Source of the DNA: Candidatus Pacearchaeota archaeon
Lineage (GTDB): Archaea > Nanobdellota > Nanobdellia > Pacearchaeales > GW2011-AR1
Assembly (NCBI GenBank): GCA_018304025.1
Contig: JAGVXA010000005.1
Coordinates: forward strand, 1-54,462
Direction: 5' to 3'
DNA length: 54,462 nucleotides
In this document: piece by piece, positions 1-54,462 of the stretch
How positions within the stretch are numbered: position 1 is the stretch's first letter
Layout of the letters: the number at the start of each line of letters is the position of its first letter
Notes under the pieces: generated by a model
Database searches by the model: none
What the model saw: the letters and a program-made list of their open reading frames with translations, nothing else
What the model was told of the DNA's origin: nothing
Position numbers and translations under genes: made by a program

Positions 1-32
1 TCCATTTTATTTTCTTGGTGTTTAGTTTTTTC

Positions 33-61
33 ATAAGAACCTGCTTTACAGCAGGTCTTAT
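33..61. other. Inverted repeat (hairpin) upstream of first gene
   Basis: ATAAG-A-ACCTGCT, loop TTAC, then AGCAGGT-CTTAT: a 12-bp stem interrupted by one bulged A. It lies before the promoter of the first gene. It may be the 3' end structure of a gene outside the window; the function is not known. Confidence 0.5.
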
Positions 62-152
62 CTTATTTACCGAGAGGACATTATTTCTGGATAAGACATG
101 CTCTTTTTGAATTCAAAAGATTTAAAAATCTAAAAAATAATTTCTAGTCTCT

Positions 153-554
153 ATGAAAAAATATTACTCCAAAGATCCAGATACAAGAGAACTTCAGCGA
201 AATCTAGAAAATCATGAAGCTCTTGTAAAAACAATGTTAGAAAATCTTCCCTACGAAGCAAGAAATTTTGTTCCGCAAGAATTCTTAAATCCTAACAGAG
301 ATTTTTTGACAATTTTAAGCGCATGTAATGCAAACACTCCCTTTAACGGAGAAGAATTTGCTATCATAGGATTTCAAAGAGGCGAAGGATATCACCCGAT
401 AGCGCATATCAGGCCAAATCAAGCAATTATTTCTTTTAGAAAAACATCTAGAGAAAGCGGCAGCTCAGTTCTTACTCTGCGATATAATATCGGGCGCCAT
501 AACGACGTCGAATATCAGGATATCTTGGCTCTTCCCCTCGGAAGCCACTTCTAA
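153..554 (+). CDS. Hypothetical protein, 133 aa
   Basis: I do not recognise this protein. It is soluble, with a charged helical N-terminus (about residues 1-45) and a C-terminal half rich in beta-forming residues, containing 'FAIIGFQRGEGYHP' and ending in 'LPLGSHF'. No signal peptide, membrane segment or cysteine cluster is visible. An AT-rich TATA-like box (ATTTAAAAATC) sits about 25-30 nt before the ATG, which supports the start and suggests a short or absent leader. It stands alone, convergent with the tRNA-Ser gene. That it is a real gene rests on frame, promoter and composition only. Confidence 0.6.
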   Translation: MKKYYSKDPDTRELQRNLENHEALVKTMLENLPYEARNFVPQEFLNPNRDFLTILSACNANTPFNGEEFAIIGFQRGEGYHPIAHIRPNQAIISFRKTSRESGSSVLTLRYNIGRHNDVEYQDILALPLGSHF

Positions 555-585
555 TTTTAATTTCATAAAAATATAGGCGGGTTCT

Positions 586-609
586 ACGCCCGGAGCAGGA
601 TTTGAACCT
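586..609 (-). repeat. Partial copy of the tRNA-Ser 3' end
   Basis: These 24 nt (acgcccggagcaggatttga plus acct) are identical to 681-704, the 3' end of the neighbouring tRNA-Ser gene (T-arm plus acceptor strand). The rest of the tRNA is absent, so this is a fragment and not a gene. The 71 nt between the copies contain an imperfect inverted repeat (CTTCGTTCGC ... GCGAATCGAAG). A second fragment, of the tRNA 5' end (tgcgccatcc), recurs at 814-823, and a near-inverted copy (cggatggtgc) lies at 785-794. Confidence 0.75.
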
Positions 610-681
610 CTTCGTTCGCCGACGCGAGTATTCGAGCAAGAGCGAATCGAAGATTCTTGGTGGGGCAGGTTCAGTGCTAAA

Positions 682-764
682 CGCCCGGAGCAGGATTTGA
701 ACCTGCGAATCCTTTCGGAAATAAGTTCTCCAAACTTACGCGGTAACCACTGCGCCATCCGGGC
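682..764 (-). tRNA. tRNA-Ser (GGA anticodon)
   Basis: The reverse strand folds as a class II tRNA. The 7-bp acceptor is GCCCGGA/TCCGGGC, the anticodon stem is TAAGT/ACTTA around loop TTGGAGA (anticodon GGA), there is a long variable arm (TTTCC GAAA GGA), the T-arm is GCAGG TTCAAAT CCTGC, and the discriminator is G. The long variable arm and G73 are serine identity features. CCA is not encoded. No intron is present. Fragments of its 3' and 5' ends are scattered on both sides, as in recombination or integration scars. Confidence 0.95.
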
Positions 765-923
765 ATATTTCTTTTCTTGCTTTCGGATGGTGCTTGAGCA
801 GTATTCCTTCGATTGCGCCATCCCTGCACAACTACCTTAATATTTATGACTTTTAAAACTTTTTAAAATCCTCCCGCAGCCAAAAAGACAAAGATTAAAT
901 ACCTCCCCAGTAATTTGAAAAGG

Positions 924-1358
924 ATGGTTCAACTAACACGTTCATTAGCAGTAAAAATAATCGGAGGCAGTGTTGTTGTTTTTAGTCTAATTGGTGGAGG
1001 TTTAGACTATCTAACCACACCCGATGAACTCCATGACGAAATAGCCCGCAAACAGTTCGAGGCTAGAAAAATGAGCTATTCTGTTTTATCTAAAACTTAC
1101 AATCCCTCTCCTTCAAAAAATCCAGCAGAACTATGGGAAGAAGTTTCATCTAAAATTGAGGAGGATGTAACAAAGGAATTTAATAATAGGGGCTTTTATG
1201 AAAACACAAAGCGCGGGGCGCTTGCCGGAGCAGCATTTGCGCTTACTGCAACTTCTTTAGGACTATTTTTAGGGTCACAACAAAAAAATCCTTCTTCTCC
1301 GGATCCATACTCTGTAGAAAGAGATAATGGAGATTCCGGCGATTATAAGTACGATTAA
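924..1358 (+). CDS. Small membrane protein, two predicted TM segments, unknown function
   Basis: 144 aa. A hydrophobic segment near the N-terminus ('IIGGSVVVFSLIGGGL') and a second near residue 100 ('GALAGAAFALTATSLGLFLG') flank a charged loop, and the tail is acidic and asparagine/aspartate-rich. I do not recognise a family. The ORF track starts at a TTG (915), but an ATG at 924 lies about 25 nt after the TATA-like GATTAAATACC, so a leaderless ATG start is preferred. It lies upstream of pta with a 78-nt gap that contains a separate promoter-like box, so it is probably not part of that operon. Confidence 0.6.
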   Translation: MVQLTRSLAVKIIGGSVVVFSLIGGGLDYLTTPDELHDEIARKQFEARKMSYSVLSKTYNPSPSKNPAELWEEVSSKIEEDVTKEFNNRGFYENTKRGALAGAAFALTATSLGLFLGSQQKNPSSPDPYSVERDNGDSGDYKYD

Positions 1359-1436
1359 AAACAATTAGAAAAAGATTTAAAACTTTCTACAAAGAAAACA
1401 TTTATAATCAAAAAAACACTAAAATTCTTATAAAAG

Positions 1437-2426
1437 ATGGCGAAAGATTTTTTACTAAATATTAAAAAAACGGTGATGAATAAAGGAGTCAGGATTATTT
1501 ACTCAGAAGGAGAAGATTCCAGAATTTTAACAGCAGTCTCAAAAGTAAACAAAGAAAAAATAGCCACCCCAATCTTATTAGGCAATCCAGAAACAATAAA
1601 AAAACTAGCCAAGCAGCTTAAAATTAACGTCGACAATATCCAAATTATTAATCCATTAAGCTCTCCCAATCTGAATGAATACGCCAAAGAATTCTACAAC
1701 CTAAGAAAAAATAAAGGGTTGACTGAAAAACAAGCCATGGACTCTGTAAAAAAAACAAATTACTTCGGAACAATGATGCTTCATTCAAACCAAGCCGACG
1801 GCTTAATCTCCGGCGCAGTCTACACAACAGCTGAAACTGTCCGTCCAGCATTGCAAATTATAAAAACAAAAAAAGAGTTTAACATCGCCTCAAGCTTTTT
1901 TATAATGCTGATAAAAGAAAAAATCTATTTTTTTGCAGACTGCGGAATCAATCGCGATCCCTCGGCAGAAGAATTAAGCGAAATAGCCATTAACACAGCG
2001 TCGTCAGCAGAACATTTTGGAATCAAGCCAAAAGTTGCCTTGCTTTCATTTTCAACGCACGGCAGTGCAGAAGGACATTCTGTAGACAAAGTGAGAAAAG
2101 CAGCAGCTATAGCCAAGAAAAAGCGCCCGGATTTATTAATCGACGGCGAAATGCAGTTGGACGCAGCAATAGTTCCTGAAATTGCAAAAAGAAAATGTCC
2201 AAGCTCGCAGTTAGAAGGACAGGCAAATATTTTAATTTTTCCAAATCTGGATGCGGGCAACATAGGATATAAATTAGTTGAACATCTTTCCGGCGCAAAA
2301 GCCATAGGCCCGATAATCCAGGGCCTGAAAAAACCAGTCAATGATTTAAGCAGAGGTTGTAATGTCGAAGACATCGTTAACGTCAGCGCAATAACAGCAT
2401 TCACAATCATCGAGGACAAAAAATGA
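1437..2426 (+). CDS. pta: Phosphate acetyltransferase
   Basis: Interconverts acetyl-CoA plus phosphate and acetyl-phosphate plus CoA. At 329 aa it matches the single-domain PTA_PTB family, without the regulatory N-terminal extension of enterobacterial Pta. Typical segments are 'GLISGAVYTTAETVRPALQI', 'FFADCGINRDPSAEEL', 'LSFSTHGSAEG' and 'PDLLIDGEMQLDAAIVPE'. Its stop overlaps the ackA start (ATGA), so the two are translationally coupled. Because most archaea make acetate with ADP-forming acetyl-CoA synthetase, a Pta-Ack pair suggests acquisition from bacteria (inference). A TATA-like element (TTTATAATC) lies about 30 nt upstream of the ATG. Confidence 0.95.
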   Translation: MAKDFLLNIKKTVMNKGVRIIYSEGEDSRILTAVSKVNKEKIATPILLGNPETIKKLAKQLKINVDNIQIINPLSSPNLNEYAKEFYNLRKNKGLTEKQAMDSVKKTNYFGTMMLHSNQADGLISGAVYTTAETVRPALQIIKTKKEFNIASSFFIMLIKEKIYFFADCGINRDPSAEELSEIAINTASSAEHFGIKPKVALLSFSTHGSAEGHSVDKVRKAAAIAKKKRPDLLIDGEMQLDAAIVPEIAKRKCPSSQLEGQANILIFPNLDAGNIGYKLVEHLSGAKAIGPIIQGLKKPVNDLSRGCNVEDIVNVSAITAFTIIEDKK

Positions 2427-3535
2427 AAATTTTAGTTTTCAATCTAGGCAGTTCTTCTTTAAAATTCAAATTAATAGACATGCCGGAAGAAAAAACTATT
2501 TCAGAAGGAATCATTGATGGAATTGGTTTTCCAATATGCAAAATAATCATAGACAAAAAAGAAAAAATTCAAAAAATATCAAATCATGAACAAGCAATCA
2601 AAATCTTGCTCTCAGTATTAAATCTAAAAAATATCGACGCGGTTGGTTGCCGTGTTGTCCACGGCGGAGAATTCTACAAAAAAACAACTCTCATCAACAA
2701 AGATGTTTTAAAAAAAATTGACGAACTCGGAAATTTAGCTCCGTTGCATAACCCAATTGCTCTCGCCTGCATAAAAATATCTCAGGAGAAATTAAAAGGA
2801 ATAAAACATTTTGCTGTTTTTGACACAGCGTTCCATCAGACATTGCCTGAAAAAGCTTATCTCTACGCCATCCCGAAAAAATATTATGAAAAATACAAAA
2901 TAAGAAAATACGGATTCCACGGAATATCTCACAAATATGTAATGCTGGAAGCCCAAAAAATTCTCAATAAAAAAAATGTCAATCTTATCACCTGCCACCT
3001 CGGCCACGGCTCCAGCATCTGCGCAATTAAAAATAACATTTCAATAGAAACCTCGATGGGATTTACTCCATTGCAAGGACTTATAATGGGAGAAAGAAGC
3101 GGCGATATAGACCCGGCAATAATTGAATTCCTGGCAAAAAAAGAAAACTTGACAATCTCTCAGATTTTTAATATTTTAAACAAAGAAAGCGGGCTAAAAG
3201 GAATTTCGGGCTTGAAAGATATGCGGACAATATATGAAAAATCCAGGAAAGGCGATTTGTCATGCAAGCTCGCAATAGAAATGTTTGTCTATCGGTTAGT
3301 GCAATACATCGGCTCTTACGTCGCTATTCTCGGAAAAGTTGACGGAATTGTCTTTACCGGCGGAATTGGCGAAGGAGCTTTTTATGTCAGGGAAAAAGTC
3401 GCCGATTATCTAAACATTAAACTTAACAAAAGCAAAAATCTAAATGAAAAAGGAATCGTTTCAGACAAATCAAAATTAAAAATTTTAGTCATCCCGACAA
3501 ATGAAGAATTAATGATTGCGAGGGAAATTTCATGA
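2423..3535 (+). CDS. ackA: Acetate kinase
   Basis: Transfers phosphate from acetyl-phosphate to ADP, yielding acetate and ATP. It is 370 aa, slightly short for the roughly 400-aa family. ASKHA-fold motifs are present in order: 'NLGSSSLKFKL' (adenosine/phosphate 1), 'GCRVVHGG', 'FDTAFHQTLP', 'YGFHGISHKYV', 'CHLGHGSSICA', 'MGERSGDIDPAI' and 'FTGGIGEGAFYVRE'. It is coupled to pta upstream and overlaps the oxidoreductase downstream by 4 nt, so acetyl-CoA production and its conversion to ATP lie in one transcript. Confidence 0.96.
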   Translation: MKILVFNLGSSSLKFKLIDMPEEKTISEGIIDGIGFPICKIIIDKKEKIQKISNHEQAIKILLSVLNLKNIDAVGCRVVHGGEFYKKTTLINKDVLKKIDELGNLAPLHNPIALACIKISQEKLKGIKHFAVFDTAFHQTLPEKAYLYAIPKKYYEKYKIRKYGFHGISHKYVMLEAQKILNKKNVNLITCHLGHGSSICAIKNNISIETSMGFTPLQGLIMGERSGDIDPAIIEFLAKKENLTISQIFNILNKESGLKGISGLKDMRTIYEKSRKGDLSCKLAIEMFVYRLVQYIGSYVAILGKVDGIVFTGGIGEGAFYVREKVADYLNIKLNKSKNLNEKGIVSDKSKLKILVIPTNEELMIAREIS

Positions 3536-5028
3536 GGTGCAATATTATCTGCGGCGGCCCTGCCGGCCAAGGCCCAAACTTTCTCGCGCGAATAATTTCT
3601 CAAGGATTAGTTAAAGAAGGATATTTTGTATTCTGCTCGCGCGAATACGAATCAAGAATACGCGGAGGGCACAACTATAACACCATAACTTTTTCAGACA
3701 AACCGATAAATAGCAACGCATCTGAAATAGACATCCTTGTCACATTAGACAATCTAAGCCTCGAGTTTCATAAAACCAGATTAAACAAAAATTCAATAGT
3801 TCTAAAAGAAGAGCAGGAAAATATTTCATTTGCAGGAAGAGTTTTCAAATTATTAGAAATTGATTTTTCAATACTCGATAATGAATTAAAAAAATACGGC
3901 AATTACAAAGAGAACATCGAAGAAGCAAAAAAAGGATACGCTAAGGAAACAAGAAAATTATCTCTTAGAAAACCCACCTCTAAAAATAAAAATTATTTCA
4001 TGTCGGGCTCAGAAGCAGTTGCATTGGGTGCTTGCAAGTCAGGAATGGAATTTTATTATTCTTATCCCATGACTCCCGCAACAGCTGTCTTGTTTGAATT
4101 AGCCCAGAAAGAATCGATGTTTAACTATAAAACAATAGAGCTGGAAAGTGAAATAGCCTCGATAAACGCAGCAGTTGGCAGCGCAATTACAGGAGCAAAG
4201 GCAATGGTTGGAACAGCAGGCGGGGGATTTGATTTAATGACAGAAACTCTAAGCATGATTGGAATGGCTGAAATACCTCTGGTTATTTACTTAGCTCAAA
4301 GAACAGGTCCGGGAACAGGCGCAGCAACATTGACAAGCCAGGCTGATTTGCATGCCGCAAGACATTCAGGACATGGTGAATTTCCAAGAGTCGTCGTCGC
4401 TCCGGGAGACCCAAAAGAAGCAATTGAAAAAATATCTGAGTTATTTTACCTCACTCAAAAATATCGCATTGCTGGAATCTTGCTAAGCGACAAGCATCTG
4501 GCAGAAAGTTTTTATTGTTTTGATGAAAGACCAAAAATAATCACCTCGAAAAAATCAATCCGCCAAGGAGAAAGATTCTCCAGCTATATGTCAGACAATC
4601 AAAAAAGTTCAACTCAAGAACCAAAAATAATTGAAAAAATATCAGAAGAGAAGATTAACAAATCAAAATTTCTTGCAAAAGAATCAGATAAATTCGAGAC
4701 ATTCAAGATTCACGGAAAAAAAGACAGCAAAAATATAATCGTTGGATGGGGAAGTACAAAAGGTGCGATTCTCGACGCTATTGCTGGACTAGACTGCAAA
4801 TTCCTTCAAGTTCTGTATATAGAGCCATTAAGCCAAAAAATAAAATCCGAATTATCAAAAGCTAAAAATATTATACTTGTCGAAAATAACTCAACTTCCC
4901 AGCTCTCAGAAGTTCTAGCCGAAAAAACAGGCGTTATCATAGAAGAAAAAAATAAAATTCTGAAATACGACGGATATCCGTTCATGTCAGATATTTTAGT
5001 TTCAGAAATAAAAAAGAGGTTAAAATGA
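3532..5028 (+). CDS. 2-oxoacid:ferredoxin oxidoreductase, fused gamma-alpha subunit
   Basis: Part of the thiamine-diphosphate enzyme that oxidatively decarboxylates a 2-oxoacid to an acyl-CoA and reduces ferredoxin. Residues about 1-165 are the gamma domain ('GGPAGQGPNFLARIIS', 'SREYESRIRGGHNYNTI'). From about residue 170 the alpha domain follows, with 'YYSYPMTPATAV' in place of the usual YPITPST, 'AVGSAITGAKAMVGTAGGGFDL' and a C-terminal transketolase-C-like part. At 498 aa it is compact for a fused KorA-type subunit. Sequence alone does not settle the substrate. The pta-ackA context favours pyruvate, although KorAB enzymes for 2-oxoglutarate have the same layout. Confidence 0.92.
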   Translation: MRCNIICGGPAGQGPNFLARIISQGLVKEGYFVFCSREYESRIRGGHNYNTITFSDKPINSNASEIDILVTLDNLSLEFHKTRLNKNSIVLKEEQENISFAGRVFKLLEIDFSILDNELKKYGNYKENIEEAKKGYAKETRKLSLRKPTSKNKNYFMSGSEAVALGACKSGMEFYYSYPMTPATAVLFELAQKESMFNYKTIELESEIASINAAVGSAITGAKAMVGTAGGGFDLMTETLSMIGMAEIPLVIYLAQRTGPGTGAATLTSQADLHAARHSGHGEFPRVVVAPGDPKEAIEKISELFYLTQKYRIAGILLSDKHLAESFYCFDERPKIITSKKSIRQGERFSSYMSDNQKSSTQEPKIIEKISEEKINKSKFLAKESDKFETFKIHGKKDSKNIIVGWGSTKGAILDAIAGLDCKFLQVLYIEPLSQKIKSELSKAKNIILVENNSTSQLSEVLAEKTGVIIEEKNKILKYDGYPFMSDILVSEIKKRLK

Positions 5029-5855
5029 CAGGAATAAGAACAAACGCAATTCCAAGCTGGTGTCCTGGATGTTTCAACTTCCAGATACTCGCAGGCGTTC
5101 AAAACTTTTTAGACAAGCAGCTAAAATCCGGAAAGAAAAAACAAGATTTTGGCATCGCCGCAGGAATTGGCTGCCACGCAAAAATATTTGATTATCTTAG
5201 CCTGCCTGGAATTAACACCTTGCACGGCAGAGTACTGCCAACCTGCATCGGAATGAAACTCGCAAACCCAAAATTAAATATCTTGGGATTCTCAGGAGAC
5301 GGCGACGCATATTCAGAAGGCATGGAGCATTTAGTTCACGCAGCCAGATACAATCCTGACATTAAATATATCGTCCACGACAATCAAGTATTTGCTCTTA
5401 CTTTAGGAGAGCCAACACCGACGACAGAACAAGGTTTTGTTGACAAAACAAATCCGTCAGGAGTTCAAGTTCCTCCAATAAATCCAATAAAAATCATGCT
5501 GGGCGCCGGAGCAACGTTTGTTGCGAGGATATTTGCAAATGCTGCCCAAGTCCAAGAAATTCTAACCGAAGCATTCTCTCACAAAGGGTTCGCGTTTATT
5601 GAAATACTCCAGCCTTGCTTGGTTTTTCATTCAGACAAAGGTTATGATTCTAGATTTTACAACTTGCAAAAATCAGGCCACAACAAATCAAGCATTTCAG
5701 CAGCGTTTGCAAAAGCAGAAGAATTTGACTACAATTCAAGCTCTTCAAAAATTCCTCTGGGAATATTTTACCAGGAAAAAAGAAAAACATTCGAGGAGAT
5801 TAAATCAAAAAAAGCCATGAAATCAAAAATCTTGGAGGAACTATGGCAAAAATAA
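5025..5855 (+). CDS. 2-oxoacid:ferredoxin oxidoreductase, beta (TPP-binding) subunit
   Basis: Binds thiamine diphosphate and, by family precedent, an Fe-S cluster. At 276 aa it has the normal length. Visible motifs are 'SWCPGCFNF' and 'GIGCHAKIF' (cluster cysteines), 'LHGRVLPTCIGMKLANP', and the TPP motif 'GFSGDGDAYSEGMEHLVHAA ... DNQVFALTLGEPTPTT'. Its start overlaps the alpha stop by 4 nt and has an upstream AGAGGT ribosome site. It forms the catalytic core with the fused gamma-alpha subunit, and the ferredoxin that follows overlaps its end by 13 nt. Confidence 0.95.
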   Translation: MTGIRTNAIPSWCPGCFNFQILAGVQNFLDKQLKSGKKKQDFGIAAGIGCHAKIFDYLSLPGINTLHGRVLPTCIGMKLANPKLNILGFSGDGDAYSEGMEHLVHAARYNPDIKYIVHDNQVFALTLGEPTPTTEQGFVDKTNPSGVQVPPINPIKIMLGAGATFVARIFANAAQVQEILTEAFSHKGFAFIEILQPCLVFHSDKGYDSRFYNLQKSGHNKSSISAAFAKAEEFDYNSSSSKIPLGIFYQEKRKTFEEIKSKKAMKSKILEELWQK

Positions 5856-6028
5856 CCGTCGACAAAACAAAGTGCATTGGCTGCGGTTCATGCGTCGCGC
5901 TCTGCCCGAACACATTTAAAATTGTGAACAACAAATCAGTCGTCCAAAAAAAAGAAGTTAAAAATCCTGCCTGCGAAAAAAACGCAGAGGCTTCCTGCCC
6001 TGTGCAGGCAATTACAGTAAAAGAATAA
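5843..6028 (+). CDS. Small ferredoxin with one 4Fe-4S cluster
   Basis: 61 aa. One cluster site is visible: 'KCIGCGSCVALCPN' supplies three cysteines and 'EASCPVQAI' the fourth. An additional cysteine ('NPACEK') lies between them. A strong Shine-Dalgarno sequence (GGAGG, 5 nt before the ATG) lies inside the end of the beta-subunit gene. It is either the electron acceptor or the delta-like electron-transfer subunit of the oxidoreductase. The next gene starts directly after its stop codon. Confidence 0.92.
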   Translation: MAKITVDKTKCIGCGSCVALCPNTFKIVNNKSVVQKKEVKNPACEKNAEASCPVQAITVKE

Positions 6029-6463
6029 ATGAAAAAAGTGCTCTATTTCGGAAATCCTTATATAAAAGAAGACAGTCTTGCAATAAAAGTAGCTGAAAAA
6101 TTAAAAAAAGAATTTCTAGGAATAGAATTTCTATACGTTCAAGATACATTTCAGTTAATTGACATGGACTTAAGCAATTCCATTTTACTCGACGTTGTCC
6201 AGTCAATCAAAGACGTTTCACTCATCAATCAAGACAATATAATTTCCAGCAGAATTTCAACGACTCACGATTTTGATTTGGGATTTTTTCTGAAACTTAC
6301 AAATAAGAAAGTAAAAATAATTGGAATTCCGCAGTTTTACGACGAGGAAAAAGCTGTTGACAAAGTAAAAGCTATTCTTCAAAATTTATCTAAAACTTCT
6401 CCACCCAGTCAACCTTCAAAAAATGCGTCGAGCATGAAAAGCAGGGATCATACGCCCGTATAA
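6029..6463 (+). CDS. [NiFe]-hydrogenase maturation protease (HycI/HyaD family)
   Basis: Endopeptidase that trims the C-terminus of the hydrogenase large subunit after nickel insertion. It is 144 aa. Family features are the N-terminal 'FGNPYIKEDSLAIKVAEKL' (GN...D nickel-sensing acidic region), 'ILLDVVQSI' with the second acidic residue, and 'ISTTHDFDLGFFLKL' with the conserved histidine. The last 25 or so residues (from about 'TSPPSQPSK') are low complexity and read through DNA that encodes, on the other strand, the C-terminus of hydA, a 74-bp convergent overlap. It begins immediately after the ferredoxin stop and so is in the same transcript. Confidence 0.88.
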   Translation: MKKVLYFGNPYIKEDSLAIKVAEKLKKEFLGIEFLYVQDTFQLIDMDLSNSILLDVVQSIKDVSLINQDNIISSRISTTHDFDLGFFLKLTNKKVKIIGIPQFYDEEKAVDKVKAILQNLSKTSPPSQPSKNASSMKSRDHTPV

Positions 6464-7664
6464 GCTTTTCAATCTCCATAACAATCTTCTCCTTGTCAAC
6501 GTCCCTCTTCAGCAATTCCTGAACATAATTCTTTATGTCTATTTCCATCTGATTAAGATTCTGCGCTGTCGGCGTTATTATATTGCAATATTCAATTTTC
6601 CCGTCTTTGTCTATTTTATACTCGTGGAATAAAGTTCCGCGGGGAGCCTCAACAGCAGCCACTCCTATCCCCGATTTTATCCTAATTTCTTTTTCCCCGC
6701 AGTCATATTTTCCCGCCCCAAGTTTTTCAATCAATCTTTCAGCCAAGCCAATACAAAACATTATCTCTATTGCCTGAGCGACGTTATTCTGAAAGGAATT
6801 TTCCAATGGCAGCTCGATTTCATATTTTTTAATTAATCTTTTTGTCTCTTTGTCTAGCAAATCACGATTATTATTCACTCTAACCAGCGCCCCCGTAACA
6901 AAACTTTTGTTGTCAAACAAAACAAATTTCGAAGTCCCGTATTCCTTAATATTTTCTTTCAGATGTTTGCTATAATCTCTTGTTTTAATTTCAACATTAT
7001 CAGAAAGTATTTCTCCTGAAGAAAAAGCATACTCGTCGTCTTCGTGCAAGCTCAAATATTTTGTTTCTCTAACTAAATCAGGATATTTAATCGAGCTGAA
7101 CAATTTCAGTGTATCCTCTGCAACTTTCTTAACTTCATTAATTCCAGTTTTCAACTCGCTAGACCCTTTTGCATTTGAATTAAATCCCACGAAAGGATGA
7201 ATTTCTCTTCCTCCAAAAGTTTCAACTATTTTGTTTCCAAACCTTATTAATTTCAAAGCATCATCAACTTTCCCTCTCTGTTCTTTAGCCATTGTCAATG
7301 CGCTCAAGCCCAAATAATCCGGCAATGCCAAAAAATAAAGATGCGTCGCATGGCTCCTTATTCTTTCTCCAATCAGTAATAAGTCTCTGACGATTTTCTC
7401 TTTCTCGCTTGCTTTAATTCCCAAAGCGTTTTCTAAGGCGTAAATTGCAGCCACACTATGAGAGCAGCTGCAAATCCCGCAGATTCTTGAAACAATTTCT
7501 TGTATATCTTTTATATTTTTTCCTAAAACTAATGCTTCAAAAAAACGAGCGCCTTCCTCTGTTTCGAGTTCACACTCTTTAACAACATTCTTCTCGATTT
7601 TAAGTTTGAGACTTGCGTGTCCTTCAATTTTGCATATATGGTTTAGTTCTATTTCCCGAGCCAT
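6390..7664 (-). CDS. hydA: [NiFe]-hydrogenase group 3b, large (catalytic) subunit
   Basis: Carries the NiFe(CN)2CO site. At 424 aa it is typical of sulfhydrogenase/NADP-type 3b large subunits. The L1 motif 'SRICGICSCSHSVAAIYAL' and the L2 motif 'DPCFSCSTH' supply the four Ni ligands. After the conserved His there is a 10-residue tail (FLKVDWVEKF), the expected peptide removed by the maturation protease encoded convergently. The start has a GGAG-containing leader inside the hydD end (16-bp overlap). It is the last gene of a hydB-hydG-hydD-hydA operon, the same order as in Pyrococcus. Confidence 0.96.
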   Translation of the reverse strand: MAREIELNHICKIEGHASLKLKIEKNVVKECELETEEGARFFEALVLGKNIKDIQEIVSRICGICSCSHSVAAIYALENALGIKASEKEKIVRDLLLIGERIRSHATHLYFLALPDYLGLSALTMAKEQRGKVDDALKLIRFGNKIVETFGGREIHPFVGFNSNAKGSSELKTGINEVKKVAEDTLKLFSSIKYPDLVRETKYLSLHEDDEYAFSSGEILSDNVEIKTRDYSKHLKENIKEYGTSKFVLFDNKSFVTGALVRVNNNRDLLDKETKRLIKKYEIELPLENSFQNNVAQAIEIMFCIGLAERLIEKLGAGKYDCGEKEIRIKSGIGVAAVEAPRGTLFHEYKIDKDGKIEYCNIITPTAQNLNQMEIDIKNYVQELLKRDVDKEKIVMEIEKLIRAYDPCFSCSTHFLKVDWVEKF

Positions 7665-8437
7665 TTTGAATCCTTCTCCATTTCTTCTTCAAAGCTTAAT
7701 CCTGCAAAAGTTTCCATCTTGTCTTTTATCGATTTCTTGTTGTATCCTCTTTTCTTTAAGTTTGCTGTGTAAGCATTCATGTTCGCATCTTTGCTTGGCC
7801 CCCTGCATCCATAACACCCAACCCCGTTGCTTGGGCAAAGCGCAGAGCATCCTCCGTTAGAAACAGGCCCCAGGCAAAGTTCTCCCTCTTCCAGCAAGCA
7901 AGCATTTCCTTTCTTCCTGCACTCCATGCATACAGGATCTTGGCAATTCTTAAATTGCGTTCCGCTAGCCAAATGATTTACAAAAGAAACAATCTCTTCT
8001 TTATTCGGGGGGCACTGCGGCAAATAATAATCAACTTTGATATGCAAATTTATCGGCGTGGGCTTCTCGGATTTCAGGTGGTTGTGTTTTGGATAAACAA
8101 ATCTCATTGTTTTCTCATCGTCTTTGAAATTTTTTATTGAAGGCACGCCCCCAAAACAAGAACAGGCGCCTAAAGCCGCAACTATCTTCGAGCGTTTTCT
8201 AATTTCATCCAAAAAAATAATGTCGTCGTCAAAAACAACAGTTCCCTCGATAAAAACAATATCAAAATCTCCTTTGTATTTGTCTTCTTTTATCAACGGA
8301 AACGATTTAATTTCTAATAAATCATTAATCTTTTTGAAAGTGTCCTCAAATAAAATGCTCAGCAAGCACCCCGAACATCCAGATATTCCAAAAATCCCTG
8401 CTTTCAGTTTTGAATTATTTTTATTTTGCAGATTCAT
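7649..8437 (-). CDS. hydD: [NiFe]-hydrogenase group 3b, small subunit
   Basis: Electron-transfer subunit holding Fe-S clusters and contacting the large subunit. It is 262 aa. Motifs include the proximal-cluster 'GISGCSGCLLSIL', 'VVFIEGTVVFDDDI', 'ALGACSCFGGVPS' and 'YLPQCPPNKEEI'. A cysteine-rich C-terminal part ('CMECRKKGNACLL', 'GGCSALCPSNGVGCYGCRGP') supplies medial and distal clusters. There is no Tat signal, so the enzyme is cytoplasmic, as expected for group 3. It overlaps hydG upstream by 17 bp and hydA downstream by 16 bp. Confidence 0.95.
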   Translation of the reverse strand: MNLQNKNNSKLKAGIFGISGCSGCLLSILFEDTFKKINDLLEIKSFPLIKEDKYKGDFDIVFIEGTVVFDDDIIFLDEIRKRSKIVAALGACSCFGGVPSIKNFKDDEKTMRFVYPKHNHLKSEKPTPINLHIKVDYYLPQCPPNKEEIVSFVNHLASGTQFKNCQDPVCMECRKKGNACLLEEGELCLGPVSNGGCSALCPSNGVGCYGCRGPSKDANMNAYTANLKKRGYNKKSIKDKMETFAGLSFEEEMEKDSKWLGK

Positions 8438-9218
8438 TTTCCAATTTCTCCTTTATTATATCGTATCTAAAAACAGGCCCGTCTTTGCAGGTATACAAAT
8501 CCTGAATCAGGCATCTCCCGCAAGACCCCGCAGCGCATTCCATTCTTCTCTCCATGTTCCAGTAGATTTTATCATTCTTTATCCCCACAGAGTTCAACTT
8601 CGCCGTCGCAGATTTCATCATAATCTCCGGCCCGCATAAAACCCCGCACGTATTTTCAGAATTAATTTTTTTCTTTTTCAAAATATCCGGCAGCAGTCCA
8701 ACTTCATATTTTAATTTCCCGGCGTATTTGTCGAGGCATAAAGTAAAATCGAATTTCTTTTTCCATCTTTCAATTCTGTCTCCTAGCAAAATAAAACTCT
8801 CGTCCTTGAAGCCAAATAAAATCTTAATCTCTCCGAAATTTTTTCTGTTTTGTTCTATATAATCTATCAACGAAGCAACAGGAGCAATGCCGGTGCCTCC
8901 CGCAGCAAGCACCAAATTCTTCCCCTCAATTTCCTTGAAGTTATATCCTCTTCCATAAGGCCCCCTGATAAAAACGCCGTCCCCTTTTTTCAAATTAAAA
9001 AGAGTATTTGTCACGCTGCCTGAATTTTTCACAAGCACGTCGGCATATTTTTTGTTGTACGAGCAGGAAGCAAGAGGGCACTCTCCAATTCCTAAAATAG
9101 AAAGCTGGAAAAATTGCCCGGGCAAAGGATTAATTTTCGTTTTCACCTTGAATAATTTCACGTCTTCAGCGTATTTTTTTACGCTGATTATCTTTGCTTC
9201 AGAAGGCTCGTAAGTCAT
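8421..9218 (-). CDS. hydG: Hydrogenase gamma subunit, FAD/NAD(P)-binding oxidoreductase
   Basis: Ferredoxin-NADP reductase-like subunit that links the hydrogenase to NAD(P)H. An N-terminal FAD domain ('IRGPYGRGYNF') is followed by the NAD domain ('LVLAAGGTGIAPVASLIDYI', 'VLCGPEIMMKSA'). The C-terminal 'MECAAGSCGRCLIQDLYTCKDGP' is a 2Fe-2S motif (C-x4-C-x2-C-x8-C). The track starts at 9275. The ATG at 9218 is preferred because a GGAGAT ribosome site lies just upstream and the hydB stop ends one base before it, giving 265 aa rather than a 56-bp overlap. Confidence 0.92.
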   Translation of the reverse strand: MTYEPSEAKIISVKKYAEDVKLFKVKTKINPLPGQFFQLSILGIGECPLASCSYNKKYADVLVKNSGSVTNTLFNLKKGDGVFIRGPYGRGYNFKEIEGKNLVLAAGGTGIAPVASLIDYIEQNRKNFGEIKILFGFKDESFILLGDRIERWKKKFDFTLCLDKYAGKLKYEVGLLPDILKKKKINSENTCGVLCGPEIMMKSATAKLNSVGIKNDKIYWNMERRMECAAGSCGRCLIQDLYTCKDGPVFRYDIIKEKLENESAK

Positions 9219-9219
9219 T

Positions 9220-10167
9220 TTATTTTTTATCTCCTTTTTTTGATTTGATGGAATTAATTGTTTCAACCCAATCAATCCTCGTCGGGCAGGCTCTCAGGCA
9301 TCTCCCGCAGCCAACGCACATGTATTTGTTGAATCTCTTGTTGTAAAACACTATCTTATGATAAACGAAATGCTTGAATCTGGAAGCTCTTGATTCTCTG
9401 AATATTTTTCCGCCGGCAACTTCTGAAAAACTTTTTAGCTGGCATGAAGATTGGGTTTTTATTCTCTTCCCAGAGTTCTCTGACAATTCTTTAACATCTT
9501 GGATATCAAAGCAATTACAAGTCGGACAAAAAACGGTGCACGCAGAACAGCTCAGGCATTTTTCAACATCCTCGTCCCATTTCTTATTAGAATAATCTTT
9601 TTCAATATTTTTGTTCTCAAGTTTTTTAAAATTTTTAATCTCCTTCTTCACCTCTTTGTCAGCATTATCCAAATTTCTAACAAGCAAAGCTCCTTTCTTC
9701 GAGCCTATAGAAATATAATATTTATCCCCTGAAGCATAGAAAAATAAATCATAGTGTTCTTCTAACTCCATTGAATTGCAAAAACAAAATTCATCCGGCT
9801 TCTCGCAATATAATCCTACAAGTATTGTATTCTGCCTTTTTTTTATATATTCTGGATAGGACATAACTCTGTCTAAAACCAGCAAGGCGTTCAAATCACA
9901 TTTCCGAAGTCCAAAAACAATTCTCTTCCTCCCCTCTGTCTTGTTCTTTTTAATTTTATTATTCTTAAAATCAAACAACGTCTCATTTTCAGGAAGAAAA
10001 AACTGCTTTAAGGGAACAAGAGTTATTTCGTCAAGATACATATCCTCTGGATTTTTCAGAATTTCAAATCTCGCTATTTTTCTTTTGACAGGAGCTATAA
10101 CCTCATAATTTTTCATCAAGCTTTTGACAAAATTATTCAACTCTTTTTTCTCTATAATTTTTTGCAT
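9220..10167 (-). CDS. hydB: Hydrogenase beta subunit, 4Fe-4S protein
   Basis: Electron-transfer subunit of the 3b complex, 315 aa, related to the anaerobic sulfite reductase A family. Two 4Fe-4S motifs are visible in the C-terminal half: 'CLSCSACTVFCPTC' and 'CVGCGRCLRACPTRIDW'. The N-terminal 180 residues are the usual partner domain ('RKIVFGLRKCDLNALLVLDRV', 'YCEKPDEFCFCNS'). As the first gene of hydBGDA it has a GGTGA ribosome site 5 nt before its ATG. It is divergent from hypA across a 103-bp shared promoter region, so hydrogenase structure and maturation genes may be co-regulated. Confidence 0.94.
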   Translation of the reverse strand: MQKIIEKKELNNFVKSLMKNYEVIAPVKRKIARFEILKNPEDMYLDEITLVPLKQFFLPENETLFDFKNNKIKKNKTEGRKRIVFGLRKCDLNALLVLDRVMSYPEYIKKRQNTILVGLYCEKPDEFCFCNSMELEEHYDLFFYASGDKYYISIGSKKGALLVRNLDNADKEVKKEIKNFKKLENKNIEKDYSNKKWDEDVEKCLSCSACTVFCPTCNCFDIQDVKELSENSGKRIKTQSSCQLKSFSEVAGGKIFRESRASRFKHFVYHKIVFYNKRFNKYMCVGCGRCLRACPTRIDWVETINSIKSKKGDKK

Positions 10168-10270
10168 TTTTCACCGCTTATCTTGAATTATCATGCAATT
10201 ACAACTTAAAAAACTTTTGAAATACAAATAAATTTAAACTATTGGCATTATCTAATAAAGAGGTATTTGC
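10168..10270. promoter_or_regulatory. Divergent promoter region hydB / hypA
   Basis: A 103-bp AT-rich gap separates the start codons of hydB (minus) and hypA (plus). An 'aaataaatttaaacta' block holds a TATA-like sequence readable on both strands. AGAGGT precedes hypA and GGTGA precedes hydB. No clear operator repeat is visible. Confidence 0.55.
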
Positions 10271-10603
10271 ATGCACGAATTCATTTTTGCCAAATCTTTG
10301 TTAAAAGAAATTGAAGAAACAAAAATCGCCGATGAAGAAATAGATTCGATAGAATTAGAATTAGGCGAGCTAGTTGGCATCGAAAGCCGCGAATTAATTG
10401 AAGCATTAGAAAATTTGACGTCGTGGAAATATAACATTTCAATTAAACCCTCGCTGATAAAATGCAGGTGCAGTTATGAGGGCAGAGCAAAAATAGAAGA
10501 AAGACTGCACGATTTAGTTGTCTTCTCCTGTCCAAATTGTTCTGATACTCCAAAAGCCATCGAAGGCGATAAAATCAAAATCACTAAAATAAATTACAAA
10601 TAA
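10271..10603 (+). CDS. hypA: Hydrogenase nickel-incorporation protein HypA
   Basis: Zinc metallochaperone that delivers nickel to the large subunit with HypB. It is 110 aa. It starts with MHEF, giving the nickel-binding N-terminal His2. Two cysteine pairs form the zinc site: 'IKCRCS' (C-x-C instead of the usual C-x2-C) and 'SCPNC'. The N-terminal part 'EIDSIELELGELVGIESRELIEALE' is typical. It leads a hypA-hypC operon divergent from hydB. No hypB, hypD, hypE or hypF is in the window. Confidence 0.93.
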   Translation: MHEFIFAKSLLKEIEETKIADEEIDSIELELGELVGIESRELIEALENLTSWKYNISIKPSLIKCRCSYEGRAKIEERLHDLVVFSCPNCSDTPKAIEGDKIKITKINYK

Positions 10604-10604
10604 A

Positions 10605-10802
10605 ATGTGCTTGACAATACCCGGAAAAGTCATAGAAATAAAAAAAGATTCTTTTGTTGTAGATTATGTCTCAGAAAAAAGAGAAGCAATAGCAAGCGCA
10701 ATAGATGTTAAGAAAGGAGATTATGTTATAGTAAGCAATAAAATAATTATAAAAAAAATACCAGAACAAAACGCTAAAAAAATTCTTGAGATGCTGCAAT
10801 GA
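10605..10802 (+). CDS. hypC: Hydrogenase maturation chaperone HypC
   Basis: Small chaperone (65 aa) that carries the Fe(CN)2CO unit with HypD and binds the immature large subunit. The N-terminal MCLTIPGKV with Cys2 is diagnostic. The rest is the OB-like barrel ('FVVDYVSEKREAIASAIDVKKGDYVIVSNKIII'). It starts one base after the hypA stop and overlaps the next gene by 4 nt (ATGA), so the three genes form one operon. Confidence 0.95.
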   Translation: MCLTIPGKVIEIKKDSFVVDYVSEKREAIASAIDVKKGDYVIVSNKIIIKKIPEQNAKKILEMLQ

Positions 10803-11314
10803 TTGATAAAATCAAAAAAGACAGTCCAGAACTCATTGTTCTGAAATTTGCTCTGCCTTGCCTGGCGATACGTGTTCTCGAAGGAACTCTGGCACAAGAG
10901 CAGTATAGGTCATATGAATCCTCCTGCCTTTCTGGAAAAGCAGTATCGCGAAAAGAATTGGAAGAGTTGCTTCCCAAAGAGCATAAACGAAGATCAGCGC
11001 TGGCAAAAAAATTAAACAGCTCTCCTTGGGACAGAGAAATTGTCAAATCTTATTGGTCTGATTCCAGAGAAGGACATAATTCAGTTGTAAATTCCGACGA
11101 AGATTCACCAGAACACGTGAAAGAATTCTGCAGAGTTCACGAAGCAACAGTCGTTTCATTAAAAAATAATCAGCAATTTCGAGTGTCTTATGACGATGTT
11201 AACAGAGAAGTAATCGGACTCTTAACTCCAAACGTCCAACCCGGAGACAAAGTTCTCATTCACAAGGGTTTTTCAATCTATCAGCAGATTAACGGGGAGT
11301 ATTATCTCTCATAA
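10799..11314 (+). CDS. HypC-like domain fused to an unknown N-terminal domain
   Basis: 171 aa. Residues about 110-165 ('FCRVHEATVVSL ... VIGLLTPNVQPGDKVLIHKGFSIYQQI') resemble HypC. They have a cysteine followed by an aliphatic strand, then a GD-(K/Y)-V-L-(I/V)-H-x-GF motif as in canonical HypC/HupF. Here the cysteine is internal, not at position 2. Residues 1-108 are an unrecognised helical domain with 'KFALPCLAIRVLEGTL' and 'SSCLSGKAVSRKELEEL'. It is translationally coupled to hypC, so a role in hydrogenase maturation is likely. The HypC relation is read by eye and should be tested by profile search. It converges with thyA, with a 6-bp overlap. Confidence 0.6.
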   Translation: MIDKIKKDSPELIVLKFALPCLAIRVLEGTLAQEQYRSYESSCLSGKAVSRKELEELLPKEHKRRSALAKKLNSSPWDREIVKSYWSDSREGHNSVVNSDEDSPEHVKEFCRVHEATVVSLKNNQQFRVSYDDVNREVIGLLTPNVQPGDKVLIHKGFSIYQQINGEYYLS

Positions 11315-12385
11315 AAATTCAGGAAACAAATCCCTGACAAATTTCTGGTCTCTCGCAGAAACCAAAGAAGGATTCTGCTTTATTGCGGCAGATAATCTTC
11401 TGGCTAATTCTTGCTGAGATTCACTGCCCAGCGAATGGTGCGGATTTTCCTCAAGTGCTTTTCTTTCAGCCAAAGTTTCCTCTTGAAAAAACTGCTCTTG
11501 GTCAGTTTCATTTCTGTCAGTCCGAACAATTCTGTTTCTAAAACCCTCATCTGTTTGCATTTGTGCAGCATAAGTATCAAACATTTCCTGAGCATTTCCA
11601 TACATGTGCAGCGAGTCACTCGTGTCGTCTATACTTGCTATCCTAACAATTTTATTCTTTCTTTGAGATAATTTCAAAGCAACTTTTTCTACAAGACTTG
11701 TTAATCCCCACCCATTCATAAGCCACGCTTTCATGTCTCTGCTTCTGAAATACCAGTTCGCATTCAAATCTATTCCCTCTTCGTTCTCATAACATCTAAA
11801 CCATATTCTTTGAAGACAAGGCCTGTTGCTTTCTAGCATCGGATCAGCAGTTGGCATCCAAGTTGTAGCCTGAGCTCCCTTGCTCGTTATATCTCTTTCC
11901 AAATCTTGTAATACAAGTTCTATTTGGTTTACTCCTTTTGGAAGCAGCACTCCTCCGTCAGGCGCATTCAGATTAGTACTCGGATTCCAGTCTTCTAATC
12001 TCCTATGATAAGTATAGGTCCATTTAGTAGTTCCTGGCTCTATCCAAGAATCATGAATCCCTTCAACAACTTCTTGCCTGTAGCTTTCCAGCCCCCTGTA
12101 ACTATCTGGAAAACAAAGATGCATCCTCGGTTCCTTCAAAGGATTTTTTATTTCAACACTGACCTTTGCTTCTATGCTCGGAGGAAATAAATGTTTTCCG
12201 TCGCTGTCTGTTTGGTCATAGTGTGTTCTGCTTCTCGTCCCGTATTTATGAAGCGCGAGTATCGCAAGTTCATAAGCTGCAGGATATGTTTCGCCCGAAA
12301 CAAAAATTCTTGGAAGTTTTCCTTCAACATCAGCCGGACTCACTGCATACTCCCCTCTTGAGTCTTTAAAAAATTCTAGCGTCAT
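11309..12385 (-). CDS. thyA: Thymidylate synthase (ThyA-like, archaeal long form)
   Basis: Methylates dUMP to dTMP using methylene-tetrahydrofolate or a related C1 carrier. It is 358 aa. The catalytic region has 'ATTWMPTADPMLESNRPCLQRIW' (nucleophilic Cys after Pro), 'NWYFRSRDMKAWLMNGWGLTSL' (RSRD and the nucleotide-recognition Asn) and 'DTSDSLHMYG'. The N-terminal 120 residues carry 'KNPLKEPRMHLCFPDSYRGLESYRQEV', as in long archaeal forms. A related deoxycytidylate hydroxymethylase cannot be fully excluded, but the dUTPase next door favours dTMP synthesis. A TATA-like TTTAAATAATC lies upstream of the ATG. Confidence 0.88.
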   Translation of the reverse strand: MTLEFFKDSRGEYAVSPADVEGKLPRIFVSGETYPAAYELAILALHKYGTRSRTHYDQTDSDGKHLFPPSIEAKVSVEIKNPLKEPRMHLCFPDSYRGLESYRQEVVEGIHDSWIEPGTTKWTYTYHRRLEDWNPSTNLNAPDGGVLLPKGVNQIELVLQDLERDITSKGAQATTWMPTADPMLESNRPCLQRIWFRCYENEEGIDLNANWYFRSRDMKAWLMNGWGLTSLVEKVALKLSQRKNKIVRIASIDDTSDSLHMYGNAQEMFDTYAAQMQTDEGFRNRIVRTDRNETDQEQFFQEETLAERKALEENPHHSLGSESQQELARRLSAAIKQNPSLVSARDQKFVRDLFPEFL

Positions 12386-12449
12386 TTTCTTTTTTCATTC
12401 AGACAAAAATATCCGATTATTTAAATTAGCATATACTAAAAAATATATT

Positions 12450-12878
12450 TTATTTCCCGGTAGAATGAAATCCACCATCTCCTCTCGAAGTTTCATTCAG
12501 TTCATCTGTCTGTTCAAATTCAGCCCTGACAATCGGCACAGGAACAATCTGCGCAATCCTGTCTCCTTTTTTAATTTCATAATCTTTTTGCGTAGAGTTA
12601 TATAAAACAATTTTATATTCTCCTCTGTAATCAGAATCTCCAAGCCCTGCGAATCTGTGTATTCCTTTTGCTCCCAAACCGCTCCTGTCCCAAACCTGAA
12701 AGCAGTATCCTTCTTGAATTTCTAAACTAATTCCCGTCTTGATTATTTTCGTCTCGCCTGCCTTGATTGTCACGTCCTCGACAGAATACAAATCAAAACC
12801 AGCGGCTTCTTCGCTCCCATAAAAAGGCATTTTTGCTTCAGGGCATAATAATTTAATTCTCACCTTAACTCTTTGCAT
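12450..12878 (-). CDS. dut: dUTP diphosphatase (trimeric dUTPase)
   Basis: Hydrolyses dUTP to dUMP and PPi. It is 142 aa. All five motifs are visible: 'AAGFDLYS', 'WDRSGLGAKGI', 'GLGDSDYRGEYKIVLYN', 'KGDRIAQIV' and the C-terminal 'RGDGGFHSTGK'. An AAGGAG ribosome site lies 2 nt before the ATG, with a CTTTAAATAAC promoter box further upstream. Its product is the substrate of the thymidylate synthase encoded 64 nt downstream on the same strand. Thymidylate synthase has its own TATA box, so the two are probably separate transcripts. Confidence 0.97.
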   Translation of the reverse strand: MQRVKVRIKLLCPEAKMPFYGSEEAAGFDLYSVEDVTIKAGETKIIKTGISLEIQEGYCFQVWDRSGLGAKGIHRFAGLGDSDYRGEYKIVLYNSTQKDYEIKKGDRIAQIVPVPIVRAEFEQTDELNETSRGDGGFHSTGK

Positions 12879-12928
12879 ATCTCCTTAGACTAAATATGTT
12901 ATTTAAAGATTTAGATGTCTGCCTAAAA

Positions 12929-13237
12929 TTACTCTTTCATCTCAATTTTAATCTGCACAGAGCGCGGAATCTGCAGTTTCATAATCGGATGCAAAACTCT
13001 TTCCTCTGCAGGAATATCCAAAACCCTTCGATGAACCCGCATTTCAAATCTGTCAAATGTAGCTGTTCCGTTTCCGCACGGCGACTTGCGCGTTGTAACT
13101 TTCATTCTTCTTGTCGGCAGGGGAACCGGCCCGCGCATGACAACTCCTGCTCTTGTCGTAATCTCTTTTATCATTTCTATAACACTGTTTAAGTTTTCTA
13201 TTTCAATGCTGCTTAACTTTATTCTTACCTTTGCCAT
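12929..13237 (-). CDS. rpsJ: Small ribosomal subunit protein uS10
   Basis: 30S head protein, 102 aa, the usual archaeal length. 'RIKLSSIEIENLNSVIEMI', 'RGPVPLPTRRMKVTTRKSPCGNG', 'FEMRVHRRVLDI' and 'LHPIMKLQIPRSVQIKIEM' match the family. In many archaea it follows the EF-1A gene. Here it follows a 61-aa unknown gene by 24 nt and no elongation factor is nearby, so the conserved str-type neighbourhood is lost. Confidence 0.97.
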   Translation of the reverse strand: MAKVRIKLSSIEIENLNSVIEMIKEITTRAGVVMRGPVPLPTRRMKVTTRKSPCGNGTATFDRFEMRVHRRVLDIPAEERVLHPIMKLQIPRSVQIKIEMKE

Positions 13238-13261
13238 GTTCTTCAGAGAAAAAATTGGTTT

Positions 13262-13447
13262 TTAAAACTTCCCATGCCTTTTCTTTTTTCCAGGATGTAT
13301 TTCTTTTGAGTAATTTATTTCTCGCGCTATAGGTTCAGAAGGTGCTGGCTTGTAGCTAATCAATCTTTCTATTTCTTCGTCGCTTATTCCGTCGCTATCG
13401 CGGTTCCTTGCTTCCCAAAACACAGGGTCTGGTACTACTCTAACCAT
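13262..13447 (-). CDS. Small unknown protein, 61 aa, upstream of rpsJ
   Basis: Not recognised. The sequence is 'MVRVVPDPVFWEARNRDSDG' followed by an acidic helix ('ISDEEIERLISY') and a basic tail ending 'GKKKRHGKF'. A TATA-like TTTTTTAAACC sits about 26 nt before the ATG, so it starts a leaderless transcript that probably continues into rpsJ 24 nt downstream. The basic C-terminus and operon partner suggest an RNA- or ribosome-associated role (inference). Confidence 0.65.
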   Translation of the reverse strand: MVRVVPDPVFWEARNRDSDGISDEEIERLISYKPAPSEPIAREINYSKEIHPGKKKRHGKF

Positions 13448-13499
13448 AACGAAACATAAAAGAAGGCGGTTTAAAAAACTTTAGGCGCAAATTAAAAGT

Positions 13500-13553
13500 G
13501 GGCCCGCGCGCCGCGAGCACGGGGCCCTTTCATCCCAGCCTAAGCGGGATGAA
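13500..13553. ncRNA. GC-rich island with two hairpins; candidate structured RNA
   Basis: In an otherwise AT-rich gap, 13500-13527 folds as a strong hairpin (GGGCCC ends, inner GCGCG/CGTGC pairing, 5-nt loop). 13529-13553 folds as a second one (TTCATCCC, 9-nt loop, GGGATGAA). An ACA follows at 13560-13562 on the plus strand, reminiscent of H/ACA guides but not proof. On the minus strand the first hairpin is followed by a T-rich stretch, so a terminator is an alternative. The rest of 13448-13706 holds no gene that I can see. Confidence 0.4.
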
Positions 13554-13706
13554 TATGATACAAAGCCAAATAACTATCCCGTTAAAAACTTAACTATCTT
13601 ATGATACTATAAAGTTCTCAGGATAAACATTTCAAGTTGTTATATTTTAACTTATCTTAAACCTCTAAAAGCATATCGATAACGACGATAAATCAAATCC
13701 AGATAA

Positions 13707-13943
13707 TTATCTTGAGTTATTAATTAAACATAAATTTTTGTCATGTCTCGCAGTTTTAATAGTTTCATGTCTTGTCACTCTTAAAAATAATCTCTCCTTC
13801 ATGCAATTCTCAAAAAGTCCGCGGATATTTCTCAGCAATTTTTTATTAGACTCCTCGGCATTCTCTAATTCTCTGTAAATTTCAGACAAACTCTCCTTCG
13901 CTAAAAAATACGCAGCCCCAGTCCGATAATCTAAGCAGTCCAT
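13707..13943 (-). CDS. Small helical protein, 78 aa, unknown function
   Basis: Not recognised. It is charged and predicted mostly helical ('AAYFLAKESLSEIYRELENAE', 'NKKLLRNIRGLFENCMKERLF'), with a His/Arg-rich C-terminal part. The track uses TTG at 13946, but the next codon, ATG at 13943, lies about 26 nt after TTATTTAAACC, fitting a leaderless start. It is divergent from serS and shares its promoter gap. The stop lies in a TAATTAA-rich stretch. Confidence 0.55.
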   Translation of the reverse strand: MDCLDYRTGAAYFLAKESLSEIYRELENAEESNKKLLRNIRGLFENCMKERLFLRVTRHETIKTARHDKNLCLINNSR

Positions 13944-13992
13944 CAAACTTCCCCGAATAAAGGTTTAAATAATCTTTCGTTTAATTATAAGA
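13944..13992. promoter_or_regulatory. Shared TATA region for serS and the 78-aa gene
   Basis: A GGTTTAAATAATC block in this 49-bp gap reads as a TATA box in both directions, about 25 nt from each start codon. It is a good example of the leaderless promoter layout seen throughout the window. Confidence 0.6.
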
Positions 13993-15282
13993 ATGATAGA
14001 CATCAAGCTAATAAGAGAAAATCCAAAGCTAGTGATAGAAAACATAAAAAAGAAATTCCAAAATGAAAAAATAAAATTAGTTGAAAAGGTAAAAATCCTC
14101 GACGAAGAATGGCGCAAGTTAAAATCCGAAGCCGATTCTCTCCGCGCCGGCAGAAACAAAATCTCAAAAGAAATTTCCGAAGCCATAAAATCCAAAGACA
14201 AAAAGAAATCAGACAAATTAATGAAAGAAGCAAAGGCAATTCCTGAAAAAATAGAACAGCTAGAATTAAAATCAGCCAAACTTGAATCTCAAATCAAAGA
14301 AATCATGTACCAGATACCCAACATGATTCACAAGTCAGTTCCTATTGGAAAAGACTCCTCGGAAAATAAAGAAATAAAAAAAATCGGCAGTCCAAAAAAA
14401 TTTGACTTCGAACTAAAAAATCACGTCGAGTTAGCTGAATCTTTGGGAATTGCAGACTTTGACACTTCTGCAAAAGTTTCCGGCAATGGATTTTATTATC
14501 TCCTCGGAGATTTAGCGTTATTAAATCAGGCATTAATCAGATTCGGAATTGAAAAAATGGTAAGGCAAGGATACAAATATATTGAAACTCCGTTAATGAT
14601 TCACGAAGACGTTTTAAACGGCGTCTACTCGACAGAAGAAATAAATGAAATGTCATACAAAATTCAGGACGAAGACTTGTTCCTGATAGCAACATCAGAA
14701 CATTCTTTAATCGGCTACTACAAAAACAAAACTCTTCCACTAAAACAACTTCCTGTCAAAAATACTTCCTATTCAATGTGCTTTAGAAAAGAAATCGGCT
14801 CTCACGGCATCAACGAAAAAGGACTTTTCAGGACACACCAATTCAACAAAGTAGAAATGGTCGTCGTCTGTCACCCTGATGACTCCTACAAGATTTACGA
14901 CGAAATGCTGAACATCGCTGTAGAAATCTATAAAGAATTAGGAATCCCGACAAGAATTTTAGAATGCTGTTCCGGCGACTTGGCAAACCTCAAGGCAAAG
15001 TCTTGCGACATTGAATTCTTCTCCCCCATAGAAAAAACATACAAAGAAGTCGGCTCATTGACAAATATGGAAGAGGCGCAGGCGCGAAGATTAAACATAA
15101 AATTCACAGACAAAAACGGCGAAAGAAAATTCTGCCACACTCTAAACAACACAGCAATAGCGACGTCAAGAGCAATGCGCGCAATTTTGGAAAACTACCA
15201 GACAAGAAATGGCGAGATAGAAATCCCGAAAGTTCTCCAGCCGTATATGTTTGGAAAAAAATTTATTAAGAAACAAAATTAA
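13993..15282 (+). CDS. serS: Seryl-tRNA synthetase
   Basis: Charges tRNA-Ser. At 429 aa it is of the common (bacterial/archaeal) type, not the rare methanogen type. Residues about 1-110 form the long coiled-coil arm that grips the tRNA-Ser variable arm. The class II core has 'CFRKEIGSHGINEKGLFRTHQFNKVEM' (motif 2 region), 'LECCSGDLANLKAKSCDIEFFSP' and 'NNTAIATSRAMRAILENYQ' (motif 3). It stands alone, with a leaderless-type promoter. Confidence 0.97.
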   Translation: MIDIKLIRENPKLVIENIKKKFQNEKIKLVEKVKILDEEWRKLKSEADSLRAGRNKISKEISEAIKSKDKKKSDKLMKEAKAIPEKIEQLELKSAKLESQIKEIMYQIPNMIHKSVPIGKDSSENKEIKKIGSPKKFDFELKNHVELAESLGIADFDTSAKVSGNGFYYLLGDLALLNQALIRFGIEKMVRQGYKYIETPLMIHEDVLNGVYSTEEINEMSYKIQDEDLFLIATSEHSLIGYYKNKTLPLKQLPVKNTSYSMCFRKEIGSHGINEKGLFRTHQFNKVEMVVVCHPDDSYKIYDEMLNIAVEIYKELGIPTRILECCSGDLANLKAKSCDIEFFSPIEKTYKEVGSLTNMEEAQARRLNIKFTDKNGERKFCHTLNNTAIATSRAMRAILENYQTRNGEIEIPKVLQPYMFGKKFIKKQN

Positions 15283-15331
15283 ATAATTCTCTGCTCGTTT
15301 TATCAGCTGTTAAACAAAATTCCAAGCATAA

Positions 15332-17323
15332 TTAATTAATCTCCTTTCCAGTTTGCAATCTCCTCACAGCATCCAAAACCCTGCTATCTGGCGACAAGAC
15401 AAAAACATGGTCTTCCGGAGAGCGGACAGCGCGATAAATCTTTTGCAAAAAGTCTCTTCTCGCTACATCTTTATAAAATTCCCAATACCAATTTCTATGC
15501 GTTCTTTGAAGAACCTTCCAAAAAATATCGTTGACATTCGGATTCGGGTATTTTGTAAATACAACAGAATTGCAAGTCGTCCCGGGAAAATCAATTCCCC
15601 GCGAGCATTTCGTCGTAAACAACTCTTCAAATAATCCTCTTTTAAATTTGGATATTCTCTCTCCAGTTTTGTCGTCGCTTTGTAATTCCAAAAGTTGTTC
15701 TCGCGAAATTAAATCTCTCAACTCAAACTCTCCGATTTCTTTATTCGACGGCAAATCCTTGAAAGCATTCACGTGAACTAAAACCGGCTTAGTCGCTTTG
15801 GACAAGCAAACATTCAACGCTTTCAAATATTCCGGGCGCTTGTCGTTAATCAAATTGCTGTACTTGCAGTCAAACTCTTTGCCGGTTCTGTGAATCTCAA
15901 TTTTTCCCTGATTAATTCCTTCTGCTTCAATAACTTCAAAATTCCGAAGCCCGAAGATATGCTCCAGCACTTCGCGCGAATGCAAAGTTCCCGACATAAA
16001 AATAAAAACCCTGTTTTTTTCAATCATTTCTCTCAGTTTTTCTGAAACATTTGTCGTCACAATCTCAACAAGCAAGTTATCTTCGTTCTTCCTAAAAGAA
16101 ACGTAAGTGTCTTCTAAAAAATCTTCAAAATCCCTTGCAGCTTCAACAGCGTGATTGGCGTAATTCGCTTCGTCAACAACAATCTCGCATTCAAGCTCCG
16201 GCTTCAAAAACATTTTCAAAAGCTCTTTGATTTTTGTTTCTCCAGCAGAATAAATCATTCGCTCGTCAACTCCAGTAGCATCTTTATTCTTGATTTCTAA
16301 TCTCACAAGCTCCATCGCCTTGTCAAGAAAATACCTTCCTTCTTCATCATCAGGAGTAATTTGCTTCAAAGCCCTTTCCAATCGAGTTAAATTCAATTCC
16401 TGCTGGTTCGCAAAACTATCCAGGAATTCATCTGCCTCGTCGATAATTTCGACATTTGTCGCTGGCTTTCTGTCCAAAACAGTTTCAATTTTGTATTTCG
16501 CAGAATTAAAAATCAAAACATCTGAATCAATATACGACTGGTACTGGTCATAATAAGAGCATCCTTCTTTTCGATGGTAAAAAATAAATTCTCTTCCGTT
16601 CAACCCCATGTATCTTTTTTTTCGCGCATCGTCTAATTGTTTTAATTCATAAGAAGCAGAAACAATCGGGCTCCAATATGGATTAACCGGCGCAATTGAA
16701 ACTCTCCGTAATTTATAAACATCAGGCACAATTTTATTTTTAATGCAGGGATTCCCGTCATAATATTCTTTCAGTTTCTCGGAATTTTTTGGCGTAATTT
16801 GAATTGTGTCCGGCAGGTAAGGGTCAGCGCACGACGTTCCCGGAATGAAAATAGAATCATGATTTTCTCTTCCGGTAATCATCGCAATTCTCATCTTGTG
16901 CCCGTTCTTTTTCAAAACATATTTCTTATGAAGATAATCTTCCTCATATTGCCTCTGCAAACTTTTTATCGGAACAACAATCGAAGTCCTACCTAATTCC
17001 CGCGCAATGTTCAGCGCAATCGCTGATTTCCCGGTTCCGCAGGTTCCGTGAATAAAAATAATTTTCTTTCCGCATTTAACTAATTGAACAACTTCATTAA
17101 CAATATCTTCCTGGGTTTTTCCGTTTGAAAATTTCAGCGGTGCAAGTTTCTTGCCGTCCTCGTATAAACTCCAGCCTTCGTTAAATATAGGTTCTATTTC
17201 TCCTCCAGCGCTTTGCACCAAATCTGCCGACGTCATCAGCTTTCGCGGATTCTCTTTGACAGCGACGCGTTTATTATCCACGCCGACAAGTCTCCCCTCA
17301 GAATCGAACTGTAACCTCTCCAT
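15332..17323 (-). CDS. Superfamily 2 helicase, XPD/DinG-like
   Basis: ATP-dependent DNA helicase, 663 aa. Walker A is 'HGTCGTGKSAIALNIA' (about residue 95), followed by 'IVVPIKSLQRQYEEDY', a 'TGREN' segment as in XPD/DinG, Walker B 'IIDEADEFLDS', and C-terminal motifs 'FTTKCSRGIDFPGTTCNSVV' and 'KVLQRTHRNWYWEFY'. Between motifs I and II there are three cysteines ('GTSCADPY', 'GNPCIKN', 'EGCSYYDQY') where XPD has four Fe-S ligands, so the cluster may be absent or differently coordinated. ATG at 17323 is preferred over GTG at 17326 because a TTTTAAAC box lies about 26 nt upstream. Confidence 0.85.
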   Translation of the reverse strand: MERLQFDSEGRLVGVDNKRVAVKENPRKLMTSADLVQSAGGEIEPIFNEGWSLYEDGKKLAPLKFSNGKTQEDIVNEVVQLVKCGKKIIFIHGTCGTGKSAIALNIARELGRTSIVVPIKSLQRQYEEDYLHKKYVLKKNGHKMRIAMITGRENHDSIFIPGTSCADPYLPDTIQITPKNSEKLKEYYDGNPCIKNKIVPDVYKLRRVSIAPVNPYWSPIVSASYELKQLDDARKKRYMGLNGREFIFYHRKEGCSYYDQYQSYIDSDVLIFNSAKYKIETVLDRKPATNVEIIDEADEFLDSFANQQELNLTRLERALKQITPDDEEGRYFLDKAMELVRLEIKNKDATGVDERMIYSAGETKIKELLKMFLKPELECEIVVDEANYANHAVEAARDFEDFLEDTYVSFRKNEDNLLVEIVTTNVSEKLREMIEKNRVFIFMSGTLHSREVLEHIFGLRNFEVIEAEGINQGKIEIHRTGKEFDCKYSNLINDKRPEYLKALNVCLSKATKPVLVHVNAFKDLPSNKEIGEFELRDLISREQLLELQSDDKTGERISKFKRGLFEELFTTKCSRGIDFPGTTCNSVVFTKYPNPNVNDIFWKVLQRTHRNWYWEFYKDVARRDFLQKIYRAVRSPEDHVFVLSPDSRVLDAVRRLQTGKEIN

Positions 17324-17386
17324 CACTGCTTTTTGAAAACTAAGTTTAAAAGAATTTGTATCGTGAAAATCTATCCTCTCAAAACA

Positions 17387-17442
17387 TCCAGCCCTTTCGG
17401 CCGACCACCAGACTGACCACGCTTGGGCGGTCGTATGGGTTG
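17387..17442 (-). ncRNA. GC-rich structured segment, candidate RNA element
   Basis: A roughly 55-nt GC-rich stretch in an AT-rich genome lies directly after the PIN gene stop. On the minus strand, CGACCGCC and GGTGGTCG can form an 8-bp stem with one G-U around a 16-nt loop, followed by a possible GAAA-loop mini-hairpin (GCC GAAA GG). It could be a 3' UTR or terminator structure, or an independent small RNA. No known RNA family was recognised. Confidence 0.35.
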
Positions 17443-17446
17443 CTAA

Positions 17447-17818
17447 TTAACTTCTTAATATCTCCAACCCTTTCCTAGAATTATTAATAATCACCTTATT
17501 CGGAATCTCCCTCTTTATCCCATTATCCAGCGTCGCAATATAAATTCCTTTCTTGCCCATTTCAATTAATTTCTCATCAACTTTCCCGCCGCCCAATTTC
17601 ATCTTTTTTATTTTTTTATTCTCGAGCAATTCAAGAGCAACACCAATCATTGTTCTTTCCTCGTGGGATGCCTTCCCGCTGTTCTTCAAATCCTTCATCT
17701 CATCCAAAACTTCCCTCGGAACTTTAACCCTGAATCCTTTCTCCTCTAACTCTCCAAGAAAATCAATTTTCTTCACAAGGCATGAAATAATAAAATTAGT
17801 ATCTAACAAGACTTCCAT
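17447..17818 (-). CDS. PIN-domain nuclease (Fcf1/VapC-like)
   Basis: 123 aa, a single PIN domain. The N-terminal 'EVLLDTNFIISCL' supplies the first acidic residue, 'VPREVLDEMKDL' the second, and 'YIATLDNGIKREI' the later aspartate. This is the usual Mg-dependent RNase active site. No antitoxin gene is adjacent, and the form resembles archaeal Fcf1/Utp24-like PIN proteins, so an rRNA-processing role is more likely than a toxin (inference). A GTTAAATAC box lies about 25 nt before the ATG. Confidence 0.85.
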   Translation of the reverse strand: MEVLLDTNFIISCLVKKIDFLGELEEKGFRVKVPREVLDEMKDLKNSGKASHEERTMIGVALELLENKKIKKMKLGGGKVDEKLIEMGKKGIYIATLDNGIKREIPNKVIINNSRKGLEILRS

Positions 17819-17903
17819 GAAATACTAAAGCAAAAAGAGTATTTAACTTTTTCCTAATATTTCAAAATCGATATATTTTTAATAAACAAAATCTTATATT
17901 TTT

Positions 17904-19016
17904 ATGCAAAAAGAGAGATTAATCTACATCGATAATCTCAGATTATTTTTAATAATCCTTGTTATTCTTCTTCATATCTCAATTATCTACGGCGGTGCTG
18001 GAAACTATCCAATAAAAGAAACAGCCTCAGATTCCATAAGCCCGATTATGCTTACGTTTTTCAACGCAATTTGCCAAAGTTTCTTCATGTCTCTGTTTTT
18101 CCTTCTCTCAGGTTATTTCATTCCAAGCTCCTACGACAGAAATGGACCAAAAAAATTCGTTAAGAGCAGATTAATCCGCCTCGGAATTCCTCTGATAATT
18201 TATACAACTTTGTTCAAAGTAATTTTAGACTATTTAATGATAAACTTTTACGAAAAAACACCGCTTGCCTTTTCGCAAGTAATCGTTAACAATCTAAAAA
18301 ATCCCGGATGGGTGGTGGGCCCATTATGGTTTGTCGAAGCTCTTTTGATTTTCACATTTGTCTACGTATTGTATAGAATTTTCATAAACAAAAAAATAAT
18401 CCTCTTTAATAATAAATTCCCGTCGGCAAAATCAATCATTCTTATAATTCCCGCTTTAGCAATCCTGACATTCATAGTAAGAATATTTATTCCGGTAGGA
18501 GAAGAAATTCATGTCTTTCAGCTCGGACATTTTGTTCCGTACATTTTCTATTTTTGGATTGGAATTGTTTCATATCGAAATAACTGGCTGAATACTCTCT
18601 CAAATAATCAATCAAAATTCTGGAAAATTCTGGCCATAATCATAATAATTTCTCTGCCTTTCTTGCTTCTCCTAAATTCAAATACCGAAAGTTTTATCGG
18701 CGGCTTTTCCCCCGAATCTTTTCTCTTTTCATTATGGGAATCAATTGCCTGCGTTAGTATAATGATTAGTCTAGCAAGTATTTTCAAAAACAGATTAGAT
18801 AAGCAAGGAAAATTACTTGCCTGGGCAGCCCCTAATTTCTACACAGCCTACATAATTCATGCTCTAGTAATTATTCCAATTGCCTTAATTTTTATGCCAA
18901 TCAAATTCCCAACATACGTCAAGTTCTTTATTGTTTCACTAATTGCGCTCCCGCTTTGTTTTATTATCAGCAGTTTAATCAGAAAAATTCCGCATGCAAA
19001 AAGAGTTCTGGGATAA
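17904..19016 (+). CDS. Membrane acyltransferase (acyltransferase family 3)
   Basis: 370 aa with about ten hydrophobic segments. It starts with the family signature 'YIDNLRLFLIILVILLHISIIYGG' (conserved D...R...H), then 'FFMSLFFLLSGYFIP' and 'RLIRLGIPLIIYT'. These integral proteins transfer acetyl or other acyl groups to cell-surface glycans or lipids. The substrate cannot be read from sequence. The promoter box is 'ATATATTTTTAATAAAC'. Its 3' end abuts the tRNA-Trp gene on the opposite strand (1-nt gap). Confidence 0.9.
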   Translation: MQKERLIYIDNLRLFLIILVILLHISIIYGGAGNYPIKETASDSISPIMLTFFNAICQSFFMSLFFLLSGYFIPSSYDRNGPKKFVKSRLIRLGIPLIIYTTLFKVILDYLMINFYEKTPLAFSQVIVNNLKNPGWVVGPLWFVEALLIFTFVYVLYRIFINKKIILFNNKFPSAKSIILIIPALAILTFIVRIFIPVGEEIHVFQLGHFVPYIFYFWIGIVSYRNNWLNTLSNNQSKFWKILAIIIIISLPFLLLLNSNTESFIGGFSPESFLFSLWESIACVSIMISLASIFKNRLDKQGKLLAWAAPNFYTAYIIHALVIIPIALIFMPIKFPTYVKFFIVSLIALPLCFIISSLIRKIPHAKRVLG

Positions 19017-19017
19017 A

Positions 19018-19111
19018 TGGGCCTGGAGGGAATCGAACCCCCGTCTACTGGGTTCTCCATCAAATTTACTAATTACTGGAGCCAGCTATCCTGCCATTGA
19101 ACGACAGACCC
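19018..19111 (-). tRNA. tRNA-Trp (CCA anticodon) with intron
   Basis: The 94-nt gene folds with acceptor GGGTCTG/CAGGCCC, weak D-stem GTTC/GGAT, anticodon stem GCTGG/CCAGT, T-arm GGGGG TTCGATT CCCTC, and discriminator A. Loop C-T-CCA-G gives anticodon CCA with U33. An insert of about 23 nt follows position 37. Inside it TGGAG can pair with CTCCA of the anticodon loop, as in a bulge-helix-bulge substrate for the archaeal splicing endonuclease. The exact splice sites are estimates. CCA is not encoded. Confidence 0.9.
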
Positions 19112-19187
19112 TTGCAAAAATAAACATTTATCCCGTTTTAAGTCTTACTATAACAATAATTATAAAATCCCTCGCCCAATAAAACCT

Positions 19188-19355
19188 GTGAAAAAAAACA
19201 GAAATAAATTTCTCGAAAACAACGACGCATTTTCAATACTGCCGAATTTAATATACGACGTAATGATAACGCCGTACATCCTCTGCCGAACCGTCGTAGA
19301 AATAGCATTAGATACAGACAAGCTAAGAGAAAAAAGAGATTACAGCTTTGAATAA
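19188..19355 (+). CDS. Small protein, 55 aa, too short for the ORF track
   Basis: GTG-started frame encoding a protein that begins VKKNRNKFLENNDAF and contains 'PNLIYDVMITPYILCRTVVEIALD', ending 'DYSFE'. A TTATAAAAT box lies about 25 nt before the GTG, matching the leaderless layout of neighbouring genes, and the residues look protein-like rather than random. Function unknown. It precedes the two-gene block at 19397, which has its own promoter-like sequence (ATTTATAAATAAA). Confidence 0.5.
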   Translation: MKKNRNKFLENNDAFSILPNLIYDVMITPYILCRTVVEIALDTDKLREKRDYSFE

Positions 19356-19396
19356 GACATACTAACATTTATAAATAAATTCTTCGTAAATTAGTC

Positions 19397-19801
19397 ATGC
19401 CAAAAAAGAGGAAAAGTCATTCTGAGTTTAAAGAAAAAAAGAACCCCAAATCTCTAGAAAAAAAACTTCTTGAAAACCTCGTCGCTCTGCAAAAAGTTCA
19501 CACAGACCTGGCAGTAAAATTTGACAAGCTGTCAAGGGATATTTCAAATCTATTGACGTTATTCGAAGTAACAGCCCAAAACTTCGCCAAAAACTTGCCG
19601 ACGGGAGAGATTGAAAAAGACAAAGAATTCTTAGACAAAATAGACAAATTACTAGATCAAAATAAAACTATTGCAAAAGGCCTGACATTAATGGAAGAGC
19701 ATATGAAGGAGAGAGTTTATGGCGGCACAACTGAAAAGCAACCCGATGAACAAATGCGGCCGTCTTTAAACGAAAGGCCAAGACCTCTTCCACGATTCTA
19801 A
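19397..19801 (+). CDS. Coiled-coil protein, unknown function (partner of next gene)
   Basis: 134 aa. The basic N-terminus ('MPKKRKSHSEFKEKKN') is followed by a long amphipathic helix (about residues 20-105, heptad pattern in 'LEKKLLENLVALQKVHTDLAVKFDKLSRDISNL') and a proline-rich tail ending 'RPRPLPRF'. No catalytic motif is seen. The next gene starts 1 nt after its stop, so the two products are probably partners. I do not recognise a named family. Confidence 0.7.
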   Translation: MPKKRKSHSEFKEKKNPKSLEKKLLENLVALQKVHTDLAVKFDKLSRDISNLLTLFEVTAQNFAKNLPTGEIEKDKEFLDKIDKLLDQNKTIAKGLTLMEEHMKERVYGGTTEKQPDEQMRPSLNERPRPLPRF

Positions 19802-19802
19802 A

Positions 19803-20375
19803 ATGCCTTCAAAAAATTACCATAAAATAAGAAGAGAATTTTTAGTCGCGTTCACAAAAGCCCTCATAAAAAATTCCGCGCCCCCTGAATTAAAAAAAGA
19901 AATCTCCACTCAAGAAACAGTAGAAACCCCCTCTCTTATTGTGAATAAAGAAATAAAAAAAACTTCCCCGCCTCCTCAAATGCGTCCTCCTCGTTTCGTG
20001 CGCAGAATGAAAATCGTGCAGCCGCAAATTCAAAAACCGATAATTCAAATTCCCCCGCAGCAGCCAACTCAAATGCAGGGAAGAATTAATTTGGGAAAAG
20101 TAGCGCGATTTCTTAAAGACCCCAGCGTTTTAAGCGTGGAATGCACTGGCCCGGAAAAAAATCTTTTGGTCAACCGTTCAGGCGCAATCCAAACAACTCC
20201 AGCAGTTTTGACAAAAGAAGAAATAGACCAGATACTGAATGAAGTTTCATCACAAACCCAGATACCGATTGTCCCAGGATTATTCAAGGCATTATTCAGG
20301 AATCTTCTGATAACAGCAGTTGTCTCAGATTACGTCGGCTCGAGGTTTATTATTCAGAAGAGAACTCCGTTCTAA
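19803..20375 (+). CDS. Unknown protein; C-terminal domain resembles the N-domain of type II/IV secretion ATPases
   Basis: 190 aa. Residues 1-90 are basic, then proline/glutamine-rich ('QIPPQQPTQMQ'), and probably disordered. Residues about 95-190 look like the substrate-side N2 domain of GspE/TadA/ArlI-type ATPases ('LKDPSVLSVECTGPEKNLLV', 'LTKEEIDQILNEVSSQ', 'GLFKALFRNLLITAVVSDYVGSRFII'), but no Walker ATPase follows. That similarity is read by eye and is uncertain. It is co-transcribed with the coiled-coil gene upstream. Confidence 0.6.
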   Translation: MPSKNYHKIRREFLVAFTKALIKNSAPPELKKEISTQETVETPSLIVNKEIKKTSPPPQMRPPRFVRRMKIVQPQIQKPIIQIPPQQPTQMQGRINLGKVARFLKDPSVLSVECTGPEKNLLVNRSGAIQTTPAVLTKEEIDQILNEVSSQTQIPIVPGLFKALFRNLLITAVVSDYVGSRFIIQKRTPF

Positions 20376-20416
20376 ATCAAAATATTTATAACAATCCTCT
20401 GTTAACAATTTCCAAT

Positions 20417-21025
20417 ATGAACCCCCAAGAACTCCTCTCCTTATACCAAATCCAAAAACCAAAAATCCAAAAGCGTTTGAACGAATTCAAATCCCTCGAC
20501 GAAAAATACTATTTCCCAGAATTCCTTTTCTGTCTTCTAACTCCCCAGTCTCAGGCAAAAAAATGCTGGCAGGCTGTCGAAGAACTCTCAATGCTAAAAA
20601 AATTTACTAAGAAAAATGTCTCAGAAATCCTAAAATCAAAAACAAGATTCTACAAGACAAAAACAGATTACATCCTCAACGCGCCGTATCTCTGGCACAA
20701 AGAACTAAAGGGAAAAATGAGAAAAGACGACCCGCAATGGTCGAGAAAATGGATTGTTGAAAGCGTAAAGGGAATTGGCATGAAAGAAGCGTCTCATTTT
20801 CTGAGAAATATAGGATTTTCAAATAATCAAATCGCAATTCTCGACAGGCACATATTAAAAAATCTAAAAGAAGCCGGCTTAATCGAGGAGACAAAAATAA
20901 AATCAGAAAAAAACTATCTGGAAATTGAAAAAATCTATCTCGACTACGCAAACTCGCTCAGCATCCCTCCCGACGAATTAGACTTGCTCTGGTGGTCCAA
21001 AGAAAACGGAGAAATTTTTAAATAA
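20417..21025 (+). CDS. ogg: N-glycosylase/DNA lyase OGG2 (8-oxoguanine repair)
   Basis: Removes 8-oxoguanine and nicks the abasic site. At 202 aa it is typical of the archaeal Ogg2 class. The helix-hairpin-helix 'VKGIGMKEASHFLRNIG' carries the catalytic lysine. 'IAILDRHILKNLKEAGLI' supplies the catalytic aspartate. The C-terminal 'DLLWWSKENGEIFK' ends in the lysine that Ogg2 uses to recognise the base. The promoter box is 'AATATTTATAAC'. It is convergent with an unknown gene; the 3' flank carries a palindromic repeat. Confidence 0.92.
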   Translation: MNPQELLSLYQIQKPKIQKRLNEFKSLDEKYYFPEFLFCLLTPQSQAKKCWQAVEELSMLKKFTKKNVSEILKSKTRFYKTKTDYILNAPYLWHKELKGKMRKDDPQWSRKWIVESVKGIGMKEASHFLRNIGFSNNQIAILDRHILKNLKEAGLIEETKIKSEKNYLEIEKIYLDYANSLSIPPDELDLLWWSKENGEIFK

Positions 21026-21100
21026 AAAAGTTAACCAGTCATCTATAAAATTAATTCTCTAATTATCATAAACTACTCGGAAATTTCTGTTATCATAAAA

Positions 21101-21134
21101 TATTCGGAAATTAATCGAAGATTAATTTCTCGAT
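21101..21134 (+). repeat. Palindromic intergenic repeat, copy 1
   Basis: TATTCG, then stem GAAATTAATC, loop GAA, stem GATTAATTTC, then TCGAT. It lies between convergent genes. It shares about 75 nt of upstream sequence with copy 2 (attatcataaactactcgga ...), including a half-copy 'ctcggaaattt' that lacks the second arm. Confidence 0.85.
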
Positions 21135-21239
21135 ATTATTACACTAATTATTTTCCCCTAAATAATTTCTCGATGTTGCCGAATCAATGACTCCCATAAA
21201 CTTAATTGCCCTTCGAGTTTATCACGCTAAAAAATTTAA

Positions 21240-21830
21240 TTAGCAAACCCACCCAATTTCCCTAGCAATTTCTCTTAACGGTTTCGCAATACCATCCTCA
21301 GCATAATCAAAAAAACTATTAGCGATAGAACCTCCTGCGCCAGTAGGAATTTCTCTGATTGCCGTCGACGCTCTAAGCCCAGCGTAAGAACTCTCTTTGA
21401 ATCCTGCTTCAATTGCTTCTAGTCTGGGCTCGCTAAAAATTTGATAAAATCTCCTTAGCAAAAAAGGGTCATCCTCTTCCTTGTCTCGCCCCTCCAATTT
21501 TTTTCTAAGCCTTTCTTCAAATTCGCAATCTCTCAATAATCCCTGCAATTCTGAAAAAAATCCTAGAGGTTTTGCGACAACAGTATGAACAGAAAAATCA
21601 CCGCGATATTTGCTGGCATCAACAGGCGAAAGATTTCCTTTGATAGAATAAATCTGTTCTACTCCCTCAACTCTAACAAAAATATCCAGCCCCTGTCGTT
21701 CAATATAGTTGCCCCCCTCAGAAGAAAGTTCTCTCCCTTTCAAAGGCCCAGCAGAATCGTGAACAATCCACTCCTGCATTCTCTCTACCAGATGATAAGA
21801 AGAAATCTTAATTTCTTTGCTTTCAGACAT
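21240..21830 (-). CDS. Hypothetical soluble protein, 196 aa
   Basis: Not recognised. There is no signal peptide, membrane span or metal motif. The N-terminal part is beta-rich ('IKISSYHLVERMQEWIVHDSAG', 'LDIFVRVEGVEQIYSIKG'). The middle is charged ('CEFEERLRKKLEGRDKEEDD') and the C-terminus is helical, ending in 'IAREIGWVC'. It is divergent from pyrH (70 bp) and convergent with ogg across a repeat-bearing gap. Confidence 0.6.
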   Translation of the reverse strand: MSESKEIKISSYHLVERMQEWIVHDSAGPLKGRELSSEGGNYIERQGLDIFVRVEGVEQIYSIKGNLSPVDASKYRGDFSVHTVVAKPLGFFSELQGLLRDCEFEERLRKKLEGRDKEEDDPFLLRRFYQIFSEPRLEAIEAGFKESSYAGLRASTAIREIPTGAGGSIANSFFDYAEDGIAKPLREIAREIGWVC

Positions 21831-21900
21831 ATTAAACTATGCCCAAACGATTAATAAAACATTATGGCACTCCACAATATATAAAAAAGGAGTACTCTTT

Positions 21901-22599
21901 ATGGATAACATGAAAAAAGTGATTGTCTTATCATTAGGCGGCTCTTTAATTATACCTGAAAAATCCAACTTCAAATTCCTGGACAAATTTGTAAAAACCC
22001 TCCGAAAAAATTACAAAACTCACAAGTTTGTCGTCGTATGCGGCGGCGGCTCGATTGCCAGAAAATACATCGATGCATTAAAGAAAGAAGGAAAGTCTAA
22101 AAAAGAATTGTCAATGGCGGGAATAAGAGCAACGCGGACAAACGCGCAATTTGTAATGCAGCTTTTCGGCAAATCAGAATCCAACGACATTCTGCCAAAA
22201 AATATGCAGGAAATCAAATCAAATTTATCAAAAAATAACGTAGTAATCTGCGGCGCCCTGAGATACACAAAAGACTCAACGTCAGATTCAACAGCAGCTG
22301 CTCTGGCAAAATATCTAAATTCAGATTTCATTAACTTGACAAATGTCGACGGACTTTACGACAAAAACCCCGTAACAGACCCAAAAGCAAAATTCATACC
22401 AAAAGAATCCTGGAAAGATTTTCAAAAACGCGCAAGCAAAATAAAATTCAAGGCAGGGCAGCATTTTGTCTTAGACCAAAAAGCAGCGCAGATAATAAGC
22501 AAACACAAAATCACAACCTACATCATCGGCCCCAAACTAAAAAATTTAAATAAGGCTCTGAAAGGAAAAAAATTCAAGGGAACAATTATTCAAGGATAA
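21901..22599 (+). CDS. pyrH: Uridylate (UMP) kinase, archaeal type
   Basis: Phosphorylates UMP to UDP. It has an amino-acid-kinase fold and 232 aa, as in archaeal PyrH. Motifs are 'VIVLSLGGSLIIPE', 'FVVVCGGGSIARKYIDAL', 'MAGIRATRTNAQFVMQLF', 'TKDSTSDSTAAALAKYL', 'NLTNVDGLYDKNP' and 'FVLDQKAAQII'. The ORF track extends to 21817, but ATG at 21901 has GGAG 8 nt upstream and a TATATAAAA box before that, so this start is chosen. An OPRT-like gene lies close by, although it is convergent. Confidence 0.95.
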   Translation: MDNMKKVIVLSLGGSLIIPEKSNFKFLDKFVKTLRKNYKTHKFVVVCGGGSIARKYIDALKKEGKSKKELSMAGIRATRTNAQFVMQLFGKSESNDILPKNMQEIKSNLSKNNVVICGALRYTKDSTSDSTAAALAKYLNSDFINLTNVDGLYDKNPVTDPKAKFIPKESWKDFQKRASKIKFKAGQHFVLDQKAAQIISKHKITTYIIGPKLKNLNKALKGKKFKGTIIQG

Positions 22600-22642
22600 A
22601 ATTATCCGCAAATTAATTAAACACAAAATCACTAGCCCATTC

Positions 22643-22903
22643 ATGAGAAAAATAGAAATCTCAGATATTATAATTTGGATATCATTATTAGTCTTAATAA
22701 TTTATGTTCTCGGTAAATTAACAGGCGTAATCAACACCCCAGAATGGTTAACCTTGCTGCCTATTATTTCTCTAATATTCTTTGCAGGAGCATTTTATCA
22801 AAAAGTCTTTGGGTTTATGAACCAAATGTACATCAGAACAGACTATCTAAAAAATAGATTGGACGAACACGGCAAAAGGATTTCAGTATTAGAAAAACAA
22901 TAA
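22643..22903 (+). CDS. Small two-TM protein with a coiled-coil tail
   Basis: 86 aa. Two hydrophobic helices ('IIIWISLLVLIIYVLGKL', 'LTLLPIISLIFFAGAFY') are followed by a charged helix ending 'DEHGKRISVLEKQ'. The layout and N-terminus (M-(R/A)-K-I-(E/K)-(I/L)-SD-(I/V)-I-(I/F)-W) match the protein at 28701, so the two are paralogues. The function is unknown; the tail could oligomerise or dock a cytosolic partner. Confidence 0.7.
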   Translation: MRKIEISDIIIWISLLVLIIYVLGKLTGVINTPEWLTLLPIISLIFFAGAFYQKVFGFMNQMYIRTDYLKNRLDEHGKRISVLEKQ

Positions 22904-22914
22904 CATCAAGAGTA

Positions 22915-23688
22915 TTACTTCGCTCTAATAAAACCAAGCCTATTAACTATCTCTTCTTTCATATCAGGATAACCAACATCTAATATTTTCATTGCTTTAT
23001 CGCAAGTTTTAGGACTCTCATACAACTCCTTAAATCTTTTACGCCCCACCTCGCTCCCCAACATTGCTCTCGCCCACGCATCTTTATCCTCCATTCTTTC
23101 ATTCAAATTTTTGTAAGTCTGCTCGTCCAAAATATTTTGTTCTTTCAAAAAATCCCAGGCATGCCCATCAAGCGGCACAACAGCCTCCGACCTTAATCCC
23201 AAATCTTTCATAACGCCAACTCCGTCTTCCAATCTGTCAACATAAAAAAAGATATTTTCAATCCTGCCTCCGGCATTTCTTATCGTCGGTATCCAAGTAT
23301 TTCTCGGCGAACTTCCTTCATTATTCAAGTCAGCGACATGCACAACTCTTTTGCCTTTAACATCTGCTCCAATAGTTTTTCCATCTTTGTAAATAGACAA
23401 ATGAGGTTTCTGTAAACTAAGTGCAACCGGATTAGAAAATATCCAATCTCGACTTTCTCCGCCGGAAACAACATCAAATTCGTAAGGTTCAATCACATCG
23501 CATATCAATTCAGCAACAGCTCTAACAGCCAAACAATAGTCTCCCCCATTCTTCATAACAACTTCGCTGTTCACATAATAAGGTCCTATTTGCCCAGACG
23601 TATACGGAAAAAAAGTATCTGTAAATTTAAATCCGCTATTTCTAACAAGAATTCCCAAGTTGTCTTCTTGCATTCTTATTCTTTCCAT
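22915..23688 (-). CDS. Orotate phosphoribosyltransferase-like protein
   Basis: 257 aa. The N-terminal 180 residues look like a type I phosphoribosyltransferase of the OPRT kind. 'SGFKFTDTFFPYTSGQIGPYYVN' resembles the OPRT substrate hood, and 'GKRVVHVADLNNEGSS' occupies the place of the PRPP loop (normally VDDxxTTGxS), so the usual pair of acidic residues is altered to A-D. The C-terminal 70 residues are helical and charged. It may be an OPRT with changed specificity or a non-catalytic relative. A second start (ATG, residue 6) is possible, because GGGAG lies directly before the first ATG. Confidence 0.7.
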   Translation of the reverse strand: MERIRMQEDNLGILVRNSGFKFTDTFFPYTSGQIGPYYVNSEVVMKNGGDYCLAVRAVAELICDVIEPYEFDVVSGGESRDWIFSNPVALSLQKPHLSIYKDGKTIGADVKGKRVVHVADLNNEGSSPRNTWIPTIRNAGGRIENIFFYVDRLEDGVGVMKDLGLRSEAVVPLDGHAWDFLKEQNILDEQTYKNLNERMEDKDAWARAMLGSEVGRKRFKELYESPKTCDKAMKILDVGYPDMKEEIVNRLGFIRAK

Positions 23689-23748
23689 CTCCCTCTTTCC
23701 CTAATGCGATTTATAATAATTTATATACTAAAATAATCTCTTCTCAGA

Positions 23749-23772
23749 ATGATAACAACTCCAAACATCAAT
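23749..23772 (+). repeat. Truncated 5' end of rnp3 (direct repeat, left copy)
   Basis: These 24 nt (ATG plus seven codons, MITTPNIN) are identical to the start of rnp3 at 24356-24379. A complete leaderless promoter (TTTATATAC, about 25 nt upstream) precedes this copy as well, so it looks like the abandoned original 5' end of rnp3. The reading frame diverges after the eighth codon. Confidence 0.85.
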
Positions 23773-24253
23773 GGTTCACAAATCTCGTTGTTAAACCACG
23801 ATAACCAACAGATATATTGTCATTTCTTAATCTGCCATCTATTTGCGCACTTGCCTCTAATCGTTTCACAAATGAATAAACACTAACTTTTTCTTTACGT
23901 GGTTCGTTTATTTCATAATCTTGATCTAGTACTTTTATATCTGGCTCACGGTGCCTCTCTGCCCAGCCCTCAAGATGATACTGCCCGGGTTTTTTAAAAT
24001 CTAGCACAAAACACACTGCAGATGTCGTAGGTACGTTCATGCGAAATTCGTTAGTGTCTTCTTCCTTTATTATTTCTAATGCGCCTTCAAGCAATAAATT
24101 TCGTTGGACTGTTGTCTTTTTTTCCTTAGGGTTCTCTAAGTCCGAACAAACCAATGTAAGATACACTAAAGGCCCCCATGCTGCCGTTATCGCAATTGCG
24201 CCTATTATTGTATTTTCTATGATAGAACCAATAGAGTATTTGTGCTTTTTCAT
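23768..24253 (-). CDS. Single-TM hypothetical protein between direct repeats
   Basis: 161 aa from the ATG at 24253. A TTTTTAAACC box lies about 27 nt upstream, so this is preferred over the TTG at 24316. One hydrophobic segment ('IGAIAITAAWGPLVYLTLVC') is followed by an extracytoplasmic-looking domain with beta character ('TSAVCFVLDFKKPGQYHLEGWAERH'). Family not recognised. The gene lies almost wholly between two 24-bp direct repeats of the rnp3 start, and its stop codon is inside the left repeat. It is therefore a likely recent insertion. Confidence 0.6.
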   Translation of the reverse strand: MKKHKYSIGSIIENTIIGAIAITAAWGPLVYLTLVCSDLENPKEKKTTVQRNLLLEGALEIIKEEDTNEFRMNVPTTSAVCFVLDFKKPGQYHLEGWAERHREPDIKVLDQDYEINEPRKEKVSVYSFVKRLEASAQIDGRLRNDNISVGYRGLTTRFVNH

Positions 24254-24355
24254 TTTATTTTCTATTGGTGCAGGTTTAAAAAGATTACGCAGAATTTTTA
24301 CTACTTGACTATTCAAAAAAGTATATTATTTAAATAACAATTATCTATTTATTTT

Positions 24356-24379
24356 ATGATAACAACTCCAAACATCAAT
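24356..24379 (+). repeat. Direct repeat, right copy (start of intact rnp3)
   Basis: Identical to 23749-23772. Between the copies lie 583 bp carrying one gene with its own promoter and a new promoter for rnp3 (TTTAAATAAC, about 28 nt before the ATG). Confidence 0.85.
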
Positions 24380-24775
24380 CAGGCAAAAGAACAAATAAAA
24401 AAAACAGCTGAAAAGCCAATAATAGTTCAATCCCCCTCAGACGAATTTTCAAGAAAAATCCTCGAATATGGAAAGTTCCAAATTCTTCTTTTGCCTAAAT
24501 CACAAAATAAAGACAGATTAAGACATTTAGACTCCGGACTAAACCACGTCCTCGCAAAAATCGCAGCAAAAAATAAAGTGGCAATTGGTATTGACTTAAA
24601 TTCCATAACAAAACTAAACAAAAAAGAAAAAGCAATCCAACTCGCAAAAATCAGGCAAAACATAAAAATCTGCAGAAAAGCCAGATGCAAAATTGAATTC
24701 ATAAATATCAAAGACAAAAAAGACGCGCAAGCCCTATTAATCTCCTTGGGCGCCAGCACGCAGCAGATTAATTAA
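24356..24775 (+). CDS. rnp3: RNase P protein component 3 (Rpp30)
   Basis: Protein subunit of archaeal RNase P, which matures tRNA 5' ends; PHP-like TIM-barrel family. The recognisable core is 'LRHLDSGLNHVLAKIAAKNKVAIGIDLNSI', then 'RQNIKICRKARCKIEFINI' and 'DAQALLISLGAS'. At 139 aa it is much shorter than the usual 200-plus residues, lacking part of the C-terminal barrel, as often in reduced archaeal genomes. Its stop codon overlaps the 3' end of the beta-helix gene on the other strand by 4 bp. Confidence 0.88.
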   Translation: MITTPNINQAKEQIKKTAEKPIIVQSPSDEFSRKILEYGKFQILLLPKSQNKDRLRHLDSGLNHVLAKIAAKNKVAIGIDLNSITKLNKKEKAIQLAKIRQNIKICRKARCKIEFINIKDKKDAQALLISLGASTQQIN

Positions 24776-26772
24776 ATAACTCTCCAATACGCTTTCGTTA
24801 TCGTGCAATTTTCCTGCGGCGGAGTTTCTTCAGAAACAATCTCAAATCCTTCTCTTATATAATCATTTATTGCTTGAGAAGTATAATCATATTGCCAATT
24901 ACCTCTTCTTTGCTGTCTAGCTAGATAAAAGAATTCTAAAAAACCATCATCAGTATTTACAGAAATACCAAGCGATTGAAGGTATGTCTTTAATGTTCTA
25001 TTGTGCCCTAACCAACCCATGGCAACCCCAGCTTCCTCTCGAGAAAAATAAACTTTATTCCCTTCGAATGTTGTATCTTGTGTTGTTCCTTCTGCACCAT
25101 ACATAGGAACATAACTATACTCAACACCATTAGCATTAACAATTGTATTATTATATATTGTATTATTAATCAACCCAGGATATTGCCACAATGAACAGTC
25201 CACAAGATCTGCTAGTTCTATTCCGTCTTCAATTTTAATTCCATAAGGAGAAGGTGTCGCATCAAATATATTGTTAAATACTTTATTCTCTCTCGTAGGA
25301 TAATGAAATAAAAGTGTTGCGCACGGCCAACCAACACGCCCCGATAAAATAAACGCTCCATTGTTTGTTGAATGTTGTGCTCCTGTAACAATATTACCCG
25401 ATACTTCAACTCCATAAGTTCCAGAACTTAGCATAACCCCCCAATCAGGCTGTCCTCTATTGTCTGATGTTCCTGTTCCAACAAATCTTTGAACAACGTT
25501 ATTCTTGAAACTGCCTGTTGGCCCATAAGAATCAGGATAGCCTCCATATCCAGCTAATGAAACATAACCTTGGTAAAAAAAGTTATTTTCAACGCGCATT
25601 CCCCCTCTGAATTGATCTCCAGAAGCACTTATCAAACTGATGCTATCAAATAAACCCGATTTCATATTTTGTGATTCTCCAGAAATGTACATATTTCTGT
25701 TATAGATATCATAGTATTGTCCATTTGCAAGCGACGGCGGCCAGCCTGTGGCTTCTGGATCTCCTCTTGAAAATCCATTCCGCATAAGAATACATTCTTC
25801 TATTCGGAGTATTGCATCTGTTTTTCCAGAATAAAAAATTCCTTGATTATGACCTCCATCCGTTCTAAAATTATCTGTAAACACACACTTTCGAAAAATT
25901 ATTTCTGAACCTGTATCTTGTATAGTTACTCCACCCGCTTCAAACCAAACATCTTCAAATAAAATATTTCTTGAGAGATTAGTTTGATACATCCAACTCA
26001 CACTTCTCGAACTGTTGCTCCTGCCATCAAAATGCAAGGATTGATACATAATATTTCTCGGATCAGGATCGCCCCAGCGTTGAATAAAATCAATAGACAA
26101 ATTACTGGCAATTTTCGGTCTTGGAAGTGATAAGTCTCCATAAGCCCCTATAATCTGCACTTCTGACTCTGATTTGCCGCCCGAAGCCACAAGACTTACA
26201 TTAATATCAAAAATATCTCCTCTCTTAAACAACCACCAATCCGGATAATTATATCTGGTACATGTTCTATATTCGCCAGGAAAACCCCCCGGCCCAATGT
26301 CTCCACATCGTTGAACAGGGTCATTGCTGTATCCTTTAGGAGCAACGTAAATCCAATTTCTAAATGTTTTTATATTTCCAGTCGGATTCATAGGGTCTGT
26401 TCCATAAGCAATTCCAAACTCATCAGCCCCATTTAACGATGAATCAACTATATTAGAACCATTCCAAAAATAGATTTCACCAGTTATATCATCACCTTCC
26501 GAGCTCAGATAAAATATTCTCGAACCAGGCTGACTTAAATTTCTTAAAGGAATTGAAGAATCGTATGGCGTCGGAGTAAAAACTGTCCATCCATCAATCA
26601 GCGTTCCTCCTCTTTCATTATCGCTAATGTTCATGCAACCAATATCTACAAGCCAATCAATCAATCCATCACCATCATTGTCAATCCCATCGTTGCATTC
26701 GGCAGCATTCACCTTTCCGGCTAACCCAATCAAAATCAAAATTCCAAGAATAATCAAAACACCCTTTTTCAT
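24772..26772 (-). CDS. Secreted right-handed beta-helix protein with C-terminal KAYW motif
   Basis: 666 aa. A signal peptide ('MKKGVLIILGILILIGLAGK', cleavage near VNA-AE) is followed by a Ca-binding-type 'CNDGIDNDGDGLIDWLVDIGC' segment. The long middle is rich in N, G, S and aromatic residues, with irregular parallel beta-helix rungs ('NNFFYQGYVSL', 'NNVVQRFVGTG', 'EVSGNIVTGAQ', 'NNTIYNNTIVNANG'). The chain ends 'ENCTITKAYWRVI'. Such folds are common in surface polysaccharide-binding proteins or lyases. No catalytic site is assigned. The end motif is shared with two other proteins of the window. Confidence 0.85.
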   Translation of the reverse strand: MKKGVLIILGILILIGLAGKVNAAECNDGIDNDGDGLIDWLVDIGCMNISDNERGGTLIDGWTVFTPTPYDSSIPLRNLSQPGSRIFYLSSEGDDITGEIYFWNGSNIVDSSLNGADEFGIAYGTDPMNPTGNIKTFRNWIYVAPKGYSNDPVQRCGDIGPGGFPGEYRTCTRYNYPDWWLFKRGDIFDINVSLVASGGKSESEVQIIGAYGDLSLPRPKIASNLSIDFIQRWGDPDPRNIMYQSLHFDGRSNSSRSVSWMYQTNLSRNILFEDVWFEAGGVTIQDTGSEIIFRKCVFTDNFRTDGGHNQGIFYSGKTDAILRIEECILMRNGFSRGDPEATGWPPSLANGQYYDIYNRNMYISGESQNMKSGLFDSISLISASGDQFRGGMRVENNFFYQGYVSLAGYGGYPDSYGPTGSFKNNVVQRFVGTGTSDNRGQPDWGVMLSSGTYGVEVSGNIVTGAQHSTNNGAFILSGRVGWPCATLLFHYPTRENKVFNNIFDATPSPYGIKIEDGIELADLVDCSLWQYPGLINNTIYNNTIVNANGVEYSYVPMYGAEGTTQDTTFEGNKVYFSREEAGVAMGWLGHNRTLKTYLQSLGISVNTDDGFLEFFYLARQQRRGNWQYDYTSQAINDYIREGFEIVSEETPPQENCTITKAYWRVI

Positions 26773-26877
26773 TTTGCTAAATATCTGCAGATATTATTAA
26801 ACCTTTCCTTCATACTATTATTAACCCCTCCCCAATTACAGCACAACCTTTTTAACCACAAAAAACCTCAATCGACG

Positions 26878-28392
26878 ATGGCGCAGGATATAAACAAGCT
26901 ATTAGAATCCCTCTCCCCTCTAGAAATAAAGATTCTCCCGTATCTAAACCTAACAATAGAAGAAATAAAACAAAAAACGCAATTGGATAATACGTCTGTC
27001 CTCCGCGCCTTAAAATTCCTGGAAAACAAATCAATTCTGAAAGTCGAAACAGCAAAAAAGAAAATAATTGAACTGGGAATAAACGGAATTTATTACAAAA
27101 AAAATCATCTCCCCGAAAGAAAACTTCTCCTCCTATTAGAACAATCAAATCACATACAAATAGAAGAAGCAAAAAAACTTTCAAAACTATCAGACAACGA
27201 ATTCAAAGTTTCTCTCGGTGTCCTGAAATCAAAAGCATTAATTGAAATAAAAAACGAAAAAGTCTCCTTAACTGCAAAAAAAGAAGAACTGACTAAAAAA
27301 ACACTTGAAGAAAAACTTATCGAAGCTCTTCCTCTCGAATTCGACTCTCTCCAACCAGAGCAGCTCTACGCGTTTCAAGTTCTCCAAAAAAGAAAAGACA
27401 TCATCCAAATAGAAGAAAAAACAATCGTCTCGTTCAAATTAACAGAATTAGGAAAACAAATCGCAGGCAGAGAAATCAAGCTGGATTTAATAGAAGAACT
27501 AACTCCTGAAATAATTAAAAATTGGAAAAAAAATAAAAAATTCCGTTCATATGATATCACTTCTCCTGTCCCGGCAATTTACGGCGGAAAAAAACATTTT
27601 GTCTCTCAGGCAGGCGAATACGCGAGGCAAATCTGGCGCGACCTCGGCTTCAAAGAAATGACAGGCCCAAAAGTTGAAACTTCTTTCTGGGTTTTCGACG
27701 CGCTCTTCACTCCCCAAGATCATCCAGCAAGAGAAATGCAAGACACCTTTTTCATCAAAAATATTCCTGGCTCTCTTCCAAAAGACAAAGCACTCGTCAA
27801 AAAAGTAAAAGAAGCGCACGAAAAAGGGTTGGCAGGAAGCAAGGGATGGCGGTACGAGTGGACAGAAGAAGAAGCCTCAAAAATTCTTTTGAGAACTCAT
27901 ACAACAGCAATATCCGCGAGAACGCTTGCAAAATTAGATAAAAAAGAACTCCCTGCAAAATTTTTCGCAATAGGACGATGCTTTAGAAATGAAACAGTCG
28001 ACTGGTCTCACGGTTTTGAATTCAATCAGACAGAAGGAATTGTCGTCGATAAAAACGCAAATTTCCGAAATCTTCTCGGTTACCTGAAAGAATTCTTCAC
28101 AAAAATGGGCTATGAAAAAATTCTTTTCCGCCCGTCATTCTTCGCCTATACAGAACCAAGTGTTGAAATCGCAGTCTGGCATCCAGAGAAAAAAGTCTGG
28201 CTCGAACTTGGTGGCGCAGGAATCTTCCGTCCCGAAGTAGTAATTCCTTTCTTCGGAGAATACATTCCAGTCCTCGCCTGGGGCCCCGGCTTCGACCGTT
28301 CAATCATGATGAACTACAACATAAATGACCTCCGGCAGGTTTACAGCAATGATATCGAAATGCTAAGAAAAATTAAACCTTGGTTAAAATAA
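26878..28392 (+). CDS. pheS: Phenylalanyl-tRNA synthetase, alpha subunit
   Basis: 504 aa, the archaeal/eukaryotic type with N-terminal winged-helix (DNA-binding-fold) domains (about residues 1-200). The class II core shows 'YARQIWRDLGFKEMTGPKVETSFWVFDALFTPQDHPAREMQDTFF', 'LLRTHTTAISARTL', 'CFRNETVDWSHGFEFNQTEGIVV' (motif 2 with Phe-binding context) and 'PVLAWGPGFDRSIMM' (motif 3). It starts a four-gene run pheS - mazG-like - small TM protein - pheT with 1-2 nt gaps. Confidence 0.97.
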   Translation: MAQDINKLLESLSPLEIKILPYLNLTIEEIKQKTQLDNTSVLRALKFLENKSILKVETAKKKIIELGINGIYYKKNHLPERKLLLLLEQSNHIQIEEAKKLSKLSDNEFKVSLGVLKSKALIEIKNEKVSLTAKKEELTKKTLEEKLIEALPLEFDSLQPEQLYAFQVLQKRKDIIQIEEKTIVSFKLTELGKQIAGREIKLDLIEELTPEIIKNWKKNKKFRSYDITSPVPAIYGGKKHFVSQAGEYARQIWRDLGFKEMTGPKVETSFWVFDALFTPQDHPAREMQDTFFIKNIPGSLPKDKALVKKVKEAHEKGLAGSKGWRYEWTEEEASKILLRTHTTAISARTLAKLDKKELPAKFFAIGRCFRNETVDWSHGFEFNQTEGIVVDKNANFRNLLGYLKEFFTKMGYEKILFRPSFFAYTEPSVEIAVWHPEKKVWLELGGAGIFRPEVVIPFFGEYIPVLAWGPGFDRSIMMNYNINDLRQVYSNDIEMLRKIKPWLK

Positions 28393-28393
28393 A

Positions 28394-28699
28394 ATGAATA
28401 TTCAACAACTACAACAACAATCGTCTGAACTCCTAGATAAAATAGATTCAAAACACCCGGATAAAAAGCACGATGCGGAAACAACTTTCATCCATCTAAT
28501 AGAAGAACTCGGAGAGGTAGCAAGACAACTGTTCAATGAAAAAATCGGAAGAGATAAAATAGACAAAGAAAATTTATCAGAAGAAATAGCAGATTGCACT
28601 ATTTTATTATCTAAATTATCTAGTAATTATAATATCAATTTAGAACAAGCAATAATTGATAAACTAACTAAATTAAAAATAAGATTTAATATAGACTAA
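28394..28699 (+). CDS. MazG-like nucleotide pyrophosphohydrolase
   Basis: 101 aa, all-alpha NTP-PPase fold. The metal site is visible as 'HLIEELGEVARQLF' (E-x2-E) and 'LSEEIADCTILLSKLS' (E-x2-D). Members hydrolyse non-canonical or surplus NTPs/dNTPs. The gene is wedged between pheS and the small TM gene with 1-nt gaps, so it must be expressed with PheRS. A functional link to tRNA charging is only a guess. Confidence 0.85.
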   Translation: MNIQQLQQQSSELLDKIDSKHPDKKHDAETTFIHLIEELGEVARQLFNEKIGRDKIDKENLSEEIADCTILLSKLSSNYNINLEQAIIDKLTKLKIRFNID

Positions 28700-28700
28700 A

Positions 28701-28961
28701 ATGGCAAAAATAAAACTATCAGATGTAATCTTTTGGCTGATAATAATCGCAATTGTAGCAATAGCCATTTGGAAATTATTTGGCTCGCCGACAGACACCT
28801 CGTCAATAATTGCTATCGCCTTGTTCGTCGCTGGCTCTGAATTAATAATCTGGAAATACGTTTTTAATCTAGAAAAGAAAACAGCAGTAAGTTTCACAAA
28901 ACTAAAATATGAAATAAATAAAAGGTTTGACACTCTTGAGAATCTAATCAAGCAAAAATAA
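28701..28961 (+). CDS. Small two-TM protein, paralogue of 22643
   Basis: 86 aa. It has 'DVIFWLIIIAIVAIAIWKLF' and 'SIIAIALFVAGSELIIWKYV' as membrane helices and a charged helical tail ('KLKYEINKRFDTLENLIKQK'). The same length and plan as the 86-aa protein after pyrH indicate a small gene family. It begins 1 nt after the MazG-like gene, and pheT begins 1 nt after its stop, an unusual membrane-protein insertion inside a PheRS operon. Confidence 0.75.
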   Translation: MAKIKLSDVIFWLIIIAIVAIAIWKLFGSPTDTSSIIAIALFVAGSELIIWKYVFNLEKKTAVSFTKLKYEINKRFDTLENLIKQK

Positions 28962-28962
28962 A

Positions 28963-30576
28963 ATGGCAAAAATAAAATTCAACAGAAAAGAATTCGAAAA
29001 AGAAATTAAGCTTACAAAAGAAATAGAAGAAAAAATAACTCTTTTCGGAACATCGCTGGAATCCCTAACTGACGAAGAAATAGAAGTCGAAATTCTCCCT
29101 AACCGCCCGGATCTTCTCTCTCTCCAGGGGTTTATCAAAGCGCTAAAAGCCTTCTTAGGAAAAGAAACAGGATTTGTAAAATACAAAGTTAATAAGCCGG
29201 AAAAAGACTACAGCATAAAAATTGATCCAGCTTTAAAAAATATCCGTCCTTGCACCGCGTGCGCAATTGTAAAAGGCATTGATTTTAACGACGCCAAAAT
29301 CAAAGTGATTATAGACCTTCAGGAAAAACTCCACGCAACAGTCGGAAGAAACAGAAAAAAACTTGCGATTGGAATTTATCCCTTGGAAAAAATCAATCTT
29401 CCAATTAGATTCGAAGCAAGAACTCCAAAAAATATAAAATTCATTCCGTTGGAAGAAACGAGAGAACTTGACGGCATGCAAATTTTGCAAAGAACTTCAA
29501 CAGGAAGAACCTATGCCCATCTGTTGGAAAATCTTGACAAATTTCCTGTATTTGTCGACGCCAAAAACAAAATTCTTTCAATGCCGCCGATTATAAACAG
29601 CGACGAAACAGGAAAAATCACAGAACAAACCAAAGACGTTTTCGTAGAATGCTCTGGCTTTGATTTTGAAACTCTCAAAAAAACTCTTAACATCATCGTA
29701 ACAACTCTCGCAGACATGGGCGGACAAATCTACCAGATGAACCTCGGCAAGATGGCAACCCCAGATTTAACCCCTGAAAAAATGAAAATCTCTCTGGAAA
29801 ACACAAACAAACTTCTGGGATTAGATCTAAAAGAATCTGATATTCAAAAACTTATTCCAAGAATGGGCTGCAATTATTCCGACGGAAAAGTAGAAATTCC
29901 TGCCTGGCGCACAGATGTTCTTCATGAAGTGGACATAATTGAAGACATTGCAATAGCATACGGCTACAACAATTTTATTCCTGAAATCCCAAAAGTCGCG
30001 ACAACCGGCGCAGCAGATATAAAAGAAAAATACAAAACAAAAATAGCAGACCTTCTCGCAGGACTCGGTTTGCTGGAAATTTCTTCTTATCATTTAATCA
30101 AGCCGTCCGAGGAAGAAGACAAGAATCTAATCGAAGTTGTCGATTCTAAAACCGAATACAAATTCCTCCGCCCCTCTCTTCTTCCGTCGTCATTGAGAAC
30201 CCTAGCAGAAAACAAAGACAACGAATACCCACAGAATCTGTTTGAAATCGGAACAGTTTTCTCAAAAAATGCCGAAGCAGAAACCGGAATCAAAGAAACA
30301 GAAAACCTAATCATTTCCCTAACGCCCGGAAATTTCACGCAGATAAAACAAATTCTAAATTATCTCACAAAAAATCTCGAAATAAATTATGAAATAGAAT
30401 CCTCTGTCCACCCAAATCTAATTGAAGGCCGCACAGCGTCTATAAAAATCAACGACAACAAAGTTGGTTATATTGGAGAGCTCCATCCTCAAACATTAAA
30501 AGAATGGAACATCAAGATGCCTTGCTCTGTTTTGGAAATTTCCTTGGAAGAAATTTTTAAGATTTTAGAGAATTAG
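28963..30576 (+). CDS. pheT: Phenylalanyl-tRNA synthetase, beta subunit
   Basis: 537 aa, the archaeal short form. The N-terminal part has 'SLTDEEIEVEILPNRPDLLSLQGFIKAL'. The B3/4 domain ('CTACAIVKGIDF', 'AYGYNNF' later in the B5 region with 'EIPAWRTDVLHEVDIIEDIAIAYG') recognises mischarged Tyr and pairs with alpha. The C-terminal part is the inactive class II-like domain ('LRPSLLPSSLRTLAENKDNEYPQNLFEIGTVF', 'GYIGELHPQTLKEWNIKMP'). It forms the (alpha-beta)2 enzyme with pheS. Its 3' end converges with a beta-helix gene (3-nt gap). Confidence 0.97.
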   Translation: MAKIKFNRKEFEKEIKLTKEIEEKITLFGTSLESLTDEEIEVEILPNRPDLLSLQGFIKALKAFLGKETGFVKYKVNKPEKDYSIKIDPALKNIRPCTACAIVKGIDFNDAKIKVIIDLQEKLHATVGRNRKKLAIGIYPLEKINLPIRFEARTPKNIKFIPLEETRELDGMQILQRTSTGRTYAHLLENLDKFPVFVDAKNKILSMPPIINSDETGKITEQTKDVFVECSGFDFETLKKTLNIIVTTLADMGGQIYQMNLGKMATPDLTPEKMKISLENTNKLLGLDLKESDIQKLIPRMGCNYSDGKVEIPAWRTDVLHEVDIIEDIAIAYGYNNFIPEIPKVATTGAADIKEKYKTKIADLLAGLGLLEISSYHLIKPSEEEDKNLIEVVDSKTEYKFLRPSLLPSSLRTLAENKDNEYPQNLFEIGTVFSKNAEAETGIKETENLIISLTPGNFTQIKQILNYLTKNLEINYEIESSVHPNLIEGRTASIKINDNKVGYIGELHPQTLKEWNIKMPCSVLEISLEEIFKILEN

Positions 30577-30579
30577 ATT

Positions 30580-32265
30580 TTACATCACTCGCCAGTATGC
30601 TTTAGTTATCGTGCAGTTCCCCAGTAAATTACATTCCTTCGGACAACCCCCTCCGCAGTCTGTTCCAGTTTCATCGCCATCCTTAAAACCGTCAGAACAA
30701 CTAATCGGGAAGGGTGGAACGCAGGGCAATGCCCCAACATATTCGTCGTTAGTCAAGTTAAAAAGATTCCTTCCGCCAGAACAAGCATCACTGTTTAAAA
30801 CCGGATAATAAGCATTGTTCAAATTAATATGATGGGGAGGATTATATTCTTGCCCCATCGGAGTTCGATTAAAACTGTATTTATCAAATTGCGATCCGCC
30901 GACAAAAAAATTGCCGCTACCCTCAAAATAATGAACATCTGTGTCATCTGCAAATCCGGAATTACTAATAATTACAATACTTTTGTTTTGATAATTAATT
31001 TGAGGACTCCAAGTCCATTCTGGATTACTAACGGTCCAAACAATATTGCCTAAATCAATTAGATTATCTCGGGTTTCGTTATCTGACCCAAACATTCCAA
31101 TAATAATGTTCTTGTCAAGTATGATTTCAGAGCCATTATAATTAGTTGCGGTTTTAATTTTTAAACCGCCATTGTATCTGAAATAATCAGTCCATCCAGG
31201 AAGACCCTTATAAAATCCAATAAATGTATTGCGACGTATTGTAATATTCTCTCCCAAACTATCAAGAGAAACAGGAACCATGTTTTGTGTATCATAAACA
31301 AGGTTTCCTTCTAAAGTCATATTGTCATAGCTTCCGTTTATGCAATTGTTTGAATAGTCATCTCTATAATAAGCTATTCCAGCAGTATTGCCGCAATCAT
31401 GAATTATATTATTTTTTATTAAAAAATTATCTATGCAACCTCTTATTGCAATACAAGACTGATGCGCACCGGTTACAGGTATCACGCCGTAAATATGGTT
31501 TCCTTCGATAATAAACAAAAAATTACTGGCGCTGCTGCCTGCCTGTATGCCTGGTCCAGTATGCCCATGAATAGAATTATTTCTAAAAATCATTCCTTCT
31601 CTTATATCTCCTCCGGTATTGATACCCCCGCCAGTATTAAAAATTTCATTATTTTCAAGGACAATATCATAAACAGGCCAAGAGCCTGCAAAATCAGATT
31701 TAACATTTATACCATACATATTTGTGCCAGTTACATTATCTTTCCTGTCTCCTTTTACAAATGAATTATAAACATGAATATGTGACGCACTGTTAAATAA
31801 GACAGATGTTAAGGCGGAGTTAGTGGAGGAATCTACTGTTATTCCATCAAATGAATAGTAAATCCCAAGTCCTTCTGCGTTGATCTCCATAATATCGAAT
31901 ATAGCAGTTAAAGGAGAAATCGCTTTCCAGTTAACCCATTTCCCGTTTCTTTCCGGAGAATTATACGTACTAAATGCACCATAATTCCCGCCAGATAATA
32001 AAAAAGTCATACTATCGTTTGTATGAGTAACGGCATAATTTTGTGCCTGGCTAAGATTAAAATCATTGCCTAAAGAACCATTGTGATTGCCTAAGCCGCT
32101 CGGTGAAACGTAAAATGTAAAAAAACAAGTGTTCGGGCAGGAGCCACCGCAGTCTGTTCCAGTTTCATCGTCATCTTGTGCGCTGTTAAAACAATCTGCC
32201 TTAACATTCCCGGCTAATCCGATCAAAATAAAAATTACAAAAAGAAATATCACCAATTTTTTCAT
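30580..32265 (-). CDS. Secreted beta-helix protein with C-terminal KAYW motif (second)
   Basis: 561 aa. The signal peptide 'MKKLVIFLFVIFILIGLAGN' is nearly the same as in the 24772 protein. Two cysteine-rich 'DETGTDCGG(S/G)CP' modules lie at the mature N-terminus and shortly before the C-terminus. Between them are parallel beta-helix rungs ('IVLENNEIFNTGGGINTGG', 'FIIEGNHIYGV', 'FLIKNNIIHDCGNTAG', 'MTLEGNLVYDTQN'). The chain ends 'GNCTITKAYWRVM'. It is probably exported and surface-bound. The ligand is unknown. Confidence 0.85.
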   Translation of the reverse strand: MKKLVIFLFVIFILIGLAGNVKADCFNSAQDDDETGTDCGGSCPNTCFFTFYVSPSGLGNHNGSLGNDFNLSQAQNYAVTHTNDSMTFLLSGGNYGAFSTYNSPERNGKWVNWKAISPLTAIFDIMEINAEGLGIYYSFDGITVDSSTNSALTSVLFNSASHIHVYNSFVKGDRKDNVTGTNMYGINVKSDFAGSWPVYDIVLENNEIFNTGGGINTGGDIREGMIFRNNSIHGHTGPGIQAGSSASNFLFIIEGNHIYGVIPVTGAHQSCIAIRGCIDNFLIKNNIIHDCGNTAGIAYYRDDYSNNCINGSYDNMTLEGNLVYDTQNMVPVSLDSLGENITIRRNTFIGFYKGLPGWTDYFRYNGGLKIKTATNYNGSEIILDKNIIIGMFGSDNETRDNLIDLGNIVWTVSNPEWTWSPQINYQNKSIVIISNSGFADDTDVHYFEGSGNFFVGGSQFDKYSFNRTPMGQEYNPPHHINLNNAYYPVLNSDACSGGRNLFNLTNDEYVGALPCVPPFPISCSDGFKDGDETGTDCGGGCPKECNLLGNCTITKAYWRVM

Positions 32266-32295
32266 CCAATTTAATATTGAAAGATATTATTAAAC

Positions 32296-32589
32296 TTATT
32301 CCTTCAGTTTAAACCCGCAAGATATGCAAAATTTCTGAGTATCATTAACACTCTTCCTGCAAGCCGGACAATGCGTCAGCGGAACAATCATCTTCCCGCC
32401 GCACTCCCCGCAGAATTTTTCATTTTCTCTCCCAATTCTTCCGCAGCCAGAACATTTCGGGGGATAAACTTTCTTTTCAATCACTGTCTTATATCCGACT
32501 TTCCCGCCGGAAACAAGCGCTGAAAACGCATCAAGAATAGAATCACCGTCGTTGTATTCACTTAAATCTCTGCAGCTGTCACCACTCAT
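32296..32589 (-). CDS. Double zinc-ribbon protein
   Basis: 97 aa from the ATG at 32589, which lies about 25 nt after an ATTTAAAAAC box; the track's start at 32643 is upstream of that promoter. The N-terminal half is acidic. The C-terminal half has two four-cysteine ribbons: 'CSGCGR...FCGECGGK' and 'CPACRK...FCISCGFK'. Such proteins are often adapters for nucleic-acid or protein complexes. No specific family is assigned. Confidence 0.75.
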   Translation of the reverse strand: MSGDSCRDLSEYNDGDSILDAFSALVSGGKVGYKTVIEKKVYPPKCSGCGRIGRENEKFCGECGGKMIVPLTHCPACRKSVNDTQKFCISCGFKLKE

Positions 32590-32696
32590 GGGCTTATTGA
32601 AAGAAAGGCAGTTTTTAAATTTTTGTCTGGTAAAAACTAGCAAAATCTATTTAATTAATTATCATAAACTACTCGGAAATTTTTGTTATCATAAAA

Positions 32697-32730
32697 TATT
32701 CGGAAATTAGCCGAAGGCTAATTTCTCGAT
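32697..32730 (+). repeat. Palindromic intergenic repeat, copy 2
   Basis: TATTCG, stem GAAATTAGCC, loop GAA, stem GGCTAATTTC, TCGAT. Compared with copy 1, AATC/GATT has become AGCC/GGCT with both arms changed together. It lies 3' of the gene at 32793 (minus). Confidence 0.9.
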
Positions 32731-32792
32731 TCTATCACACTAATTATCTCCTTAAATCTAAAATTAATTATCCCTCGATTCTATCGCAAGAA

Positions 32793-33260
32793 TTACCCAA
32801 AATAACTTCTTTCTTTCCTAATCGTCTCCCCATTCGGCTTTTTCATCGCAGCAAACAATTTCATAAAATCCGGCTTAGCAGTAATCCACGCCTTGAAAAT
32901 TTCCTTGATAATCTCAACTTCTTTCTTCTCGCTGTAATCAATCTCTCCTTCAAGAGCAATAACATTCAATCCCGCGAACAACCCATAAATTTTCTCAATG
33001 CTTTGTCTCTCTTCAGAACCCATGTTCTTCATGTAAGCAAGATACATCCGGGGCGCATTCATCGGATTCAAAAACATTTCCAAAAAACCCAGCGAATTAA
33101 CAATCTTCTCCATCATCACTTTCCGCACATCCCGGAGTAAAATCTCAGTATCCTTATCAATTTTCTCAATCTCAAAATTCTCATTCAACTCCTTAAACGA
33201 CGGCAATTTATATTTTTCAGCCAAATCAGAATATTCTTTTTTCAAATCTTTAAGTTCCAT
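32793..33260 (-). CDS. Hypothetical helical protein, 155 aa
   Basis: Not recognised. All-helical, soluble and charged: 'LKDLKKEYSDLAEKYKLPSF', 'RKVMMEKIVNSLGFLEMFLNP', 'KEIFKAWITAKPDFMKLFAA'. ATG at 33260 is preferred over TTG at 33275 because ATTATAAAAACC lies about 28 nt upstream. It belongs to a run of uncharacterised genes (32.3-40.3 kb). A palindromic repeat follows its stop. Confidence 0.65.
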   Translation of the reverse strand: MELKDLKKEYSDLAEKYKLPSFKELNENFEIEKIDKDTEILLRDVRKVMMEKIVNSLGFLEMFLNPMNAPRMYLAYMKNMGSEERQSIEKIYGLFAGLNVIALEGEIDYSEKKEVEIIKEIFKAWITAKPDFMKLFAAMKKPNGETIRKERSYFG

Positions 33261-33371
33261 AGATTCCACTGACAAAGGCGGTTTTTATAATTATCTAATA
33301 CAAAATTATTTATTTTTATCGAATCAATAATCTCACAACTTTTAATGAATTATATGGCTCTATAAGAAACC

Positions 33372-34256
33372 TTAATCTACTTTCTCCAACAGCCCATCAA
33401 TAATCCTCATCATCTCCTTCATAAACCTTTCCGCAGAATCCTGCCACTGGTCAATTTCCTTTCCGTCGATATTCGAAATTCCGCCGTATTCAATCGCCTT
33501 GTGCAAATTATAAATTTCTCTCATCGCTTTTACAAAATCCATCTTCAGCATTCCTGCATCAACAAACGTCTCGCTCAGCATGTCCGGAATATGATTCGGA
33601 GAAGGAGGCATTTTCCCGGCAGTCATCAAAGCAGCCTGCGCAGCGTCAACCATCGCCCAGTAAACTCCTTCAATCGCCCCAACCTCTGACATCCTGCTCC
33701 TTGCAATATGCCCTGGAACTCGCTGCAATGCAGAATAAACAGCCTCAGGAGTTGACTTTATCTTTCCCTGCAATAATAATGCCTTGATAGGATTAAAGAA
33801 ACCGCCGTAATCAATCAGCGTCTCGCCGTAGCGGAGAATATTAATGACAACAGGATCCCCGTGCAGTAAGTCATTCCACCACGTCGTCAGTCTGACAGTA
33901 TTAATGTGCAGGGACTGCCCGTATGCCTGCGCAGCAACTAGTTTCCCCAGCTCTTCCCGGTACCACGCAACCAATTCCATATCCCATTCAATCGCAGCGT
34001 CGTCAACAATCAAAATAATATCAATGTCAGATTCTTGATTTGCGCTGTCTTGCGCAGTTGCGTTCGAGCCGAAAAGCACCGACGCCTTCACAAGCCTGTC
34101 AAATTTCTTCTGAACTCTCTCGGCAAAATCCATCGCAATCGTCTTCTCGTCTTTCATCTCGCGATTAAGAATTTTCTTCCCCTCGTCGCCGACTACGACA
34201 GCAGGTCTTTTAGTTTTCTTTTTAGAATTCTTTTTATTAACGGATTTATTCACCAT
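33372..34256 (-). CDS. Nucleotidyltransferase with C-terminal HEPN-like domain
   Basis: 294 aa. After a lysine-rich leader (1-45), a minimal nucleotidyltransferase fold shows 'KASVLFGSNATAQDSANQESDIDIILIVDD', that is GS...D-x-D, the catalytic acidic pair. From about residue 165, helices ('VPGHIARSRMSEVGAIEGVYWAMVDAAQAALMTAG', 'DFVKAMREIYNLHKAIEYG') resemble HEPN domains, which normally are a separate partner of MNT proteins. Many such pairs act as toxin-antitoxin modules. Here the fusion and the lysine-rich tail leave the role open. Confidence 0.75.
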   Translation of the reverse strand: MVNKSVNKKNSKKKTKRPAVVVGDEGKKILNREMKDEKTIAMDFAERVQKKFDRLVKASVLFGSNATAQDSANQESDIDIILIVDDAAIEWDMELVAWYREELGKLVAAQAYGQSLHINTVRLTTWWNDLLHGDPVVINILRYGETLIDYGGFFNPIKALLLQGKIKSTPEAVYSALQRVPGHIARSRMSEVGAIEGVYWAMVDAAQAALMTAGKMPPSPNHIPDMLSETFVDAGMLKMDFVKAMREIYNLHKAIEYGGISNIDGKEIDQWQDSAERFMKEMMRIIDGLLEKVD

Positions 34257-34433
34257 CTTCTTTTGTGATATAACCAGACAAATATTATTTTTAAATGTTT
34301 ACTAAATTTCCTTTCGTTAAAATTCTCGATATATCAAGATAATTATTTCCCCATCAACACAAACCCTCTTATGTTACCCCTTCCAAGTATATACAACGGA
34401 AACGTTTAAATACCTCCACAAATTAAAAAAATC

Positions 34434-35330
34434 ATGGTAGAACAATCACTAGAAGAGCAAATAGAGCAGGCAGGGGCATTACCTCAGATATACCACCCCA
34501 TAACTCCAAGTCACGACTATAACAGAGAAGAATTCTTATTTCATCAAAACGTCCTAAATGACTTAACAGGCTACAGGGCGAAAATAGACAAAGACCCCAC
34601 TGATTTGAAAGCAAGAGAAAAATTCTCGAAAAAAGTTTTTGGAGATAAAAAATACCACATAGGATTGTCTGACGTTGAAATGAAAGTGCACGCAAAAGCA
34701 GTCCAGGAAGACTCGCTGGAAAAAATGGCCCGTTACGCAGCGCACAATTTTGACGATTTATTCAACAAATTAGAAGATGAATCTCTCCAAGCATACTTAT
34801 TCAGCGTTCCGCTATACAAAACAAAAGACAATAAAGAACACAACGCCTTAGTCGGTCTTATTCAAGAAAATCAAGCTATCGGCGAAATCGCTAAAAACAA
34901 AGACGTAGACAAGATGAGGAAATACTTGCTGGACGCAGTCAAAAAAGACAAATCAATGCCAGATTACGCCAGAGAAATAATCAGTTACCTTTCAAATTCT
35001 GACAGCGTAATCACAAGAGTATTTGCAATGGCTGCAAAAAGCAAGTCCGGCGTGCTGAACATGGCATTAGTCAGAAATGAAGAACTTGATGAAGCTAAAG
35101 TGCGCAGAACAATAACCTACAGCTTGCAAGTCGCAAAAGACGCTTACGAAGACGAAGAAGACGAAGGCGCAAGAGGAGACATCTGGTCAGACAATATCAA
35201 GCCGTACTACACAAAAATTGCAGAAATAGCATACGCAGACGAAAACGTGAAATACGAAAAAGAACACGCACAAATCGACGAGAAAAACAAAAGAGAATCA
35301 GAAAGAAGACAGCTTAGGATGGCTGCTTAA
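34434..35330 (+). CDS. Hypothetical soluble helical protein, 298 aa
   Basis: Not recognised. Hydrophilic, with several helical stretches ('DVDKMRKYLLDAVKKDKSMPDYAREIISYL', 'TRVFAMAAKSKSGVLNMALVRNEELDEAKVRRTI') and a charged coiled-coil-like end ('KEHAQIDEKNKRESERRQLRMAA'). No signal peptide or TM. A strong TATA-like GTTTAAATACC precedes it by about 30 nt. It converges with the TIM-barrel gene across two hairpins. Confidence 0.65.
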   Translation: MVEQSLEEQIEQAGALPQIYHPITPSHDYNREEFLFHQNVLNDLTGYRAKIDKDPTDLKAREKFSKKVFGDKKYHIGLSDVEMKVHAKAVQEDSLEKMARYAAHNFDDLFNKLEDESLQAYLFSVPLYKTKDNKEHNALVGLIQENQAIGEIAKNKDVDKMRKYLLDAVKKDKSMPDYAREIISYLSNSDSVITRVFAMAAKSKSGVLNMALVRNEELDEAKVRRTITYSLQVAKDAYEDEEDEGARGDIWSDNIKPYYTKIAEIAYADENVKYEKEHAQIDEKNKRESERRQLRMAA

Positions 35331-35411
35331 TTCTTCAAAAATAAAAGAAATCTAAATCCTTTATTTAAGGTCTCATAAATTAAGATATCGAATTCAGAAT
35401 AATTATCTCCT

Positions 35412-35458
35412 AAATTCGCAGAGCGAATTTTACAGATAAGACTTTGCGAAACAAAGTC
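35412..35458. terminator. Two hairpins between convergent genes
   Basis: Hairpin 1: AAATTCGC-AGA-GCGAATTT (35412-35430). Hairpin 2: GACTTTG-CGAAA-CAAAGTC (35440-35458). They lie between two converging genes, a place fitting bidirectional termination. The 3-nt loop and 8-bp stem recall the palindromic repeat family, but the sequence differs. Confidence 0.5.
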
Positions 35459-35482
35459 CAATTTCCTCGCAACTATTTTTAA

Positions 35483-37300
35483 TTATTCCATCGGCGCGCC
35501 GCTTACTCTGCTCTTCCCGCTCATCTGCCCGCCCAATTCAACAGGCAAAGTACTGAATCCAGCCCCGTACATATTGAAATGCTGCTCAGGCAATGTCTGC
35601 CCTTGCCCCGCCCAGTATCCGCCTGTAGCCCCTGCAGCCTGATTCCAGTAAGGAGCCATTTGCATAGAATAAATCGGCGAGCCAAACGCGCTCATCGTTT
35701 TAGCCAACGGTGAAGTCTGAAAATGCTGATACCATCCAGCTGCCCCTTCAATAATCTTTTTCGCCTTCTTAAAATTCTCGCTCAGTTTCAAAATCTTCTT
35801 CATCGGAACATTTCCCATTCCCATCGGCAGTTCAGTATGCTCCAATCCAAAATTGTCAGACAAGTGAACGTGCTTGACAAACGGCGCAATTTTCTTTGCT
35901 TCAGCGACAACATCCGATTCACTATAACCAGAAGCCCGAATCATGTTAATATGCCCGACATCCCAAGTCGCGCCAATCAGTTTCTCAGCTTGTTTTTTCG
36001 CAGAATCCAAAGACATTCCTTCTTTCTCAACTAATTTTTCAGCAAATTTTTTCCGCGAAGCAATAATCAAATCTCTTATATCCTCAGCCCTGCTCATCCC
36101 CATTCCAGCAGGCGGATTCTCGATGCTCAAGATAGGAGAATGCTCCCCAAATTTTTTGTAAGATTTCAAAGCAACATTTGAAAAAGTCTCAGACGCTTTG
36201 TCGACGGCAAATTCTTTTATCGGCGTAAAAATTTTCGGCGGCGCAATGCTGTCCAAAACCCTTATCCCCCTCTCAACAGCGTTTCCTATCTCAATAACTT
36301 TCGTAGGGTCTTTCCCATATTCGTTAATAATTGGTAAAATTTCTTCTTTCAGTTTGTCGAGCTTTGCCAAGTCCTCAGTGCTGCCAGATTTTTGAACAGC
36401 GCCATAAGCCTCATTAAATAAATTCTTAAATCCGTTGTAAGAATCCCGGACAAAAATATCCCCATAACTTAAATAATCAAATTTATGCTTGGCTTCTTTT
36501 CCCCAAGCCCCCATGTTCTCAAGGTCTTTATCTTTCAAAGTGCCATTAACATAATCCCTGTAATGCTTAAGAAATTTTTCTTTTTCTTCTCCCTCTTCAA
36601 CCTCAACATTTGCAAAAACATCTCTTCCTCTCGAAGCAGAAATATTAACATTCGACAATTCAGTAGACCAGTTTCTTTCATTCAGTTTTTTCAATTCCGT
36701 GTCAACACTCGACACTTCTCCTGTCAAAAAATCTTTTCCAGTCTTAGGCAAAACCCCAAATCTTCCGGTTCTCTCGTCGATAACAGCCAAATTAGAATCA
36801 ATAACTCTTCCGTCGTCTGTTTTAATTCTGCTTCGCGGTTCAGGCAAGCCGTTGCTCGAATGCAAAGTGACAATAACATTTCCGTCGGGCTCCAGCTTTT
36901 GCGCTCTTTCAACAGCACTCCAAATTCTCGTCTCAGCTTGTTCTCTCATCGCAGGATCCCAGTTGCCCTGCTGTCCAATTCCAGTCGGCTCAACCAAAGG
37001 CCCGTGGAAAGTCAAGTCAATTCCAGTCAATTTCTTCAGTCTGTTTATTTCCGTGAAATGCTGTTTCGGAATTGAATCCAAAACCTCTGGCATTGTTCCC
37101 TGTATTTCAAATGTCTTCGCGCCAGTGCCCAATTTTTTAAAAAGATCAGTAATCTGGTTTGCAGTTCTGCCGTCCAAGGTCAATCCAATCGTAGCTGCCG
37201 GCGTTCGATAGCCTTCGTTAAATCCCACAGAAAACTCATTCTGAAAATTCGGATCCAGCCCGTAATCCGCGCCCGCGTAAAAATTCTCATCACCTACCAT
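35483..37300 (-). CDS. Xylose isomerase-like TIM-barrel protein, large
   Basis: 605 aa, a member of the AP-endonuclease-2/sugar-isomerase superfamily by motif. 'KLTGIDLTFHGPLVEPTGIG', 'NVIVTLHSSNGLPE', 'PILSIENPPAGMGM', 'GATWDVGHINMIRASG' and 'FVKHVHLSDNFGLEHTELPMGMGNVPMKKIL' supply the metal-binding His/Glu/Asp of the barrel. The middle has a helical insertion (about residues 235-370), and the C-terminal 60 residues are rich in G, Q, Y and M. The family ranges from endonuclease IV to sugar epimerases, and the substrate is not predictable. The length is about twice that of a normal family member. Confidence 0.7.
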   Translation of the reverse strand: MVGDENFYAGADYGLDPNFQNEFSVGFNEGYRTPAATIGLTLDGRTANQITDLFKKLGTGAKTFEIQGTMPEVLDSIPKQHFTEINRLKKLTGIDLTFHGPLVEPTGIGQQGNWDPAMREQAETRIWSAVERAQKLEPDGNVIVTLHSSNGLPEPRSRIKTDDGRVIDSNLAVIDERTGRFGVLPKTGKDFLTGEVSSVDTELKKLNERNWSTELSNVNISASRGRDVFANVEVEEGEEKEKFLKHYRDYVNGTLKDKDLENMGAWGKEAKHKFDYLSYGDIFVRDSYNGFKNLFNEAYGAVQKSGSTEDLAKLDKLKEEILPIINEYGKDPTKVIEIGNAVERGIRVLDSIAPPKIFTPIKEFAVDKASETFSNVALKSYKKFGEHSPILSIENPPAGMGMSRAEDIRDLIIASRKKFAEKLVEKEGMSLDSAKKQAEKLIGATWDVGHINMIRASGYSESDVVAEAKKIAPFVKHVHLSDNFGLEHTELPMGMGNVPMKKILKLSENFKKAKKIIEGAAGWYQHFQTSPLAKTMSAFGSPIYSMQMAPYWNQAAGATGGYWAGQGQTLPEQHFNMYGAGFSTLPVELGGQMSGKSRVSGAPME

Positions 37301-37396
37301 GTTATCTAAATGTTTTTTTGATTAATAAATGTAGTGTTTTCATTTGTTCTCGGAAATTTCTCTATCGTATCTCTATTATTAGAATATTTATCATAA

Positions 37397-37431
37397 ATTC
37401 TCGGAAATTAGCCGAAGGCTAATTTCTCGAT
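37397..37431 (+). repeat. Palindromic intergenic repeat, copy 3
   Basis: ATTCTCG, stem GAAATTAGCC, loop GAA, stem GGCTAATTTC, TCGAT. It lies in the 3' flank of the gene at 37492 (minus). A half-copy ('ttctcggaaatttctc') occurs about 50 nt to the left. Confidence 0.85.
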
Positions 37432-37491
37432 ATTGTCACACTAACTATCTCTTCTCCAAAGATTAATTTTCTTCCCGTCCAATTCCAAAAA

Positions 37492-38031
37492 TTAATACAT
37501 CTCCTTCCTTCTCTTCACCCTCATTTCCCCGCCTTTCTCAATTGATTCATATTTCTTAGTTTCAGGATCTTCTCTCCCTGTTCTCATGTCTTGAAGTCTT
37601 CGAACATCAACTCTTCTTAATCCTCCTTCATCAATTCCCTGCCCTGCAAATCCTTGTTCCATCGTGCCGCCCTCTGCCCCAAGAACCCGCGTCTGCCGTC
37701 TAGCAACTCCGCCCCGCTGCCCCTCTCCGCCGTATCCAGAAGCGTAAGTTCTTCTTTCTTCTGCAGTATTCCCTCGGGCAGCGTCGTATAATTGATTCCC
37801 TCCCAGATTAGTCTTCTCTTTTCGAACCTCGCCAACAGGAACATCAGCAATCGGCGCAATCGTCTGCCCCGAACGCAGAATAGTAGCAACCCTCTCCCCC
37901 CCGCCAGCCTCAACAACCGCGTCATCCGGAACCCCAGAAACATCCTCTTCCAAATCAGACTCTTCAGTCCGAATTTCCTTAATCAATTTAATCTTCGCAG
38001 GCAATTCCCTCACCTTGATCTTTTTCCCCAT
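37492..38031 (-). CDS. Low-complexity charged protein, unknown function
   Basis: 179 aa from the ATG at 38031, which is better placed after a TTTTAATATTC box than the TTG at 38046. The basic start 'MGKKIKVRELPAKIKLIKEI' is followed by an acidic strip, then a long glycine/arginine/glutamate-rich region ('GYGGEGQRGGVARRQTRVLGAEGG') and a basic end. Probably largely disordered. Its neighbours are unknown genes of the same block. No family recognised. Confidence 0.6.
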   Translation of the reverse strand: MGKKIKVRELPAKIKLIKEIRTEESDLEEDVSGVPDDAVVEAGGGERVATILRSGQTIAPIADVPVGEVRKEKTNLGGNQLYDAARGNTAEERRTYASGYGGEGQRGGVARRQTRVLGAEGGTMEQGFAGQGIDEGGLRRVDVRRLQDMRTGREDPETKKYESIEKGGEMRVKRRKEMY

Positions 38032-38188
38032 GAAATACACAAGCAAAGAGAATATTAAAATTTAACGTGGCGCAAAAAATTGCGTAGTAATTTTCTAAAG
38101 AGTTCGTTAAGATTATCTAATTGCCTTATAAAACTCTAAGAAAAATTTATTATTAATTACAAAAATAAAATACATAATTATTATAATT

Positions 38189-38221
38189 ATTCGGAAATTA
38201 ATCGCAGATTAATTTCTCGAT
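38189..38221 (+). repeat. Palindromic intergenic repeat, copy 4
   Basis: ATTCG, stem GAAATTAATC, loop GCA, stem GATTAATTTC, TCGAT. The loop differs from the other copies but the stem is kept. It lies 3' of the 518-aa gene. Confidence 0.85.
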
Positions 38222-38315
38222 TCTATTGCATTAATTATGATCCTTTACAATAATAAAAATCAATTTCTAGAGTTTATCCAAATAATCCTCTCAATTTCTC
38301 ACAAATTCCAAATAT

Positions 38316-39872
38316 CTAAAACTGCACTGGAGGAAAACCCGCCATCCCGTGCGCTTTTTTATAATCATCATACAGTTTTCTGCAATCCCACCGACTTTTC
38401 AAAACAACCAAATTTCTCACAGGTTTTTCATAATCAGTATCCGCAGGAATTCCCTTCGACAAATCCCTCTTCTCTTCTTTTTTTTGCCCCCCGCCAAAAC
38501 CAGAAAACAAAGCGCTGAACGGATTCGTATCTTCTTTCATTTTCTCAGCAGTCTCCTCTTTCTTCTCACCAGCAGTCCCCAATAACTCGTCGATATCACT
38601 CTGAATTTGCATCAAGCTCTCGTCAGTCGCTCCTGAAATCATCTGATAAATATCTCCAAAATCATCTTTAGCAACTTCAGAAGTCAAAACTTTCAACTCG
38701 TCATCGTTCAAAGCAAAACTCGTGAATATAACTTCAATCAGCCCGACAAAAACATACCCTCCTCGTTGGTCAGCTCTTTCAGGAATGCTCCTGTATCTAA
38801 ATTCAATCAAAGCAAGAGGCGTATATTTTCGAATTTTTAATTTTTTATAAAGCGCAGGCAATTCGCCGGCAGCAACATCTTGCATCATGTCATATCTTCC
38901 CTTCGCCAGCAAAACCAACTCAGAAACAGAAGTATTAAACAAATTAACAACATCCGCCGTAGGTTTCAAATTCTGCCCGAGCTGCTGCGCCGCCTTCAAA
39001 TAAGGTTTCGCCCACTGCGCGTACAACTTGACATTATTAACCTGGCTGCGAAGATAAATTTTCTCAATCTCAAATCTTTTCCTTGACTCCCTCTCAGACT
39101 CTATAACCCACTTCAAAAAATCAGCAACTCTCTGCAGCAAAATTCTCTTGACTCTGTCATTCAAGTCTAATTTCTCAACTTCTTCCAGCGAATCAGCAGC
39201 CATGAACGCGTCAATCAAAGTCACGTAATCAAACTGCTGCGCCATCGCCTTTATCGAACTATTGCCTCTCTTTATATCGACGTTATCCATCCAAATCTGC
39301 TTCAAAGAAAGTCTTGCTGCATTGCGTTTTCTTTTGTCGTCGGATTTCAAGTCGTCGTAAAGCGCAAGTCTAATCTGCCATTCTTTCAAGTCGTAAATAA
39401 TATTCAAGATTGACTTGATTAAAACCCCAGTTGTCTGAAAAATTTTCATCGCCTCTTCCTGCATTCTCGTCGCTCTTCCCTGCATCTCGGCAAAATGCCC
39501 GCTGCCCGGCGCAGAAATAAAATTGTCAATCAGTTTTTCCGAAGAGCCGTAAACTCCGTTGACATAATCTAAAATCCAGAAATAAATTTGTTCCAAAGAT
39601 TGCGACGCAACTTCGTAAACTAATCTGTGCTGCTCAATCGGATTTGCCAGCCCTTTTAGCTTGAAAGCCCCATGAGAAAAATTAATGTCCATAATGTCCA
39701 TGTATTCAGAAGCGCGCAGTTTCGCAGCTTCCGCAGCAGCAAGATAACCCTTCTCTTTGACAATTTCCATAACTTTCTTATGAAGCGGCTTGTTCGTCGC
39801 TTCGTCGACTGTCCTGTCGCAAAAATATTCTGGGCTAATCGCCGCTATCAAATTCTTTATGTCTACTGCCAT
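38316..39872 (-). CDS. Conserved-looking cytoplasmic protein, 518 aa, unknown function
   Basis: Not recognised. All-helical for most of its length ('LHKKVMEIVKEKGYLAAAEAAKLRASEYMDIMDI', 'YLKAAQQLGQNLKPTADVVNLF'), then a mixed region ('TPLALIEFRYRSIPERADQRGGYVFVGLIEVIFTSFAL'), a linker with 'FSALFSGFGGGQKKEEKRD' and a C-terminal segment ('NLVVLKSRWDCRKLYDDYKKAHGM'). There is no signal peptide or TM, so it is cytosolic. It is divergent from the 112-aa gene at 39936 over a 63-bp promoter gap. Confidence 0.7.
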   Translation of the reverse strand: MAVDIKNLIAAISPEYFCDRTVDEATNKPLHKKVMEIVKEKGYLAAAEAAKLRASEYMDIMDINFSHGAFKLKGLANPIEQHRLVYEVASQSLEQIYFWILDYVNGVYGSSEKLIDNFISAPGSGHFAEMQGRATRMQEEAMKIFQTTGVLIKSILNIIYDLKEWQIRLALYDDLKSDDKRKRNAARLSLKQIWMDNVDIKRGNSSIKAMAQQFDYVTLIDAFMAADSLEEVEKLDLNDRVKRILLQRVADFLKWVIESERESRKRFEIEKIYLRSQVNNVKLYAQWAKPYLKAAQQLGQNLKPTADVVNLFNTSVSELVLLAKGRYDMMQDVAAGELPALYKKLKIRKYTPLALIEFRYRSIPERADQRGGYVFVGLIEVIFTSFALNDDELKVLTSEVAKDDFGDIYQMISGATDESLMQIQSDIDELLGTAGEKKEETAEKMKEDTNPFSALFSGFGGGQKKEEKRDLSKGIPADTDYEKPVRNLVVLKSRWDCRKLYDDYKKAHGMAGFPPVQF

Positions 39873-39935
39873 TCTCTTTTTATGTTATATGGAGCGCAGA
39901 GTAATATTTAAAACTTCTCAACCCGTTAATAAAAC

Positions 39936-40274
39936 ATGTCATTATTCAAAGAAAGGGGGCCCGACGTCGTTGACCTCGTGGATTTGCAAAAAAGAGGAAT
40001 CCTGAAAAAATCCTCGCAGCAGCCAGAAAGGCACGAAGACGACTTTGTTGATTTTTCAAAGCAATCTTCTCCTCAAACAGCCCCGCCAAGTTCATTCGAT
40101 TTTCTCAATTCTCTCGCAAGTTCCGCGCCGTCTTCCTCATCCCAAGAACCACAACCACAAATGAGCGACTCACAAGTTGCCAGTCTCAAAGTAAAACTCG
40201 AAGACTTAGAGTATAAGCTGGACAGATTTATTGACAGGATTATAGCTCTTGAATCAAAATTAAATAGAGAATAG
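39936..40274 (+). CDS. Small protein with serine/proline-rich middle and C-terminal coiled coil
   Basis: 112 aa. The N-terminal 'DVVDLVDLQKRGILKKS' is followed by a Ser/Pro/Gln-rich linker and a heptad helix ('SLKVKLEDLEYKLDRFIDRIIALESKLN'), which suggests an oligomerising adapter. No family is assigned. It is divergent from the 518-aa gene. An ATATTTAAAAC box in the gap serves as its promoter. Confidence 0.65.
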   Translation: MSLFKERGPDVVDLVDLQKRGILKKSSQQPERHEDDFVDFSKQSSPQTAPPSSFDFLNSLASSAPSSSSQEPQPQMSDSQVASLKVKLEDLEYKLDRFIDRIIALESKLNRE

Positions 40275-40284
40275 CCTCGTTTTA

Positions 40285-40872
40285 TTAGGGTTGAGGTATA
40301 CAAACATAACTTATTCCCTTTTTCTGTAATATTGGGTGAATTCCCGATTTTGGTCTTCTATGATAATCTCCCATAATAGCTACAATCGTTCTAGCAGTTT
40401 TTTGTTTATATTCAGCCATCCTCTCTCCCATTCTTTTTTCTCTGTATAGACATACTTTTGGTGACTGTGAAGTAAATTCGTAATTAGGGTGTTCAGCATA
40501 TAAGTTATCAATTACCAAACCCATTTCCGCGTATGATAAATCCATTCCAACCAAAAATAAACCATATTTTTCTGACCATTTAACCATATAATCTTCAATG
40601 CCTCCCTCTAAATTCATCCTATCAAATTCATCAATTGGAACTCCTGGCAAGAATTTTTCTTCTTTAGTTTGGGGGTTATATGTTCTTACATCTAACAATT
40701 CTGTCAATAAATATTCTGGTCTGACTAATTCAATCATTTCTTCTTCTTTTTGCCTATGCTTTGGAGTTCCATGTTTTTCTCCCAATATCACTATCGACGG
40801 GTCATCTCCATAAAATGTCGGTCTATAATTACTACTCCTACACCATTCTCTAATTGTTTTTTTATCAACCAT
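40285..40872 (-). CDS. TraB/GumN/ChaN-like protein
   Basis: 195 aa. 'SIVILGEKHGTPKHRQKEEEMIEL' carries the GE..H of the TIKI/TraB/EreA-like fold. 'YLLTELLDV' and 'YREKRMGERMAEYKQKTARTIVAIMGDYHRR' supply the conserved R...M and GxxH parts. Family members include metalloprotease-like and pheromone-shutdown proteins; the precise activity is unknown. Its codons favour T-ending forms more than its neighbours (for example agtagtaattat), hinting at separate origin. Confidence 0.65.
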   Translation of the reverse strand: MVDKKTIREWCRSSNYRPTFYGDDPSIVILGEKHGTPKHRQKEEEMIELVRPEYLLTELLDVRTYNPQTKEEKFLPGVPIDEFDRMNLEGGIEDYMVKWSEKYGLFLVGMDLSYAEMGLVIDNLYAEHPNYEFTSQSPKVCLYREKRMGERMAEYKQKTARTIVAIMGDYHRRPKSGIHPILQKKGISYVCIPQP

Positions 40873-41022
40873 AAAAAATAGGAAAAATGAAGATATATAA
40901 ATATTCCGATTTATAACTACTATAAAGTTACTATTTTGCTCCCTAAATTTATCATGTTAGATTTATGTTAAAAAGAATTTATTTTCAAAAACCCTTAAAT
41001 ATCCCCTCCCCCATAAATAATT

Positions 41023-42675
41023 ATGAAATCCCTGGAAAAATACATCCGCGCCCACGCGCTAAAAAACGCAATTGAATTCAATAAAACCGACGCAGGAAGA
41101 ATCCTCCCCAAGCTATTCCAGCACGGCTTGGAAAAATCCAAAATAAAAGAAATTATGCCCGAACTCCAAAAAATAATAAAAGAAATTAATTCGCTGTCTC
41201 AATCAGAAAAACAAGCGGAATTCAAAAAATTCGCAGAGTTAGTTCCAGAACACGAAGAAAAACCTCACGAGCTGGCAGAATTAAAAAACACCAAGAAAGT
41301 AATAATGAGATTCGAGCCTTCTCCGTCAGGTCCGTTGCACGTCGGACACGCCTACGTTTTAGGATTAAACTCAGAATACGTAAAAAAATACAACGGCAAA
41401 TTAATCTTAAGAATCGGCGATACAAATCCGGAAAATATTTATCCGCAAGCATACAATCTAATTCAAGAAAACGCAGAATGGCTCACAAACAACGTCTCCG
41501 AAGTAATAATCCAGTCAGACAGGCTCCCAATCTATTACAAGTATTTTGAAAAATTAATAGATTTGGAAAAAGCCTACGTTTGCGTTTGCGACACAGAAGA
41601 ATACAAGAATCTTCTTTCAAAATCAGAAGCCTGCCCGTGCCGTTCTCTTTCAGTCAAAGAGCAAAAAGAGAGATGGAAATTAATGTTCACAAAATACGCG
41701 CCGGGAGAAGCTGTCGCAAGAATAAAAACAAATTTGAAAGACAAAAATCCTGCGATGCGCGACTTTCCGGTTTTCAGAATAAACGAAACCAAGCACGCAA
41801 GGCAGGGGAAAAAATACAGGGTCTGGCCCCTGATGAACATGTCTGTTCTCGTCGACGACATAGAATCAAACGTGACCCACATAATCCGCGCGAAAGACCA
41901 CGCCGACAATGCAAAAAGACAGGAGATAATTTACAAATATCTAAACAAGCAGCCGCCCCAAAATCTTTTCGTGGGAAGAATTAATTTCCTCGGAATGCCC
42001 CTCTCAACAACAGAAACAAGAAAACTAATCGAAAGTAAAAAATATTCTGGTTGGGACGATATAAGACTCCCGTTTTTGCCCGCTCTTAAAAAAAGAGGAT
42101 TCCTTCCGGAGTCTCTGATAAAATATGCTCTTGACATCGGCGTTACGCTGACAGACAAAACAGTGAGCAAGGAAGAATTCTTCAAAACAATAGAATCCCA
42201 CAACAGAAAACTCCTCGACCCAACAGCAAACAGATATTCATTCGTCAAAAATCCAGTCGAAATAAAAGTAAAAAACCCTCCGAAAATTTCAGAAGTAAAA
42301 GTTCCAATCCACCCGGACAAAAATTTAACCCGCGCTGTTCAAGTTTCAAATAATCTCTTCATTTCATCAGACGACTTTGCTAAATTCGCGGGAAAAGAAA
42401 TTCGTCTCTTGCATTTGTATAACATCCAGTTAAAAAAAGACAAGACAGCAGAATTCACGTCTCTAGAAAACAAGGACATTCCAAAAATAAATTGGGTTTC
42501 CTCCCAAAATATAAAATGCAAAATTCTTCTTCCTGACGGAAATTACGACAACGGAATAGCAGAGCAATCAATCAAAACATTAAAAAAGGATGAAGTCCTA
42601 CAATTTGAAAGATACGCGTTCGTAAAACTTGACAAAAGAGGTGAAGTCTACGAATTTTGGTATACTCATAAATAG
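41023..42675 (+). CDS. gltX: Glutamyl-tRNA synthetase, archaeal (GlnRS-related) type
   Basis: 550 aa. Class I signature 'MRFEPSPSGPLHVGHAYVLG' (HIGH = HVGH) and 'GDTNPENIYPQAYNLI'. The KMSKS-equivalent region reads 'LGMPLSTTETRKLIESKKYSGWDDIRLPFLPALKKRG', which departs from the canonical lysines. Cysteine pairs 'CVCDTEEY' and 'CPCRSLS' form a likely zinc site. The C-terminus is the beta-barrel anticodon domain of archaeal GluRS. It is expected to be non-discriminating, feeding GatDE (not in the window). A pilin gene follows 17 nt downstream. Confidence 0.95.
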   Translation: MKSLEKYIRAHALKNAIEFNKTDAGRILPKLFQHGLEKSKIKEIMPELQKIIKEINSLSQSEKQAEFKKFAELVPEHEEKPHELAELKNTKKVIMRFEPSPSGPLHVGHAYVLGLNSEYVKKYNGKLILRIGDTNPENIYPQAYNLIQENAEWLTNNVSEVIIQSDRLPIYYKYFEKLIDLEKAYVCVCDTEEYKNLLSKSEACPCRSLSVKEQKERWKLMFTKYAPGEAVARIKTNLKDKNPAMRDFPVFRINETKHARQGKKYRVWPLMNMSVLVDDIESNVTHIIRAKDHADNAKRQEIIYKYLNKQPPQNLFVGRINFLGMPLSTTETRKLIESKKYSGWDDIRLPFLPALKKRGFLPESLIKYALDIGVTLTDKTVSKEEFFKTIESHNRKLLDPTANRYSFVKNPVEIKVKNPPKISEVKVPIHPDKNLTRAVQVSNNLFISSDDFAKFAGKEIRLLHLYNIQLKKDKTAEFTSLENKDIPKINWVSSQNIKCKILLPDGNYDNGIAEQSIKTLKKDEVLQFERYAFVKLDKRGEVYEFWYTHK

Positions 42676-42692
42676 AGATGAAAGGAGGGAAC

Positions 42693-43172
42693 ATGAACAA
42701 TAAAGGTTTAAGTAATATCATCGCAACAGTTCTTATCGTGTTGCTCGCATTAGCAGCAGTCGCTATTGTCTGGACAGTCATGAACGGTCTTATCGGTGAT
42801 ACCAGCGGACAAATCGAATTGACAAATCTTTGCGTGCTTTCAGAAGCGAAGCCGACACATTGCAAGTATGCGGCAACGGGTGGAAATGCAGAAGTTACAG
42901 TTCAGCTTGTAAGAGGAGAGCAAGTTGTTGCAGGTGATGGTAAAGCAGGCGTTCAAAAAGTTGTTGCAGTAGTAACATCTTTAAATAAAATGACAAGTAG
43001 AGGTGACGAAGTAGCTCCAAAAAAATTGAGTTCAACAACGGTTTCAGTAACTGGAGTTACAGGCGCTACTCAAGCAGATTTTGCTACAGCAACAGTAACT
43101 GTACAAGACGAAGCAGGAAACACAAAGACATGCGATGAATCAACAATCCAAGTAGATTGCACAGCAACATAA
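42693..43172 (+). CDS. Archaeal type IV pilin / class III signal peptide protein (1)
   Basis: 159 aa from the ATG at 42693 with a strong GGAGGG ribosome site. The N-terminus 'MNNKGLSNIIATVLIVLLAL' is a class III signal (short basic leader, KG cleavage context, long hydrophobic helix), cut by a prepilin peptidase before polymerisation. The mature domain has cysteines in 'NLCVLSEAKPTHC' and near 'KTCDESTIQVDC', suggesting disulfides. It sits directly behind gltX without a clear promoter. Its first 55 codons are almost identical to the second pilin. Confidence 0.9.
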   Translation: MNNKGLSNIIATVLIVLLALAAVAIVWTVMNGLIGDTSGQIELTNLCVLSEAKPTHCKYAATGGNAEVTVQLVRGEQVVAGDGKAGVQKVVAVVTSLNKMTSRGDEVAPKKLSSTTVSVTGVTGATQADFATATVTVQDEAGNTKTCDESTIQVDCTAT

Positions 43173-43179
43173 ATCCTAA

Positions 43180-43197
43180 TTTATTTTTTTATTTTTC
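43180..43197 (+). terminator. T-rich terminator after pilin 1
   Basis: TTTATTTTTTTATTTTTC starts 8 nt after the stop codon, the oligo-T type used by archaeal RNA polymerase. Nearly the same string follows pilin 2. Confidence 0.7.
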
Positions 43198-43319
43198 ATT
43201 TAAATTCTTATTTTAAGTCGTAGAAGCAAAAGTTTATTTCTAAATCAAACGAAGATTTAAATACAGAAATCTCTTAAATAAACAATTCAGCTTATCAATA
43301 AAAGGTGAAAGGGGGAAAC

Positions 43320-43775
43320 ATGAACAAAAAAGGTTTAAGCGACATCATCGCAACAGTTCTTATCGTGTTGCTCACATTGGCAGCAGTCGCGATTGTCTGG
43401 ACAGTCATGAACGGTCTTATCGGTGACACCAGCGGACAAATCGAATTGACAAATCTTTGCGTGCTTTCAGAAGCGAAACCAATATCTTGTGATACTCTCA
43501 CAACAGATACAGACATAAGTGTTCAACTTGTAAGAGGAGAAAATGTTCTTTCTACAGATGCAAAAGCAGGAGTTAGAGAAGTAGTTGCAGTAGTAACATT
43601 TAAAGACGGAACAATAGAAACACTTGAGGAAATTGCACCAAGCAAATCTGGTTTTGCTTCAATATCTATGCCAAGGGGCGACGCAGATTTTGCAAAAGCA
43701 GCAGTAGTTGTGCAAGATGCAAAAGGAAACACAAAAACATGTGATGAATCAGCAGCTAGAGTACCTTGCACCTAA
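43320..43775 (+). CDS. Archaeal type IV pilin / class III signal peptide protein (2)
   Basis: 151 aa from the ATG at 43320, preceded by GGTGAAAGGGGG. N-terminus 'MNKKGLSDIIATVLIVLLTL'. The hydrophobic stalk and the next 30 residues ('VMNGLIGDTSGQIELTNLCVLSEAKP') match pilin 1. The middle of the head diverges and the end ('GNTKTCDES...C') is again similar. It has its own promoter (GATTTAAATAC, about 60 nt upstream) and a T-rich terminator. It is probably a second subunit of the same filament. Confidence 0.9.
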   Translation: MNKKGLSDIIATVLIVLLTLAAVAIVWTVMNGLIGDTSGQIELTNLCVLSEAKPISCDTLTTDTDISVQLVRGENVLSTDAKAGVREVVAVVTFKDGTIETLEEIAPSKSGFASISMPRGDADFAKAAVVVQDAKGNTKTCDESAARVPCT

Positions 43776-43782
43776 ACATCCA

Positions 43783-43799
43783 TTTATTTTTTTATTTTT
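43783..43799 (+). terminator. T-rich terminator after pilin 2
   Basis: TTATTTTTTTATTTTTC lies 8 nt after the stop codon and matches the element after pilin 1, supporting a terminator role for both. Confidence 0.7.
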
Positions 43800-43818
43800 C
43801 CTTTAAATTCTCACCAAA

Positions 43819-44352
43819 ATGATAGAAGTAGAAACAAAAATTAAAATCCAAAATCCGGAAGAATTGCGGAAAGAACTCCCAAGAATAGCCAGACTAATCA
43901 AAAAAGAAAAAAAGATAGACGATTATTACACTTTAGAATCCCTGAAGAACTATCCAAAAAAATCATTGAGAGTCAGAAAAACCCGCGAAGGTTACAAGAT
44001 AAATTTCAAGCAGCATCTCTCTTACATCAACGGAGTCCACGCAAAAGACGAGCAGGAATTCACAACATCAGACATAAAAAACTTCCTGAATTTAATCAAA
44101 GACTTCGGCTTCAAAAAATGGCTCACAAAAATAAAATACTCAGAATCCTACGAAATAAGAAAAAATCTCCACGTAGAAATAAATAACGTAAAAAAACTCG
44201 GCTGGTTCGTAGAAGTAGAATATTTAGCGCAGAAAAACGAAATAGCAAAAGCCCGATCAGAAGTTCTGAAAGTAATGAAACAATTAAACCTCGACAAAAA
44301 GCCAATTATCAAAGACGGCTACACAAAGTTGCTCTGGGACAAATCACATTAA
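43819..44352 (+). CDS. CYTH-domain protein (CyaB/thiamine-triphosphatase-like)
   Basis: 177 aa, a triphosphate tunnel metalloenzyme. The N-terminal 'MIEVETKIKI' carries the ExExK signature. 'KSLRVRKTREGYKINFKQHL' supplies basic tunnel residues, and 'LHVEINNVKKLGWFVEVEYL' (E-x-E) the metal-binding strand. Family members act on inorganic or organic triphosphates (class IV adenylate cyclase, ThTPase, tripolyphosphatase); the substrate is unknown. It starts 43 nt after the pilin 2 stop, beyond the terminator. Confidence 0.88.
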   Translation: MIEVETKIKIQNPEELRKELPRIARLIKKEKKIDDYYTLESLKNYPKKSLRVRKTREGYKINFKQHLSYINGVHAKDEQEFTTSDIKNFLNLIKDFGFKKWLTKIKYSESYEIRKNLHVEINNVKKLGWFVEVEYLAQKNEIAKARSEVLKVMKQLNLDKKPIIKDGYTKLLWDKSH

Positions 44353-44400
44353 ATAAACGTATTAAAATATCAAATTAAAAAACCATTATCATTAATAAAA

Positions 44401-44434
44401 ATATTCGGAAATTAGCCGAAGGCTAATTTCTCGA
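44401..44434 (+). repeat. Palindromic intergenic repeat, copy 5
   Basis: ATATTCG, stem GAAATTAGCC, loop GAA, stem GGCTAATTTC, TCGATT. It lies between convergent genes, 50 nt from copy 6. Confidence 0.9.
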
Positions 44435-44485
44435 TTCTATCTAGATAATTACTTTCCCCAACTATCATTATTAGTTGTCAATAAA

Positions 44486-44519
44486 TATTCGGAAATTAGC
44501 CTTCGGCTAATTTCTCGAT
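44486..44519 (+). repeat. Palindromic intergenic repeat, copy 6 (inverted loop)
   Basis: TATTCG, stem GAAATTAGCC, loop TTC, stem GGCTAATTTC, TCGAT. The loop is the reverse complement of the GAA loop while the flanks keep the same orientation, as if only the hairpin had flipped in place. Confidence 0.9.
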
Positions 44520-44549
44520 TCTACCACACTAATTATTCCCTCTGCTCTC

Positions 44550-45014
44550 TCAATAAATCAGCGCAATCGTCTTGTACTCAATATCCTCAAACCTAATCTT
44601 TTCAAACTTATCCGAATTATCTCCCTTAGTAATAAAATAAATTCCATCAGAATCCTCCCCCCTCTCTACAACTCTATGAACAATTACATCTCCAGAATAT
44701 CTAAAACTAATAATATCCCCAACTCTAATTTCTTCAGCAGACGACGGAACAATCCTCACTCCGTTAACACCTTCCCCAAGCACAGGGTACATGCTCCCAG
44801 TAGAATCATAGCTGCTCAGCGTCGCTCCAGAAACAAGCAAAACAACTCTGTCATCATAAATCAAGATGTGTTTTTCTTCAACAGAATCCGACGGCAATTC
44901 TCCGACAGCAGAACCAGTAACGCTGTAATTAGTATAATTATCCCAAACCTGCGCAGCCAGAATCCCAAATAGAAAAATCAAGATTCCGTACAAAGTATTC
45001 ATTAGTTTGCTCAT
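44550..45014 (-). CDS. Signal peptidase I, archaeal type
   Basis: 154 aa. An N-terminal membrane anchor ('LYGILIFLFGILAAQVWDN') is followed by an S26 domain. 'YDSTGSMYPVLGEGVNGV' contains the catalytic Ser (SM), and 'DVIVHRVVERGEDSDGIYFITKGDNS' the catalytic His of the archaeal Ser-His type, in place of the bacterial lysine. ATG at 45014 is chosen (one base after the upstream stop) rather than TTG at 45026. It is probably co-transcribed with the surface-protein genes upstream, whose signal peptides it could process. Confidence 0.88.
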   Translation of the reverse strand: MSKLMNTLYGILIFLFGILAAQVWDNYTNYSVTGSAVGELPSDSVEEKHILIYDDRVVLLVSGATLSSYDSTGSMYPVLGEGVNGVRIVPSSAEEIRVGDIISFRYSGDVIVHRVVERGEDSDGIYFITKGDNSDKFEKIRFEDIEYKTIALIY

Positions 45015-45015
45015 T

Positions 45016-46269
45016 CTAATTCGCAATTCGGCCTCTTTTTAATTCTTTCCCCCGAAACAATCGCTTCCTCAAAAATACAAACCACGCGATATTCATCACA
45101 GCCAAAACAACAATCCCTATAACCAGCACCTTAATCAGCAAGTCCCTGTCCCCAAATAATTTCTTGCTCGATATAACATAGCCAAAACCGACAATTTCAA
45201 TCATGTCGTCAGAAACTTTCAACTGCAAATCTTTCTGCGCAGATTTTTGCCCGTAGATTAAATAAACAGATGAATCATAAGTTCCCTTTTTAACTCCCCC
45301 AGTATCCCAATAGGAAACCAAAACTTTTTTCTCAAAGCCCGGAATATTTTCAGTAGGCGATTTGAATTCAGCCATCACTTCTCCTTCTTTGTTAAATACA
45401 TTCATCAAAGTATAAACTCCTTTAATTTCCTCTCCCCACTTGTTCTCAACCAGCATCTCAAACTTAGCTATCTCTCCAAGTTTAAAGTCACGAACTTCAA
45501 TCTGCTGCAAATCCAAAATCATCTCTCCAACATTAAACGACTTTTCTAATTTCAATGTCTCCCCGTCGTAAATCACCGTCGCTTTTGCCGAATAAACTCC
45601 AGCAGGAACATCTGCTTTCCAGTTATGGACAATTTCTCCGCGTTTCTCTTTGCTTGCAGAAACTTCTAAAGTATTGAAGCTGTCAACTTTTTCTCCTATT
45701 GAATTATAAATATCAACATTCGCGTGAACACTTACTAAATCAACATCCCCTCGGCTGACAACAGGAATAACAAATTGCACAATCCCTTCTTGCTCTGCGC
45801 CGGAAATATGCATTTCAGCTTCAGCATATTTCCCCGGATAGGGAACATAGACATTTAATTGTGCAATCACGCCGACAACAGCGCCAATTCCCCCCCCTTC
45901 TTTCGGAACTTCAAGCACAACAATATCAGCGCTGTGCATTCCAGGAGATAAGTCAGCAGGCATTTTAATATTGTAACTAATTTGCTTTGTCTCTTCGTCA
46001 GCCCCCATTGAAATCATATTTTCAAAAATAAAAATACTTTTGTTCAATTCGCCGGAAGCATAAACAACCAAATTCATGTCTTTCCCGTCGGTATTAATAA
46101 CATTGAAGCCAATCATCTTCTCCACTCCAGAAACAAAATCCACACTCGCCCGCGCAGGAGTTATTCCCAACGCATCTATTCTGCCAGCCAATAAAACCGT
46201 CCCAGAAAGAATTAATAAAATAAACAACAAACCTTTCATTCTTCCAAATAGTTTTTCTCTCTTATTCAT
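45016..46269 (-). CDS. Membrane-anchored Ig-like surface protein, N-terminal export signal and C-terminal TM
   Basis: 417 aa from the ATG at 46269 (GGAGGGGAAA-ATG); the track's 56-residue extension overlaps the upstream gene. A signal-like segment ('LLFILLILSGTVLLAG') precedes 'LGITPARASVDFVSGVEKMIGFNVINT', which resembles DUF916-type surface proteins. Further beta-sandwich repeats follow, then a TM ('VLVIGIVVLAVMNIAWFVFL') and a basic cytosolic tail. It is likely exposed outside and fixed in the membrane. It overlaps the next upstream gene by 8 bp. Confidence 0.75.
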   Translation of the reverse strand: MNKREKLFGRMKGLLFILLILSGTVLLAGRIDALGITPARASVDFVSGVEKMIGFNVINTDGKDMNLVVYASGELNKSIFIFENMISMGADEETKQISYNIKMPADLSPGMHSADIVVLEVPKEGGGIGAVVGVIAQLNVYVPYPGKYAEAEMHISGAEQEGIVQFVIPVVSRGDVDLVSVHANVDIYNSIGEKVDSFNTLEVSASKEKRGEIVHNWKADVPAGVYSAKATVIYDGETLKLEKSFNVGEMILDLQQIEVRDFKLGEIAKFEMLVENKWGEEIKGVYTLMNVFNKEGEVMAEFKSPTENIPGFEKKVLVSYWDTGGVKKGTYDSSVYLIYGQKSAQKDLQLKVSDDMIEIVGFGYVISSKKLFGDRDLLIKVLVIGIVVLAVMNIAWFVFLRKRLFRGKELKRGRIAN

Positions 46270-46762
46270 TTTCCCCTCCGACAAATTTGTCTCCTTTTTC
46301 CAAAGAACTTTCTTCCGGCTCCAAAACAGTCTTCCCGACAAAAGTTCCTTTGTTAAAAATTTCAACATCCAATCCGACATTCCCTGCATTGACAACTTCG
46401 TATTTTCCGTCGTCAGATTCTTGCAATTTAAGCCCAACTTCAGATTTAATCGTCAATTCCCTAATCTCGCTTTCCTCAAAACCAACAACTTTCCAATAAT
46501 ACACGCCCGGCTTCAAATTAATAACAAGATTATCTTTCGCGTAAATTTCTTCAGGAGAGCTAAATTCCAAGTTATCATCCAGCAAAATCTTGTCAGCATT
46601 TGAAAATTCAAACAAGACAGCTGTAGAAGTTGTCTCTAAATCATCTTGCGGAGCAATCACTAAAGGCGCACCATAGCCGACAAGCCAGACAACAATTATC
46701 AAGCTCAAAGCTACGACGATAAAATCAATTCTCTTCATCCATTTGCTTATTTCATCTGCCAT
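46262..46762 (-). CDS. Single-TM protein with extracytoplasmic beta domain
   Basis: 166 aa. The N-terminal TM 'IDFIVVALSLIIVVWLVGYG' is followed by a domain with beta character ('VLFEFSNADKILLDDNLEF', 'NLKPGVYYWKVVGFEESEIRELTI') and a Glu/Gly-rich end. It overlaps the giant gene by 1 bp upstream and the Ig-like gene by 8 bp downstream, so the four genes from the giant protein to signal peptidase form one operon. Function unknown; probably part of a surface assembly. Confidence 0.7.
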   Translation of the reverse strand: MADEISKWMKRIDFIVVALSLIIVVWLVGYGAPLVIAPQDDLETTSTAVLFEFSNADKILLDDNLEFSSPEEIYAKDNLVINLKPGVYYWKVVGFEESEIRELTIKSEVGLKLQESDDGKYEVVNAGNVGLDVEIFNKGTFVGKTVLEPEESSLEKGDKFVGGENE

Positions 46763-49700
46763 TATGCTCCCTCTGATAAACTTGCTGTGAAAGTAATAGT
46801 AAAACTTTTATTAGACACCAATTCTCCAGGCGACACCCAAAGTAAAATATCAACTTCGCTTCTGTTCAAAGCAGTATAATTCAAATTCGAAACGCAAGTC
46901 TGCGCCGAAGTAGACATATTCCTCCATGCAATTGAAGAACTCGCCCAAGAAAATGCCCCCTCGTGTCCAGTATAATTATCTGCCTTGAACTGGAAATACT
47001 TGCTCGCGCTCGATTCAGTTGTCCATAAAACATTAGACAAAACAGAAATGTTAATCAAACTGTTCCCCCGATTCTCGACGACAAACGGTGCATAAGAAGC
47101 GTCAGTTGTATTGACGCTTACATTTGGAATCAAAGAGCCGAAATTAATCGAGCCGTTAACCATTGTAATTGCAATTGATGAACTAATATTAATTAACCGC
47201 GACGCCCAAACCCCATAGCCAATGCTGTCATTCGCCCGAACACTCCAGTTGTAAACATTGCCGTTGTCATAAAGGCATCCCAAGTCCAAAGGCAAAGTGT
47301 AATTAGTGCCTGCCAATTTAACTCCTCTCGCGATACTATCAACACAAGTGCTTCCTCCCCCCGCAATCAGCGAAATATTAAATTCGTAGCTTATCTGATC
47401 TCCGTCAGCGTCGCTCCCTGTCCAGTTAAATGTTGGAGTTCTGTCTGTCGTCGTGGAACTCGCGTTAGGAGAGACTAAAGTCACAACAGGCCTAGAGTAA
47501 ATAGTCACATTTCTCTCTTCAGTTGAATTCAAATTCCCCGCTAAATCAATAGCATACGACTTGAATGTATGATTTCCAACTGATAAGCCAGTGAAGTTAT
47601 TGTAATATTTCGTCGCAGACGCATTATACAAAGCTAAAATCTCAGAAGAGGATAACGAACGATTGAAAACTATTACTTCGTCGATTGTTCCATTGAATTC
47701 ATGCTCATGCGCACTATACTGACATCTGCCTATATAAAAATCAGAAGCGATACCGGAAAGAACAGAATTATTTGAAGTCCCGTCTAATATGCCATTCAAA
47801 TATAACGTTTGAATCTGTGTGGAATGTTCGTAAGTAAAAGCAACATGATACCATGTTTCGGACTGCAAAGTTGTAGCGCCAGTAAGATGATTCCCCTCCA
47901 TATAAGCAACCACTTTTCTACCAGTTACATAAATCTGCCTATTACCATTATTAATAACCTCGTCCTCGGTTGTGTCGTCAACTGCTCTTTTTATCCAAGC
48001 AGAATATGCAAATGAAGAAGAATCAGTTAAACTTTGCTCGCTAATATTAACGTTAATAACATTAGCTAATCCTGAAAATTCAAACCCTCCTCCAAATTTC
48101 CCATTTGTTACAGGTCCGATTCTAGAAGAATCCACAATAACCACTGTTCCGTTGTTCCCTCTTCCACTCCAGTCATAAACTTTTGTTGAATTTTCTCCGG
48201 GCCCGTTATTATCAAGTCTCCACCACCCCACCAAAGAATCATCGAAATTAGTAACAACGTAATGCTGATTCGTATCATTAGAAGAAACATTCACAATTAT
48301 AGAAGTAGCTGTCTGATTAGAGCCAGATGCAGGCGTCTCGCCTGTGAAATTAATCGAAGGATAAAGCGTATCAACTAAAAAGTTATAGCTCGACGAAGTC
48401 CCATAATTATTCGCAGTATCGTTGCACGAAACAACAAATGTATACGAACCGTCGGCAATTGACGAATTAGTATAATTTGCTCCCGTTCCAGTTGCATTCA
48501 AAGTCATCGTCTCATTAGCCAATCCAGAAATACTCAAACCGCACCAAGAAGCATTCTCATTAATTGAAACATTAAATCCAATTGAACTGATATTGAAATT
48601 TGAATCGTTCGCAGGAAGATTTATCGTTATGATTGGAGCAGTCGTATCATTTGCATCCAAAGTTGTAAATTGCCAAATCGGAGAATTAGCAAGATTCCCA
48701 TTCCCGTCGTCAGCACTAACTCTCCACAAGTAAGTTGAAGAATAACTCAAGCCCAAAGAAGAAGTCAAGCTTAAATTCGTCCAATTTACAAAAGTGCTCG
48801 ACCCATTTGCGATGTTCGTAGAATTCCCAATAACAGAAGAACTAAACATATTTGTCGTGTTTACAAATACAGGATTTACTCTCTGTGTTGTAGTTGTTCC
48901 GTCTCCTATTCCCCCAAAACCATTATATCCCCAGCACATGGCGCTTCCGTTTGAAATTATTCCGCAGGAATGCCGTCCTCCTGCGCTTACTGAAACAAAT
49001 GTGTTTGTTGTATTCACAAATACTGGGTTTACTCTCGGTGTTGTAGTTGTTCCGTCCCCTATTTTTCCAAAGTCATTAGCCCCCCAGCACATCGCGCTTC
49101 CGTTTGCAAGCAGTCCGCAGGAATGCCAGTCTCCCGCATCTATTGAAACAAATTTGTTTGTCGTGTTTACAAATACAGGGTTTAATCTATCTGTGCCGTT
49201 TGTTCCGTCTCCTATTTGTCCATAATTATTATATCCCCAGCACATGGCGCTTCCGTTTGAAAGTAATCCGCAGGAATGCCAGTCTCCCGAATCTATTGAA
49301 ATAAATGAATTAGTTGTATTCACAAATACAGGGTTTAATCTATCTGTGCCGTTTGTTCCGTCTCCTATCTGTCCATGATTATTATATCCCCAGCACATGG
49401 CGCTTCCGTTTGAAATTATTCCGCAAGTATGTCCGCCGTATGCCGAAATCGAAACAAATGTGTTTGTTGTATTCACAAATACAGGGTTTAATTTACTTGC
49501 ACCGCTTGTTCCGTCTCCTATTTCTCCTTCAAGATTACTTCCCCAGCACATCGCGCTTCCGTTTGAAATTATTCCGCAAGTATAAATATTTCCTGCATCT
49601 ATTGAAATAAATTTATTTGTTGTGTTTACAAAGACAGGACTTCTTATTGGTGTTGTAGTTGTTCCGTCCCCTATTTGCCTAAAGTCATTGCCTCCCCAGC

Positions 49701-52700
49701 ACATCGCGCTTCCGTTTGAAATTATTCCGCAAGTATGCCATTCTCCCGCGCTTATTGAAACAAATGTATTAGTTGCATTTACATATGTAGGATTCGACGT
49801 GTTCAAATTACTATCTCCACATCCCACCTGTCCCTGGCCATTAGCTCCCCAGCACATCGCGCTTCCGTTTGCAATTATCCCGCAAGTATGCTCATAGCCT
49901 GCATCCATTGAAACAAACTTATTCCAAAAAGTAACATTCATCGCATCATTATCATTATCCGTAACACTGACATTCAAAATCGGCGTTAAAGAATTTCCCG
50001 TCGACAAATTCAAAGGAGAAATCAAACTCGGCTGATTCGGCGGAAAATTTACGTCAACGCTAAACACAACACTCCTTATGTACAAAGTCCCTCCTTGAAA
50101 TACGTAGGCTGTAAAATTATAACCTCCGTCGGCAATTGATTCATTAGTCGCATTAAAGCTCCGATTATCTATTGAAGACATTGAAATATTTGTAATACCT
50201 CCATCAAGAGTATAATTAACCGTCGCGTCTTCACTTACCGAAACATTAAAGTAAAGAGGCAATAAAGTGTAAGTTATATTCTCCGGAGAAACTATTGTTA
50301 TAGAAGGGTCAACAACATAATCAAACTCCACATCTTCTCCAACAACTAACAAATCAAACGTATCTTGGCTTCCGTTCAAGTCATTCAAATAAATTTTATA
50401 TTCTTTATCTTCGCTGACATTCTCAAATCTAGCAATTAAATCGTTTTCATCTTTCTCGTAAACTTCAACAGAAGCAACCCCAGAACTCTTCCCATAAATC
50501 GTAATATCTTTCTGAGAAGTCAAATTCTGCTCAAAGGTAACACGAAGATAATCGCCAACAGGAATCAAAGAATAATTATAATCCCGAATGCTAACCAAAG
50601 AATAAACATCCTCGACAAACGTCCTGTTGGCATCCAAATGCTCTGCCTTTATTATCAAAATAATTTCAAATGTCTGGTTGCTTAAATGCGGAACAATCCA
50701 CTCAACATAATCTAACTTCCCGTTAGAATCCAAATCATAAGCGTCAAATGCAATTTCCTGCAATCTATAATTCCTCCCCTCGCTATCAGTCCTAATAACT
50801 CCCCCATCGATTACATTTCCTGTAATAAAAGAATTTGCTGCGCCAGGGGCGAGAGTTTTGACTTCACTATTATAATTATTAACTTCGAAGTCAAGGCTCG
50901 AGTAGGGACTCGAACCTTTTTTGTTTTCTTTATCCGAAACATTTAAATATTTCGAGCTGTCTTTATTATTAAATTCCGGTGAAGGAAAGTTGTTTATTCG
51001 GCTGGGTTCATCGTTCCGTTCGAACCCTTCTTTTTTATTATTTTTTGTATATATGAAATTTATTTCTTCAAATCCTGCAGCACTCTCATTATAATCATAA
51101 TTATGCCAATAAATCTTAATCTTCCCCTCCTGCCCAACCTCAAAAATCTCATTTATCGAAGCAAAAGCCAAAACATCAGTATAATTCAGTTCATCCGGCC
51201 CGGAAATAACAACTTCCTTGCCAAAACCCGTCTCTGACTCAACAGCGACAGGCGCTTCAGTTATGTATTCAATTACATACTCTGTCGCATTATCATTCAA
51301 GCCAACTTCAATCGTTCCCTGAGCGCTTTCGTTCTCGCTGACAGTTCTGCCTGTAATTGTTCCAAACAATTCAAAAATATAATCAATCAAATTCTTATTG
51401 CTCTTCTGAACATCAATAACAACTCCTGCATTAATGCTCACAGCTGTTTCTTTTTCCTCGCCGCCTTCGATTTTTCTAACACTGATATTTTCTGCCTCGC
51501 CAGGCAATTCAACAATAACACTTTCCACAACTTCAAGTGAAACATTCGCTTTCCATTTAACCGGCTCCCCAACTTTTATCCGAGAGTGCGAAGTCAAGAC
51601 ATTAAATGCTCCGGAAGAAACTAAAACATTAAACTCATTGCTCTCGACTAAATTTTCATCCAAGTATCCAGATATCTTGCACAATCTCGCACCCCTAAAT
51701 CCTGCGTCAGGCGTCAAAGTCATCACGTCACTAGAAACAACTCCAGTAATATTACTGCAATTCAACAAATATTCTTCAGCGTTGATAAAATAGTCACTCA
51801 AATTAATTTCTGCAAAACCTCCGAAAGGAATTCTTATCATTCCAATCCCTCCTGTAAAACTTAAATTGCTCTCTGCAGCCAATTCAGCGCCTTCAACAAT
51901 AATAGTTTCAGACTCCGAAGCCAAAATCTGTCCGTCGTAAATTAAATTGACAGACAAATCACCAAGCTCAGCGCTAATGTTAAAATCAGACACGTCAATC
52001 TCTAGTTCTAATTCATAATCTCCTAAATAATTTTCTCCAAATCCTTCTTCAATCACAGAATAATCCGTAGAAACTACAGCTTCGCCGTCGGAAAGAGTTA
52101 AATCAATCTCCCCATCTTCTATTTTTTCTCCATCAACTTCCACGCTTCCCGAAACAATTTCAGCACTCTGCCCTTCAGCCAAATCGTAAACAAACTCTTT
52201 TTCCTTGCTTACAATTCCAGATACCAAAACACCTCCGCCGGCAGCAACTTCTCCTGTAATATCAGCAGCTGTTTCATCTGCGGGGCTTTCTTCAGAAAAT
52301 GTTTCTTCTTCAGCAGGTTCTTCCCCAACTTCTTCAATCGCGTCCTCCTCGTTACCATCCGCAATTTTTTCTTCCATTTCATTCTCTTCACTAGCATCTT
52401 CTTCCTCGACATCTACTTCTTCTATCACTTCGCCGTCCTCTTCAGAAACATCCTCTTCAAATTCATTCTCATCAATAATTTCTTCTTCAATAGCGCTTCC
52501 TTCTTCATCAGCAGTTTCCTCCCCGCTAATCTCGCTAATCAATAATTGAAACTCGACATCAGGATAAATTTCCCTTTTTCCAGAAACACCAAATCCTCTG
52601 CCGCTCCCATTTAATTCCAACCCTTCGGCAAAAAAATCTCCCGAACTAATGTTTTCAAAGACTAAATCACTCAATAAAATTTCCTTTCTTTGTTCATTCA

Positions 52701-53046
52701 AATCAACTTCTAAAACAGAATCACTAGGAATGAGCTCCCCAGATTTCAAATTAAGCGTCAAACTTCCCTTCAAAATATCTCCAATTTCATAAGACGGCTC
52801 GTAATCTAAAACAAGTCTTCCCTGCGGCCTGACTCCAATCGTAACTAAATAAAATAAAAATAAAACTCCAAGCAAAATCAATCCAATTTGCAGATAAATC
52901 TTAAAATTCCAGTTATTTTCCTTCTTCGGCGAAGGCAGCGACGTCCCAAGATATCTTTTTTTGACGCTGTTTCCATCGCGGTAAGACTCATAGTAATAAG
53001 GCCCATGGCGAATGCCATTCTTCCAAACATATTTCTTATAAACCAT
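46762..53046 (-). CDS. Giant surface protein with Ig-like, RCC1-propeller and LamG domains
   Basis: 2,094 aa from the ATG at 53046. Residues 1-35 form a cytosolic 'YKKYVWKNGIRHGPYYYESY' motif. A TM lies at about 50-71. An acidic Glu/Asp-rich strip (about 170-265) follows, then Ig-like domains. Seven RCC1 repeats (about 1043-1400) are followed by an Fn3-like domain ('SSTYLWRVSADDGNGN', 'SPIWQFTT'), a LamG/concanavalin domain (about 1600-1810, 'LVGWWRLDNNG', 'GTIDEVIVFNRSLSSSEILALYN') and terminal beta domains. Many N-x-S/T sites fit glycosylation. There is no C-terminal anchor, so it is held by the N-terminal TM. Confidence 0.88.
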   Translation of the reverse strand: MVYKKYVWKNGIRHGPYYYESYRDGNSVKKRYLGTSLPSPKKENNWNFKIYLQIGLILLGVLFLFYLVTIGVRPQGRLVLDYEPSYEIGDILKGSLTLNLKSGELIPSDSVLEVDLNEQRKEILLSDLVFENISSGDFFAEGLELNGSGRGFGVSGKREIYPDVEFQLLISEISGEETADEEGSAIEEEIIDENEFEEDVSEEDGEVIEEVDVEEEDASEENEMEEKIADGNEEDAIEEVGEEPAEEETFSEESPADETAADITGEVAAGGGVLVSGIVSKEKEFVYDLAEGQSAEIVSGSVEVDGEKIEDGEIDLTLSDGEAVVSTDYSVIEEGFGENYLGDYELELEIDVSDFNISAELGDLSVNLIYDGQILASESETIIVEGAELAAESNLSFTGGIGMIRIPFGGFAEINLSDYFINAEEYLLNCSNITGVVSSDVMTLTPDAGFRGARLCKISGYLDENLVESNEFNVLVSSGAFNVLTSHSRIKVGEPVKWKANVSLEVVESVIVELPGEAENISVRKIEGGEEKETAVSINAGVVIDVQKSNKNLIDYIFELFGTITGRTVSENESAQGTIEVGLNDNATEYVIEYITEAPVAVESETGFGKEVVISGPDELNYTDVLAFASINEIFEVGQEGKIKIYWHNYDYNESAAGFEEINFIYTKNNKKEGFERNDEPSRINNFPSPEFNNKDSSKYLNVSDKENKKGSSPYSSLDFEVNNYNSEVKTLAPGAANSFITGNVIDGGVIRTDSEGRNYRLQEIAFDAYDLDSNGKLDYVEWIVPHLSNQTFEIILIIKAEHLDANRTFVEDVYSLVSIRDYNYSLIPVGDYLRVTFEQNLTSQKDITIYGKSSGVASVEVYEKDENDLIARFENVSEDKEYKIYLNDLNGSQDTFDLLVVGEDVEFDYVVDPSITIVSPENITYTLLPLYFNVSVSEDATVNYTLDGGITNISMSSIDNRSFNATNESIADGGYNFTAYVFQGGTLYIRSVVFSVDVNFPPNQPSLISPLNLSTGNSLTPILNVSVTDNDNDAMNVTFWNKFVSMDAGYEHTCGIIANGSAMCWGANGQGQVGCGDSNLNTSNPTYVNATNTFVSISAGEWHTCGIISNGSAMCWGGNDFRQIGDGTTTTPIRSPVFVNTTNKFISIDAGNIYTCGIISNGSAMCWGSNLEGEIGDGTSGASKLNPVFVNTTNTFVSISAYGGHTCGIISNGSAMCWGYNNHGQIGDGTNGTDRLNPVFVNTTNSFISIDSGDWHSCGLLSNGSAMCWGYNNYGQIGDGTNGTDRLNPVFVNTTNKFVSIDAGDWHSCGLLANGSAMCWGANDFGKIGDGTTTTPRVNPVFVNTTNTFVSVSAGGRHSCGIISNGSAMCWGYNGFGGIGDGTTTTQRVNPVFVNTTNMFSSSVIGNSTNIANGSSTFVNWTNLSLTSSLGLSYSSTYLWRVSADDGNGNLANSPIWQFTTLDANDTTAPIITINLPANDSNFNISSIGFNVSINENASWCGLSISGLANETMTLNATGTGANYTNSSIADGSYTFVVSCNDTANNYGTSSSYNFLVDTLYPSINFTGETPASGSNQTATSIIVNVSSNDTNQHYVVTNFDDSLVGWWRLDNNGPGENSTKVYDWSGRGNNGTVVIVDSSRIGPVTNGKFGGGFEFSGLANVINVNISEQSLTDSSSFAYSAWIKRAVDDTTEDEVINNGNRQIYVTGRKVVAYMEGNHLTGATTLQSETWYHVAFTYEHSTQIQTLYLNGILDGTSNNSVLSGIASDFYIGRCQYSAHEHEFNGTIDEVIVFNRSLSSSEILALYNASATKYYNNFTGLSVGNHTFKSYAIDLAGNLNSTEERNVTIYSRPVVTLVSPNASSTTTDRTPTFNWTGSDADGDQISYEFNISLIAGGGSTCVDSIARGVKLAGTNYTLPLDLGCLYDNGNVYNWSVRANDSIGYGVWASRLINISSSIAITMVNGSINFGSLIPNVSVNTTDASYAPFVVENRGNSLINISVLSNVLWTTESSASKYFQFKADNYTGHEGAFSWASSSIAWRNMSTSAQTCVSNLNYTALNRSEVDILLWVSPGELVSNKSFTITFTASLSEGA
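48845..49920 (-). repeat. Seven tandem RCC1-type repeats within the giant gene
   Basis: Seven units of about 50 codons with the consensus S-x-G-x-x-(H/Y)-(T/S)-CG-(I/L)-(I/L)-x-NGSAMCWG-x-N-x-x-G-x-IGDGT. Each has two cysteines 12 residues apart. DNA identity between units is high (for example cagcacat(g/c)gcgcttccg), showing recent duplication. Seven units fit one closed beta-propeller. Confidence 0.9.
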
Positions 53047-53199
53047 GTGGAACAACCATCTTTTTTAGTTTTTTCCTAAAAAGGAAACCCTAAGGAACTC
53101 CTTATTCCCCTTTTTAATTCAGAATACAAACAACCACTCTATTTAAACATTTTTACAACCTAAAAATTGGTTGTTCTACACAACTAAAAAAAGTAATTC

Positions 53200-54462
53200 T
53201 TACGCAATTTTCCAATACGCTTTCTTTATCTCGCAATTTCCCTGCTGCCCGACGCAAGGTAATGCTCCAACATGTCCGCTGATTGAAGACATAGTGCATA
53301 CAGATAAAGGACTTACAGGACGATAATCATGCGCGGCAACATTTGCAAATTGCACTTCAGATTGCAAAGAAAAGTTTCCTAAAACGCTCCTGTTAGTATT
53401 GGGTTGTGCATAAAATCCCTTTACCAAATTATAATCCTCATAAATTATATTTGTAGTATTTTCGTAGGTTAAATAGCCAGAAATTAGATTGTTCATTAAT
53501 TGACCCTCACTCTCTAATCTCACAGCTACTGTCCCATAAACAGTATTTTGATTAAAAATAAAATTCTTAACACTCCCAAACTGCACAGGCATAAACAACG
53601 GGTTCCCATATCCTTGCGCATTGGGGTTATCAATAGTAGTAGTGTTGCCAATAGTATTATTAGTTATACTAATGTTTTGAATGTATCCAATACAATAAAT
53701 ATAATTTGACCAAACAAAAATGTTTTGACCGGTATTGTTGATAAGTTTATTATTTTTAACAATAATATTTTTTGGTTGCGGAAAATTACATTCAGGAAGA
53801 TCTGCATTAATTGTAATTCCATCGATATGCTCGCCTGTCCCGTAACGATCCTTTGCATCATGAATATTATTTCCATCAATTACGACATTATCAGAGCTTA
53901 TTATTCTCAAATTATCTCCCCAAGAATAGCCGACATCGCTTTTTTCAAGAATTATATTGGAGGAAGAACCAAAGTAAATATTAGTTCGTGCGTTTCGCAC
54001 AGTTACATTAGTTAAAGTAATATTACTCGAAAAGGAGATTAATACTGCAGTTGTATCATTCATTTCAGGAAGATGGATATTTTCAGGAAAAAATAATTCT
54101 GAATTTTTTACGATGATATTTGATACATTCATTATTGTGAAAGTTGCATTGCCAGGACCGCGATGGGCGCGAACACTCCCATTAAAGTGTATTCCATCAA
54201 AAATAAGACGCATATATTTGTGATTATCTCTAAATGAAGAAATTGAAGAATCTTGGCCCTTGTAAGTTGTCCAATATTCTCTTGACTGTAAGTTATTCGG
54301 AAAAGAACCATAATCGCCAGGAGCCAGGGATATATTAATTGTTGCGTTTGTCATAGAATTCGCAAATGAAGAACCCAATCGCAGCAAGCTGCGGGGTATC
54401 AAATAAATTCGTGAATCATTAACTGGCTCGCGTCCCTGCCTTGATTCCGGACATATTTTTTT
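53200..54462 (-). CDS. Secreted beta-helix protein with C-terminal KAYW motif (third, 5' end outside the window)
   Basis: The frame stays open to the window edge, so the 400-aa track entry is not the full protein. Parallel beta-helix rungs are clear ('IIVKNSELFFP', 'ITLTNVTVRNARTNIYFG', 'VVIDGNNIHDAKDRYG', 'IIVKNNKLINNTGQNIFVW', 'ISITNNTIGNTT'). 'IDGITINADLPECNFPQPKN' is similar to pectate-lyase/carbohydrate-binding helices. The C-terminus 'QGNCEIKKAYWKIA' shares the tag with the proteins at 24772 and 30580. The signal peptide is expected outside the window. Confidence 0.85.
   Translation of the reverse strand, partial: KKICPESRQGREPVNDSRIYLIPRSLLRLGSSFANSMTNATINISLAPGDYGSFPNNLQSREYWTTYKGQDSSISSFRDNHKYMRLIFDGIHFNGSVRAHRGPGNATFTIMNVSNIIVKNSELFFPENIHLPEMNDTTAVLISFSSNITLTNVTVRNARTNIYFGSSSNIILEKSDVGYSWGDNLRIISSDNVVIDGNNIHDAKDRYGTGEHIDGITINADLPECNFPQPKNIIVKNNKLINNTGQNIFVWSNYIYCIGYIQNISITNNTIGNTTTIDNPNAQGYGNPLFMPVQFGSVKNFIFNQNTVYGTVAVRLESEGQLMNNLISGYLTYENTTNIIYEDYNLVKGFYAQPNTNRSVLGNFSLQSEVQFANVAAHDYRPVSPLSVCTMSSISGHVGALPCVGQQGNCEIKKAYWKIA

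Follow-up and report, generated by a model that had tools for sequence, protein, structure and literature searches.

C-terminal tags resembling strand A of an Ig-like domain on exported proteins of a DPANN-like archaeon, and candidate surface receptors bearing that domain without the strand

A shared C-terminus on exported proteins

The window, that is, the whole stretch of 54,462 nucleotides analysed here, raises the question of what a short C-terminus common to exported proteins with different bodies might be for. It is contig C10 of a metagenome-assembled genome (G000; 992,424 bp in 29 contigs, 88% complete and 1.1% contaminated) and carries pheT and gltX genes of archaeal type which, together with the small genome and the style of its proteins, suggest a DPANN-like host. 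Three proteins encoded on the minus strand end as the earlier note had read them: protein 1 (24772..26772, 666 residues) in ENCTITKAYWRVI, protein 2 (30580..32265, 561 residues) in GNCTITKAYWRVM, and protein 3 (53200..54462, at least 420 residues) in GNCEIKKAYWKIA*. With their stop codons, the tags cover positions 24772..24810 (NCTITKAYWRVI, the putative donor strand A of protein 1), 30580..30618 (NCTITKAYWRVM) and 53200..53238 (NCEIKKAYWKIA), all on the minus strand. The signal peptides of proteins 1 and 2, identified by inspection at 26704..26772 (-) and 32197..32265 (-), are indeed alike (MKKGVLIILGILILIGLAGKVNA and MKKLVIFLFVIFILIGLAGNVKA, respectively), and the N-terminus of protein 3 does lie outside the window, its 5' end running off the contig. 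The description of all three as beta-helix proteins is firm for protein 3 (Pfam Beta_helix, 34.5 bits), but protein 1 scores just below threshold (23.5 bits, under the 25.9 cut-off), protein 2 returns no Pfam match, and the wider set of tagged proteins includes other bodies. Readthrough or frameshifting past the stop was considered and rejected, as the sequence beyond the window tags encodes the rest of an Ig domain in none of its three frames.

The shared tag is real, and the set is far larger than the three proteins first noticed, with 25 C-terminal copies across the genome. A pattern search of G000 recovers 23 real copies and a 15-residue profile 24, while a generic profile of strand A (see below), run over the whole genome, returns exactly 27 matches at E<=10, comprising the 25 C-terminal copies and two N-terminal ones. 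The motif reads C-x-[IL]-x-x-A-Y-W, with the stop three codons past the tryptophan (two in a copy on contig C25), and its cysteine is invariant in 27/27 tags. The two N-terminal copies directly follow a signal anchor (...CVITKARW...; C21:49656-51683 and C21:53115-55820). Three C-terminal copies are remnants or chimeras (C1:6438-6500, C24:15836-15916 and C19:24909-25253), leaving 22 full-size tagged proteins, and all 21 of these with a visible N-terminus start, by inspection, with a signal-peptide-like segment.

A set of this kind was found in none of the other ~180 genomes of the family. At the DNA level, the pattern C-x-hydrophobic-x-x-A-x-W-xxx-stop has 26 matches in G000, the matches listed being 24 tags and one unrelated place, compared with 0-3 per genome in 179 others of the family, and the reversed pattern used as a control gives almost none. 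The specific tag profile reports nothing convincing in nine genomes of the same genus or elsewhere among the 181 family genomes, save for two weak matches in genome G152, which were rejected as tags because they are internal strands of intact domains. A scan of 84,980 species for the exact tag, with one genome each and possibly lacking records very close to G000, returned two unconvincing matches in Bacteroidota (L073 and L074); no copy was found among viral contigs, and no published account of such a tag was found among open-licence papers.

All-against-all comparison of the tagged proteins, with the tag removed, yields two large groups, joined in part through short shared segments, and several singletons. 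The recognised parts are right-handed beta-helix, PKD, choice-of-anchor Q and GH42-like domains and an acidic double-disulfide repeat, and most tagged proteins look as if they act on or bind carbohydrates. The NCBIfam choice-of-anchor Q domain occurs in 6/21 proteins, and its single positioned match (residues 546-577 out of 598) ends right before the tag. In one group, the ~130 N-terminal residues are 83-95% identical and the remainder is far more divergent, which indicates that these proteins are mosaics. In an alignment anchored at the tag, pairwise DNA identity between copies averages 0.5-1.0 per tag codon and drops to ~0.3, the background level, more than 12 bp upstream and directly past the stop; it is restricted to the tag and its stop codon, with ~10 residues conserved. 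Isoleucine is encoded by ATA in 22/22 tags as compared with 29% in other genes; this codon choice, shared beyond normal use, points to a common origin of the tags at the DNA level. Synonymous changes nonetheless occur within the tag codons and leave C, A, Y and W constant, which argues for selection on the peptide. Since the bodies belong to several unrelated families and the copies share DNA identity over the tag alone, they do not derive from one whole-gene duplication, the origin that the earlier note had named as fatal to its proposal.

Strand A and the domains that lack it

The lead came from a consensus of a secreted Ig-like domain of DPANN archaea, which matched proteins of relatives and three places in G000. 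Intact domains of the relatives begin with C-x-[LI]-[TS]-x-A-x-W, followed by a loop and by a strand B that ends in G-x-x-C. A position-specific matrix built from strand A of 58 relatives alone assigns 17.6-26.0 bits to every G000 tag, in the range of the relatives' own strands (5th percentile 13.6, median 21.8 bits), and no other window exceeds 13.4 bits among the 466,691 scanned in G000 DNA, in stretches chosen around the tags; the whole-genome profile search agrees. By these scores, the tag cannot be told apart from strand A of an Ig-like domain that is common in relatives but uncatalogued. This domain has no match in Pfam or in a profile search of the PDB, and the label "Ig-like" therefore rests on its sequence pattern; no relatives with the intact domain were found among viral contigs. 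An internal motif that opens a complete Ig-like domain, which had been held to tell against a sorting role, is what the relatives possess, but the motif is never internal in G000, where none of the 27 copies is followed by the rest of the domain.

Among 84 domain copies read in relatives, three were left out (contig edge or frameshift), and the 81 evaluable ones all carry strand A in cis, as judged by inspection. The cysteine of strand A and that at the end of strand B are both present in 60 of them and both absent in 20, the strand-B cysteine standing alone in one (p 4e-18). This covariation, consistent in 80/81 intact domains, suggests that the two residues are probably disulfide-bonded in cis.

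A profile starting at strand B, and hence unbiased regarding strand A, finds just three domain copies in G000, on two proteins, hereafter the candidate receptors. Strand A is present in 0/3 of these domains, as compared with 81/81 in relatives (Fisher p 1e-5), whereas the cysteine at the end of strand B (GINC/GISC) is kept in 3/3, the cysteine that it normally accompanies being confined to the tags. Tags and receptor domains alike are broken within the A-B loop: the tags stop 2-3 residues past the tryptophan, and the receptor domains begin with the last loop residues before strand B. An additional cysteine (VASC/IATC), common to the three receptor domains and absent from the relatives' domains read, could pair with the strand-B cysteine in cis, which would leave no free thiol, and no VKOR was found in G000; both observations weigh against a covalent lock between tag and receptor.

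The larger candidate receptor (C6:44557-46587, 676 residues) bears two of the domains in tandem (C6:44764-45033 and C6:45064-45336). By inspection, hydrophobic segments lie at both ends, the C-terminal one being a helix with a basic tail, and besides the two domains the protein contains Cys-rich repeats and a glycine-rich linker. Over residues 345-662 it shares 46% identity with the anchor module of a protein from the sister species G006 that also carries a beta-helix, choice-of-anchor-type body in cis; thus, the sister species fuses the body and anchor that G000 separates. The second candidate receptor (C25:148-1287, 379 residues) bears a single domain (C25:745-1026) and, by inspection, a type-IV-pilin-like N-terminus (SVKGLANILSAVLIVVIGVLAVAIAW). 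A tagged protein of 694 residues (C25:1298-3382) lies on the same strand, its stop 10 bp before the receptor start, and ends in DIGAYEYQTTSCALTEAYWEI, with the divergent tag CALTEAYWEI; the two genes form an operon-like pair. Among the hints that tags and receptors are functionally linked, this pairing of a divergent tag with a divergent receptor domain is the strongest.

A putative split-domain anchor and its alternatives

The earlier note had offered two readings, a cysteine-based anchoring tag or the opening strand left over from an Ig-like domain. Each is partly right and the two can be combined, except that the rest of the domain has not just disappeared but is found on other surface proteins, which are devoid of strand A. 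Because the tags are the missing strand, and the only domain-bearing surface proteins are without it, the tag probably plugs into these receptors. We favor, as the likely reading, an Ig-like domain split between polypeptides, the tag being its strand A and serving to anchor exported enzymes to receptors; the tag/receptor arrangement is known from this one genome, 88% complete. Strand A (C-x-[IL]-[TK]-x-A-Y-W and the 2-3 residues after it) would be supplied by exported enzyme-like proteins, from the extreme C-terminus in all but two cases and otherwise from the N-terminus of the mature protein, and strands B onward by two surface proteins. After export, the tag would complete the receptor domain by beta-strand addition, with its cysteine placed for a disulfide with the cysteine at the end of the receptor strand B. 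Strand A is an edge strand in Ig folds, and a chaperone might therefore be unneeded. The outcome would be a general plug displaying many exoenzymes on few anchors, although it counts against this reading that three receptor domains would have to serve 22 or more tagged proteins. What is read directly from the sequences is that the tags exist and correspond to strand A, that the receptors lack it, that the two cysteines covary in intact relatives and that one tag gene and one receptor gene form an operon-like pair, while the Ig-like fold, the binding, the disulfide and the surface location of the receptors are predicted from them. A fuller version, with roughly even chances of being right, is a natural tag-and-catcher display in a DPANN-type archaeon, in which a ~12-residue C-terminal tag on much of the exoenzyme repertoire would be disulfide-locked by two anchored or pilus-borne catchers, C25 possibly representing a second, orthogonal pair (CALTEAYWEI). 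If true, this would allow many different exported proteins to be displayed on an archaeal surface with no enzyme involved, through the division of a domain that stays in one piece in relatives. It would suggest how a domain fragment can become a sorting signal, could provide a new, naturally evolved tag/catcher pair, and would have a bearing on the retention of digestive enzymes by archaea with tiny genomes, for which no sorting system was identified here.

Chaperone-usher pili and archaeal threads (Saci_0406) are established cases of donor-strand complementation; their like subunits build a polymer, and a covalent isopeptide lock has been proposed for the threads (PMC9715654). The arrangement proposed here from sequence is similar in that an incomplete Ig-like domain would be completed by a beta-strand of another polypeptide: 3/3 G000 domains, Ig-like by their sequence pattern, are short of one strand, and this strand occurs at the end of other polypeptides (25 C-terminal and two N-terminal copies). 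It differs in that the donor in pili and threads is the N-terminus of a like subunit, whereas here many unlike proteins would donate from their C-terminus to an anchored receptor, with a disulfide as the lock. Nor are subunits found that are both donor and acceptor, as a polymer would have, since G000 shows no strand-A copy on the receptors and no acceptor domain on the tagged proteins. The cohesin-dockerin pairs of cellulosomes also dock many exoenzymes, through a small module, onto few scaffold or anchor proteins. Here, however, the module is a single ~12-residue strand of a split Ig-like domain instead of a calcium-binding dockerin fold, and neither the tagged nor the receptor proteins return dockerin or cohesin Pfam matches. 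In the engineered SpyTag/SpyCatcher system, a CnaB domain, which is Ig-like, was cut into a terminal strand tag and a catcher. The G000 pair differs in being natural, with strand A at the protein end, no Lys-Asp isopeptide and a possible Cys-Cys lock; the two cysteines covary in intact domains, and the extra receptor cysteine may compete.

LPXTG, PGF-CTERM/PEP-CTERM and T9SS signals resemble the tag in being C-terminal and common to unrelated exported proteins, some of them after a choice-of-anchor domain. A sortase, archaeosortase or PorU-like enzyme might process the tag as a sorting signal, the cysteine or the chain end becoming joined to a lipid or glycan, and the likeness of the tag to strand A might reflect ancestry only. 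The strict C-terminal position on signal-peptide proteins, the choice-of-anchor Q domains and the invariant cysteine would all fit, yet we consider this unlikely. Unlike sortase and archaeosortase signals, the tag is followed by neither a hydrophobic transmembrane helix nor a basic tail, and the stop 2-3 residues past the tryptophan in 25/25 copies leaves little to cleave. Unlike T9SS/PorSS signals, which are C-terminal beta-domains of ~80 residues in Bacteroidota, it has ~10 conserved residues, in a genome with archaeal-type pheT and gltX. Moreover, two copies are N-terminal, this explanation does not account for the genome's only three Ig-like domains missing exactly strand A, and nothing points to a sortase-like processing enzyme.

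The split-domain reading has also to be weighed against degeneration, in which C-terminal Ig-like domains were cut back to their first strand and the receptors independently lost strand A, with no functional tie between the two. The homology of tags and strand A, the full domains of relatives and the few remnant copies (C1:6438, C24:15836, C19:24909) are compatible with such decay, which is nevertheless quite improbable: unrelated bodies would have been cut at one and the same point 25 times, which, together with the conservation of tag DNA between background-level flanks and its synonymous changes, implies selection, and the retained strand-B cysteines and the operon-like pair fit poorly with unlinked losses. 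Alternatively, the tags could be the footprint of DNA cassette shuffling, namely a recombination site or gene-conversion tract at 3' ends, as the biased, shared codons (ATA) and the mosaic bodies, which look like copied pieces, might indicate. We give this very little credence, because amino acids stay constant despite synonymous variation, the tags are invariably in frame and terminal, and both the strand-A match and the strand-A-less receptors would be left unexplained. As a separate matter, cassette shuffling may describe the spread of the tag.

Mosaic tagged genes and tag remnants

The tagged proteins encoded at loci L063, L064, L065, L071, and L072 share, between several genes, 83-95% identity over their first ~130 residues (GLTPIARWDVVPYQRIN...), and past this segment their divergence is far greater. 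These are mosaic genes, with a variable core lying between a conserved start and the tag. Elsewhere in the same genome, a tag tail similar to the C-terminus of the 53200 protein in the window follows in frame a HEPN-domain N-terminus (L067:2909-3253; contig C19:24909-25253), and this fusion is probably a deletion chimera. Two short tag remnants, of 20 codons (L059:6438-6500) and 26 codons (L071:15836-15916), are both preceded by in-frame stops and appear to be the last stretches of tagged genes that have decayed.

Possible out-of-frame joints in the sister genome

In the sister genome G006, two different upstream ORFs, at L236 (C11:1743-1836) and L233 (C12:33489-33522), enter one common beta-helix module start out of frame (...ALIMLI*), and an intact Ig-like domain is present in both. 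The two copies of this module start are 89.5% identical across 210 bp. This arrangement could have arisen by shuffling of modules that were joined out of frame, or it could be an assembly error.

An untagged neighbor and N-terminal motifs

The third tagged gene (53200) is closely followed, on its downstream side, by a gene for a 2097-residue protein (window 46762-53055). This protein has a hydrophobic segment at its N-terminus as well as RCC1-type repeats and a laminin-G-like domain, and is devoid of the tag. At L070:4656-10820 (C21:49656-55820 of the window's genome), two proteins display an N-terminal signal anchor directly followed by the strand-A motif (CVITKARW). Pfam reports TSP3 repeats in one and no match for the other. 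Both are possible N-terminally tagged clients.
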